Assembly: GCA_000310025.1 (NCBI GenBank) | Contig: FN649728.1 | Coordinates: 1,264,883 to 1,328,882, forward strand | DNA length: 64,000 bases | Reading direction: 5' to 3' | Source of the DNA: Ectocarpus siliculosus | Lineage: Eukaryota > Sar > Phaeophyceae > Ectocarpales > Ectocarpaceae | Shown here: in pieces, positions 1 through 64,000 of the stretch | How positions within the stretch are numbered: the first letter of the stretch is position 1 | Layout: each line of letters starts with the position of its first letter | The notes under the pieces: generated by a model | What the model was told of the DNA's origin: nothing | Seen by the model: the letters and a program-made list of their open reading frames with translations, nothing else | Databases searched by the model: none | Made by a program: the position numbers and the translations under genes

Positions 1-255
1 GGCCCCCCCGGGGGGGGGGGGAAAAAAAAAACAGCGGGGGGGGCCCGAAAAACGAGGGGCGAAAAAAACCCCCAAAACACCCCGCCGGGGGACCGAAACC
101 CCCCCCCCCACAAAAAAAACAGCACCAAAGCAAAAACAAAAAACAAAACACACAAAAAACTCCGCAACCCCCCCCCCAAAAAAAAAAAAAAAAACCCCAA
201 ACCCCCCGAAAAAAAAAAAAAAAAAAAAAAAACCCCCCCCCCCCCCCCCCCCCCC
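1..255. repeat. C/A homopolymer low-complexity stretch
   Basis: These bases are almost only runs of C, A and G with no codon structure. Such sequence at the edge of a contig usually reflects poor read quality or collapsed low-complexity sequence. The phosphate carrier running leftwards loses its last coding part here. Confidence 0.8.
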
Positions 256-342
256 GCTCCGTCTGTCCTCTCGAGGACGCGCGGTCCAACCGCGAAGGCA
301 TGAAAAACATGTGTACTCTCCACTCCCAAAACTGTGACCCAC

Positions 343-3300
343 CTTCCTTGTTGACCATGGACAGGAGGCTATCCGCCGGGTGCGAGATGATCGCCGCTGC
401 GACACCGGCGATAACGCCCGATGAGAGGGAAACCCCGACCTTGGTGGCGTCGCTCATCTCGCTCGGCTTCTTGCCGATGGCGTTGCCGATCTTTTCTGCT
501 GCGTAACCCTGCCGCCGCCGCCGCGAGAATCATCATCGCCCGTAGTTTTGTTTTTTTTTTAGACGCGGAGGAATTTTTAACCACATGAAGTGGGCGAGGG
601 AGGGAGGGAGGGAGGGAGGGAGGGTGGGTATTAGGAAACGAGCCGCTGCTGTGTGTGCCTGAGTCTCCTTTCATGTATCTTGAGCGTTCGTTCGTGGTGT
701 CGGGAATGCCGTAGGTTACATGACGTACGATACCACACCCCCTGGACCGACTTTCAAAGCTCGAATACTCCACGACGACGAGGATGCCGAAATTGAAGTA
801 AACGGTGCCTGAAAACTCTAGACGAGACGGTTTAAAAGCCGCCATTCTCGGCACCGTCGCTGCGTTTCCTTCCGAGATAACGAGCTTCGAAAACCGTTCC
901 AGGGGGTGTGATGTCTTATGCAACCTACGGTATGTTGCCAGTCTTCGACATACTCCGACCCAGTGTAGATTGTCTAGTGGGAACATTGTTTCCACAAAAA
1001 AAAATAGGCCCGAAGAAGCACGCAACAGACCTGAATGCATTGGCACCGCGGTCTTCTACTGTAGATGTTCTGACTCCAGGGACAACTTTTTCTCCAGCCT
1101 ACTGAGCTTTTCCCTTTGTTACATGGGCTCGTGGAGCAAACCAAAAATCCCAATTTTTTAGGTCCTCTTTGAGACCCCGCATCTTTCACTGGCCAGCCTA
1201 TACGCTTAGTCCATGCCAGTCATGCAACCACCAATGATAGCGTTGACGTTTTTTCTGTCCCCACGTCAGATCGATGACCTGTTTCATCGGCCACCTGTTA
1301 GCTCGGTCCATGCAAAAAAAACACACACACGTAACGAAACAAACGCCCGCAGTTTTCGCCGTGCTCCAAAACCTGGCATCTTTTCATTGGTCGAGCTCGT
1401 TGGCAACTGGTCGAATCCATCCTTGATAAACACATACCCCTCTCCGGGCATCACGCGCTTGCCACACACACACACACACACACATTTTTTTGTTTCTGCC
1501 GCAACGAGACTGACGTATTTTCGTTCGTCAGCTGGTTAGCGCAGTCGATGCCCGAAACAAAAAACAATAGCACTGCTGTTTCAAGCATGTTATGTTTCAA
1601 CCGCACTGACTCGGACGTCTGTTCATTGGTCAGCCGGTTGGCGCTATTGATGCCAAAAATACACGCAAACCACACAAAACACACAAAAACAACACGCACC
1701 TGCACGGCGAACTTGGCCATCGTGTAAGGGATCTGCTTGAACAGGATGGGCGCGAACCCTGAGTAGAAGCCGCGGATGACGCCCTCCTGCCTGAGGATCT
1801 TAGGCACCGCAGACACGAGCCCGTCCGCATAGGTGGGGTCGGACACAAGCCTGATCCGCGTCGCCTCTAGGGGGCACAGAAACACGTCCGCAACGAACTC
1901 GGCCATCGCGGCCGCTCCCAGGTAGATGGGCAGTCGGTACTCCCACGCCTGCGGGAATGAAACCGCGTCGCCCCCGACCGCCGCAGGAGGAACGTTCAGA
2001 CGAGTTCGGTTACCGTTGGCAAGAGACGACGAGCACGGCGTCACCTCTTCCGCTGATGATGAAAAATGCTCCTGGGCAACCATGTTTTACCATTTCGAAC
2101 CGACAAACCGCAACCACGCTGACCCCGCCTTCATGGTCGCCGAGATGTCGACTAGAAAGCATAGTCCTGGAGTGTGTGCGTACTACAGCAAGAGTGAGAG
2201 GGATGACACGTCCCCAAAGCCGACTTTAGTGGCTCGATCGCTCGGTAACGGTCGGAACACGGGCCGATACGCGCCGAAAAACTGTCGACGACATCTGTCC
2301 AAGACCACCGTTTGATCGGCGTTGGAAGCCTCTTGCTTGTGGTTGTGGGGCATTCGAGCCATGAATCACACCTACGGGGTGTGCCATGACTCGCACGCTT
2401 CCGGCATCTTCCGTAGAGAACGTGTCCCACCAACTTGACTTTGTTGCTGGGACTGGGAAGGGCTACATGCCTAACCCGAACTGCTGCCACACATTTTTTC
2501 CAAACAGGGCCTGGCCTGACATGCGCCGGCAAGCCGTTTCAGCCCACGGTGTTGAGAACAGCCAAATAGGGTGCATCGCCGACAATCACCAAGGGCAACA
2601 ACACCAGCAAAAACCACGACAGCAGTCCAGTATCCACAGCAACAGCAACAACAACCACCAACACCAACACCAACACCGACACCAAACCGCGTACGTACCT
2701 TCCGGGTGCCCAGCCGCTCGGTGGCCTTGACCTTGATGATCTCCACACCCCCGAACTTGAAAAAGCCCTGGATGAAGTATCCGACCACGGTGGGCCCGAG
2801 GCCTGTTGCAAGCGCACCGACGCCCTCTTTCTGTTTCGGGAGGTCGTGGAGGGCAAAAAAAAAAAAAACAGATATGGACGATCGATCCACGCAAAGCTTG
2901 AGAATCTGCCGTAAGCATGTACGTGTTCTGGGCAAAGGGTGTACAAGGCTGTCGGGGGACCAGGTATAATGCAGCACGTGCAAGCGGCGCTCGGAGCACA
3001 TGCGACAGCCGACGACGACACCGACATTGCGGGGTGGGATTGGCGCGGGATCGACGTACTCGGCGATGCACAAGCCTTGGACCACCTCGCGAGAAGCCGC
3101 ACCTTCAAAGAAGCCGCCGAAAACACTTCGGCTGCACCGACGATGAGCGGCCACCGTCCAACACAACCCGTGGATCCTACACCACCACACAATATGCTCG
3201 ACTTACCCTACGAAATATTAAGAAACTGACCCTTTCGACACTCCCAGACCGGCTGCAGTGCAGTACACACACCTGGATAACTTGCGAGAAGCTGCCAATC

Positions 3301-3458
3301 ATCCCTCGGTTGTAGGTGACGGGGTCGAGCTGGATGCGGGTCTTGACGACGTCGACGGGGCAGAGGGCGCCGTGGGTGATGCCGCAGCAGATGCCGCCGG
3401 CGAGCCCCCCCTTGAGGAAGTGCACCGCATCGAAGGGACCTTGCGCCTGAGGTGCCAT
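343..3458 (-). CDS. Mitochondrial phosphate carrier (SLC25A3 family), 3' end missing
   Basis: Inner-membrane carrier that imports phosphate into the matrix for ATP synthesis. Exons: 3458-3273, 2830-2699, 1948-1700 and 508-343, giving 62+44+83+55 codons. The first three exons are joined at phase 0 and the fourth ends at phase 1. All three tandem carrier signatures are present: [10 protein letters not shown] near residue 35, PLEATRIRL in exon 3 and [11 protein letters not shown] in exon 4. Stretches such as [14 protein letters not shown] and [13 protein letters not shown] identify the phosphate carrier branch. The start ATG at 3458 has a good context (CAACAATGG). An in-frame ATG at 3494 would add 12 residues. 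The donor after 343 (AAG|GTGGGT) shows that at least one more exon of about 60 residues lies beyond the junk at the window start. Intron 3 is packed with repeats. Confidence 0.93.
709..930. mobile_element. MITE-like inverted-repeat element, copy 1
   Basis: The ends CCGTAGGTTACAT and, reversed, CCGTAGGTTGCAT match. The arms continue through CACACCCCCTGGACCG and TTTCAAAGCTCGA for about 75 bp each side, with a short non-repeated centre. It has no coding capacity. It lies in the third intron of the phosphate carrier gene. Related copies are at 56629-56840, 57041-57120 (half) and 62922-63140. Confidence 0.75.
1264..1320 (+). repeat. CA-tailed short dispersed repeat, diverged copy
   Basis: A degenerate match to the core CATTGGTCAGCCGGTTAGCG...GGTCGATGC, followed by A8 and (CA)n. 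It lies in phosphate carrier intron 3. A further weak fragment (TTTTCATTGGTCGAGC) is near 1380. Confidence 0.45.
1508..1551 (+). repeat. CA-tailed short dispersed repeat
   Basis: Contains CTGACGTATTTTCGTTCGTC and GCTGGTTAGCGCAGTCGATGC, followed by an A-rich tail. It lies in phosphate carrier intron 3, antisense to the gene. Confidence 0.6.
1604..1653 (+). repeat. CA-tailed short dispersed repeat next to a 5' splice site
   Basis: Contains GACGTCTGTTCATTGGTCAG and CCGGTTGGCGCTATTGATGC, then a run of A and CA that ends at the exon 3 donor (1699). In the sense of the transcript the intron therefore begins with a TG/T-rich tail followed by this repeat. Confidence 0.65.
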
Positions 3459-5276
3459 TGTTGTGTACTCTGTCTGCCAGCGCAAGGAGTTCAAGCGAGA
3501 GCGGGGGGGAGGGGAAGGGGCGGCGTAATCGTGTTAGGCGTGCCGTAGCGGTTAGAAAGTTTTCGCGTGCCGTGGCTGTTAGACCGTTGACCGCGCGGTC
3601 CTCGAGAGGGCGGAGCTTTGTTCCCAAAGGAACGCATGGCCAAGCGTTCCTCCGTATGTAGTTCGCCAAAGGTGGCTCCAAAATGTTTCCCTGTCCCACC
3701 CGTATCACTTCCTGCCGTTCTAGACTTCTGCTGGACGGAGAGGGGTAGGGACACGGGGTAGAAGTCGGATTTGCGAATCAGAGAGCACGCCTCAAGTGCT
3801 CTCCAAAAAAAACAGAAAAATAATAAAAATAGTAGTGTAGTCGAAGCGGCATGATTGGGATGATCGGGGCCAAGCACGCCATGGACACTTGCGGACGGAT
3901 TATACACGGTTCAGCTATGCGGGTAAAACCCGTTATTGTTCAAAGACGGCTGTCGTTTGCGTCAAAACCAAGGAGACAAAACGGTCGGTGTCAAAAGGGT
4001 CCAGCTGTGCCGCGGGGGCCGCAGGACTAGCTGTCTGTGTTCATCGATCTTTTCGCGACAGCCCTGTTTGCCAGCCACGACTCCGACCATGGCGCTGGAG
4101 CCATCCATACTTCACCCACAAATCCTTTTCTTGGAAAATTTGGTTCGGGTAGCCGTGGGAAAAGAGCCAACAACTTGGTAACGGGAACACATTTTCGTGG
4201 AAAATTATGGTTAAGGGGACCTTTGCACCATGGTGTCCATCACACGTGACCCCAACACACAGCGAGCTGTCATGCACGGTGCATTCCTCGCCGCGGATTG
4301 GTCAGATGTCAGAATGGCGAGGACGGAGAGCACCATGCTGCATCAGACACAGCTCTTCGTGTCCGATCCGCCACCTCCACTCCCCCTCCTCTCTCCACCA
4401 GAACCGGTTTTCGAGTGTGGCAACCGGAGAACCTACAAATACTTCTTCGCTCCTCTCTCTCTTGGGTCCTCTTGGTAACGCGCGGTGCCTGCCGCCAGCT
4501 CTGCTCGCGTCTCCACACGCTGCACCCTTTGTTTCTTTCTCACCTGGTTCCTAAACGAAGGAGATGACTATACTTCCTGGCACGCTTCTCCGGTCCAACG
4601 AAGCGCTCACTTGTTTTGGGGGGAGCTGGCAGTGGGAGGGGAGGGGGGGGGGGGATATATAACCGAGCCGCGGCGCAATCAGAGAGCGGGACGACAAAGA
4701 CGACATAAAATACAGCAGCATTATATGCTTATAATAGTCGAAAGAAGAACTGAAAATCACGCACGTGCCATCGGGGGGGATGAGGGAGAAAAGATAGACG
4801 CCACTCGCAAGGGGAGCACGTCGCATGTCAGCTATACACACCTTGCGAGACGCAACAGAAAAGGGTGCAGCGGAGCGACACTCATTCATCGTAAAATAGA
4901 GTGCCTTGCTGTGTGCGCCTATGTTTGGGCAAGTCATCTTTAGCCTGCACGGAACAATGGAGGTGCCGTCGACGGCACACGCGGAAGGGATATTTGGATC
5001 ATGAGAAGACACGTCACGTTCACCGATGGGAGTCAGTCGCGAAAATCTCGTGCCCTCGCCGAACCGTCACAGCTCCCAACGACGGTACACGACAAACGGG
5101 TGTGTGCTAATGTAATTAGGTGTGCGGCAGCAGAACCAGATCTGTGGTGCTTTTTTCTCCCCACGCCAGCGGGGCGAGAAGCAGTATATACGGGCTACCT
5201 GGGGGACAGAGCTTACGACAGATTGGATGTCGTGGCTGCTTTCGGTGCCTGGTTCGGATATTAACAGAAAATACTA

Positions 5277-5311
<35 letters not shown>

Positions 5312-6281
5312 GTATACGCGGGGCAACCGCCGGGTCGTTGTCGCAATGTTTATGTATGTGGGGCGGGTAGAGGCGGGTGTACGTAAGCAACGATCGATGT
5401 GTTTCATGGACGAGAGTTGTTCTCAAAAGGTTAGGCATGCACACACACGCCGCCGCACACGCAAAGCTCTCAATTTCGTTCCCGCGAGCAAACGGAGCAG
5501 AATCGTCTTGAAGACTGTTCCTGCTCGGTGGCTCTCCACCTCTGCCTTCACACGATAGACGTATTTGCACGCCTCCAAGGCTGCAGAAGACCATGGTGGG
5601 GGTCTCTTGGGAAACGCTGCCCACCACAGAACTTCGAGAAGTTTGACTACCCGCCGACACACCGAAAAAACAACGCGCGTGTTCGCTGTTTGCAAAGCAC
5701 GTTCACGACGAAAGAACCGGCTGCAAAGTTCATCGTCTTCCCGCGATGTCGGTCGGGAGCACGCGCGGGACTGGAAAGAGCGCTGCATGCCCGCCACATA
5801 GAGGTGCTCTCCCGAGGTAAAAAGTTCTGCGCTGTCCAAACGGCACACAGCACCGCAGGGCATACAAGCTCGCCAGCGCACAAATGGCCAGAACATTCGT
5901 TTACGTTCTGCATTACCGGCACAACGACTGGGGCGGCTACGACGCCGCTGTGCAACGAAATTCATCATCTGGCAACCGCTGCACGCTACCAATTGCAGCC
6001 TTAAGCAGTCTCACCTCGGTGAAATGGCGGCAGTGAAATGGGCTGATGATGTGCAAGAAGAGAGGCCAGAAACGGACGACGCGATGACGCGAAGTTTCTC
6101 TTCGGAGGGGGCGACGGAGACAGAGAAAGAACAAATAGTGGGAGTATTAATGTTTTCGCGGAGCCCCTACGGCGATGTGACCGCAGTTCCGCCGCACATC
6201 ACGCAGGCAGCGGCTGCTACATTGGTGGTGACATTGCTGTGTGCTTTACTGCTCTCGAGTGCTTCGCGAATAGGGATCATC
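3459..6281. other. Gene-free stretch between divergent phosphate carrier and SAP18 genes
   Basis: I see no open frame with family motifs or consistent splice sites. It contains a GATATATAACC TATA-like string near 4652 and a (CTG)n run at 5281-5311. 5' UTRs and promoters of both flanking genes must lie here, but I cannot place them. Confidence 0.5.
5281..5311. repeat. (CTG)n microsatellite
   Basis: Ten perfect CTG triplets in a row, outside any coding exon I can support. Confidence 0.95.
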
Positions 6282-8572
6282 ATGGCCGACGTCAAAATCG
6301 ACAGAACCAAGGTGCGTTAATTTCTACGAATCAAGTTGTTGTACTGCTGTGCCGACCCACACACTGGGCGGGCGATCCGTGATCCTGCCCTTTGCGCTGC
6401 AGCGATCCTTTCCCGCTCCCTCAGCGCGGTTAGCGCGGCCTTGTACAAACTGTGGCCCAAACAAGATCTCCACCCGTCTGTGGACCCCTTGGAGGGCACA
6501 TATTCAACAACATTGTCTTTTGTCCGAACCTGCATGGAAAGCTTTCACTTTCATCGCACCACCGGCAGCAAATGGTGGTGTACAGCCGCAGTACATATGC
6601 AGTACAGACAGACGGGACCTGCTACGTTAGCTGTAACGCCGTCGACGTAAGTAAGAGGATTCGCACTTGCTGTGATGTGTAGGGTACAGGAAGGGGAAGA
6701 AGCACTGCTGTCGACGGTAGCGAGAGGTGAGTCGGGGAGACGTGTGTCGCCGAGCGCTCAGCCCGAGTGTAAGTATGCCCAAGAACCCGCAACATACGGC
6801 TTGTCCCTCTTCAGGGATGTGCCTCGGACAATGCGTGCGGCGTACTGACAGCAGCCGTTCCCGCGCGGTAGCTGCTGTAGGCTTTGTAAATGCCCCGCAT
6901 AAGAAGCTGCAGGCTATCCACCGCGTGGCTGTGGCCGATACCACGGTCCACCCCCATTGTCTGTCAGCGACTTGTCCTCTTGCTGCACACTCTGACTGGA
7001 AGCATCTCGGACACCGATGCTGCAGCAGCGGTATTCCGCAAACCACGCAGTCATGGGTTCATCCAACCAAGAGATGTGAACAAACACAGGTTATCGAATT
7101 CGCGATAGGGACTGATTCCGTATGGCGCGACTACGGCAGGCCGGGCAACCATGAGCGATAGCAGGTGCCCACTTCAACGAATCCACATTTCCGCGTGCCA
7201 ACCGGCAACTCTGTACCATTGAAGCGTCCAACCCGGCTGTTCGGTCCGATCGCGCGTGCGCGTTCCGCGCGGTGAACGCGAAACACAGGTGTGCCCGCTG
7301 CTGCTGCGGTGTTTCTGGACACAGAACCGACACCGGCGAGGGGAGGACTATTCCAACGTCAACAGCCTACCGCGAGACGAGCTGCAGATTTACACCTGGT
7401 ATAGTGTCTCTAACCCTCCTTGACAGTTTAGTACTTGATAGCATTGCCCGAGAGCATCTCTCTCTCGGTGTAGGTACTGTACCGCGGTCGCCTTGGTTGT
7501 CGCTCCCCACCCAAACAGTCTAACCCTGTGCTGGGTATGTGTTAGCGTTGTCACGTCCGCGAGCACGGCACAACCCTCCTTCTCACGACAACGTCGTTCG
7601 CCCCCTTCCCCGCCCGGTCGGCCGCCGCCTAACCCCTAAAGGCCCGATGCAACTGTTCGGGAGATCACGACCTTGATCCAGGGCGTTGTTCCGGCGGCGA
7701 GGCGGCGCCAGGGCCGATTGTCGTACGCCTTCGTCTACCCGGACAGCCAGGGGAAGCAAGTGCTCCGGCAGGTAAAAACAGGGGATTGTTGGGTTGCTTC
7801 GTGCCAGGTAGTGGCCGGTTGCGCTGGGCTTGGTGCCTGCACGCATTCGGTGGTGTGTGGGGTAGAAAGAAGTCGGGCCTGCGTGTGTTTCTTGGACTAC
7901 GGCAGGAGCGTCGACCAATACTGGCCAGTTGAATATCGAATGCGTCAGTTTTGGCGGAAAGAAAACAATACTCTCTAACCCACGGGATCCTCCAAATGGG
8001 GCCCGCGGAGGAGACCCGAAGGAAGGGCCTACCTAAGTCTGTCCCTTACGTTTGTGGAAGATGGGTGTACATGACTGGTAAAGCATCTCTTCGTTTTCCG
8101 TTGTCACCGCTGGTTGTTGTGGGCAATGTAAGGATTAATAAACCAATATCCTTGGTGCAATAATTTAGTACCCTTATCGTCGTAGGCGCAGAGAAGTGTG
8201 GAAACGGGCAGCGCGCGGGGGGGTGCAGCATCTGTAGGGCTGCTTGCCGTATTAGGTCGCAATACCCGCCGGCCTTTTCTCCTTGAGGAATCATCATCAG
8301 TCTACTTCAAACTTTCCGTACGCAACGAACTCCGTGTTACTGTTCGCAGCCTCTCACCGGTTTGTGATCTCGTTAGCGCTGCCTTCGCGTGTTCCATAGC
8401 CCCTCCACCGGTTCTCATTCACCCCCCCCCCCCCCCCTTGGAAATTATCCTGTTGACGTTTCTTGGAAAGGTGGCGAGCGTCTTCTCGGTAACACAAGGT
8501 CAAGACGACAACAAGACGCTACGCGACCTCAAGTTCCAAACGGGAGACTACATGGAGGTTGCGATCGGGTAG
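6282..8572 (+). CDS. SAP18: SAP18-like Sin3/splicing-associated protein
   Basis: SAP18 is a small ubiquitin-fold protein of the Sin3-HDAC co-repressor and of the ASAP/exon junction complex in the nucleus. Exons: 6282-6311, 7289-7398, 7642-7771 and 8471-8572, intron phases 0, 2 and 0, total 123 residues. Family landmarks appear in order: DRTKVCPLLLRCF at the N-terminus, LPRDELQIYTW, DATVREITTLIQGVVPAAR, LSYAFVYPD and the C-terminal FQTGDYMEVAIG. The tiny first exon of ten codons (ATG at 6282) is accepted because its end joins exactly to the conserved CPLLLR block. Length is slightly below the usual 140-170 residues, mostly from a short N-terminus. Confidence 0.93.
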
Positions 8573-10314
8573 GTTAGCGGTCCTTGAGGGGTGTAGCTGG
8601 CGCCAACCCTGACCGTGCACGGCGCAGGGCGGGGGGGGCACCTACGCACCTGCCAAGTGCATTAGACCTGGTGTGCGTTTGGATCCGTGCCCATGAGTGC
8701 CACCCGGAGTCGAAGTAGTATTATGTTAAATTTCACGGTTTTGTTGGTGCTGGTGCTGGTGTTTCTCGTGGAGGCATGACAAACTTCGGCTTTTTTTCGG
8801 GGGAGGGGGGGGGGGAGGCATGCACCTTACATCGGCATCGTGCCGTGGATGCCCACGGCATCGTGAGACAAAGTACATGCCTTGGGGGGATGTCTCGCGA
8901 TGACTGGAAAGCTTTCGACGCCTGCTTTTGTGCCCCCACCTTCGAACCCGGCCAAATGGCGCCCCTCACTCAGGGTGTTCGGAAAGACGCGTTGCTAGTT
9001 GTGGTCGTCTGCAAGAGTCTCCTTGGAAAACGTATCACGTCGTTTACCGCACTCGTGCGCTCAAGTAGTCGAAGTGACGACTCGCCCGCACGACGACAAG
9101 TGATGGATTTTTTTGGGGTGGTGAGTGAAGTCACGCTTGCGAAAGACCAGGCTGATGGTGGAGGAGTATGTGATCCATCTCCACGATTTTCGCCACCACA
9201 ACGTGCATGCCAGAGGCGTGAAGTATTTTCAGGGAAGAGTATGCACGCCAACAGAAACACCTACACGGGATGGACTTTCCCCCAGCATCGACCACACCTC
9301 CCTACCTCAAGCTTTTGCTACTCGAGATTTACTTGCCGAAAAGGTACAAGAACACGAGAACCGTTCCGCGTTCTTCGGGCTGTCCCCTTCACCCCGCATT
9401 CCAGCACTGTGTTTTTAGTGGGGAAGGTTCTGGGTTGCCACTGATTGTGGTTCCGGCAGCGTTGTTCTCTGACGCGCAGATTCGCTTGTTGGTGGCACTT
9501 CGGTAAAGACGGAGTCTTCCCGTAGACTGCTAGGGGCTGCCACCAACTACTTTGGGTTGCTGTGATGACGAATAGGCAAGTCGGGCATCCATAGCAGCAG
9601 TTTTACACCCGAAACATGGACCGAAACAAGCTACAATTCCACGCTCGTCGACCAGAAAAGAGAGTCGGCGGCAAAGAATTTCGAGTCTAGCCGCGATTGC
9701 TGATCGCCATGAGCAGCCCGCCCTTGGCCTCGTGGTAGACAAGCCTTCCGCGCAAGTAACTGCGCGATGCCCGCAAGCACGCGGCAGCAATTGATGTCGG
9801 GAAAGACGCAAACAAAGAAGGAGGTCTGAGATGTTGTTTAGGTTCGGTACATGAGGGTCAAGGTGGGACAAGAGATATCGCATTATGCTGCCTGGGGAAC
9901 CGTAGAACCACAAGTTGATCATCACACAACGCTATGAATAAATTGTTAGTCCATCCCGGAACTCTTTCCTGTGGAAGGCACATATTATTTGTTGTGTTTC
10001 TAAAGGGAAAACAAAACCAAGACGGCGGCCGCGCTCACGGGTGCCCCCCCCCAACGCCAGAGAGGAACGGACCAAAACGAAGACCAGGTCCCCTCTTACG
10101 TGTCATGTGTTCGTCGCGCACAGAGGGCCTGAAAGCTTGACAACAATGACCTCTGCTAAAGCCTGAGAAAAGCCCCACCTCTAGGAGGATGTTGTCCAAC
10201 CGTCTAGTGACAAAGGCAAGGGAACAAATGATGTAGCCGCATCAATCCCTCTCCTGGCATACGTTTTCGCTGTGAGGCCTGCAACCGCAGCCAACCTCTT
10301 GTATGCAAACATTC
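8573..10314. other. Convergent intergenic stretch
   Basis: It lies between the 3' ends of SAP18 and the coiled-coil gene. A 222-codon open frame at 8776-9444 (+) has no recognisable motif or codon pattern of a gene. C and G runs occur at 8421-8440 (inside the last SAP18 intron), 8629-8637 and 8803-8815. Confidence 0.45.
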
Positions 10315-12130
10315 TCACCGGAACTCGCCCCTTTTCAGCCTAGCCACGGCAACCTCCTTCGCCGCTCTCAACGAGAGCTTCCTTGCCTCTGCTTCCGCTT
10401 GTCGGCGCACTTCCTCCCTTGATGATGCCTCCAGCTTGGAAACCCGTGCTGCCTCTACGACTCTCTCGGCCTCCTGCTCTCTTTGCGTTGTTTCGAGTTT
10501 TCTCTCCCGCTCTTGCTGTCGCCATCTTTGTTGACGAAACGCATTGTTTGTTGTGTTTGTGTCGTTCATGGCGCGGCCAGTACCGCGGGACGGGCAAGGA
10601 CATAGAGAGAGAGATAGAGAAACAGGTATGTGTGTGTGTGAGAGAGAGAGAGTTGACGAAGAATATATCTAGTTGTGACGGGTTCGTGACAGGTTGGTGA
10701 ATGGGTGAGGAGCGCTCAAGTAGTATGGGCGGTGTAGCGAGAATATTTTGTGGGTTCAACACCTGGCCGGATCGTTCGAAGAGAAACGGAAACCTTTGCT
10801 TGACCGGACAAGCATCACGAGAGAATCGTAGAAAATGTGGAGGCTACATTCATCTACCTCGCATTGTGACGGCAACCTTGAACATGAAAATCTTTGCATC
10901 TTGGGCCGTAAGCTCGCTGAAGAAAACTGTAAGTACGCCGATGACCCACGTAGCAGAATTGCCTTGGGCCCGACTCTGAACCTTCTTGGCTTTCCTGCAT
11001 AACTCACCGTTCTATCTTCTCCATCTCTTCTTCGTGCCTGGCTCTCTCCATGTTAACGCTTTTTCTCTTCTCCCTTTCTCGTGCCCGGCGGAGCTTCGCC
11101 TGGCGCTTTCTCTCGGCGGCGTCGGCAAGCAGACGTTCTTCTTGCTCCTTTTCCTTTTCCACTCTTCGCCGTGAAACCAACGCGCCCCGAGCGCAAAGAG
11201 CAAAGTTAGGAAATATTCGGTGGGTCATCAAACTTTCTTTTTTCCACTGACGGTCTCGTGCCATCGCGTGAGAAAAATTCTCGATGCCTTGATGCCAAGA
11301 CGATCGCAACGACGTCTGCACCAGCAGTAACCAGAGAAAAACACCACGCACTTCCGTCATCACCTGGCGTCTTCCTCCTGCTGGTCTAGCGCTTCCCTTC
11401 TCCGCTGCAGCTCTTTCCGGGCGAGTGTTTTGGCTTTGCGCTCCGCTCTCGCAGCCCCCGCCCGGTCCTTTGCACGCCGACGAGCACTCCTCTCGGTCTC
11501 AATTGCCTCCCGTTTTTCTCTGGGAAGGAGGTGGTACCGTTATGGCACGGGCATTCCGGCGGGATGGCATTTCCAGCTTTTCTTGAAAATGGGGTGTGTG
11601 CACACATCACGTGGGCGGTGGCGCGCGCACGTGCGCTCTCGTACGTACCGGTTTCAATTCACACGTATGCCCTCATGGAATGCCCGGATAGGATATAACA
11701 GGCATCACACTTTGCACACAGGACAAGTGAATTGATTGTTCGTCGAGTCCCTACACTAGGCACGTGTTGGGTGAAGGCACCGGTGGAGGGGGAGACTTGG
11801 CCCGTGCACGTCTTTCGTCGTTAGGGGAGTGCTGTACCCACGCATGTTTTTCACCGCTATCGAGGCGGCCTGACTTTAAGGCGGGTGAGCGATCTACGCG
11901 CATGAGTGCCAGAGACCCAACTTGAAAAGATCTCTGCCACCCTTTGACCCTCGGGCGTGAGCCTTTCTGTACATCCTGTGGCAAAAGCGTGCAACCAGGG
12001 GCTCGAGTACATGTTCCGTCAAAACGTACATTTCTAGCCTCTCCTCTTTCGCGGCTCTCCTGGCCCGGGCTAGCCGCAGCTGCTCGGCGTCTCGAGCCAC
12101 CGCCCTCGCTTTTAGACCCTCCGCGGCTAC
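10315..12130 (-). CDS. Charged coiled-coil protein, 5' end uncertain
   Basis: Exons: 12130-11941, 11517-11364, 11163-11008 and 10525-10315, with phases 1, 2 and 2 that all agree and yield 236 residues to a TGA stop. The first exon carries RAVARDAEQLRLARARRAAK and then LTEHVLEPLVARFCHRMY. The remaining exons are almost pure Arg/Glu/Lys/Ala heptad-like sequence (for example EKEKEQEERLLADAAERKRQ), typical of a long alpha-helical coiled coil. I do not recognise the family. Such Arg/Glu-rich helices are common in ciliary and cytoskeletal proteins, but function is not shown. The first exon starts with GTA GCC after an AAAG acceptor, so more exons must lie upstream. The gene ending at 12342 on the same strand may be part of it. 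Confidence 0.65.
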
Positions 12131-12341
12131 CTTTAATCACCATTGCAAGGGAAGCACAGGGTTAGGCGCGGAAGGTTTGTTTCCATAGATTAAGGTCAAC
12201 CGGTGAACCACGGGTCGCTTTGTGTCGTCCGATGTCTGCTTCACCATCGACAGCGTACCCTTCCGGAGCTACACGTGCCATCATTTTTTCCTCGTAGTAT
12301 GAGGTTGAATCGTTCCCCGAGGGGTCGAGCATTCTACACAT

Positions 12342-15300
12342 TCACGCCCAACGTAAACGCTTCAGCGGTTGATCATTCACCCCGTCTGCCGTGTTCGCGG
12401 AGTGGTCGTCCTGCTCGCCCTCAGCACTCGTCGCTCCGGTGATGGCGCTGACGTCGTCACCTCCACCGCCTTCGTTCCCACCACCGTCGCTTTGTCGACC
12501 GACCCCCGATTCGGCTTGCTGTGCGCCTTGCCCCCCGCCACCCCCCGCCATCGAGTGGTCTGTCCCACCCCCTGTTGTAGATTCCCAGTCCGTGGTCCCC
12601 CCTGCGGACGTGCTGTCGGGGCCTCCTGACACGAACACGATTGTACGCATTTGGTCGCTTTTCGAAAGATTGGCGATGCTCGATGACGTGGTACCCGTTA
12701 CAAAGAAAAGGCACCATCCACTCACTCTTATTCGTTGAGCATGTATGTGCGGTTTGCACCTGAGGCCGAGTCGCCCGTGGGTACCTCTTAAGGAGGTGTC
12801 TCCTTGCCCGTGCCCCTCGCACTGACCGCACGGCAGGGCTCGCACCATTTCGCTCTGCTGGTAACCACCCCAAGCAATCCTCTTATGCACCTTCTTCAGA
12901 GCAAGCACGGCCAGGCCCTCTTTCACCACAAACACAGCGAGCCCGCACCTGATTCGCAGCAGCTGTTCCCCTGCGGCGCCAAGAAGGCGTCGCGCTGTTC
13001 CTCTTCGTCCAAAGCGACCCCGTGAAAGGCCGCTCTCCTCTCGTCCAGGTAGGCCCGCGCGTCCACCCCGTCGCTCCTCATGCTCGAAAGGATGGCGGAG
13101 TGGGCGGCGTCCACCCCTCGCGCCAGGTCGCGGTAGATACCTTCCAGGGTTGGTTGCGTTTGACATGAACCACACTTATGTGGCCGTGCAGTGGTACTCG
13201 AATGGTAACAAACGAAACCAGGATGAATCAACAAAGAGCCGCTCTAATCCGCAAGAGAAACTAGACCAAAAATACGTGTTGTAAAACGGCGGAACAGATG
13301 AACATGTTCTGCCAAGGGGGGTTGTGGGTTACTACCACCTCCTAAGACGAAAGTCAAAAGTGCGGACAAACGAGCTTGGACCAACCGCCGCATATCTGGG
13401 TGCATCGGGAACGGTTTCCAGTATTTTTTGTCGGGACTGTCATAACGGCAGTCTCGGCCACCCAGAAAGCAAGACGTGTTGCGGATTGAAACGGAGGCCG
13501 GGTGGAAGAGCAACAGCGCGTAGGAAAAAGCACTCTCTTGCATTGTCTACCCTGAAATATCGGTGTCATGCCACGCGAGTACTGGCAAATAGACTTCTTC
13601 GATATGCGCTGGTCGGTTTCGCGAAAATAGTCGGGGGCAAGAGCATCAGAGGTCTTTCACATACCGCTGCCGCTGATGCTGCCTCGGCCGCTGAGGCCGC
13701 CCCGGGCGCTGGAGTTGGTGCCGGAGCTGGTGCTGCGGCTACCGGCGCTACTACTCCCGCGCCGGAGTGTCGGTCGACGGCCACTCTCGTCGCCACCCCG
13801 GCTAACGGCATCCCTCATCGCCACCATCAACTGCTGTAGTCGCTGTTCCTGGTCCTGTTTCTTATGTTGGTTCCATTGTGCTAACGACAGCGCGCTGGCA
13901 GTAGGAGGGCCAGTACCAAGAGCAGCTGGGGTCTGATTTACGTGAAGGTCGTCTTGGCCCCGCTTATCATCTTCGGGGAAGCTGTCTCCCGGAGCATTCG
14001 CCGCTCCTACACCTCCACTTGTAACACGTTTTCGAGAAGAAGGTGAGCCGCCGTGCAAGAGCCGCCGCCTTAGGGCGATAGTTTCTATCTCCTGGTGAGC
14101 CTCGTTGGCGGCGGCGGCAAGGCGGCGCCGCAAGTCAACCTTCCGGTCGAGCTTCAGCTCCTTCGCCTGTGCCAGCATTACGGATGGATGGGGGGGGGGG
14201 CGAATGCTGCTATGTGTTGCTTCCTGGAGCCTTGTTCCTGTCATCTGTGATGCGCTGTCGTGTTTGCGGCATTTCTGGGTCCCTTTGGTTGCATTTGGTT
14301 TCTTTAGATATGTGCCTCCTTGATTGGCTACCGTGGTTAGGCGGCAAAGCACGGAATACTAACACTGCACAACACTTGCACAATACTGCTTGTCTCTTGC
14401 TGCTTCAACTTCTCACAACATAGAGCAGCGCCAAAACGAAACGCGTTTGTTTTGTGGTTGAAGTTGGTTCCACTCCTTCGCAATTGGCCGATGGGGCCGT
14501 CGACAACAACACGGAACGTTGTACAGGCGTCTAATCGCGATTCCACCGAACTGCAACACACATGAAATAGATTGTTGATGATTGCTTTTGCAGCTTGGCT
14601 TGGAGGTCTGGCGAGTTCCTCGCAGCAGCCCCCAAGGCATGCGATGGCTACTGCTTGCCTCACCTCTTGGCCTCGAGTTTGGGCCTCCGCGAGTTTCTCC
14701 GTGAACTTGTCGTGGTCATGGCGCCGCCTCGAAATGGCCTCGCCGAGTTGCCGCGCTACCGCCTCGACTGCTGCATCACCCAGCGCCTAGATACGAGGAC
14801 CCGCGGTTTTTGGAGACGCAAAGGGACGTGAACGATTTGGGTCACAACTGCGTGCCCCCGGAGGATTATGTCACCACTCTCTTCGGCACCGCGCCGCACG
14901 TCTCACCCAGCGAAGATCGTGCATTTTCTACCGAATCGACCCCTCTTCACCCGAAGCGGAGACACAGCCAGACTGAAATGTCTGCGCTTTCCTTTATTCA
15001 TGTCAGTCGAAGTTGGCGCTCCTCGAATAGCGAATTCGTGTTGCTCGTCCCTTACGGTAGGGAGATCTCGGTTCCCATCACAGCCAATCCTAACCCAGCT
15101 GGAGACTGCCGAGGTAGACTGCCTTCAACCCTCCCTTGTCAGAACCACATAGCAGCATTGAGGGTGAACTTGCCTGTGAGACGGCTGCAGCTCCTACACC
15201 GCCCGTGCGCTTCCCTCGCACGCCAGGGGATGCGCCATCGCTCCCCACCCACCCGGCCGAAATGGCCCTTGTTGTTCCGAAGCCCGCCGGTTTGCGGGCA

Positions 15301-16004
15301 CAATCTGCGTCTGGTGCTGCCCCAAGAGGCTTCGGTGGCTTGAAATCGGCACTGGCTCCTGGTCCTGTTCTTGCCCCTGCTGCCGGCGCCGCACCTCGTG
15401 GCTGCTGACGTTGGATGTGTTGTGTTGGGTCATGGCCGCCGCCGCGGTGCCGAGAACTGATCGTATCCAGAGGGTGTCCTAGGACCGCGAGGCCACACAA
15501 CGGGCAGCAGTTCGAACAAGGCGTGGGAGCATGGGGCGGTGTCGTCGTCGTGCGGTCGCTGTCGCCTGACCGGTGCCCCCGCACGAGACCGCTACTGGTT
15601 CCCCGCTTCGCTTCCGCCACCTCCGATCGGCCTGCTGCCTCCGGCGAAACGCCGTCCGAATCGCCGCTTTCTGGGCGGCTGCCAACGCCGCCACTCTCTC
15701 CTTTGCCGCCGCCGCCGCTGCCTCTTCCGCTTCCGCTTCCGGTTCTGCCTTTGGTTCCGCCAGGATTCATTCTGTCGTTCAAGCCGATCGAACGTTTGGG
15801 CGCGGGAGGAGGCTTGTTTTCCTCGATCGCCGCGGTGATGCGAGCCCGGCGCTTGGCGTGGCCGAACGATCTCGCCCGGGCCTTCTGCAGCTCCTCCACG
15901 CCCACCTGCGCAAGCAAGAGCCGAGCCACCGACCGGAGAGCAGAGGCGCCTCGCGAAAGGGAGGAAGTGGCCGAGGAGGACGCCCCGTCCTTCTTCGGCC
16001 CCAT
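12342..16004 (-). CDS. Hypothetical protein with low-complexity and coiled-coil regions
   Basis: Proposed exons: 16004-15174, 14786-14664, 14166-13665, 13140-12949 and 12625-12342; phases 0, 0, 1 and 1 are consistent and give 643 residues. The first intron is GC-AG (CAG|GCAAGT). The start ATG at 16004 (MGPKKDGASSS) has a good context and an in-frame stop upstream. Visible parts: a helical LLLAQVGVEELQKARARSFG stretch, a Gly/Ser/Pro-rich linker with a CxxCCPLCG zinc-knuckle-like cluster, a charged helix AKELKLDRKVDLRRRLAAA, and an acidic Gly-rich tail. If the GTATGT donor at 13665 is not used, the protein ends at 13657 and the last two exons belong elsewhere. No family is recognised. Confidence 0.55.
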
Positions 16005-16343
16005 CCCGGCGCAGATCTTGGGGATTTTCGACGTTTGTCGGAGGTGGCGCGGTCACGATCGGGCGGCCGGTACGCGAAGTGAGTGCCGTGCTTATGAGGG
16101 GAATTATGCCAAGGGTTGTCAGGACAGTCGCTTTGGGATGCCACATGCGCCTACGAATCGATCCGCCTCGTGTGGGCATGGACGCGTGCGTGAGGCCGGT
16201 GGTGTAGTGGCCCCATCTGAACCATACTGGAACTGAACACGATCACAACGAAGCCTCAGCGGCTGCAGGGCAACGTGCAGCAGAGAAACATCATTATTCG
16301 TATAGATGGTGCTCGTCGAGAGTTACGACTCCCGCATACCCTC

Positions 16344-19329
16344 TCACAACGTGAACTCGATAATATTGCAGCGCCACCCCGGTGGTAACGGTTCTCTGTT
16401 TGTCCGGACACCGATTCTCGAAGTCCTCTGGCGTTCTCGCCTACCCCTCACCATGCACATTCCCTTCACCCCACGCCGGTTCGCTGGTGCAAAGAGCGTC
16501 GCTGCCGCCCCTGCCAGTCCAGCATCGGACCCTGTCCCCGACCTTGCTTCTGCGCGTTCGTCACCCTCCCCTCGTCCACGCCCACCGCTATTTGGAAGGC
16601 CGCCGCCGGGGAAATTATCTACAAGGGGAGAAAATTCTGCCGAGGATTGGGAACTGCTATCCCACGAGGCGGTACTTCTTTGAAAATCCACCGTCGTCGT
16701 CGAAACGGATGGTGGCTTGCTCGTCGCTCCTCCTCCTCCTCCGGTTTCCTGTGGATGCTGGTCGCCAGGCGAAGTCGTGGTTTTGGCGTCGACGCTCTGT
16801 CCGTGGTGGAGAAAGTCAGCGAGGACCGCTGCGTCTGGGTGCAGGAAATTTCCGTGCGCAAGGACCACCAAAGCTCCCACGACGGCCGCGACTATGGCGG
16901 GGTTCGGGCTGCGAAGAGGACAGACCGTTTGTACAACACGCGAACACGCAGAGCAGATGATTGCGCCTCGGTTAGCTGCTGAAGGACACTTCGCAGAGGA
17001 GGGGCGAAAAATTCGGCGATCCGAGGAAGATGGGGGCTTCAAAGGATCGGCTGCCGCCGTCCAGTCTTCGAAGGGTGAGCCAAGATCAGCAACGACCCAA
17101 TGGTTGGACGAGTTGCCGTCAGAACCATATCGACACTATATTTATTGCCTCTTTTGACACCCACCAGGAACGGTGGCCGTTTGTGAGAGTGTTGCCTCTG
17201 CTTGTTTTAGCTCCATGTTGGCGGCGCTTTCTCCCGGCCACCGTCGCCGCTGATTCGGGGGGGAGCAGAGCGAACCCCAAGCCGCATAGGCAGAGTCGGC
17301 GTAGTGCAAAAGTTCCGCAAGTGGCCGGGTCGTCAAAGTCCGAGTCAATCGCAGCCACCTTGGTGGCTGGGCCATGGCAGACAACGGTGAGAGCGCAAGA
17401 GAAATATGGTTATCGACCAGCAAGAGGAGGATATTCGCGAAGAGTCCAAGAACGGCGTCGAGGGTTTCACACTCCTTCGCGTATCGGAGGACAGAGACTC
17501 TAACCACAACGCACAGAAGACCAAGACGCTATAGGTTTGCCCCGAGTGCATGAAAGCTCAATGTGCCGGAACCCCTTTCCTGTGAACTGAGATGACAAGG
17601 GCCACTCGCCCACCAAGGCCCCGCATCAAAATGACCATTCGACTAGGAAACGACCGGAAGTCTGGACGATACACGTACGTACACAGCTCGGTAGCGGAAG
17701 GACGCGAACGACTCACTCCGCTCACGGCTCCTTTCTTCGCTTCTCTGGCCATGTTGTCGTACGTTGGCGTCCCCACGCGCTTGGCCATCGGCGGCGGTAG
17801 TGACGAACGAGCTACTTGTGGTTATGGTGGACGTGGCCGACATGGCCGTGTGCGCCTCTAGCTCTTCCTCCGCTCGAGGGGTCGGAGAGGCGGAAGAACC
17901 GGCAACCCGAGAGCTGGCCTGAAGGTGAAAGTTTGCATTGATCGGGCAGGCCGTGGCACATTCAGAGAATACACGCTGTAGACTCAGGTGTCGCCATATC
18001 CCTGGGCATCATTTGATCCATTACATCCCAAGCGTTTTGACCGCACTGGTGTCTTACTTTCTGGCCAGTACTTCCAATAAAGCCTACAAGTTCAGATCTT
18101 GTCATTCGAGGATTTCAGGGTGTGGGAGAATTGTTGTCAACCTGGTCGGGGAGGAGTAGCGCATTGTGCTCTCGCCCTGGTTCACTCTTAGTACAGTCGG
18201 TTTCGGAAACTGCAGATGCGGAGTGAGCCTCAGCCTTCATCTCTATGTACAGAACCTTGACATCGGAAAACTGCACACCAGGGACGACATCATCGTGTCG
18301 CGCCATACTCACCTCAAGAGCTTTTAGAAGAGACTGCGCCCCATCTTCGATGTCTTCCAGCTGTTGGCGGCAAGGAAATCAATCATCGCGTGCGCGTACA
18401 GGACAGCCAGAGAAAATCGTTGACCATGATGCATCGTGTTTTTCTATGGGCGTTTGTGTGTATGCTGTGGTGCACCTTCACGTGGGTCTACGGAGAGAGA
18501 GAGTTGAGGATGTTTTGGATGGCGAGAGACGTGTGTCTGGTGGTACCCTTTTCGCCGAAGCGCGCCTAAGCTCAGCAAAGGGGTGATGTTTCCCATCCTC
18601 ATTGCTGAACGTAGTTTTCCGGCCGTTGGGTTGGGCCTCTATTATATGCATTTGCCTGTGATTCCAGTATTCTGAACCGAACGAGAAGCCCGCAAGCCAT
18701 CCAGCTGTGTTCATCCACAGGCGCAAGGCCGCCACTATGCCATCAAAGGGAAAGTCCACACCACTTGAAGTGGTGACAAGTAGGGATGAATGTCTCACAA
18801 ATTCCGGCCGCACGTCAACGTGCCCTGAACACGAACGTACCATGGGGTGGACGAGGGCGTGCGATGCCAGCTCTTGGGCAGAAAACAGCTGGGTTGATGG
18901 CCAAGAAGGCTCTTCAGCTTGCTGGCCGTCGTTATGGCCATACTTCTTGGTCACCGGGGACGGCATCGCCGCGTTTTGCGTATGTCGCTTTTCCTCCCCG
19001 TGCTGCTCTTGCTGCTGCTGCATCTGTCGAGAGGCCGGGTATTGAACCACACCACTGAGAGCCCCGGCGATCAGCACGGGCAGAGAGATTTCGGAGGTGA
19101 AGTCATCGATACGGGCAAGTCGGAACGCCAGAACGATGCAGTGCAGGCCCGCTGAGCGCTCTATTCGCGAGGATAGGAGGTCCCCTCCGGCAACAATTGT
19201 AGATTTCACAATGCGTTCGAAGGTGCGGCGATCTCCGACGAAGGCTTGCGCGAAGGATCGGTCTCTGTGCAGGAGGCCCTCCAGAGATCGGCAGAGGATC
19301 GGTCTGATACCACCGACATTCCAATCCAT
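16344..19329 (-). CDS. ARM/HEAT-like hypothetical protein
   Basis: Several minus-strand open blocks look coding: 19329-18547, 18360-18313, about 17918-17600, about 17500-17160 and about 17040-16344. The first three have workable junctions: AGG|GTACCA to CAG|CTGGAA, then GAG|GTGAGT to CAG|GCC. Hydrophobic helical pieces such as SVLRYAKECETLDAVLGLF, RPLAELLHYADSAYAAWGSL and NPAIVAAVVGALVVLAHG resemble armadillo/HEAT repeats of helical solenoid proteins. The start (MDWNVGGIRPILCRSLEG at 19329) and the end are uncertain. I do not recognise the family. The model should be treated as a coding region rather than an exact structure. Confidence 0.45.
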
Positions 19330-19417
19330 GTTCCAACGCTGCAAGCCTCCACAAGCTCTGCGATCCACTCTTACGCCACAGACTACGCACCAGGGATTTG
19401 CAAGGGTTCAGCATTCA

Positions 19418-19447
19418 CTCGCCACTCGCCACTCGCCACTCGCCACA
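19418..19447. repeat. CACTCGC short tandem repeat
   Basis: About four copies of the heptamer CACTCGC, between the divergent starts of the ARM-like gene and the amidohydrolase-like gene. Confidence 0.85.
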
Positions 19448-19569
19448 CACCCACGCACATACAAAATCAAAATCGGCCAGACTTGTGCCGGTTCGTCCCA
19501 GCTACCCGATCCGATCGTCCGATCATGACGTTGGAAACGTGGAAAGCCACGACATACGACAGACGCCAG

Positions 19570-21218
19570 GTGCGAGCTGAAGCAGTGCGATGCTCACCTC
19601 TTGAAGCCGAGCACGAACATATACAAGGCAGCGTTCTACATGGGCTCGTTGCACTGGGACGATCACGGAGTTACCAGCCTCGTGCAGTCCCGCACCGTTA
19701 GCGCAACGCTGCCTGTGGTACTCTGCGCTGCTCACGGCGGGAACGCCGTAGACGGGGACCAGTCCGAGACGCTTCTGCAAAGACCTGTGGTGAATCCTTT
19801 GCCACGAGGAAGTGTTGACGTCCCCGGTAAAGCCAGATTGGCACGGGTAAACCTTGTCGCCGACGTAGGGACCTCTCAGCTGCTGGAAGAAATCGATCGA
19901 CGATTGACGCACAAGTGCAGCAGCTGCGGCAATGGCGGCTTTGCAACGGCAGTGAGATCGCCAGCGGCGGTGGTTGCCCGGTTCCACCGCAAGTTTGTAG
20001 ACGCCAATAGGCCACTCGAAGACGAAGATGCCATGGCGGTGCATCCTTCCTGCACAAGAGCGTGGGGAGTGCACCAGAGCTACCACCAAGCTATTGAGAC
20101 CGCCATCGGTGCTTTGGAGTCCCGCTTCTGCTGGACACAGGCGGCACGGCCGAGTGGCAGAAACCGAGAAGAACGGGACGAGGAAGAACGTGGGAAAGAG
20201 ACACCCCGAGTACTACTGCTAGACGTACACGGCCAGTGCAAGTCGATCGACAACGTGCTCATAGGGACTTGGTAAGCCAAAGGGACTTATATTTTGTATC
20301 GGCTTGATTTGAGCGTTGAGTTCTAGTGGGAAGACAGTCAGCCTTACGCTGTGGATATCGCTCCTCTACGTGATTCCGTTCAATGTCTAGTCTATTGTAC
20401 ATACATACATGTTTATCCTTTCTTCTTGGTTCGAGTGATTTTCGTTGAGTTTTCATAGAAGAGCAGCCTACAGCAGTACCAGGAGATGACATTGACGGTA
20501 CGGGGGCGGGAAGCGGCAATTGGTGGTGATGTAGAAACCCGCACGACAACTCTGCAAAGCATTTTGTCCCCCGCCCCCGAATGGCGAACCCCCCACGAAC
20601 TAACCCGGCCAATGCAACAACGACAGCAACGGCAAGACAGCCAACCTGGAGGAACTCAATACGCCCCATAAAGGCTTTCTGTGGCACCTGAGGCGGGCCT
20701 TCAACCCGAAAGAGAGAGGAAGAGACGGAGACGTCAGCACGGCAGCGGCAACGGCCGTCAGAAACCGCGGAGAACGAGAAGGAGGGGCAGGCGGAAGAGG
20801 AGAGGGAGAACAAGAAGAAGACCGACAAGGGCGGGAGAAGGACGCTGCGAACGAGGAGGCGACTACGAAGCATGTCGGAAACGGCACGAAAAATGAGGCA
20901 GCGGTGGTGGTGTTGCCGATCCACGGGGAGAAGGAAGTCGCCGGGTACACCGGCGGTTATACCGTGCAAAGACATGCGAGGAGTCGTGCAGGAGAAGGCG
21001 CGGTAGTGCAAGGAAGACCCACACAAGCAGCAGTAGAAAAAAGAGAAGAAGAGAGCAGGAGAGGAAGCAATCGGGGATCGTTTGCCGTAGATGCCGTCCA
21101 GCTAGAATTCGGTACGAGCTTCCGGCGCACCCCCGAGGCTCGTGCCAACGCGGCCGAGGCGGTTGCCTGTGCGATTTTCGACCACCTTCAGCAGGACCAA
21201 ACAAACTGGACACCATGA
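19570..21218 (+). CDS. N-formylglutamate amidohydrolase-like protein
   Basis: Members of this zinc hydrolase family deformylate N-formylglutamate or related amides. The first main exon runs from 19570 (after CAG) or from the internal ATG at 19640 to 20271 (TTG|GTAAGC). The last part is the open frame about 20604-21218. Motifs in order: LPVVLCAAHGG (metal-binding His region), FHRKFVDANRP (the family's R..vD.NR element), YHQAIETAI, VLLLDVHGQ (DxHG), GGYTVQRH and AVQLEFGTSFR (QLE..). One or two small exons between 20272 and 20604 are not resolved; a frame containing MTLTVRGREAA at 20486 is a candidate. An insertion rich in Glu/Arg/Gly lies before GGYTVQRH. The true substrate is unknown. Confidence 0.72.
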
Positions 21219-22424
21219 ATGACCGACGACCCAAGAAGTTGTTCACGGGCACATTTTTCTGAGTAGAACCAGGGTGAGCAACGCGTTCTCAGTGTCTTAC
21301 AGGTGTGTGCTGACCACGCATTAGACTATGGTGTGTCTGAAGACATCAAAACTACATAACTGCTGTGGGAAATCGCTCACAGGCTTCCCGTTTTTCGTTT
21401 TTTGGAAAAGTGTAGCATGGCGATGACCGCGGTCGGTTCAGGCGACGATCGAATCATGCCTGAGGGTAGGACGCAGGCCGTGTGTCTTTGAGTGGTGGTG
21501 CGTTTCGTACCGCAGTAGGTGCGACCCCCAAAGGGTACACGTTACGCACCCTGTCGATAGTTCCGGCTCATCATGTTGGTATGTTTGGCAGCCTAATGAA
21601 TGCAACGCAGATTCACAGCAGTTACAGTACCGTTCACGGGAGGCTATGCTCCTCGGGAAGAGCGAAATCTGAAACCATCGCAGCGATGATGACCGCGACG
21701 TGATGTCACGGGCTTGTCGCACGAAACAGCAGTTCATCTTCCTGCAGATGACTACCTTCCATTGGCAACAGCAACGACGTAAAGATCATGCCTTTACGTC
21801 CCAAACGAACGGGAACATAATTGTTGTGAACCACTTCAGTCTTCTACGGTTGGACGTATGTGTGCCCTCATGTCGTGAAGGCCAAAGTCCGGCCGATTTA
21901 CGCGAAGGAATTTCCACCATACGAAGAGAGAACGTGTCTGACAGCGTGTAGCGCAAGAAAGCCTCAATAGAGTTCAAGGGCGCAACTACGGTAAGCAACC
22001 GTGTTCTCTCGTGGACATGGCAAAATTTTGGCATTCGGTGACTCAGCCGTGCTTTTGATTATTGATTAATGCCAGCGCCGGCTTCTTCTTGAGCCACGAG
22101 GTTCTTCCCCGCCCCGCATTAACAGCCACGGAAGAGACGAAACAAGAGAGCCGTCAAAAACTCCTCCAAAACAAAATAACTATATATACCTCTACACGCT
22201 ACTACGAGAAACGTATTGTACAGCAGTCAGAGCCCCAGAGCAAGAAGAGCGCCGGCTTGAGGCCGCCGCCGCAGCCACGCTCGCGGATGGATCCGATCAA
22301 GATTGTTCGCCTGCCTGGTGGCAAACGGCGCCTCGAACGTGAGAAGCGTGCTCGCGCGTGTCCCTCCCGTTCTCGCCGCCCCGGTGACTTTTCCCCGTCC
22401 CTCTCCAAGAGAAAAAAGCACCTT

Positions 22425-24454
22425 CTACATGAGGCCGTACTGGATCTCCATGGCCTCGTGAACGCGGAACCGCGGGCCCTCGGGCCGGTCCGCGGGCGGG
22501 TCGAGGTAGTCCTCGAACTCCACCGTCTCGTCCCGGCCGAGCACGGTCTCCAGCCCCAGCATGGAGGACGGCAGGCCGGGGAGGTGTTGTGCCTGGTACG
22601 GACGGGAAGAGCAAAAAATGAGAGTGCACATGATGAGTATTAGGGGCACTGTCGGGGTGTTGTAGAACTTTTCTCTAGCGTGGGAAATTATTTGTCTGAG
22701 CAGGATTTGGAAGGAACGAGCACGACGTCTCCCACAGCAAATACCTGACTTACAATTTGTTTCTCTTTCTCTTGACTTGCCCTCGTCATGGAAACCCCTT
22801 ACGAAATCATTCAAAATGAACGGGGGGTGGGGGGCATGCGATCTGATTCACTTCCCTCGCTACCGAAATGTCCAAGTTACTCCACCGCCGCCGTGCCATA
22901 GAAAGCAGCTGCAAGTCCAAGTCACCTGGGAGAGCGTAGCCACCTCGGTCTTCATCCGCATTACGAAAGCGCTACCGTAAACCTTGCCAGCGAGGTCCAT
23001 CTTGAAGTCAAACTCGTTAGGGATCCTTGCCTTGTTCATCGCCTCCAACGGGTGTCCCGCAGATGCGTCCTGTCGTGTGTGCCAACCCGGAAATGGTTCA
23101 GAATCTCGACAACATTTCATACCCTGTACAACTGCGATAGATCTATGTGTTTGGCGAAACAACAATTTAGTCAGAATGTTGTGCAACTAAATACCCTAGT
23201 TGTGTAAAAAAAACTCCGAGTCAAGCCCGTAATTCGTTTGGTTTAGTTGCACAGGGTGTGCAACATTTTCATTGGTGCTGTCTCCTGTCAGCCAGGGGAT
23301 GGCTGCGGACGGAATGCTCGCGCCGTGCCGTTGGCGCATAACTTCCAACGATGTATGAGAGGTGATGCTTTTGAACGAGAAAGAGGGTATGTAGCGCTTC
23401 CATAGCGCCCCTGTGGAACAAGCCCTCGTGCACGGAGCGGTTCGGTACAAGCTGCGTTGTGTACCATGGCGACGGAATTTTATCATCAGCAGTGCCAGCT
23501 GGGCCTTTGTCGACGCTTTCGGATTTTTGACCGGCGAGTCAGGTGCCTGGCGCTGCTTATGTGTGACGCTGCATTGCTGCCTGTGAGTTGGGAGTGCTAC
23601 GCGTACGGTCGCAAACGTGCTTTGGGTGTTCCGTTTGGGTGTGGCAGTTGCAAGGAAGAGGCACGTAGACCACAGCTCTGTACGCTATAACTCACGTGCC
23701 TGCTCTTACGTGGGAGAAACTTGGAGTTATTAGCGCCACGTGAACAAAGAAAATAGCAGTACTGAAGCCAAAAGGAGAGCAGGACGACGCACAAACTGAA
23801 CTGAGATGAGTATTGGTAGTGTAATGTATAGAGCAGAGGGGCGCGAACTGGACACCATACAATAGCTTCTAACCCGTTGTCTGTGGTACAACTCCCAGCC
23901 ATAACGCAAGCTTCTAGCCACTGTCGGTCCCTGCTACAGTACAGTACCACTGCTGTAGAAGCTGCGGTGAACAAGCAATGCTTGTATGTCAGCGTTTGGG
24001 TGGCTCTTCGCGGCGCAACTCGGGTGACGGAAGATACCACCCCCCCATTCTCCACAGCAGTAGGTCCTCCAGGGCGGTTGGCGGTGATACAGCACTGCCA
24101 CTTCGCGCCAAGGAAGACTGCTCTCATACTAGCAGCGACGTGAACTTTCCGAATGCAATTGTCGACCATCAACCGCAGCGGTCGGCGCATGGCACTGCTG
24201 TTTCAGGCCCAAGCGAAAGGTACTCCGAAATCCAAAGATCTGTCGGCCTTGTTGCTTGGCCGAGCTCCTAAGTGCCGTCCAATTTTCAACCGTTCTTCCG
24301 TGCCGAGATGCAAAAGCATTGTGATATCGACCAAACCAGCTGCAGATGGTGGGTACTTCGCGCGCCTCACCTGTGCAAATGAAGAGAAACCGAACCGCAT
24401 CTGGTCGTGCGGCGCTCTCGCCATTGGCATCGCCTTCCCCATCATCCCGGCCAT
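22425..24454 (-). CDS. POMP: Proteasome maturation protein POMP/UMP1
   Basis: UMP1/POMP is the chaperone that assembles half-proteasomes and is degraded as the first substrate of the finished 20S particle. Exons: 24454-24371, 23069-22926 and 22592-22425, both introns phase 0, giving 131 residues. The N-terminus MAGMMGKAMPM is followed by APHDQMRFGFSSFAQ (the HDxLRxG element), then AGHPLEAM (the conserved HPLE), GKVYGSAFVMRMK, LPGLPSSMLGLETVLG and ETVEFEDYL. These blocks match plant and animal UMP1 from end to end. Length is normal for the family. The start ATG at 24454 lies about 440 bp from the start of a plus-strand exon, so the two promoters probably overlap. Confidence 0.92.
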
Positions 24455-24893
24455 CCTCTCCTCTCGCTGTCGTTCTCTCGCTGTCGCTTCGTGCAACGAC
24501 GAAGGGGGGTTGATGCAGCTCTATCGAACGGTATTCGGCGAGCCAAAACAACGGGGTCGACGTTTAACAGCTGAAGTTTCTGTCTCCCTTGGGGTTATCT
24601 ATCTCCCTCTACCTGCTGCTGTGGCTCCCTATCTGTGCAGTGGTGTGCGAACTCGGGAGATAGCCGTGGGGGCACGACATATCGATATTCGTGTATACCC
24701 CAAAATGTCAGTATCTGGAGAGCCCCATAGAGGCTTTGGCTTGGCACGCCGCTCGGAGGCTGCTGCTGAGTTGCCCCACACCAGCGAGCAGCTAGCGCAA
24801 GAGAGAGAAAGAGCGAGAGAGTCAAAGGGGAGGAGGCTCAGAGGGAGGAAGTTCGACGTGAAGAGGGTGTGGTGGGTTGTCCACAACACGACG

Positions 24894-25037
24894 ATGAGGA
24901 ATCGGCCGGTAGCAGAGAAGTCATGTAGAAAGGGACGGAGGGGAGGAGGGTGCGTTGGCACGTGGCTGAAGGTTGCAGCGGTTGGCGTGCTGGCGTTCTT
25001 CGCTGCCGGGGCTGCTGCGTCTGATCGTTCCATGCGG
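24894..25037 (+). CDS. First exon encoding a signal peptide or membrane anchor
   Basis: ATG at 24894 opens a 48-codon exon ending in CGG|GTGAGT at phase 0. It has a basic N-region (SCRKGRRGGG) and a hydrophobic core WLKVAAVGVLAFFAAGAAAS with a small-residue cleavage-like site. This is a classic secretory signal, and in algae also the first half of a plastid pre-sequence. The next plus-strand coding exon starting at phase 0 is at 26959, so this may be the 5' exon of the orphan gene there, across a 1.9 kb intron. This link is inference. The larger 326-codon open frame that contains it (24153-25133) is mostly antisense to POMP and 5' UTR. Confidence 0.5.
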
Positions 25038-25891
25038 GTGAGTGAGAGACGATGCAGAGCGTTTTATCGCCTTGTCGCCTTATGCCGACTGCAATTGTCG
25101 CCGGCAGGCAGAGTCGGGCACCACTCCGTGTGAACTCGATGCCGCATTCATGTGTGTGTGCGGCAGCCGTGGAGTCGATCCTTAGCACACCGATATACCC
25201 TGTGAAGCCTTTTGCAGCAGAGCACCCTGTATGCATTACCCAACCGTCCTCTTACTCTCTTGTCTCGTTGGTGCCTTTTGTGATTGGCGCGTATAATGAG
25301 AACTTCGTCTCATCTTGAGAAGTTGAACATTTCAACCGGGGGTTGCTGGGCGCTCGGTGGCTCTTTTTAGACATGAAGTTCAAAGCCCGAGGTCCTTGAT
25401 GCATAACGACCATTTTTACTTGATCATCTCGTGGGATATCCGTATGTAGCACCAGCGTAGTCAACTAGCAATTGCTCCGGCTGTGGCGGTGATACAAAAC
25501 ATCTAGCAACGCTATTGAGTTATTTGTCTTTCACGTTTTTGCACCCGCCCACTGGTGGTCGGATACATTAGCCAAACTCCATCGAGAGCAGCAACTACAC
25601 CGGTACATAAGCATGTTGTACAGGTCAGGTCCGAAAGCTCCGTCAGGTGACCACAATGCGCTCTATTTTTGCAATCCGTATGCATACATACATAGATAAG
25701 TTGAGACGCGGGTGGCGTTGGTACGGTGGAGGTAGACATGTTGTCCGTTGTGCGCTACTGGCGTTTACAATTGCATCAGGATGGAACAGTGGCGATTTCA
25801 TATCGTTGTACAATATGCCCGTCAGAACTTGAGCGTACCGATTGTGAGCCAGGTTAAGGACTAGACGAAGCCCTACCTTCGAAGTGTTTGG

Positions 25892-26016
25892 CTACACTAA
25901 AACCTGGTTGTACATTGCGGCCATCTGTAGCCTACTATCATACGAACCCCAACGAAAACTAGACGGGGGGGGTCGTGTCGCAGTCTGCGTCGCCCCCAAG
26001 TGTATAGGTTTTAGTG
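25892..26016. repeat. Short inverted-repeat element (possible MITE)
   Basis: ACACTAAAACCT at the left end and AGGTTTTAGTGT at the right end form a 12-bp inverted repeat around about 100 bp without coding signs. It lies in the possible long intron between 25037 and 26959. Confidence 0.5.
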
Positions 26017-26029
26017 TGGGGTCTCTATT

Positions 26030-26135
26030 GTGTGGGCATCATCTGTAGCTAGCATCGGCATCGCCTTTGCCTGGGCAAGGCGTGTGGGCGCCATCTGTAG
26101 CTAGCATCGGCATCGCTTTTGCCTGGGCAAGGCGT
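26030..26135. repeat. Tandem repeat, two copies of about 53 bp
   Basis: The unit contains CATCTGTAGCTAGCATCGGC and TTTGCCTGGGCAAGGC, repeated head to tail with only a few differences. TTGCCTGGGCAAGG itself holds a small palindrome. Confidence 0.9.
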
Positions 26136-26958
26136 GCATACATTGTTGTGCGCATGAGACGTTATATGGTGGCAGAGCCGCAGTCTCGCGGAGAATACCG
26201 AGTGTGAACGCAACAGCAGTGGAGGGACCGCTTTCGCGAAAAACTAAGTTAATGAGGAATAGAAAAGGGATACGTACGATTGCATGCTTAGTCCAACATG
26301 TTTGCTTAGTAGAAAAACCTGCGAACGCTACTGTGATGCTCCTCGGCCTTGGCGGCCTGTTTGTTTTCCTATAACCTCGACTTGGGAACGTAAAAGCCAT
26401 GAAACCGTATGGTGTCCGCGCCGCCCCTCGCCGCAAGCCCTGTTTTGACCTCTCCTCCGGCGTGTGTTTGTTGATCACCTCAAAAGAAACTCCTCGCTCC
26501 TTACCGCACAAACGAGAACTGTTGAGTGATACCGGACACTTTGACCGCGTCAACGAGATGCATGCGTGTATTCAGTGTTGTTGTCCTTGGCGGTGGAGTA
26601 GTGAGCGCCTTCCAACTATGTTTCCCACCCGGAAGTGGCTCTTGTCCGGAAACTGGTGCCTCCCAGCGTAACGCGTAACGCCTTGTCGTATTTCTGCCAT
26701 AAACTGCCGGCAGATAAGTATTGTATACAGAGAGCGAGAGTCCCCCCCTCTCTCTCTCTCAGCGGAACGCCCTCAAGAGGGGAGGTCTCAATAACCCTCC
26801 CTGTTGTTGTTGAACGTGCTGGGATCACAGACCACGTACACACCTTTGGTGCTTGCGGCTCCGCAGAGTACCGCGCTTGACCCACCCCCACCCCCACCCC
26901 CGTATTCTCCAACACCCGCTGTGTGTACACAACGGACCTACAACATGAAAAAAAACAG

Positions 26959-29900
26959 GTAGGCGGGATGGAGAAGTACGGCGGTCTGCGGGAAATTTCC
27001 GACAACATTCGTCTTCAGTTGGCGGCACTCCGTTCCCAAGTCGGAGGCGAAGAATCCCAGCTCTCGAAGGAGGTCAACAGCGTTCCGCCGAAACCCCTGG
27101 AGGTATCCATACATGCCAAATGTTTTTTGTTTTGAGCGCACGAATGCTGTTGTTTGCTTTTGCCATGTGTGTGTGGTTTCCACTTTGCGGTTGCGAGGAA
27201 AAGCCGAAAATATGCTATTTTGTTGGGGCTTTCCGGGAAATGATGTGCTCGCGTGCCGTAGCTTGAAAGTTCCGATCCTTGTACGTGGCACGCGCACCCC
27301 ATTTTCCTTTTGCCCCAGGTTGGAGATGTGCGTTTTTTTTCTCGAGGAATGGATTGGGTATCTGCTTCCTCTGGATGATTTCCATTTCCGAAACAAGAAG
27401 ATCCGCTGTGTACCCCCTGATTACACAAACACTCTGCAGTGCCCCCCCCCCCCCCGCGCGCGCGTATGGGGTCCCCAGCAGCGGTACCGCTGTTGCCCTG
27501 AGGGTGCCCCCGGCGTCAGAGTTGCTACCAATAGGAGCGCTAGATGTTGCTGTCTAGGTCCTTGAAGCGGAGAGAATACGACAAACAAACGTGTCATCAA
27601 CAAACAACGATCCGCTGCAGGTGTTCGAGTACGGCCCTTCGCGACAGGCCTGGATGCGCGACCCCGAGAAGTACAAGTACCAGGTGCGAGGGGGGGGGGG
27701 GGGAGGAGTTGAGGTAGAAGGTCAAGCACCAGGTGCGAGAGAGGGAGGGAGTTGAGACAAGTACAGGTGCGAGGGAGAGAGGCAGGGAGGTACATATTCC
27801 CACCAAGCTTGCCTTCTCTTGAGATTTGTTATGTAAACAAGACGCGGTTTTTGCGAGATCAGTCCATCGCTCGTGATCTACCGCTGCCGGCTTTTTTGCT
27901 TTCGAGAGGACAACGACAACTATCGCAGCACCAGTTTTTATGACGAGAACCTAGACATCCATTTTGAAACGGTTTCTCACGACGCCCAACACCGTCGGAA
28001 GCTTCGGATTTCCAGAACATTGCTGACGTGTTTGTGGTTCTTTACTTTGCATCGACCGGCCTTAACCAATGAAAAGACGTCAGCCTAATAGGCGGAGAAA
28101 ACACGCCCTAGTCATAGGGTTGGGGGACGCAGGGAGTGGATGGCGGTGTCCAACACAAGTCGACAAACCCCGCTCCTTCTTTATTAGGAAATTTACATCC
28201 AATCAAAGAAGTACTACCCTTTCGAGATAATACCACAGCACTGGAAGGGGATGTGTTGGAGTCCGTGCAGTGAATGAAAAGAGAGAACAGCCTGGATGCT
28301 GGGCTTATTTAGAGTCTGTTTAAGCTTAATACGCTGAATTTTCATCAGTGATGATGTTCACAAAAGCACTGCACAGGTATAAATGTTCGAGAGATTACTC
28401 TTTGATCTTGGCGGGATCCTCCTGCGGCATACTGATTTCGGTGACAGTGCACTGTAGTCTCGATGTTCCGGTTGGGTTTTCGACCTCACCTCATATCCAT
28501 GTGGATTTGATATGTAGTCCCTACAACAATGTTCGGGAGCCGCCAAAGGTCGTAGAATGAATGCGCCGGAAGGCCGCGTGAGCTGCACTCACTGACGTGA
28601 GATCCACACAAGAATGCTGTGCGTTTGGACCACGCCCTTTCCACAAAATTTCGGATTTCGACATGTCCCAATGGACCCGAGATGCAAGCTACCAGAACCT
28701 TAAGCACTGGTACTAAACATGGGCGTGCAGAGCAGGAACCGATCTTCCAGAACCGGCTGACCGATGAACAATGTGTGTGTGCTACTTACGAAGCATCGAC
28801 CGGTTCACCAAATACCCGTGTGTGTGTGTGTGTGTGTGTGTGCTTCTTTGGTGCAATAGCATCGACCGCGCTAACGAATGCTTTGTTTTTTTTTTCCCGG
28901 TTCTTTTCGAACAGTTTGTGTGCGTGGTGGCAACCAGGGCCACCGTGGAGGAGGGGATCTGGCACAAGCGACGGGCGCCCAGGATGTGGTCCAGGCAGCC
29001 GCCGTTCCACGTGCGCATCGTAAGGCCGAACCCGGTGGGGATGCTGGGTCACATGCTGGGGACGGGAAAGATCAAGTTCGTCCAGAAGGTGCGTCTTGAC
29101 CTTCTGAAGCACCTACTCCGTACATGCTGAACTTCCGCGTGTGTGTGTGTTTTTTGGGATGTTCTTTGTTGTTCTGTTCCTCAGGTTTCGAGGAAACGTT
29201 GCTCGGTGTGTGTGTGTGTATGTGTGTTTGTGTGAAGCAGGACGTGACGAGTTATCCACCGGTGTAACTCATGTTGGGCCTCGTTTTTTTTTGTGTGTGT
29301 GTGTATTTGTGCGAAGCAGGACGTGGCAATTTATCCACCGGTGTGGATCATGTTGGGCCGCGTTTTTTTTTGTTGTATGTGTGTATTTGTGCGAAGCAGG
29401 ACGTGGCGATTGATCCACTGGGGTAACTCATGTGGGGCCGCGTTTTTTTTTTTGTATGTTTGTATTTGTGTGAAGCAGGACGTGACCATGCGGAAGACGG
29501 ACAAGAGAACCGGCCGCTCCATCGAGATAACCCAGCCCATGACCGTCTTGAAGCGCATGGATGTAAGTCGCGATGGATTCTTGGCAGACGCCCGTGGTTC
29601 TTCGAATAAGTTGTACGTCGAATCGCTGGCGCAATCCCCTCTATGTTAAAAAGCTTCTTGAAAGAGCACGGAGACAAAAATGGCACGTGCCGACATGTGA
29701 CTCGGCACAGCGGTGGTTGTGGAAGCATGAGAGCGTGGCAATGCTGTGTGTTTTCTTTTTGAAATCGTCGTCAGATAAGAGACACCATGTGTCGAGACAA
29801 GAGACCTCATTGCCCGCGGTGAGTACAAATGCTATGCATAGCCGCATATGCATGCCCATTTCCTACCGTCCATGTTTTACATCGAACCTGTGCGTGCGAA

Positions 29901-30496
29901 CAACACAACTGCACACTTTGACACCGCTTTTTTGCGTGCCTGGTGCCTTTTTTCGAGCGACGTCGCTGTGGGACAACGTGAACGTTGACGTATTCTTTCG
30001 ACTGACAACGCGTGCCGCGGCCGCAAGAACAAGGATGTTTACCCGCAGACAAGAGCGATCCCCATCACCAACACTGCCAACAACAACAATAACTACGTAT
30101 AACAATACCCCACAGGGGAAACTGCCCAAGAATGTGCAGGAAATGATGGAGGCCCAGGAGGAGGGTAGAGAATACACGGGCACCAGCCGTCCCTCCAAGG
30201 GGCGCTGGGGACCTTCGAACATCGAAGAGGTGAGAGCCAAGGATAAGAACAACAATATGACCCAAGGGGCCAACGAGCCATAGACATCAACAACCACAAC
30301 AAGTATTAGTTGAGGGAACAACGAGGCAAGGACAACAGCAAAGACACCAATATGAGATAAGGGGACATCTTTTCCCGAGAGGGAGAGGAAGTCGTCCCTC
30401 GGGATGGCCCGGCTGCCCCCCCCCCCCCCCCCCCCTCCCCCCNNNNNNNNNNNNNNNNNNNNNNNNNNNNNNNNNNNNNNNNNNNNNNNNNNNNNG

Positions 30497-30531
<35 letters not shown>

Positions 30532-31232
30532 CAAAGAGGCAGAGAAACGGATAGAGAGAGTGGAGAGACAGAAATAGTTTGCTTCCCCGTCGGCCAAGGG
30601 AGCTGAGCACCATTCTACCGTTCTTGCTGGACCAGGGTCCACCTAGGTGCCATGACGGAGGAGCCTGGGGCGAAAGAGCGGGGGGGGGGGGGGAGGAGAA
30701 TAATCGTGACCTAATTGATCGGCCGGTGTAGCGAACTCACAACACAGAACGGGTCTGGAGACAAGAAACGTCAAAATCGGGTTTTGAGACTCAGTTTCTC
30801 ATTTCGTCGCCCCACTGTGGAGCACAGGTTGTCATATAGAGTTTAGAGTAGGACCCACTGCTGTGCTATAATTCGTAGACCTATTTTCGTGAAAATGTGG
30901 GCCTCTGTTTCGATACATTTCTTTACCTGCGGGCCCGTTCGGTTTATGCATTCCACCGCAGGTGAAGGAGACGGGAGTTTTGGACCTCCTGAGGCAGGCC
31001 GACATCAACACCCCGGAGGAGGTGGACGATGTCACCAAGATGGTCGACTCGCAAACCGGAAAGGTGGGTCGCCCGTGCTTCGTCCGTCGTCGTGGTGGCG
31101 CTTTTTTTTTCGTGTGTGTGTGTGTGTGTGTGTTTTTTTTTTTTTTTGTGCATCGACCGCGCTAACCGGCTGACCAATGAAAACACGTCAGTGCTAGCGG
31201 GTAAAATCAAGGTCCCTAGACGGGGGCCAAAA

Positions 31233-31263
<31 letters not shown>

Positions 31264-31889
31264 CCGTGTTTGTGTCACCACCCTTGCCATTGTTTGTGAG
31301 TCGTTCCCACGGTGGCTGTCGACCTCTACAGCACAGAGTCGGCAACACTGTGGTTTTTGTTTTTTTTTGTTTTTTTAGAGCCTTGTCGTTTGTGACCTGT
31401 CTCGATGTTATAAGCTCCGACGGGTTGCCTCCCGTCAGATTGATTTGCCTCCGGTTCAGGAGTGATGTTGAAAAGTAGACGCGGTGGAGTTTGGGACTTG
31501 AAAAAAGAGGGTTAAGAATGAAACTGCATGAAGCCTACCTTTAGTCATGCTGTAGGCGAGCAATGCATAGTACCTTTCGGTCTCTGTGCAGCTGTGCAGC
31601 TATATTTTACCACATTCGCTTACGTTTTTGGTGTTGCCCTTCTGCCCCCCCCCCGGCCGGCTGAACAACCCGTTGTGCTGACTGGGCTGTATGCTGTGAC
31701 CACCTTTCGCGGGAACCACCCCCCCCCAACAAAAAACACTGACTATGCGGAATGGAGCAGAAGTACGACATGAGGAGGTATTTCGATTACGCAAAAACTA
31801 AGCGAGGACCGAAGAACCTGGCGAAGGTTGACCGCAAGACGCGCGCGCGGCGGGCGAGACTAGAGAAGCAGGACAACAAGCAAGGATGA
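26959..31889 (+). CDS. Conserved-looking orphan protein, seven exons
   Basis: Exons: 26959-27102, 27621-27683, 28915-29088, 29479-29562, 30116-30229, 30962-31063 and 31761-31889. All six introns are phase 0. From ATG 26968 the protein is 266 residues. The first exon also reads in frame from its CAG acceptor, so an upstream exon (24894-25037) is possible. The sequence is basic: REISDNIRLQLAALRSQ (helical), EYGPSRQAWMRDPEKY, GIWHKRRAPRMWSRQPPF, KETGVLDLLRQADI, and a C-terminal RKTRARRARLEKQDNKQG. There are no internal membrane segments. I do not recognise the family. Basic tails like this occur in organellar ribosome or RNA-binding proteins, but that is only a guess. Intron 3 (29089-29478) has an unusual tandem repeat. 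Confidence 0.8.
28049..28083 (-). repeat. CA-tailed short dispersed repeat, fragment
   Basis: GCATCGACCGGCCTTAACC then AATGAAAAGACGTCAG, the reverse complement of the family core with a short deletion. It lies in intron 2 of the orphan gene. A second fragment with GCATCGACCGCGCTAACG lies at 28859-28880, 35 bp before the 3' splice site. Confidence 0.55.
29159..29478 (+). repeat. About 80-bp tandem repeat carrying decoy 3' splice sites
   Basis: Four units of 79-81 bp each hold a T run, a TG-rich stretch, GAAGCAG and then GACGTG. AG dinucleotides fall at 29238, 29319, 29399 and 29478; the last is the real acceptor of exon 4. Each upstream unit even repeats the first six bases of the exon. Confidence 0.9.
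30443..30495. other. Assembly gap (N run)
   Basis: 53 undetermined bases between a poly-C run and a (GA)n microsatellite, inside intron 5 of the orphan gene. True length is unknown. Confidence 0.99.
30496..30528. repeat. (GA)n microsatellite at the gap edge
   Basis: GGGG followed by about 14 GA units. Together with the C run at 30415-30442 it probably explains the failed assembly. Confidence 0.9.
31150..31226 (-). repeat. CA-tailed short dispersed repeat, nearly complete
   Basis: Reading the minus strand: CTAGGGACCTTGATTTTACC, CACTGACGTGTTTTCATTGG, CAGCCGGTTAGCGCGGTCGA, then the A-rich/(CA)n tail, which reaches towards the exon 6 donor at 31063. It matches the copy at 55578-55659 over about 80 bp. 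Confidence 0.75.
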
Positions 31890-34800
31890 AGGGAGGAGCA
31901 ACTAAGAGAGGCGAGAGACGCGACTCCTCCTCCTGCAGAGTACTCCTGAGGGGGCAGGTTTTGTCTCTTGGCTGGAGGAGTTTTTCGATCTGTCCGACAA
32001 GGGAACGGCCGAGTTCATTGTCTCCGCAAGGGGTATGGAGACGAGGAAATCAACGGGTAGGGTGCTGACAACGTAGGCGCACCAGGGTAGTAGAGTAACC
32101 AGCGGCCCTGCACCGAAGGTAGCCTGCCACCGCCGCCGCCGTCGCTGCTGCTTTTGTCGTATGGGGATTACTGTCATTCGTTCAGGCACTTTTCTGCGCC
32201 AGTCTGACGGCTGGTGTGGGGTCGGGTTCGAGTCAGCGAGAGGTCCCGGAGACTATGATTTACTCAACGGCAAGTGTCGTGAAACAAGAATCGTCGCTCT
32301 ATCAACGAACAAGTACGTGTGTGTCACCATGGGAACGTCCCGCCAACGAAGAACCCGTCGCAAAAAAAGAAAAGAAGCAACGCACCAGTCACGGTTGTCC
32401 CTGCTGAAGCCCACCTCCCAGGGGGATCTCCAAACCATTCGCTGCGAGCTGCCTGGGACCAATTGCATCGCACGTTTTCGTCATCACGTGACACACTTGA
32501 ATCACAGCAGCACCCATCCCACGCAAGCAAGGCTTCGTCCTTAGCACCCACGACTCGACGGCAGCCGGCATTGTATGTGGTGAAGCTTCATCCTGAAGCC
32601 CTGTGAGAACGTTTCTCAGCAGTGAGGAGCCTTCACGTCGCTGGCACCTTAAATGCTGAAAACAACGAAATAACACACCAAAAAACAAGCAATACACTAT
32701 GGCTCAGTGTCTTTCAGTCTTCATCTCTGCCATGTCTGGGGTGCCAGAAGGGCGCGAGGAAGACTGGATGTATTACTTGCCTTTTCGGGCTTACACCCAT
32801 TTGCACGAGGGCAGTTCCTCCCGTCAGGGCGGCGAAAAAACAAATACTTACCGGTCCTGTTGCGCCGATCCGCCGATTATTCTCGGACCGGTTCTCGGCG
32901 GTTCGTTCTCAGTGGTGCGTAGGAGGGGTTGTCTTTGCAGTCAGACAGCGCGGGTCACGAAGAAACCCAACCATCCAAACCGCGAAAAAAAACGCCCGTC
33001 TACCGAGACCCTTCCATCGTCACGTTTGTTTCCGGTCAAAAAACGTCTTTCGCGGAACGTGCTCCGGTAAAACTCGTTGTCGTGCGGGACGTGGGAACGA
33101 GACACCTGGTAGCGCGCCAAGGAGCGGTGCTGGCATGTCCAATGACCCCTTATCTGCATGGGCAAAGGTAACACAGTAATGCCATTTGGTGCAACGAGAG
33201 TAACCCAAAATAACCAACTTCTTGATGCCGTTCGACACTGCGTTCACATGCATAGCATTGTGCGTGATCGATGCCGTTATTTTGGGGTCCCAGCAGTCGG
33301 TTTTCGGTAGACCGGTGTGCAAGGCGGCAAGGGAGCCGCTGCCATATTTATTTTGTTGTGAGGCGTACAGAGAGAGGTAGACGGTTGTTCACGAAGTGTC
33401 ACGAATGACATAGTATCACGTGATCCTTCACGATATTTCCTCGTCTACCTTACTTAGTCGCAAAAAACAACGATCGGCTTCAAAATGTGATCCTTGCTTC
33501 TCATGTACATAAAAAAAAAAGAAGGAAAATGAGCCTCTCTTGACAGCTGGAGAGTACAGTGAGACACAACCCTCGTCAGGTCTAACTCATACCGACCGTC
33601 CATATGTACTAGTTTGGAAAGAGTCGAAATGTTGCCGTTAGCCCACGGGAAGGGGGGGAGGGATGGGGGGTGGCAAACGGGGAAATATATGTACATAATA
33701 ATGTACATAATAAACAATATCACCAAAAAAGCCGGAACCCGGAAATAAACGAATACCCATGGGTTTCCATACTTTCATCTATCACCACACGAAAGGAGCC
33801 CGTTATATAATAACATAATTGGGTTTTCGCCTGGGCGGTCTTTACACCCCCCCCTCCAAACCCCGGACCTGTGTTACTCGGCAAACGGCAACTTTTACTG
33901 GAGATCCCCCGCCCCCCCAGCTTGACCCCACAAGCCCAGCACATGGCAATCCGTACAGCATCCAAGAAGCCGCGGATCAGCTACATATGCAGCAAATCCA
34001 TGAATCGTCTTCCACTATAGAAAAAAAAAAATCGAAGTTCACGTTGCCGTTACTGTATTGTCCAACCACCCACCGCTTCAAAACAAGCCTCTGGCGGACC
34101 CCCAACACGCAAGAAAGGCGGGCGCAGCAAGCACGCCGGTTATTAAGCCGGACACGCCCAATTGTGTTATATACCAGTATATATTACTACCCCTGCTCCT
34201 CGGTGCTCATCGCGACACCAAACGACAGACAAGTCAACTGCTCTGCGGCGGCTCGGGAAATAAAACGCATATTTCTGGGGTCGTCTCTTGTGGCGTGCTT
34301 CGAAAACGACCCACACATCAACGTTACATAGACAGCACGCAAATCACATCTGATCAGCCAAACAAAACCGCGGTGACTCCCTGCCTCCGCGCTCTCAAAA
34401 TGCCAGGAGGGTGAGCACCCTGCCCCCCTTTTACTCAACAGATTACGGTAAACTTGTAGAATATGATCTCGAGGTCCTGTTGAAATCATTGGACCGCCAG
34501 AACCTATCCAACTACAACGCCAAAGGTTTTGGAGATACCAACCAGTGATTGCAGCAAGATACGCATTCTGCTCGCGAAACGCCGCGTGTTCCCAAACAGT
34601 ATCGAGTTACGAGCAGGGCACCAGCGGCGAACAGCTTGCAGCTGCAGCGAAAGGCGGAATTTTCCAATTTCGTATCTACATCTACCTTTTTCCCATCCTC
34701 TCCGCAAATGTACAAAAACAGATCTGCCTCGAAGAGCAGTCGGAAATCGAAGAACGCATGTACAAAATAAATAGCGATCCTTGTACCTCTTCTCGCAGCA

Positions 34801-34923
34801 AACACTTGTAAGTAACAAATCCAAAATAGCGCCATACAACCCCCCCCCCCCCACAGAGAGACCGCAACACACACGTCGGTTCCAGATCATGCGGCCTTTA
34901 GCAGCATTGTGTGTTCTCAACCG

Positions 34924-34974
34924 CACTGAGACTGGCGTCTTTTCATTGGTCAGTCGGTTAGCGCCGTCGATGAT
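34924..34974 (+). repeat. CA-tailed short dispersed repeat
   Basis: GCGTCTTTTCATTGGTCAGT and CGGTTAGCGCCGTCGATG, followed by an A-rich/CA tail. Confidence 0.7.
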
Positions 34975-35123
34975 CATAATAAAAAAACACATACACATAA
35001 AAACAAAACACAACGAGCCATCCACACCGCACGGCTTTGATGCGGCGACGGTTTGACACCGCGCGCCCGGCGAGAATAAAAATGTGGTACGTAGACTACA
35101 CACCTGCTGGTTGCTAATCTGAC

Positions 35124-35126
<3 letters not shown>

Positions 35127-35155
<29 letters not shown>

Positions 35156-35160
35156 GCAGC
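35127..35160. repeat. (CAG)n microsatellite
   Basis: About ten GCA/CAG triplets with one CCG interruption; not inside a supported exon. Confidence 0.95.
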
Positions 35161-35354
35161 AAAACAACAAAAAACGCAACGTACTTGGCTGACTGCTGCT
35201 TGTGTCGCGCTTTTCTCTCGGCGTGGGGCGGCCGGTGAACAGTCCAGTCAGTCAGGAGTCTCCCAACAACTCGTGTCGCGTTTACCAGCTGCTAGTACGC
35301 CGCCGCTGCTCTGTCTGTACAACACGCCTTCACAGGGACGAACAGACGGACTTG

Positions 35355-35482
35355 AGCTCCCTTTCTATCGAGAAGCAAGCCCCGTTATCGCTACCGCCGC
35401 TCCCCTCAGGCCACGCGCGGACAGAACTCCCTTTCTATCGACAAGCAAGCCCCGCTACACCGTCGCCGCTACCCCCTCAGTA
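35355..35482. repeat. Tandem duplication of about 65 bp
   Basis: CTCCCTTTCTATCGAGAAGC and CTCCCTTTCTATCGACAAGC each start a unit ending in CGCCGCT.CCCCTCAG. It overlaps the end of the F-box/SPRY terminal exon. Confidence 0.7.
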
Positions 35483-35931
35483 GCTCAGCGCCACGTGCGG
35501 GTTAACTCCACTGATGGAGCTCCCCTCCGCGGGCGGCGGCAGAACGTCCGGCAGCGGCAACGACCGCTGCCGCGATCGCCCCGGGAACGACGACGATGAA
35601 GACGAGGTCCCGGCCGCTGCCTTCGCACCGGCGGGCATAGACGGCGCTCCCTCGCCCGCCGCCGGCGCAGAAACAGCGGCTGCTGCGGTGCGGCTGCGCT
35701 TGGGCTCGTGCTGGGCCACCGACTGGTGTTGTTGTGTCAGCGTCGCCGTTGACGTTGGTGGGAGTAAGACGAACACGGGGCGAGGGGCGGGGAGAGTGGG
35801 GTCAGTGACGCCACAAGCGATGGGATCGGAAAACAGTTACACACATCAGTGAGCGCGTATTTCGTTGCAAGTCTCTAGGCCAACGCTAGCTACCTTCTGA
35901 TGTCTACCTGCGTGTTGCGCTTCCCTCCTTA

Positions 35932-35975
<44 letters not shown>

Positions 35976-38900
35976 CTCCTCCCGCCCCGCGCTAGCTGCT
36001 TCCTCCTTCTCCCCCCAACCATCACACGACACACACAACCCGATCCACACCACACCCAGTACCACGACAAACCAAACTCAATCCACGCCACATACCTCCC
36101 GAGCCGTCGCCTCCTGCCCCCCCTCCCGCAGCGCGGCCGCGAGGTCCAACCTGAAAGGCTCCTCCCCGAGGTTGATCCGCACCGGGCACGCCGAGTCAAC
36201 CCCCACCGTGGGGTAGAAGGTTCCCCTCACCCCTCGGAACGCGGCGGAACCTCCGTTCAGCAGCTCTCCGTTGAGCGTGAAGAAGATGTCGGCGGCGTCG
36301 CCCCCGACGCTGTAGTCGAGACCGCACCCAACCACGTCGCCGGCGCCGAAGGAGGGGCCACACCTGCAGCGGCGGGGGTTGGGGGTCCCATCCCAGAGAA
36401 TACATTGCAGAAGGGGGGGGGAGGGGGGGGCGTGAGAAACAAGTACAGAAGTGGCTGCTGGTAGGAGAAATAGAGATTGTGTATTGAGAAATATGCGTGC
36501 GGAGATGAGAGAGACAAAATGGCTTGTCCCGGGCATGAAAAGGCACACAAATACATGGTGGTACAGTTTTGTAAGAGAAAACCGGGACTAAGAGAACGGT
36601 GTTGTCTTGTCCCGGCCCCCTCTCTTAGCCGCTCCGTCATGCCCAAAGTAGACTGGTGTGTGCCGAGCACGCCCACCTCTCAGGGCAAAACGTCAATGCT
36701 CATTCAATGTTGTGCGAACTACAGTACATGACCCTCTACCCATCACCACGACGATACCCGCAAGCACAAAGCCAACGCGAAAAACAACGAAAAACACCAC
36801 CCACTTGAAGAGCATGCTTCCGGCGTCGTGGAACGCCCCGCCGTCGTCGCTGTGGTACCCGTACGACCGGGAGTCCCAGCCGGGCATCTTGCCCTTGAGC
36901 GGGAAACGGCTCTCGCTGACCCCGACAGCGATACAGTCGGGAATGGGGTGGGGAGCGTCCAGCCGCGGGGCAATGATCGTCACCTGCGTGTAACAAAATA
37001 ATTCCAAGCCAAGGGAGGGAACGGAGTAAGGATTGTACGTGATGTCAAGAAGCGGTGGTGGTGGTGGGGACCGGGTATATCTATCTGCTTGGGGAGACAT
37101 GATACTATTGCACACACATTTTTCTTGACGTCATCGTTGCCGCCACTGTCGCATACGGCAGGCCTCCCAAGGGCGCCTGTTATGAAACCGTACGGCTGCT
37201 GTGACACCCGTCGCGGGACTCTCTCTCCTAGCCCTCGCTACGCACACCACACACACAAAAAAAGAAAAAGATCCACGTCCCTTTATCTCCTCCTGCCCCA
37301 CAACCGACGTCACCTCGAAGTAGCTGACGAGCCTAGGGGTAACGTCCACGACGCCCCTCCCCAACGCAACCGGGAAGCACAGCACCCGCGGCAGCTTCGG
37401 CTTCTCCCCGTGCTGACCCCCGCCAGAAGCGCCGGCACCGTCCGGCCCCCCGCTGGGCAGCGAGGAAGCACGCCTGCGGCGCTCTCCGGTCGCCGCGGCA
37501 CCGTCCTGCCCCAATCCGGCTTGCAGCATCGCCCCGGGCGCCGCGAATGCGACCCCTCCCGCCTGCTGCTGCTGTGCGTTGTGTTGAAATTGGTGGTCCC
37601 CGACAAGACCTGGGTGTACAGCCGAAGCGGGAGACGCAGGAGACGCACGCCCGGCGCCCGAGCCGCCGCCGGCACCAGCGCCGCCGCTCGCCGTCGCCGC
37701 CATCTTGGCAAGCAGCCAGCGGAACAGGGCCAGCGGGGACGTCTCCAAGTGTCTCGCCAGGCTAGACCTCGCCCCGGCCCCCGTTCGCTCCCGTAAGACC
37801 GTGCTCGGCAGCGGTAGGTCGGCCCGCACGCAGCGGTTCCCGACGCCAAGCCCCCCGCGGAACTCCACCTGCAGGGCCACGTCGCCGGAAGACGAGGAGG
37901 AGGAGGAGGAGCGCGGCCGCTGCCCCTCCTCCCTTGCCGTCGAGGCCCACGCCGGCGCTGCTGCTGCTGCTGCTGCTGCTACGCCCGGAGAGAGCGGCCT
38001 CTTCGCCGGCCGCCGCCTGACCCCCCTGATCACGAAGTCGCCGGCCTTCTCTTCTGCTTCCTCGGGAGCCCGCGCCGCCGCGCCGCCACCTGCTGCTGCT
38101 GCCGGCGCCCCCGCCCCTTGGTTGATCGCGGCATCACCGTCACCGTCCCCTTCGGCTGCTGCTGCTGCTGCTGCGCCCTCATGGTTGTTCGCCTCTTGCT
38201 GGTGGTTGTCGTCATCGGGTTCTTGGGCATCAGCACCGTCGGCGTTGTTTGCACCGCTGGCGGGAGAGCCACCACGGAGCAAGGAGCAGTCGAAGCCCGT
38301 GGGCATCTGCTCGATCAGGGGGAACAGCTTGCGGAAGTCGCACCCCAGGATGGAGTCGCGAAAGTGCAGCCGGCTGCGGGGCACTTGCACTGCTGGCGCC
38401 GACTGACGGACAAAAAGCAAGAAAAGGAGACAGGAGTAGAAGAATAGCGGCAGGAGTAAGTTGGACATGAGGAACGCGCTGAAGAAAACGCGCTGAAGAA
38501 AACAAAAGCAATATGGTAGGTAGGAAACATCCCGGTGTAGCGGACACACCATGTTACACGTCCGCCAACAACACGAGCTCGATGCATGCAGATAAAAGAA
38601 CCACGCGCATTGGTACTGGCCACTTTTCTTATACTGCAAGGTGTGGTCCACTCTCCCGCCGAAGAGGGCACTTTTCCCGCATAATATACAGCAATGCTCA
38701 CGGCACCCGTCAGGCGTGTCTGGATGGAAGAAAAGGTCGTACTGAGTGCTGCTTAACGCAGTAGCCCCTGCCGCCCCCCCCTCCCCAAAGCTTATCCCGC
38801 CGCGTACACACACTGGCCTCAGCAATCGCGCGCGCCCTTCCAAACCAGACTAATATGCTCCCCGGACGCCGCAATCGTATCAACTCGCCGACACTCACCG

Positions 38901-39296
38901 CCTCTCCCTCTCCCTCCTCCTCCTCCGTGGCGTCCGACAGCTCCCACTCCCGACAACACAGCCCCCTCCACGGGTACGCCCCCTGGCACACGTCGCGGAA
39001 CGACCGGCACGCCGCCGCCGCCGTCGCGAGGGAGCGGGGGTCGAGGAGCGTGCACGCCTCCGTCAGAACGTCGGCCGAGAGCAGCCGGAGGACCGGCGGC
39101 AGGAGGGGTGGCGGGAGGGCCGCGGCCCCATCCCCCTCGTCTTCTTTCGCGCCGGCGACACCGCTTGCGCCTGGCGGCGGGGGGGGGGGGGGAAAGAACC
39201 AGACGGCCGTCGGCTGTTGTTCGGAGGCCGTCGGCTGTTGTTCGGAGGCCGTCGGCTGTTGTTCGGAGGCCTTTGAATATATATTTTCGGGACTGC
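35477..39296 (-). CDS. F-box and SPRY domain protein
   Basis: Exons: 39296-38899, 38402-37314, 36983-36805, 36363-36096 and 35722-35477; phases 0, 0, 2 and 0 agree. The first exon has an F-box (PPPLLPPVLRLL, LDPRSLATAAAACRSFRDV, PWRGLCCREW), the domain that docks on SKP1 in SCF ubiquitin ligases. The third and fourth exons form a SPRY domain (VSYFEVTII, DCIAVGVSESRFP, SYGYHSDDG, GDVVGCGLDY, IFFTLNGELL, GTFYPTVGVDS), a substrate-binding beta-sandwich. The exon between them is a 363-codon, largely disordered Ala/Gly/Ser/Glu-rich region. A three-fold 21-bp repeat encodes SEQQPTA near the N-terminus. A likely starting exon is at 41764-41674. The likely role is substrate recruitment for ubiquitination. 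Confidence 0.85.
35936..35971. repeat. (CT)n microsatellite
   Basis: Long CT run in the last intron of the F-box/SPRY gene; read from the gene it is a GA tract, not a pyrimidine tract. Confidence 0.95.
39207..39270. repeat. 21-bp tandem repeat, three copies, coding
   Basis: GGCCGTCGGCTGTTGTTCGG repeated three times. In the F-box gene frame it encodes SEQQPTA three times, just before a poly-Pro run (14 C). Confidence 0.9.
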
Positions 39297-41673
39297 CTAC
39301 TCAAAAGAAAGTTGGAATAACACAACAACAGACCCAGGCAGGGGGCACGCACACGCTAACCCTAGCCCCCAACTTGGCCGGCTCTATACTTCATCCGCGT
39401 TGTTTGCTTCATCACAATAATACTGCGTGTCGACCCAACACCGATTTTTCGCACAAAAAAAGGCAACACCTCTTCAGACGAAAAGGAGTCCGGGATGGCT
39501 GTACTATTTGGCGCGGCGGAAGAGTGGCGATTCGGTTCATGTCGTCGTCCCGCGCTAGGGTTGTAGATGACGTACACAAAAATTACGCGTGTGCGGTGCT
39601 GACTGCTTTACAGCGCCATGACTTCTGTCTTGTCTGTCCATATTGTCGGGATAGGATAGCGGTGGTTCTCTATAGCACTTCTCAACACAAGAACAGCGAG
39701 CCCTCTACATGCTACCGGAACCGCCAGGCATGTGCCAGTGCCGGACCAACGGCGGTGTGGGTCTACCGTAGCATTGACCGACGTAGCACCACCTGCAGAG
39801 GCGTAGCTTACGACAATTTTTCCAGAGGCTCACTCCCTACAGAGTATGCGAAACGTCCGGTGGCGTGGCCGCTCGCATGGTAACGAGAGCGAGCGCCTAG
39901 TACAGCCGAGGTACCGATATAGTGCGGGTTGCCCACTATACAACGTGCCGATGAAATCGTCTGGTCATAACGGCACTATATCGGGACCTCGACCGTTACA
40001 GTGGCAAGCAACGTCATACTGGCCGCATGAGTGGGGGCGGTCAACCGTCGACCCACCCTACCCGTTCTCGTAGCTCACCAGGCATCGGGTCCTACATGCA
40101 CAATAATGCCGTGTGTACGAGATCGGAACGAATAATATTTTATTCTCTTTTTTAATGTGACAACAACAACACTGCCGGAGAGCAAAACACGCCGCGAGAT
40201 TGTGCCGTACAGCAGTAGCGCTCTTGTTGCACAGCCGTCGTCCCCACCAATACCTGACTGGTCCCACACTGGCTCTTCAGGTAGCTGTAGGTGGTTGAGT
40301 TTTACCAGAGAAATGCTACATGCATAACGCCTTCCAAGTTCCATGATCAAATCAATAGGCACACGGACAAACAACCAACTACAGGACGAGTAAGGCCGAC
40401 TTTATCTTGCCATTTGCGGAATTCTGTGTGATCACGGGTTGCAGTAGACGGCACAGATGCTGTAAAGCGCGGATTTGTAGCGACGACCAAACAATAAAAA
40501 AAGCGGAACGGGGTCGTTCTGGTTTAAAATTCCAAAAGGAATTCGTGTCGGGCGGAAATTCGAGAGGCGTAATAACGCCTTCCAAGTCCGCTGATCGTTC
40601 TGTTACGCACGAACCAGATCCATTGCCGATCGATTATACACCGAGTTCCGTTGAACCCGCCATTTAAAAGAAATGGAGAGAGGACAAACAATATTTCAAC
40701 GAATATTCGTTGTATGCATATGCATAAGGCGGATCGAAATCGAAATGTCCTGTGATGGGAAAAATAAAAACAAACACAGAGAGACTCGGTTCGAGATATA
40801 CCCACAGTACTCGAACGGGATGTATGGGGAGTCTTTTTGTAATGTACTGCTGTAGCATATGCATGCATAGTTTTGGATCTGGTGTTGAAGTGCAAACAAC
40901 ACCAGCCAAACTCGAAAACCTCAGAGGGCATATCGTAGGTAGCGGGGGAGCGAGACGTGGAACCCAAAGTCGATACGTCTATTCCGACTCATCCTCCATC
41001 GCATCGTTTAAGAAGGGGAGGGGCGTCGCGGCAACAACCCGTGGTAGTCTGCCCTGTCCAGACGGTAGTTGCATGATGTAATCGTTCATGCGGTGACCGG
41101 GAAAACCTGCTGCCGCAAACAGCACGCGGAACAGCAGGCGGACAAAATATTTTGCCTCTTGGCCGCATCACTCTTTTCTGCTCTGTTTCGGGCGCAATGC
41201 TCCCGATCACCGGGGGGTAGGGGGTGTGGCGTGTCTTCAACATCAGGCGCAACGCAGCAGCATCACGGTCGTCGCTGCCGCTACTTTCTCTGGAGTGTGT
41301 GGGCAAAGACGTGGTACAGCAGCACCAAGTAGAAGGTGCGTGTTGTATCATCGAGAGGAGCCGAAGTTGACCCTGCGGGAAACTTCTGTACCACACCCCC
41401 AACCAACAACGGAGGGCGCCCATGTTTTCAAGGCACACGGAAAGAGGCCGACGGCCACACGCGACGGGGGCGCCGGCTAGTACCATACCCACGACATCGA
41501 TTCCGGTCCATGGTTCAGACACGCGCGACACAAGCGAGCGCTGCTGATAGTGCTGCCGCCGCCAACATCATGGAGCAGCGGCGTTGAGAAGACCAGGCCA
41601 GACGAAATCAACTTCAATGTGAAGAAGACAGCATACAACAACCTCTCTTTTTGTTTGCGGGATTCTGCCTCAC
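39297..41673. other. Upstream region or long first intron of the F-box/SPRY gene
   Basis: No further supported gene. Small open frames only. The string CGCCTTCCAAG occurs twice (near 40329 and 40578). If the 41764 exon belongs to the F-box gene, this is its 2.4 kb intron. Confidence 0.4.
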
Positions 41674-41764
41674 CTTCGCCTTCATCAGCAGGCATGTCTC
41701 CTTGGAGCTGGCGCATCCGCGAGAGTATCCCGCCGTCGGCCTTGCCTTGGCCGGCCTTGCACAT
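41674..41764 (-). CDS. Candidate first exon (30 codons), possibly of the F-box/SPRY gene
   Basis: ATG at 41764 gives MCKAGQGKADGG then ILSRMRQLQGDMPADEGE, ending GAAG|GTGAGG at phase 1. The F-box exon begins at 39296 after TTTCTTTTGAGTAG with two bases left over, which fits phase 1 and keeps the frame into SPENIYSKASEQQ. Adding it makes a 756-residue protein. The start lies 570 bp from the divergent PIH1 gene start. This assignment rests on phase and codon look only. Confidence 0.35.
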
Positions 41765-42333
41765 GGTCTTGTTGGTTGTTGTCGCTGCGCAGTTCAACTG
41801 CTGGTGCTGGTGCTGGTGCTGCCGGAAAGCTGTCCGTGGTGTTGGAAGAAGCGGGGTGTTCTTCGTTTGTTAAATCCTTGTACTGCTGTAGTTTGAACTC
41901 TACTATTTTCTCGTGATCCGTACCGCGTGGACGTAGCCCTGATCTCTTTTCTTGTACTCGATCGTGCAGTCCCTTGACAACGAACCAGATTGGCTACAGA
42001 AGAGGGAGGCGGTTGCTGGTAGGAGAGGCAAAGATTGTGTGTCTCGGTGGTGGTCAAGACCAATAATTTAGGGTTTGTATGTGTACTTTCAAACCAAATT
42101 CAACCCAACCGGGCCGGGGGGGGCTCCGCCACATGGCGTGCCCCCCCCACATCAAAACCCGCGGAGAGAAAAAGCAAAGATCTTTTGGATCTTCTTGTGC
42201 TCTTACCCGTACCTGCCTCTTGCGCCTCAGGTACGCGTGTGTCGCCTTGGACCTCGGCGTCCCGTTAGCCTTTGCCACCCCCAGTCTCTCGATCGACTGG
42301 GTCCGTCTTGCTTTCAGAACGCGCATAACAAAC

Positions 42334-45300
42334 ATGAACTCCGCGCTCTTTCACTCGGCGAGACCGGGAGACATCCGATCTGGCCGAACAGCCGGAGGGT
42401 TGGGCGGGGGAGGAGGGGGCAACAGCGGTCGTGTTGGAATGCGAGAAGCGGCGGCGCTCGCGAAGGAGATGGGCTTTGGGCAAGATTTCGGTCCACAGGT
42501 CGGCAGCATTACCCTCCGACATGTTGCTCCATTCCCTCAACATGGACATCCTACAGTAGTCTGCCCGCAAATAGATGCATACGAGCGGAGTGTGTTTCCA
42601 TCCGTATCATCGGTCGTGTGTCTATTCTTCACTTGGACATATGTAGATTCGCACCCAGGCACGGGGTAAACACGCTGTTTTTTCCGCACACGCTCTATGC
42701 AGGGTGCATTGGTCAAGCGGGGCGATGGTTGTGGCCGGTCTTCCCTGCTTCTCTACGCAATATTCATCATTGCATCTTTGTTGTGTTGCTCGATGTGCTG
42801 CAGGCGCAACATCGAATCCAAGCCTAGGGCTGTAGGGTGTTCACTCGTTTCCGCGTTGCCACCACCTCCTTGAAGTTGCATTACTCCATGCTCGTACACC
42901 ATCAATAACGCTCCCACGAATATCCGACCTAATATGCCGTGTGCTGACCGTGAACCACAGGCTGCAAACATGTGGAAAATGCTTGACGACCTCGCCGTCA
43001 CCGACAGCGCTGCGTATGCAGAAATGGCCAAAGCTGGTGCACACGCACTGGTGCGTACTTCGCCCTATTGGTAGAAATTGGAACCAATTAAGGAGACTGC
43101 AACTTCTGTTGCAGTAAAAAAAGCTGTGAACATGTGGCTGAGGACAACTTGGACAGGCTTCAGGAGTCGGTCAGCATCAGTGTAGTGAAGTCTATTTTGT
43201 AGGAATGATTTTGTCCTCAAACTCGCGATGCAGGTTCGGTATGAGATCGCTGTCCAGATATGTAGTGACCTGCACTGTTCACTAACAGGCTAAATTGCCC
43301 GTTCCCGAGACCACCAGAGGAGTTTCATAAATGTGCATCTTCTTCCATGCTTACGACGCATGGGTATCCGAGGTTTCATTGTAACCTTCCACCACTGCCG
43401 CCTGTTCCGTCGGTCGTGATGTAGCCTGGGGTTACCCCCTCATTCCTTGTGAACGATACTGCTCTATTGTTTTTCCGTGGATTATTTAGAGGCTCGGCTT
43501 GAATGACCGGGCAGTTTGCTAAAAGAAGCTGCAGATGGGATAGTAGCTATGTGTGCAAAGTGATTGTTTGCAAGAGATCAACATCGTTTATGGCTTGCAT
43601 TCGAGCTCTGATGCCTCGCCAGAGTCGACTTGCAGTGTTTTCGCACGTTCATTCCTACAGAGAGGTACACTAGAGGTACACTAGTACGACACGTGCCTGA
43701 ATACGTCACGTAATATGGCCCCTATTACGGTCATGAAGACTTTTTGAAGTAGGATTGGAGTTCATACAGTTCGAAGATTCCGTGTAGTAGTACAACACTT
43801 TGGTGAAGACCACGTTGGTCGCGGGACCCAAGGTGAAGCTAATCGGACTTCTAAGGAAGGAGCGCAACAGGAACAAGGGGTTGCGCAGTAGTGTTCAACG
43901 CTGGAGTATCGACACTCTCCTACTGTTTCCAGTTGATGCGCGTTGTTCGCAACCCCACCACGTCCTACCACCCCCGCTGCGTCAGGGGCTTGTTGGTTCC
44001 TTCCCTTAAAATACCATGACAAATTGCTCCACGGCAAAATGTTCCGCAATACGACCTCCGCTTGCACAACAGCGCCTTGAAAACACGTGACATCGAGCTG
44101 TATTTTAGGAAAAGGGTGTATCCGCGCTTCTGATAGCACCGTGTGACCTAAACCAGCTTAGGCCACCCTTGTCCCCCAAGGTTTCCCCGAGTAGCAATTG
44201 ACATTTCGTGTTTCGTATTTTTTCATCCTTGTCGTAAGCAGCAGAGCGAAAGCCTATCCCGCGCTCTCTCTGACAGTACCCTCTCGCTCGCTGCTTTCTA
44301 CACTCTTGCGGATCAGCGTAAGCCGAAGGGAAAGTTCTTCACCCCCATTCCGGGTTTCGTGGTCAAAGCATCGCTGCAACGCCCATGGGCCCCTCTGCCA
44401 AGTGCCGTCGATGGCGGCGTCGGCGGCGGCACGGGCAAGGTTGTGGAAAACGCCGCGGTTGGCACCAAGGTGTTCATCAACCTCTGCGAGCATGAAGGAG
44501 TGTCGCCCCCGATCGACCAGGCAAGAGACCGAAGAAGCCATTTCGTTCTCAAAGGTTCCGGCTTTAATGTTATGTTTGGCACCACGCGTGCGTCCAGTGT
44601 ACTGCACTCATTCCAAGTCGAGGCATCACCGCAACTCGAGGATTGAGGTTGGTCGGGTTCTGTCTGTCAGGTGTGTTCTGGTTCAAGTCCAGCATCCAAA
44701 GGGAAGGGGGCAACGTCTGAAGGGAAGGCCGCGAGGAAACGCTAGCCCCCAGTCACACCCCCACGATATGAAACGCCATCAAAGGATTGTGTTTGGGCGG
44801 TTTATCCCTTGCCATTTTCAGAACTCAGGACAACGCCTATCCGGCGAGTAGGTGGAGGTTGCGAACTCTATGTCCCTTGCCTGTGAGAAGGGGGGTCGCC
44901 TTCTGAAGCCAAAACCTATTTCGAATTGTTTTTTGGTGACCAGACCGATAGCCCCGTCGACGTGACGAAGGAGGGTCGGAACGCGTCGGGACTACGGATT
45001 CCGATGTTCGTGAGCCGCGTGAGGGAGACCACCGACCACAGCGACGAGAGAGCGCTCGCCGTGGACGTGGTTTTTCACCCGTGGGTGCTTCGCTGCAGCA
45101 AGGGGGAGCCTCGATTCCGGGATCAGGTGCGAATTTGGCTCAGGGTTGGCTCGTCTCGCTCGCCATCGTTGTGCGTCGTGCGTCATCAGTCGACCCTGAC
45201 CTAAACGCTACTTGTGGCTAGGTTTACGTGCCGGGACCAGAAAAAATTGTCAGTCCTCATCATGTGTTGTTTATCGGAAAGCTGGTTCGACTGCCATGGC

Positions 45301-48300
45301 TTACTTTCAAGCGTTGATGAAACCCACTTGTCAAGGCCTCTGCTGCCGATGGCTTTTTCATCCGGTGTGAATTGTCTACGTGCAGTGCAAGAAAGTGCGT
45401 TGTCGTTGCCTCCACAGATCTTCTCCTTGAAATAATCAACTTCAACAACATATCGGGCTGTTCGGCCCTTGGGGCGGTACCTGAACGCTGGACTCCGAAC
45501 AAACAGGTCGTCGCACTTGCGGCAGGCTGGATAACCAAGGAACACCCCGGCTTGGTGGTCTCCCAGCGGCGGAAGCTACTCAAGGTGACACCGACCGCCA
45601 CAAATGATCAACTTGATGTGTCTTGTGTTTCGCTTGGGGTTTTTCGTCATCCCAATCTTTTTCATGTTTGCTCACGGGTAGCGGCCTTGGTCCAGCTCAC
45701 CTTCTTCGTTCCGACTGACATTATCATTGACCCGAGATCATGCACGCTGCCATACCCCTTCGCAGCCGAGATCCAGCCGTGGCCACTATTCTGCACTAAA
45801 ACCCTGGACTATACTCGGACAGGCTGACGTACGTTCTTGAATCAGCAAGCATGTAGTGCACCTGCCTTTTCAGCCACGGCCGGAAACAAGGACTTGGCGG
45901 GCTTAAAGTAGTGTAGTCGACCTAGGCCATCCATAGAACGAAATGAAAGCATTTCTCTCTTCTAGTTCGATGATGAACCGACCAAACCATCGCGAAAATG
46001 TACAACAACCCCAACTAAACAAACCATTCAACGAAAATAAAAAAAACAGCTCTGCACCTACAAGGGCGGGGACGGAGCCAAAGGGGGAACGCCTGTCCCG
46101 TTTCCCGCGGGCGATGCCTCCTCACAAGCCGATCCCCTGGAAGAACGGACGCGCGGGAGTGGCGGTGGACCAGCTGCCGGAGTTGGCGGCAGCAGCGGCG
46201 CAGGCGGCGGTGGGCTCCTCGATGACCCGAAGTCCCTCCTGGCGGCCATCAGGAGCTCCGAGCCCGATGGCGAGTCAGGGGTTGGCGGAAATGGCGACAG
46301 CAAAGAAGGAAAACAGGAGGTGGCGACAGCGTCAACCGTTGACGGGGGCCCGACAGGACGAGGAGAGGGAGATGGAATACCGGGGGCACTCGGCCTCAAC
46401 GCCCACGGCGGCTACAGGAAAGGAGGCGGAAACAGGAACGCCTCGGCCACGCGCGACATCTTACTCCCCGGAGCGCTCGCGGGACTAGCGTCCGATAGCG
46501 GCGACAGAAAAAGGACAGAAAACGGCCTGAATGAGGGTCGCCGCGGCCCTCTAATTTCCGAAATCGTACCCGACACCTCGACGACGACAGCACGTGCTGG
46601 TGATGGAGGAGAGGCACTGCGCCAGGTTAGTGATGATTCCAGGGCAGTCGATGGATGTCAGGGTCAGGAGCCGGGTGTGGAGCGGAAGGTTGGCAAAAAA
46701 TCGGCGCCCGTAGTAAAGAAGGGTTTCCTGTCGTCTTTCAAGGTAGGGGGGAAGGCGGGGCTGGAGAGGGCGCCGCTTTACCCGCCCGGTGGGTCCGAGA
46801 ACGGAGCCGAGCCGTCGGCCTACGCGAAGCTCATGAGCCGCTGCAAGGTGGTGGACACCAGAGACCACAGCAAAGAGGAGGTGTGTGTGACAACATGGCG
46901 AACGCGTTGACATGGCAAACGCGTTGCGTCCTACAGCTGAGAATCTCGCAGTCGGCCGAAGTGCAGTCTTCTGTCGTTCTAAAGCAGTGGTTATACGTTG
47001 CCCTCAGAAGACCCAAGCGCAAACCGTGGTACGGTATTTCATGCTCGAGCTGTTGCTTCCAAGTACGTTGACTAGAAGGTCGTGCGCACTTAGATATACA
47101 ACCTCGACGGGTATCAAGGAGAGCAATGATGGCAGTACGCCTTCCGACTCCCGTTGCCCGTGGTGGACGTTCGGAGGGAACAGCTCTGCCACCCTTCATG
47201 TAGTTCTCGTGATAACCTGCGGACTTTCTAGGCTTGCGATAACCGTGCCTGTTCTCTGTCGCCGCCCACATCCTCCCTGGACAGATGGACGCGGCGATGA
47301 AGGCCCACGCTGGCGGTGGTGCACCGCTTCGGCCTGCTTCGCAGACCCCCGAACCGAAGCCTTCCCCTACACCTACCGCCGGGCGCGCCGGACGCAAGCC
47401 GGCGGCATCTGCGGCCGTGAAGAAGGGGTTTCTCGGAGCGGGCGTTGGCCGTGGTAGGATCAAGGGCGAGGAGGGGGGAGGGAGGGGTGATGCACGCGGT
47501 CGATCAAGCAAGGTGGATCGTGAATACGAGCGTCTCGTGGCGCTCGCCGATCCCGAGATGGGCGACGGCACAGGTGGCAAGGTAGGTTGAACCGAACCGC
47601 GGCATCAAGCGTCACTATTACATAGTATCTCCAGGCAAGAGCACGGCGCTTATTTTTACAATAAGTGGGCAGACCGAGCATTAGCAATAAGTCGAACACC
47701 ATGCCAGATGATTTTTTTTCACTTTTAAGGCCGTCACCCTTGCCGTTGTTCTTCCTCGTATTTGGTAGCCTTCACACGGCGGAGAAGAAGACCCCATGAC
47801 GGAGCAGCTCGCACAGCTAGCCAAGATCCTCGGGCCCGCGGCACCTCTGCCAGAAACGCCCTTCGGCCCTGGATGCGCTACTGCTTCCTCCTCCTCTTCG
47901 TCAACTCGGCCGTCAACATCGGTGGCCGTACCAAAGGCGTCCAACCTGGCGGCAGACGCCACCGGGGATACGTTACCGCCCTCCCGCAGCGCTAAGCGGT
48001 CAGAGGGAGGGGCTGACGGCGGCGCCGATGGTTCTTGTGCAGCGCGAAACAAGCTTCCTACGTCAGCCCCCAATCAGGGTTCAGAGGAGGGGCGTCAAGC
48101 AATACTCGCAAGGGAAGCGGTAGCACCGGTGACGACGGCACCTACGACGGAGATGGAGGGGCAACCACCCCTACCGGCACCAGCCCCCACAAATACAGTT
48201 TCCCCGGCCGGTGTCGAGGATGCCGAGGGCTCCCGCTCGTGCCGCCACACCCAACCGCTCTCGCCTGCTGTCTCTGCCGCTGCACTAAAGGAACGCGAGC

Positions 48301-48683
48301 CGGTATACCGGATCGAAGAGCTAGTTTCACGTACGTCGGAAGACGCACGTTCAGGGTCAGACAATGGCGGTGGAGGGCGCAAAGCGAAGCGGGCCTTCCA
48401 GGTAACCATCGACCTGCCGGAGATGAAGGAGTCCGCGGGAACGAAACAGGGAAAACAGGCGGGGGGAACTACAAGCACCCGGAGCAGCGGAACGGCGGGA
48501 AAGAGGACGGGACCGTCCTTGTCGGATGTAGAGCTTGATGTTTCGCCGGCCTTCCTCCAGCTAAATGTCCCGGGGAAGTACCAGCTCCGGCTGGAGATGC
48601 CGTGCGTTGTGGATGAAGACAGCGTGACCGCCAAGTTTAGCAAGTCGCAGGCGGTGTTGAAGGTTTCGATCAGAGAAAAGTAA
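42334..48683 (+). CDS. PIH1 domain protein (HSP90/R2TP-type co-chaperone)
   Basis: PIH1 proteins link HSP90 and R2TP to client assembly. Several act in cytoplasmic pre-assembly of axonemal dyneins. Exons: 42334-42498, 42961-43050, 44317-44520, 44944-45126, 45507-45584, 46050-46880, 47285-47581 and 47769-48683; all seven introns phase 0, 920 residues. N-terminal PIH1 region: MWKMLDDLAVTDSAAY, FTPIPGFVVKASL, KVFINLCEHEGVSPP, LRIPMFVSR, AVDVVFHPWVLR, VVALAAGWITKEHPGL, TYKGG. The C-terminus is a CS-like fold: FQVTIDLPEM, SDVELDVSPAFLQLNVPGKY, MPCVVDEDSVTAKFSK, LKVSIREK. The long middle is disordered and has two KKGFL motifs. The third intron is GC-AG (CAG|GCAAGA). The first exon (MNSALFHSARPG) is less certain. 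It could be a PIH1D1/2, MOT48 or kintoun relative. Confidence 0.87.
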
Positions 48684-50539
48684 CATTTGGCTTCCTTTCG
48701 GCACGTTGCCTCCAGCGTGAAAGTGTAGCTAGGTTTCGCGGCGTGCAATCATGGTTTGGGTGAGGAGGGAAACGAGGGAAGGGCAGCAGCAGCACGATTC
48801 TTAATGGAAGAAGGAGTTTTTTCCATCGAACGGGTGGTCCTGTGAAATGATATGAGGGTTTTCGTCTATGAGATCGATGCAAAATGGAACGTGTCACTCA
48901 CTGCGACTTCAAGTAAATATTTCATCACCGAGTGACACGCCTTACAGTATCATTTCGGACTGCGTGGACGTGATAAGGATACTTCGCATTCGATAGCTGC
49001 CACAGAGTGCACGCAAGCGAGGTTGTTGCACATGGTTGGGCCGACCCGCAAGCATGCTAGGGTTGCAGTAATATACGTTTCCTACGGAGATAAATAGGTC
49101 AGGTAGCGTACTCTTGGGAGAAACCGGTTTCTCTTTTTCGTTGACGCGCGCGTCATCCGACACCATGTTGCAACAAATCGACCAATCACGCCTCAGTATC
49201 CGCAAGAACTATCAACTACGGAAACAATCCCGGAAGGAAAATAAACCTCGAAAAAGCATGCTATGTTTATGGGTGGACGGGCTGCTGCGTGGTCCGGCCA
49301 GGTTTGACACCAACCCGCACCTGTGCCTGACATCGCGCTCAACCCAAGAAGGAGCGAAAGTGCGGGAAAAGTACTCGAGTAGTGCCCACATTGTGCACAA
49401 ATCTACGGAGTCGTCTACAGCCCGAACAAGTGCGTGTCTCGTGTCGTTTACTCGCAATAGCGTCGCGCGTGTTTCATCCTTGAGTTGATACGGAATGGCA
49501 CGGTAACTCCCGTCGTACTGTAGCTGGCCACCGACCGAGAAGACAGAGGAAAGGGACGTGGAAGGTGGCACTGCCTACACCACGAAACCTCCTATTCTTG
49601 CACGATGGAGGGAACATGGTGGTGGTGGTATTATGATTGGGTGTACATGACAGAGTCACTCACTCAGGCTGGGTGGTGAGCCTCGCGGCCGTGGCTTTTT
49701 CGGTGTTTTGCTCGACCTACAAGTGGCATCGTTTACTAAATATAAATCTTGATATGTTCATGCGTCGCCGCCTGACAATAGCACGTGCAAGACATGTCGG
49801 ACAAAGCGATATAGCACAAAATAAATAAGCACACAGACCCCACCGTTCCCACTCGACATACGAGACCAAGAAATAAATCATGCGTACAAAACCAAAATCA
49901 CGCGTATCGAGAATCACCTCGCGATGCTTGACATTCTAATATTTCTCCCCGCCTATGCAAAGGTCGGACATGTTTGCAAAGATCAAGGCACGGGTGATAC
50001 GAATTCTGCATTTTGCCAACAAGCCATCAAAGACAATGCACCCCTCATATCCGTACTATGCCGAAATATTCCATGCCTTGTTTTGGCCGGCCAGGCTCTA
50101 CCCCCGCTGCATGCTGGTACATGGCGAGTCTTGCAGCCATGCTTAAAAATATTAGGAACACCGGAAAAAGAAAACAGACACTTCCAGCAGTATTCACATC
50201 TGGTAATGGCTGCAATGGAAGAGACGGGATTAAACGACAACAATTAGGCCAAATGCTTTGGCACGAATTCGTCAGGAAGACGTTCAAGCCCGCGAGCCTC
50301 GAACAAAAGATCGACTTGAAGGGGGGTGGGCTTAAATCTGCACCGATCACTCCTCCTCCATGTATAGACCTGACCCTGGCCTAACTGGGGTAAGACACAT
50401 GCCCCCACCACGCTACCTAGTGCTAATCTGAGCGCGACCACCCCGAAGAAACGAGGAACTTCCGCTTCCAGAGGCGGTTTTATCCTACATTGGTCGCAAG
50501 GTTGGGCGCTTTGACCTCCGCCAGCGCCTGCGGCGCTTT
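48684..50539. other. Convergent intergenic stretch
   Basis: It lies between the 3' ends of the PIH1 gene and the membrane/coiled-coil gene. I see no gene or repeat family here. Confidence 0.5.
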
Positions 50540-53500
50540 TTACCATGCTGGGCTTCTCGCTAGAAAATCTTCCATGTCGCTAGCCGCCGTGTCGCTGGGC
50601 TCAGCTCTGGGGTCAAGTCTTGGGGAACGCTTGTTCTCGTACACGGACGCTAAGCTTGCCGCTAGCTTCGCTTCCTCAGACTCATACACCTCACCGTCGC
50701 TGTAAGCGCTGTTCCGATCGTTCCCAATGTTTTCGTCGAAATTGTCCGGCTTTCGGTGGTAGCAAGTTTTGCACCCGCCGTTCTCGATGACTTGGGTCAA
50801 CGCTGCGGCAGGGGCGGCGTGAGGGTGTTGCGAGAAGCATGTACAATCAAGCACCGAGGAAGATCTTGAGAAGCTTCGTTACCACCAAAATTGTTTAGGT
50901 CAGCAAACGTTGGACAGGGAAATACATTTCACTCAACACTCAGCGCTTGATACGGGCCTCACCAATAAACAATTGCTACGACAAGGGCCTTCCTTCACGC
51001 GTGTTCTACTCACCACCCACGGGCTTCCCGGCGTCAAGCAGAGCTTGGATGAGGTCTGCCTTGTTGTTGCACAAGGATATGTCCACTTCCGCGGCGTTTG
51101 ACGTGCGACAGAGCTCGTCGAGGGGCTTAGCCTGAAGGAGAGCCCTCCATGCCGCCCCTCCCACTTCCGGGAAACGGTCGAGCAGGGAGGGTTGCGAGCA
51201 ACACAGCTCGCCGAAGGCTTCTACAAGGCCAGGGTCCAGTCCGCCGAGGACAAGGCCCTCTGGTGGGAGCAGGCAGATTGAAGAGGAGAGCTCCAGCAGG
51301 TAGCACACGACGTTGCTCCAGGTGGGTGTGTGCGCCGCGGCGTGGTCGGCCCAGAAATGTTTCAACGAGTTCGTGATGTTCAGGAAATCGGAGTCGAAAA
51401 CGTACTGCTTGGCCGTGGCCGGAGGCTTTAGCTGTAGGGTACAAAAGGAAAACATACGGCGGGGGTTGTGATGCAGCGCACCTCCAAAGAAATGGTATGC
51501 AGGGCTTTGGAACGAAATCTTTATGATCCCGGCGACCGAAACTTGGTTGCAGGAAGTAATTCCTAGGATGGAGCCCGGAAATACCATTCATTACTATCCC
51601 AACCTGGATAGACTACATAATTATTTGGCAATGTGCAGTCGACCCACCGAGACTCAACCACGTACCTGGGCATGTTTTCTGTAACTGGTTGCTACCATGA
51701 TGATCCCGGCCATTTTATGGGCATCCAGGGTTTCCAGATGAGGCCTTAGCCTAAGTACCTTGCAGCAACAGGTGTGCGCCTTGTCAAGGAGTCCAAGGTC
51801 TTCCCCTCCGGTACCTGTAAACTGGTTGAGGTACATCCCGGCCTCGCTCAACGAATTCTGGAGTTTTGATAGCTGCCGTTTTCAGGGGAACGAAAGGCGG
51901 GTTGGGTTTCGCGGCGGAGGGAAAACGGCGCACGAAGTATGTAGCGTGGAGTCTCAGGGGCATGAAGTGTTTTTCATCCTTTAGAATACAGCCATTCATC
52001 AACGCGGAAGTACTTGGCCGTCACATCCTTTTTCTGTTCCCGCACCGCGACGGTGGTTTCCCAGGCTATCAGTCCCGACTTCAAAGGTCGTAAGTTGCTC
52101 TACAGTCACGTCAACGCGTAGATACTTTGCACTCACTTCCTTTTGCTGTTCCCGCATCACGTAGGTCGCTTCCAAGGCGATCAGCCCCGACTTGACGTCG
52201 TTCAGTCTCGACGACACGTCCTGGAAATAAAGAGAGTTTTCTTCTCGAGCCTGGTCCATGGACAATTGGAGCTCGCCCATAACGCACCGCAAGTCTTGCA
52301 GGGACCTGTAAATCACTGCCGTCCCCTGGCGCAAAGTGTGGTTCACCTCCAGTAACCCGGTCACGACTTCGTTCCGCACTCCCTCCACGTTCTCGATAAC
52401 GGTGTCTAGATCCGTATGCACGGCAGCCACACCTTTGATCAGCTGCATAAAAGAGTACACGCGTAGGAAGGAGCCGATCAAAGCGACAGGGTGGAGAGGG
52501 AAAAGTTGACGTCAACATTAAGGAGGGGAATAGGCAAGCATCCGAAATTTTCCTTACCGCTTACTTTTCATACCCTTTGATAATGTTCAAACCACCACAC
52601 TGTACCGCTACTGGCAAGGGGAACGAGCGAAAACTGCACCCCATCATCTGCAATCCGCCTGAAACGAACACCAAGAGCTGTTCAGTCTCCGAGAAAACGA
52701 TATGTTGGCAGGGTGCACAGCAACAGTAATGCCCACGAGCAAGAGAGCACACTCCATGAATGATCTCGTCTTTACAACTTCGAGGGATGTGTCTATGTAG
52801 GATGTGAATGTTTCACGAGCAACGTGGCAAAGAAAGGCGATTCGCCCCATCGCAATCTTACTCGCAATGATGGGTTCTCTCCACTCTGTCCTGTGTCCGA
52901 GGGTAGCAAATCGCTATGTATTTTGAGCCTCTACATTTTTTTGATTCCGTTTCCTGGACTCTCCTCTCGAGGTCCGGATGATTGTGTGCTTAATCGCCAA
53001 GGTGAGACGCTTCGATTGAATGTGGATAGCGGTATCATCGTGACCACGAAAAATCGTTGCGTTTGCGTTCGAGGTAGCTTGACCGACGGTGAACTTCTTC
53101 GTACGCTGCTCACAGTGTAGACTCTTCGGCGGTCACACCTCGTCCACCCATTCCTACCACCTCACCCATTCTTACCACCTCGCGGGACAACACTGCAGAA
53201 TGTCCGGCCTCCTCACCTGATCTGTGCCGTAACGAAAGTCATTGCCAACGCCCACAAGTTCGTCCGCTACGGCTTGGATGGCCGATTGTTGGCTCGCAGC
53301 AGTTTCCGACAGATCACGAAAGTCGCCCCGCACGTCCAAAAACCCTTCCGCTAGGGCCTGACTGGTCCGCCCTTGTCTGGCGACCAGCTCCGAAAGACCG
53401 AGCTGCATCTGATGTTTTGTAGTAGCGAGATACACATATGAAGGGCGATTGTGGTGCTGCGAAGTGGACACACGGTAGTAGGGTGTTGCGTACGGTAAGG

Positions 53501-54154
53501 TCTGAAGTACGGTGGCTTGCACGGTCTGAACTACGTGGTTTCGTTGGATTCAAGCCACAACAAAGAAAACAAAGGGAACCAGCAACTATTGCACTACTTC
53601 TCACAAGCACAATATAAGAGATAGGCTCTCGGCAAAAATACCCCTTGGCCGTCGGCATTGTTGGAAAGGACCACAATTCGGCGGCTTTCGTCCCCGACCT
53701 CCATGGATCGATTCCAACGTAGACTACCCTTCACGTATATGCGAGCGGTTTCGGAGCAAGAGTGGAGCTGAGAGAGAGCGAGAGCTTGGGCGTGGGAGAT
53801 GAAGAGGAAGGCTCGAACTGACCGACAGCGTTATTGAGCTTTTCTTACCTGACGTCGGTGTGTGGCGAACTCTGGTGACAAGCCGGTAATGGCCCGCTGG
53901 CGCAGCGTTCTTGACCCGAAAAACTTTCTTTGCGCCTTCATGGCCAGTTCCGTCCCAACCGCCATGATCGCGCCTTCCACGGTGTCGCATTCGGGACCGA
54001 ACTCGACGTTTATCTCCACGCTGGTGTCGCCTGCGCCCGGTTTATTGTAATCTTCTGTCTCCCGCCGGCGGCGAGCAGAATACCGATTCGCTACCCACCG
54101 CCCGGCCAAGAACAATGTCGACGCCAGCTGAATGCATAGGTAGGCTTCAGCCAT
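50540..54154 (-). CDS. Orphan membrane-anchored coiled-coil protein
   Basis: Exons: 54154-53849, 53408-53217, 52442-52137, 51872-51666, 51431-51014 and 50802-50540; phases 0, 0, 0, 0 and 1 agree, total 563 residues. The N-terminus MAEAYLCIQLASTLFLAGRW looks like a short signal anchor followed by a basic SARRRRE stop-transfer. Exons 2 and 3 are heptad-like (LVARQGRTSQALAEGFLDV; TVIENVEGVRNEVVTGLLEV), predicting a parallel helical bundle. Exon 5 is helical and globular (NVVCYLLELSSSICLLPPEG). The tail has a CKTCYHRK pair of cysteines and ends acidic. I do not recognise the family. An in-frame 54-bp candidate exon (52078-52025) duplicates the end of exon 3. Confidence 0.75.
52010..52205 (-). repeat. 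Tandem duplication (112-bp period) covering the end of exon 3
   Basis: CTGTTCCCGCA recurs at 52034 and 52146 with matching flanks on both sides. On the gene strand the exon end SGLIALEATYVMREQQKE is echoed by SGLIAWETTVAVREQKKD, each followed by a GTGA donor-like base string. Confidence 0.85.
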
Positions 54155-54929
54155 GACTACTCGGGTGCCCTAAGACAAACGGCAACGGCACGGGATAGAG
54201 AGGCAACACTAGTTTTAGCCGCCCAATGCCTGAACTTGCACCGGTGCGTGGTGCACGAAAGAAACGCGTGCTGTGAAAAGGAAAAGGCGGTTCAGGCTGA
54301 CGTCTTGCTGCAGCAGTTCTGTTACGGTAGTCTTACGCACGTGGGTTCACACAACCAAACTCCCCACAAAGAAAGACGTTCGATCTCGGTTCGACTTCAG
54401 GACCAGGTACGAACCCAGAGTACACATCCGGCAACGTTACTAGTGTACGCGAGTACTAGTACGTGAAGTGGAGCGGTAAATGCCATATTCGTATTGTAGG
54501 GGATTCGAGGCGTACCAGAATACCCGACAGGTTCATAGAGCGGCGACCCCCGACGCATACCCCGCCCCCCCCCCTGCATCTCCTGTCTGCTCGCCTTATC
54601 AATTTTTTTTATCGGTGGGTGGGGCCCGCCGAATGCTCGTGATATGACTTCTTTGTGTTTGTGAAAATAGTGTTTCTATTTCGCGTGTATGTTGTTGACA
54701 TCTATTCTGGCACCAGTCTAGATACAGTAGTGGGCCCTCTATAGTGCCGGTTGAATAGTGCCGGTGCCCGGTATAGTGCCGGTTAAATTTCTGGACACAG
54801 ACAGCGCCCTCAACAGTGCCGGTCCGGCACTATTGAGGGATGGCCCGTTATAGTGCCGGTTGGGCGCCGCTGTGCCCCCCAATAGTGCCGGTTCACTACC
54901 TGCTGTAGACACACACACACACTACCGGT

Positions 54930-55003
54930 CGCCCCGGTGGTCTAGTTGGTAGTATCCACGTTAACCTTCTAAGTTTCAGGTCATGGGTCCGAGCCCCGGC
55001 GAT
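54930..55003 (+). ncRNA. tRNA-like Pol III sequence (pseudo-tRNA or SINE head)
   Basis: TGGTCTAGTTGG (54938-54949) fits the A-box consensus TRGYNNARNNGG exactly. GGTCCGAGCCC (54986-54996) fits the B box with one change. The spacing matches a tRNA and a T-rich stop (TTTGTTTTTTTTT) follows. The acceptor stem does not pair and the anticodon stem around CTTCTAA has two mismatches, so this is not an intact tRNA. A weaker similar start is at about 55190. Confidence 0.6.
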
Positions 55004-55577
55004 TTGTTTTTTTTTCTTACTTTCGTTCCTGAAAGAATTGGAAGCAATTTCTCCTGAATTCGTTAGTAAATGATGCCTTGGTGCATCAACTTCACCGTTG
55101 ACGAGGGTGGGAGTACTGAACCCTCTCGCGATAAAAACAATCATAGGCATGTACCGCAGAAGGGGGTCCAGCCCCCCCCTCCTGTGTGACCCCGGTTGGG
55201 TCGTCTAGCTAGTCGTAGTGGAGGATGTGGGCCAGTGGGGCAGACGACAGAAACAATAATGGGAGAACGAAACAAACACACACATGTGTGGAGCTATGGC
55301 ATACTTTGTTTGAGTCATCTAGCTGCTGACACGATGACTGTTGGATCTTGGGAGTGTACGATTATCAAATTGGGAGATGCAGCATACCACGATATCCTGG
55401 TTTCGGCTGGGCTTGAATTAACCCTTTTGCTGTCCTCCGCTCTTTGCATCAGTGGCTTCCTAGGTTCGGGCGAGGGCATTTGTGTAGCTGAGATGTATGT
55501 CTACATGAAATATATATAATATGTAGAGAGAGTCGTATTAGCATTCGCATTTAGCGCATTGCGCATTTTTGGAATTT

Positions 55578-55659
55578 TGGCCCCCTTCCAGGGACCTTGA
55601 TTTGTACCCGCTGGCACTGACGTCTTTTCATTGGTCAGCCGGTTAGCGCGGTCGATGCT
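55578..55659 (+). repeat. CA-tailed short dispersed repeat, nearly complete
   Basis: CAGGGACCTTGATTTGTACC, CACTGACGTCTTTTCATTGG, CAGCCGGTTAGCGCGGTCGA then AATAATAAAAACACACACAC. It is the best copy for a consensus and is nested inside the transposon. Confidence 0.8.
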
Positions 55660-55707
55660 AATAATAAAAACACACACACACCACGACACACCAGAGACGA
55701 CAGACGC

Positions 55708-55830
55708 CACACCAGGTGCACCATGCCTTGTGCGGAAGGTGAACTGTGCCTTCAACAGGACAGAACGCCGCAAGACCTTCATGGCCACGTCTGCCAGGGA
55801 GGATGTGGCGGGCGGCTCCACGGCAATTGC
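55708..55830 (-). pseudogene. Gene-like exon fragment inside the transposon
   Basis: The minus strand reads VEPPATSSLADVAMKVLRRS then VLLKAQFTFRTRHGAPG, followed by a possible donor CTG|GTGTGG. The repeat at 55578-55659 comes just after it in transcript sense, as in real introns of this window. It could be a captured host exon or a remnant of an element gene. I do not recognise the product. Confidence 0.35.
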
Positions 55831-55844
55831 GGCATGCAGACATG

Positions 55845-56260
55845 AGAGAATTTGTTGCTGCTACGGAGTAAGGTTGGGGTACAGCTGTTGTAGCAATGGT
55901 TGTTTGCTTGTCTTCCGGTGCGCTTCCTGTCGTGCTTTTCTTTGTTTTTGTTTCTTCTTGTCACATCCAAGAGTTGCTGCTACGTCGCGAGGGCGGGGAG
56001 AACAGCTGTGGTAGAGTATGTAATGGCCATTTATTTTCCATGCGGTGCGCTTCCTGTCGTGCTTGTGTTCTTGGGGTTGTTTTGATTCTTTCTTGCGACA
56101 TCCAAGGGGGTGCGCCAGGCAGACATGAAAGAGTTGCTGCTACGTTGCGAGAGCGGGGAGAACAGCTGTGGTAGAGTGTGTAATGGTCGTTTATTTTTCG
56201 TGCGGTGCGCTCCCTGTCGTGGTTCTCTGTTGTCTTTTTTTATCTGGCAACATCGAAGGA
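55845..56260. repeat. About 150-bp tandem repeats inside the transposon
   Basis: Three imperfect units contain GAGTTGCTGCTACGT, GGCGGGGAGAACAGCTGTGG, TGTAATGG and GCGGTGCGCTTCCTGTCGTG. Confidence 0.8.
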
Positions 56261-56628
56261 GGGCAACGAGAACTTAGACGTCCACTAATAATACACATAT
56301 TCGATCCACGATCCACATCGTACTCTGTTGGCCCCGCAAAGCTCGAGCGCTGCACCATGAAATCAACACCTACTCAGTAGTGCCGGTCCGGCACTACTGA
56401 GGGATATTCGAAGCCTCAATAGTGCCGTACCGGCACTACTGAGGCACTATTATTCTGAATACTGCCGGTGCCCGGTATAGTGCCGCTTTTTTCTCTGGAC
56501 ACTACCCGGCACTATAGAGGGCCCACTACTGTAATACACTTATCTGCTGCTGATGTAGAAGCACGTGATGATAGAGATAGAAACAATATAGGCGTACAAT
56601 CACGAGATTCTCCGGGCCGCTTCTAGCG

Positions 56629-56840
56629 CCGTAGGTGACGAAAGATATCACACCCCCTGGGCCGATTATCAAAACCTCGATTTTCTCCGCAGCAGAAGAG
56701 TAGATGCGCCAAAAACGGTGGTGTTGAAGCCGTCTTGTCGAGAGCTTTCCGAAAACATATCGTTTTATTTATGCATTTCCTTTGTCGTGAAGAATACGAC
56801 AAACCGGGCAAGGAGGTGTGGTATCTTGCGTCACCGACGG
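56629..56840. mobile_element. MITE-like inverted-repeat element, copy 2
   Basis: Left end CCGTAGGTGACGAAAGATAT; right end, reversed, CCGTCGGTGACGCAAGATAC. Both continue with CACACC.CCT. It has the same arms as copy 1. Confidence 0.75.
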
Positions 56841-57040
56841 TATTTGTTTTGTTGGCACCATTGATGGTGTTGCTCATCGCAGAGAGTGTACTTCTTTTTC
56901 ACCACAATAAAGCTATCATGGTTTGGTTCTGTCCAAAACTACAGTAATGCTGTATCCGTGGGTCCACGGGGTTATGCTGAACTCGAGAAGAAGGGCTATA
57001 CTGCTATATAGCCATCATGGACCAACACGCCGAAATCATG

Positions 57041-57120
57041 CCGCGAGGTTGCGTAACTTACCACACCCCTGGACGGACCGATTTTCAAAGCGCGGTTACT
57101 CCACGAGGAAGAGGACCCCA
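57041..57120. mobile_element. MITE-like element, half copy
   Basis: CCGCGAGGTTGCGTAACTTA, CCACACCCCTGGACGGACCG, then ATTTTCAAAGCGCGGTTACT. No matching right arm is found downstream, so it is a solo arm. Confidence 0.6.
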
Positions 57121-58431
57121 ACAACAGATAATACGTTCGCCACCAAAGGTATGGCTAAGACGAACACGCGCACAGCGGGTTAGAGCGGTCGGTGATGATA
57201 AAAAATACACGCACACAGCGGCAGCATTCGATACGAACATGGGAGCACAGCAGGTGATGAGGTTGCTACCTCAGACGGCAGAGCGTCACCAACCTCGCAG
57301 CGAGCGCCCAACGCGAAGTACACCCATGCATTTCCTACCCTCACCGCTTCAATGCAGTTGCATGTAGTTCTCTTGCCGCGGCTTTCACGCTGGAGGTGGA
57401 GAGTGAACAACCGGGGGGCGGGGGAGATCTCTCGGCCTGGTGAGACCTACTGCTTGTACCTCTTCGCAACGGTCTTTGGAACGTTACATGCGTGGAAATT
57501 TCTGCTAATTCATCTTGTAAATTGGCGGATTTGTCCGCAGAAACTTCCACGAACGCGAGGAACGGGCGGCGGGCTGTTTTATTCGGCTCTAAAAACGGAA
57601 TCTGTGCGCGCAGACTTTACACGTTACCCAGACAAAAGTAACAGATCGGCCACAGAATTCTTGGAGTAACGTGTGGCGGGTCCTTGCCGCTTTGCAGCGA
57701 AACCAGACCTAGAGTTGTAGAGTTAGAGTTGAGTGTGCGGCACAATAATAACGGATAGTCTGAGGTAAGGTTTGCGCTGGTTTGCAGTTGTGTGGAGATA
57801 TGGAGATGGGGCTGCTGCCAGCGAGCCCCTTTGAGAATTGCGCGGGGGAACACCCCACGGCACAAACTCGGCGGGAGGGGTGCAAAACTACAACGAGACC
57901 ATACACCACACCTCTTATTTAGTTGTCGTCGGGCCTTCCTTGCTTCAGTTGTAAGCTGTACCTTTTTTTTCGAGCAGCCAGCGATCGTGGCGAGAAGACG
58001 AGGACCAGAGGCAACACACGCAGACCACTGTATGTATTATTAGAGCATTGCGCATCTGGCGCCAGAGGAAAATCACCAAGGAAAGATAGATGGTGATTTG
58101 AACCACGGCAGCCTGGAGAGACAATGCAGGGTCCGAAGCCCCGAGGTCGTCAAAACCGTGGCAGAAACAAACAATCCCAGGGCTATCATACGCCCAACCT
58201 CGAAAACGAGATTGATGGTCAAACATTGAATTTTGAATTGCCCACGCAAACTCGCTCAGGGAGCTTTGTAAACCTCGACAAAATTACGATAAGGTCTTGC
58301 GGGTTCCGTACGACAGGTTTTTCTCTCCGGACGGTAGGGGACCACCGGCATGGGCACGGGGTCGCGGAGGATAATATGGTTTGGCTTCAGTACGTATGTA
58401 TCCGGTGGCATACAAAAAACAAGACCTGCAG

Positions 58432-58435
<4 letters not shown>

Positions 58436-58502
<67 letters not shown>
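58436..58502. repeat. (GA)n/(GATA)n microsatellite
   Basis: A long GA run interrupted by four GATA units. Confidence 0.95.
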
Positions 58503-58503
<1 letters not shown>

Positions 58504-59485
58504 TGCAGTAGAGTGCTGAAAGTTGACATGTTGAAAGTTTCAGAAACATGAGTTTCCCGTGGATGCCGATTGGTTCCCAACTTGGCGGGGTTCGGCGGCT
58601 AAGTTAGTAACGATGTCGACTGTGGGAAGTACATTTCTACCGCCTACCTATAAATAAGCCCCATTGTTTCGAGACAAGTGAGAGAAGCGGCCAACTTTTT
58701 CTAGAAAAAAGAGCGTTCCAAGCAGGGTGTGACAGAAAGACCACACCCTCGTGCCTACTCTCGGGTTGTGTACGTACGTAACGTTGAATACGCGTAGTAC
58801 ATTAGTCGGTTTTTCCCTGTGGAACCTTCGAAATGGGCTGATCTAATGAAGTCCTATGTATACGGCACGAATGTAACGCCCAGCGATGGGGGCTTGTGCC
58901 TACTTTGACTTCAACCATTCATTCTCCATCCAGTGATAGACTGTACCTCTCGCCAGAAGGAACGCCGGTTTTTACCCAAGAAAATAGCCGTCTGAAGAAC
59001 GGATAAGGGAATAACGACACACAAGAGAACACCAACAAGAGGATCGGACTAAGGAAGAGGAACTTGTACCTAAAGCAAGAAGCAAGGGCACAAGAAGTTT
59101 GGTAGAAAATAACCCAAAGAGCGAAACAATGCAAGGGGGAACACATCACAATAACGAACACAAGACCGCAAGAAGACCACGGTACAAAGTACAAGGAGCT
59201 AAATTACGAGGAAGCTAGATACGTCCCAAGGAACCAACAAGGACGGGGAGCATATACGAGCAAGAACGCGACGGAGCCAGGTGACAAGGAAACCAGGGAG
59301 TCAAGGACCACGTGCAAGAGAGCAAGGACATAACGACGGCAAGAAATGCAAATCCAACGAAACAAAATAACGCAGAAACAACCCTTTTCCCTCGGGAAAG
59401 ATGAAACTCGGTGAGAATACACCAAAACGAGGTCCTGGCGAGAGGTGCGTTAGGTTCTGGTGTAAGGCGGACGCAGCGAACCAGC

Positions 59486-61643
59486 TCACGACTGCCAAAG
59501 ACCCCCGCTTATGCCATCATACGACTTCGGCACCCGCGACAGTGTCATCACTGCATCCGCAATCTGCTTCTCTTCCGTACGGTGCAGGATCTTGACTGTC
59601 AGCTCCGGCCCTCCGAAAGTGAACTCTACGCGATAGGCGCGCTCCTGGCGGGTTTTCTTGGTCATGTCCAGGGGGAAACTGATTTTTCCGAGCATGAAGC
59701 AGCTGTCCTCGTCCACAAAGGCCGGGTCCCTGGCGGAGCTAGCGTAGACCTGGATGCAGTTGGTCTCGTTCTCCAGCGAGACGGGCGTGTAGTTTTCCCG
59801 CGACGTGACGCCGTTGGTGGGGACGTTTTCTCCAATCCTGATGTGAGGGAAGAAACAGCCGTCGACCATGACCTCGTCGCGGTCATCGTACTTGAGCGTC
59901 TCCCCGGCATCGCGGCGCCTCCGGTGCTCGGCGTTCTTCTCATCGAAAGCGTGCAGCACGCTGGCGCCGTAGGTCAGCCTCGCCCTGCGCGAGTTGAACA
60001 CCGCGGACTCGTCGAAGTACTTCACGGCGCCCCTCACGATGGCGATGTCCGGCTCGCTCACCTCGACGACGCGGCAGGACGCGTTCTGGAGCTCAGCCCG
60101 CACCACCTGCATCAGGAGGGGGCAGCGCGAGAACCCGCCCACGACGAAGACTCGGTGGAGGTTGCGCAGCGCCGATCCCCCCTTGATGCCCCGAAGGCAG
60201 CGGGCGATGCTGTCTAGCGTGGGGGTGAAGAACGAAGTCACCAGCGTCGTCGGCAGGATGACCATGTAGCCTTTCCCTTCGACGCGATTCCGCCGGGATT
60301 CTCCGCGGTTGTACCGGGTACGCAGGTCCTGCGAGATGGTACGGGGAAGAAGCGGTCACAAAAGACGGGGAGTGGCTTTTGTTTACAACTGCGTGCACCC
60401 TCTGGGAGTCATAAAAAAATGGTACGGCAGTGCGTCCGGCGTACCTCCCCACATCGACTCCCGTCTGACTCCAACCCTTTTCTCGCGTTTACCCAACAGC
60501 TGTACGATAATTAACCGAAGTTGATGCATTCGTATATCGGCGCCAACATCACCAAAACGTTTAGGGAACCATTTGTTTTCAATACCGTTGCGACAACTAT
60601 TTTCAGACGGAATACTCTTCTACAACGCGCCGTACCTCCAGGTCGTGGGAGTCCATCATTTGTCGCTGGCCGAGAGCCGACAGGTTCAACCGAACAGGCT
60701 CCGCCGATTCATGACCATCGAACGCGGCCTTCTTGCGCTCCCAGAACTCCATGATGGACAGGAGTATTTCGGTCTTGGCGATCTTGTCGTACCAATCTCC
60801 GAGGAACCTCTGCAGCCACTTCTTGAACGCCTCGTCCACTTGCGTCGATCCCCACGCGCCTCCGGTGGGTGCCGCCACCTCGACCACGTTCAGGGGATCA
60901 ATGGTCACGATGTTGTGCGTCGTAATGTCCACGGTCCCCCCCCCGCAGTCGACGATCATCATCTTCTTGCCCTCCGCTTCGCAAGTCAGAGGGTTGTTTG
61001 CGCCTCGCGGGATGACCGCCAGGCACGCCGCCTCCGGCTCCAGGCACAGGCGCAGGTTTGTGCTGCCGACCTTGTCGATCATCCCTGCCTCGTGGGCGGC
61101 CTGACGCATGAAGTGCTTGGCGAAGTCGTCGTAGACGGCGGGCACCGTCAGCACCCAGTTCACATCCCGCGCGCGAATCGTCCTTCCGGTAAGCGAAGAC
61201 AAGAACCCGACGGCGTCCTTCTTGAAGTAGCGGAGGGTGGCTGTCATGACCCCAAGCAACGGCACGACGTCACCCGACGTAGACGTGGCCGTGACGCGCT
61301 CGACCGTGTTTTCGCCCGGCTTGGGCTTGAACAGGGTGGTCTTGTACCACTTGAACAAAGCCTCGCTGGCGTCGGAGGGGTCGCCTCCGGCTGTCGCTGT
61401 GTTCTCGGCGTGCCGCTCGAGCGCCGCTTGTCCGAAGGCCACCAGTTCCCCTCTGCCGCGCCTGTTGATTAGGGCCGCTGTTTCGGTTTTGGTCCTGGCG
61501 GACGGTGCGGGGCCTACGCCTCCAGGAATCCGGACGAAGATCTTGTCGTCGGTCTTGTCGTCGGGCTCGTCGTCACCAACCTTGTATGCCCAGGCGCTTC
61601 GGGTTGTCCCGAAATCGACGGCCACAACGATCCTAGGAGCCAT
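59486..61643 (-). CDS. Hsp70 family protein related to HSPA12
   Basis: Exons: 61643-60636 and 60328-59486, one phase-0 intron, 616 residues. The actin-like ATPase motifs are present: VVAVDFGTTRSAWAY (phosphate 1), MMIVDCGGGTVDITTH (phosphate 2) and VFVVGGFSRCPLLMQVV (adenosine loop). Sequence and length agree with the divergent Hsp70-12 group, which keeps the ATPase core but has an atypical C-terminal part. The phosphate 2 loop has Cys where classical Hsp70 has Leu (DLGGGTFD). The start is the ATG of MAPRIVVAVDFG. Probably a cytosolic ATPase; clients are unknown. Confidence 0.9.
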
Positions 61644-62509
61644 CGGAGCACACACCTACGCCACGCGCACCACGGGGAGGGGGGGGGGGATTGAGAATCA
61701 ACGAAGTCGTCAGGAGAACAAGGGCGCTCGGGAGGCGTGCTGGGGCTCGAATAGTGAAAAGCGCGGTGTGTCGATGGTCGACATCGTCTTTTCCCGCAAA
61801 GCACAGGTTCAAATTGCGGAAATGTTTGAGCTGATCACCGCGCTTGCGAAACTGGTAGAATGTGAACCAGGGGGTAAATGTATTTTATCGCGATTGTGTT
61901 GTTCCCTCTGTGTTGGTCTTCAGTTTCTAGCTACAGCGCCCATGCGTGCGTGCTGTGTGGCCGACACACGTGGCTGACGATAGATGAGGTTCGGAATTTG
62001 CAGGCTTACTTTTTCTCGAGTTTCAAGGATATATTAGGATCGGCGGAGAAAAGGGGCAGGATTCGGGGAAAATAAAGTACAACTTGTACGAAGTCTATTA
62101 AATACCTTCAACTCTAAAAGACATGCAAGTATTGCAAAGAGTGATCGATATCAAGCATGAATGAGTCTATCTCTAGCTTGCGCGCGCGGGACTTTCTTAC
62201 TTACGGCGGCAAATGAGGAAGGAAGAGCTTGCCGAGCAGTATCTCAGGGGGGAAAAAACGCTTTGTGTAAAGTGGGTGCGTGCAGAGTTCGCGCCGCAAC
62301 CGAGATTACCATGCGGCTGCTCCCCCGAGGTGGGTAGTAGCTAGTCTGCTGTGGAGTCGAGGGCGTGGTGCAAGACGAAAGATATGTCTGAGTTTTGTAG
62401 CGAATTCATGCTCTGTTGCTGCGTGGAAAGACCTCCCGACCAACCGCCGCCGTGGAAAACCCCTTTATTCAGGTATTGCATTGGTTGGGAGTTGGGACTC
62501 ACTATCAGG

Positions 62510-62546
62510 GACCTTGACACTGACGTTGTCGGTTAGCGCGGTCGTG
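62510..62546 (+). repeat. CA-tailed short dispersed repeat, truncated
   Basis: GGACCTTGACACTGACGTTG then TCGGTTAGCGCGGTCG; the CATTGGTCAG part is deleted. Confidence 0.5.
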
Positions 62547-62921
62547 TCCTTGTACACGCCTGAAAACAAAACAATAGTTGCAAGATGCCGATTTTCACGC
62601 TGTCGGAGTATCCAGAAGATGATGGTCTTCAGTTCTTGGGTGGTGGTCGTACATTCGCTGGAAGATTCTGTAGACTTTCATCTGAAAACTGCAAGAAGAT
62701 GCGTCTCACGGAGCTCGGCGTTTCTCTACCTTTACCATGTGTAAACATACCGGTATGTAAATATTTAGCCAGCTCACCCTGCTGTAATAGTTTTTGGCGC
62801 ACACACACCCGAGGACAAGAACGCAGTGTGCAGAAAATTTTGCCATAGAAGACCACAACGCGACATACGTGTAGCACGTCGATGCCAAAAAAGTAAAATA
62901 GTGCAGTATTGGCAAAGGCTC

Positions 62922-63140
62922 ACGTAGTCTACGACACAAAACAACACACGCCCTGGCCGATTTTCAAAGCTCGATTGCACCACGACGAAGAGGACGCATA
63001 AACGAAAAGATACATTTTCGGAAAAATCTCGACGAGGAGAAGGCAACGCCGCCGTTTTCGGCGCTGCGACTCTTTCTGCCGTTGAGAAATCGAGCTTTGA
63101 AAATCGGTCCAGGGGGTGTGATATCTTGTGTGGTGTACGG
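62922..63140. mobile_element. MITE-like inverted-repeat element, copy 3
   Basis: Left arm holds CCTGGCCGATTTTCAAAGCT; right arm, reversed, CCTGGACCGATTTTCAAAGC. The right arm keeps the family string CACACCCCCTGG; the left end is more diverged. Confidence 0.75.
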
Positions 63141-63939
63141 TAGGCTCGCCGCGCTATTTATTTCCACTACAGGATACTCCTGCACTCATCTTCAGCTGCT
63201 GCTTGTTCTGTCCTGCAGCGTGTGGCTAGCTAGTTTGTGTGATACGGAGATGTCGTTTTTCAGTGCTGTTTGACTTTGACAACCAGCACGTTGGCATATC
63301 CGGCGTATGCTGGAGTACTGTACAGGCCGTGCGGCAAGCAAACAAACACAGTTCTGCCCCCAAAAGAAGCGGGAGCACACACACACACGGACCACGCACC
63401 TCTCTATGCAAGCACCACACCACGCGAAGTGCGCACGGGAGAGGCAGCGCGGCAGTCACACGCGCCAAGCCATCAGTTGCACGTGTATGTCAACACGGCA
63501 GTCAGTCAGTATGAAACCGCCGCCGGCGTGGGGGAACTTACCAGTTCGTGTCGAAATGCGGAGACCCCTCGAAGAAGAAGAAAAATAGGAGTGCTGTAGG
63601 TCACCAACTTGTTGCAGATGGGGATTGATGCGTTCTGTGTGCTGTGGGGGGGGAGGAACCAGCTGCCAAGCTTTCTTGCCAGGGCGACCAGGACAGGGCG
63701 GCCCTCCGTTCTAGACGTGAAGCTCCGATCTGCGGAACGCCACGGAATTCCGCCGCTTTTCCCGCCCCTCCCCGCGCCCCAAAAGAACGTTCCAAAGGGC
63801 ATCTGAACGTTCCAAAGCGCGGGGGGAAGAATCTGTTCTTCGTACCGTGCTGATGAGTGCTGTAACTGCTGTGAACGACCGTCCTCCCGCCTACACTTCC
63901 CTCTTCCGCCACGCCACCAGAACTACGCACGGCGATACC

Positions 63940-64000
63940 ATGGCCCCAAAGAACTCACCACCCTCAAAGGGAAAAGAAGCAGTCAAGGACCTGAAGGCCT
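63940..64000 (+). CDS. Start of a plus-strand gene, cut by the window end
   Basis: ATG at 63940 in the context GATACCATGG opens a frame MAPKNSPPSKGKEAVKDLKA that stays open to the last base. The preceding pyrimidine-rich CTTCCCTCTTCCGCC stretch looks like a 5' leader. Only 20 residues are visible; no function can be given. Confidence 0.45.
   Translation, partial: MAPKNSPPSKGKEAVKDLKA

Follow-up and report, generated by a model that had tools for sequence, protein, structure and literature searches.

The CA-tailed repeats scattered through this stretch of Ectocarpus DNA (the window, 64,000 nts over its whole length) are most probably, for the greater part, dead-on-arrival, 5′-truncated copies of a LINE (non-LTR retrotransposon), whose association with splice sites would be a by-product of the targeting of TG tracts. 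The existence of a repeat family, proposed in the preliminary description, is borne out by nine copies detected in the window at E < 1e-3 with a profile of the core of about 60 nts (Table 1) and by 1,550 matches (758 on the plus and 792 on the minus strand) to a 33-nt core (at most 3 mismatches) across the 189-Mb genome. The same genome-wide search with the reversed 33-nt pattern gave 0 matches. In the reversed window used as a control, no match was better than E = 1.4, obtained with the B profile; the best ones with the core and the A profile had E = 2 and 4.2, respectively.

Table 1. Repeat copies and features adjoining them in the window; the core column gives the position and strand of the core profile match for the nine copies with E < 1e-3
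Feature	Position	Strand	Core match	Evidence and remarks
Diverged copy, phosphate-carrier intron	1245..1326	+	1282+	core E=8.6e-5, B profile E=1.4e-4
B-type copy, phosphate-carrier intron	1483..1564	+	1508+	B profile E=5e-17
B-type copy with CA-rich tail, stops at phosphate-carrier donor	1575..1699	+	1614+	gene on minus strand; B profile covers 1575-1663, E=1.6e-18, remaining tail read from the letters
Open frame with phosphate-carrier exon	1700..2086	-		Mito_carr 2.8e-14
Diverged copy	28036..28105	-	28084-	B profile E=2.7e-8
Short core fragment beside (TG)n run 28818-28842	28854..28875	-	28875-	core E=4.6e-5
A-type copy, antisense to putative plus-strand gene	31136..31236	-	31193-	A profile E=5e-33
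B-type copy (LINE 3′ end)	34878..34988	+	34930+	B profile E=1.5e-30
TIR DNA transposon, about 1.8 kb	54722..56533	.		28-nt inverted ends, TA on both sides
A-type copy inside TIR DNA transposon	55527..55672	+	55615+	A profile E=7e-50, core E=3e-23
Short core fragment with tail	57173..57210	+	57173+	core E=4.3e-5
Weak tenth copy, A type	62490..62544	+		A profile E=2.9e-4, core E=0.011

All copies have ACTGACGTCTTTTCATTGGTCAGCCGGTTAGCGCGGTCGATGCTAATAAT in common, followed by an A-rich stretch and then (CA)n. The sequence GGGACCTTGATTT, which had been taken for a block common to the copies, occurs exactly only at 55591 and 31204 within the window and is the mark of a minority 5′ variant (A type), to which two of the nine copies with E < 1e-3 belong (those starting at 55527 and 31136). 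Among 80 copies sampled genome-wide, 75 were of the other variant (B type), one was of the A type and four were unclear. This sample was drawn in contig order (C1-C12) from the 100 exact 33-mer matches listed and is therefore biased to well-kept copies. The two types share their last ~65 nts, ACTGACGTC...CAGCCGGTTAGCGCGGTCGATGCTAATAAT, with the A-rich stretch and (CA)n. The A-type head measures ~200 nts, no ORF was traced for the A heads, and the likeness of the A type to the LINE is confined to these last ~65 nts.

The repeats combine a fixed 3′ end, variable 5′ truncation and an A-rich or simple-repeat tail, as expected of a LINE. In 110 copies, the 3′ end is constant and the 5′ ends lie about 0 to 651 nts upstream of the core, a range in which many copies are readable to 140 nts upstream at most (533-nt sequences). 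The tail was found by rule in 76 of the 80 sampled copies. Furthermore, the longest B copies run on into an open frame, the LINE coding sequence, the C-terminal part of which gave 144 match rows across the genome. At 5 of the 100 listed core places, matched by hand, the C-terminus of this ORF precedes the core by 0.6-0.8 kb, in the same orientation. A reverse transcriptase is encoded by the locus L069 (RVT_1, 6.5e-10), and in L091 one single copy joins a broken reverse transcriptase stretch, the C-terminal part, the 3′ UTR, the core (6342-6402) and the tail. The L091 reverse transcriptase stretch shares 84% identity with that of L069 and contains one TGA and one TAG; at the DNA level, L091 is 80% identical to L070 over 2,851 bp and 84% identical to L071 over 1,383 bp. 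The reverse transcriptase-bearing loci L069 and L070, as extracted, have no core at their 3′ side. The ORF also contains a conserved C-terminal stretch (MDLVI...DVTIVNP), which presumably resembles a restriction-like endonuclease (RLE); Pfam and NCBIfam scans of the LINE coding sequence recognised no endonuclease domain.

The short retroposon with an A-rich tail that the preliminary description gave as an alternative was thus close in naming a retroposon with such a tail, but the copies are mostly 5′-truncated LINE copies rather than a separate mini-SINE. An independent SINE, perhaps in part tRNA-derived and mobilised by the LINE, is an improbable source of the family: the A type, in which a head of ~200 nts is joined to a LINE-like end, follows the usual pattern of LINE-dependent non-autonomous elements, yet the B-type copies, i.e., LINE 3′ ends, make up 75 of the 80 sampled. 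The 3′ module has what we take to be a resemblance to the D-arm and anticodon loop of tRNA-Ile. A tRNA origin of this module was rejected, and no tRNA-like part such as defines a tRNA-derived SINE was found, either by Rfam (E ≤ 10) in the single scanned copy (A type) or in local alignments of the core with 19 host tRNA genes, a set that includes no tRNA-Ile (not significant after 38 tests).

One of the A-type copies of the window lies in another mobile element. The copy at 55578, previously described as adjoining a gene fragment, is instead located within a TIR DNA transposon (54722-56533), the boundaries of which were derived from an alignment of loci (L001:663-2474). Seven further loci align to this transposon: six cover the greater part of it, and L007 aligns piecemeal. 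Because the copy is inside the transposon, its surroundings are uninformative on splice sites. At three loci (L017, L018 and L033), the sequence upstream of the A copy matches the transposon and the sequence downstream does not, as if a read-through transcript of the transposon, ending at the tail, might have been copied elsewhere.

The junctions of the copies bear on the sites at which they inserted. The 24 nts before the 5′ end were CA-rich (CA fraction of at least 0.5) in 36 of 76 copies as compared with 1 of 30 control windows taken at a greater distance upstream. This strong enrichment suggests that (CA)n/(TG)n tracts are where the copies insert; the other 40 of the 76 junctions were, however, not CA-rich by the measure used, and no empty site was encountered. 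In the 80-copy sample, CA-rich 5′ junctions were counted in 23 of 46 cases, against 0.3% of 6,000 24-mers of the window. Some of the 5′ CA tracts are the tails of older copies (L041, L045, L052, L054 and L132). At least 6 nts were common to both junctions in 11 of 75 copies, for a null mean of 6% (the highest of 200 shuffles reached 12%), so that target duplications are weak, and the CA flanks blur them. Convincing single target duplications were seen in L146 and L062.

A conserved hairpin (CTGAC...GTCAG inside CCGC...GCGG) was predicted at the 3′ end from an alignment of 51 of the 80 copies, with a score of -8.4 compared with -1.3 (sd 1.3) for 50 column shuffles. The 51 aligned copies differ from their own consensus by a median of 14%, the search word being left out. 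From these features, a mechanism can be proposed, in which the LINE protein would recognise the 3′ hairpin of the RNA, and pairing between the terminal (CA)n of this RNA and a nicked (TG)n strand would prime target-primed reverse transcription. Insertion into an intron start of the form GTGTGT would then leave the copy antisense, with its tail at the donor, an orientation that would be forced, since no other lets the tail match the CA strand. The splice-site association would accordingly be a by-product of TG-tract targeting and not a splice-related function.

Several exons do end where an antisense tail begins. The antisense tail reported at a donor of the phosphate-carrier gene was confirmed, since the donor CAG|GTGCGTG at 1699/1700 directly adjoins the tail of the 1575-1699 copy and the exon beside it is recognised by Pfam. 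Elsewhere in the genome, exons matching EF-G domain IV (L110, 4.4e-19), WSC (L159, 5.4e-7), Solute_trans_a (L163, 2e-22) and thioredoxin (L188, 1.7e-8) end at an AG|GT by an antisense tail, and the contact between tail and exon is exact in these four as well as in the phosphate carrier. A NUDIX exon (L041, 7.5e-5) has its AG|GT 17 nts from the antisense tail. Apart from thioredoxin, these exons come from a Pfam scan of ten sequences, of which five matched, while L017, L067, L043, L054 and the frame before position 31063 of the window did not. The donor at 31063/31064 (GGAAAG|GTGGGTC) is located 41 nts from the tail end of the 31136-31236 copy and is preceded by a frame open over 57 codons. By eye, no AG|GT was found before the TG run beside the 28854-28875 fragment.

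Tails ended at an antisense AG|GTNNG in 10 of the 76 scorable copies of the 80-copy sample, against a chance expectation of 1/16 (p=0.02), and a frame open over at least 95 codons accompanied 6 of these 10 tails as compared with 11 of the other 66 (p=0.007); one of the six open frames, that of L132, spans a stretch of N. Within 60 nts of the tail end, the motif AGGTRNG was present in antisense in 11/75 and 13/59 copies and in sense in 0/75 and 0/59, while a far control window gave 3/75 and 3/59 in antisense and 2/75 and 3/59 in sense. The AGGTRNG bias is in part inherent in the tail itself, since (CA)n yields GTGTG on the opposite strand; the motif near tails was for this reason rejected as proof of donors, and open frames and Pfam matches were added as evidence because the count is partly circular. 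With these exons adjoining the tails, and with no sense counterpart to the antisense motif counts, the bias in position and orientation relative to donors that had been put forward is upheld: part of the donor bias is real and falls on Pfam-recognised exons. The converse arrangement, sense tails ending at acceptors (CACAG|), gave no clear signal and was set aside: 16 of 75 sense tails end in AG, and a frame open over at least 90 codons was found for 6 of these 16 and for 15 of the other 59.

The same observations bear on the possibility that the repeats are introners, i.e., that an antisense copy inserted into an exon makes a new intron, the antisense tail providing GTGTGT right after an exon-final AG. 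Against this very unlikely reading, the phosphate-carrier intron is roughly 1.2 kb long with three copies inside. The next exon of this gene was placed by eye at about 338-508 on the minus strand (GYAAEKIG...SHPADSLLS; no Pfam match on its own), and no copy spans the whole of this intron, the sole one tested, from donor to acceptor. In addition, no copy with an acceptor at its head was noticed in a non-systematic inspection, and AG|GT sites with TG runs are present without the repeat. The introner reading of the preliminary description found no support: copies run into LINE sequence coding for reverse transcriptase, and none was noticed to span donor to acceptor. One candidate for a duplicated AG|GT and intron gain, L097, was dropped because L035, another copy of the repeat, has a similar 5′ flank; L097 was kept in all counts.

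If the copies are LINE insertions, the donors beside them may be accounted for by the repeat or by the TG tract. Genome-wide, core tails with ACACAC are followed by CT (an antisense AG|GT) in 54 of 142 rows and by C[ACG] in 88, and all (AC)7 runs are followed by CT in 252 of 706 (36%) and by C[ACG] in 454. The CT share of core tails thus does not differ from that of (AC)7 runs (p=0.63 raw; p=0.24 with repeated rows and transposon-borne copies collapsed), nor was any of the three comparisons of this share, raw and collapsed, significant (p=0.63, 0.44 and 0.24). The 88 C[ACG] rows come down to 83 distinct copies, of which the transposon carries seven, and the collapsed CT share is 39-41% vs 38%. 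These genome-wide pattern counts replaced a first control limited to the TG runs of the window and loci, the number of which was too small (23 runs, 2 with AG|GTNNG). Because the CT share is alike in tails and in (AC)7 runs, the simplest reading is that TG-rich intron starts serve as landing sites. In samples of 20 places each, the repeat was present at 7 (AC)7CT and at 2 (AC)7C[ACG] places (p=0.13), so that the (AC)7 set itself includes repeat tails; the remaining 13 of 20 (AC)7CT places are without the repeat, hence TG-tract AG|GT sites also occur where it is absent. CA runs have TC before them in 48 vs 256 cases and CT after them in 252 vs 454, from which it follows that AG|GTGTGT is in excess in one direction and that this holds for CA runs in general. 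When tract length was matched ((AC)7 or longer), CT followed 14 of 27 tails and 238 of 679 other runs (odds ratio 2.0, p=0.10), and the repeat may therefore favour donors to a moderate extent.

The LINE machinery might instead target AG|GTG donors directly, through pairing between the CAC that ends the tail and the donor GTG, in which case the TG tracts at donors would partly be the remains of old tails. This is rather unlikely, although several of the results above are of the kind that it predicts: the exact contact of tails with Pfam-recognised exons, the 10 of 76 tails ending at AG|GTNNG (p=0.02) with their open frames (6/10 vs 11/66), the far more frequent CT after than TC before CA runs (252:454 vs 48:256), the repeat at 7/20 vs 2/20 sampled places (p=0.13) and the length-matched CT count (14/27 vs 238/679, p=0.10). 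However, the CT fraction over all tails is the same as that of CA runs generally (p=0.63; 0.24 collapsed), 66 of the 76 sampled tails end elsewhere than at AG|GTNNG, and some donor-near copies lie inside the intron, at 17 nts in L041 and at 41 nts for the donor at 31063 of the window. We likewise consider it unlikely, and slightly more so, that the LINE finds donors via CAC-GTG pairing and that antisense tails rebuild donors as TG tracts and occasionally supply the used donor. Were direct donor targeting true, introns with TG tracts would partly be a fossil record of LINE insertions.

Under the preferred reading, in which a TG-targeting LINE leaves truncated copies in TG-rich intron starts, the association between repeat and donor follows a simple rule: a TG-preferring, CA-tailed LINE must lie antisense where introns begin with GTGTGT. 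Hence, caution is required, position alone being insufficient for calling such repeats introners, and the family offers a natural test case for retroposon targeting that shapes 5′ splice sites and long introns. In the open-access literature, no paper on introners in brown algae was found, and among papers on retrotransposons, splice sites and microsatellites, brown algae included, none had a title or opening of the abstract relevant to the present finding, which is no proof that the finding is unpublished.

Introners, as characterised in the part of PMC9860276 considered here, are repeats linked to splice sites, a link that they have in common with the present family. In contrast to introners, no copy was noticed to span an intron, relatives of the copies carry a reverse transcriptase gene, and intron gain is unsupported. 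LINEs specific for (TG)n are already known: according to the portion of PMC4640811 on which we draw, the Togen LINEs of fish are (TG)n microsatellite-specific and NeSL-related, and some families of HERO-clade LINEs are microsatellite-specific as well. The present LINE is likened to Togen by its association with (TG)n/(CA)n tracts and to the HERO families by its probable microsatellite targets. Unlike for Togen as described there, CA-rich DNA adjoins only about half of the 5′ ends in this genome, and some of the tracts are located at intron starts. In Ectocarpus itself, LINE/CRE and RTE-X elements were described, in the section of PMC12477816 consulted, as abundant, frequently 5′ truncated and in many cases intronic, with two CRE families accounting for 4,821 copies and 0.42% of the genome, and LINE-dependent non-autonomous elements, many of them intronic, are present in addition. 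Compared by description, these Ectocarpus LINEs resemble the repeats studied here in their abundance, their 5′ truncation and their occurrence in introns.

Three genomic copies of the CA-tailed repeat (L017, L018 and L033) match the TIR transposon of the window upstream of the repeat but not downstream of it, a pattern that looks as if the 3′ module, the last ~65 nts common to A-type and B-type copies, had mobilised a read-through transcript. At another locus (L041-L045, C3:6774979-6775393), the repeat is arrayed in tandem as three copies plus a partial fourth. Successive copies in this array, which adjoins a NUDIX exon, are linked by their CA tails.

Genome-wide, (AC)7 runs are followed by CT in 252 cases vs 48 in which TC precedes the run (fivefold), hence many TG runs begin directly after AG. 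Judging from these flanking bases, introns with TG tracts may be common in the host genome.

Other repeats and transposon-related features in the window and at the LINE locus L069
Feature	Location	Strand	E-value	Description
Second dispersed repeat	window 717-932, 56629-57137, 62957-63142			CCGATTTTCAAAGCTCGATT...CACCCCCTGG...; direct and inverted copies
Tandem units	window 29215-29489			three units of ~80 bp, T-rich and rich in TG runs
TIR DNA transposon	window 54722-56533			ends CAGTAGTGGGCCC.../...GGGCCCACTACTG; TA flanking both ends
DDE_1 transposase fragment	L069:245-655	minus	2.1e-17	

The DDE_1 fragment is located 3′ of the RT-bearing LINE copy. The TIR transposon of the window is matched at seven other loci, with 87-98% identity over the aligned pieces, and its ends are reminiscent of those of pogo/Tc1-mariner elements.
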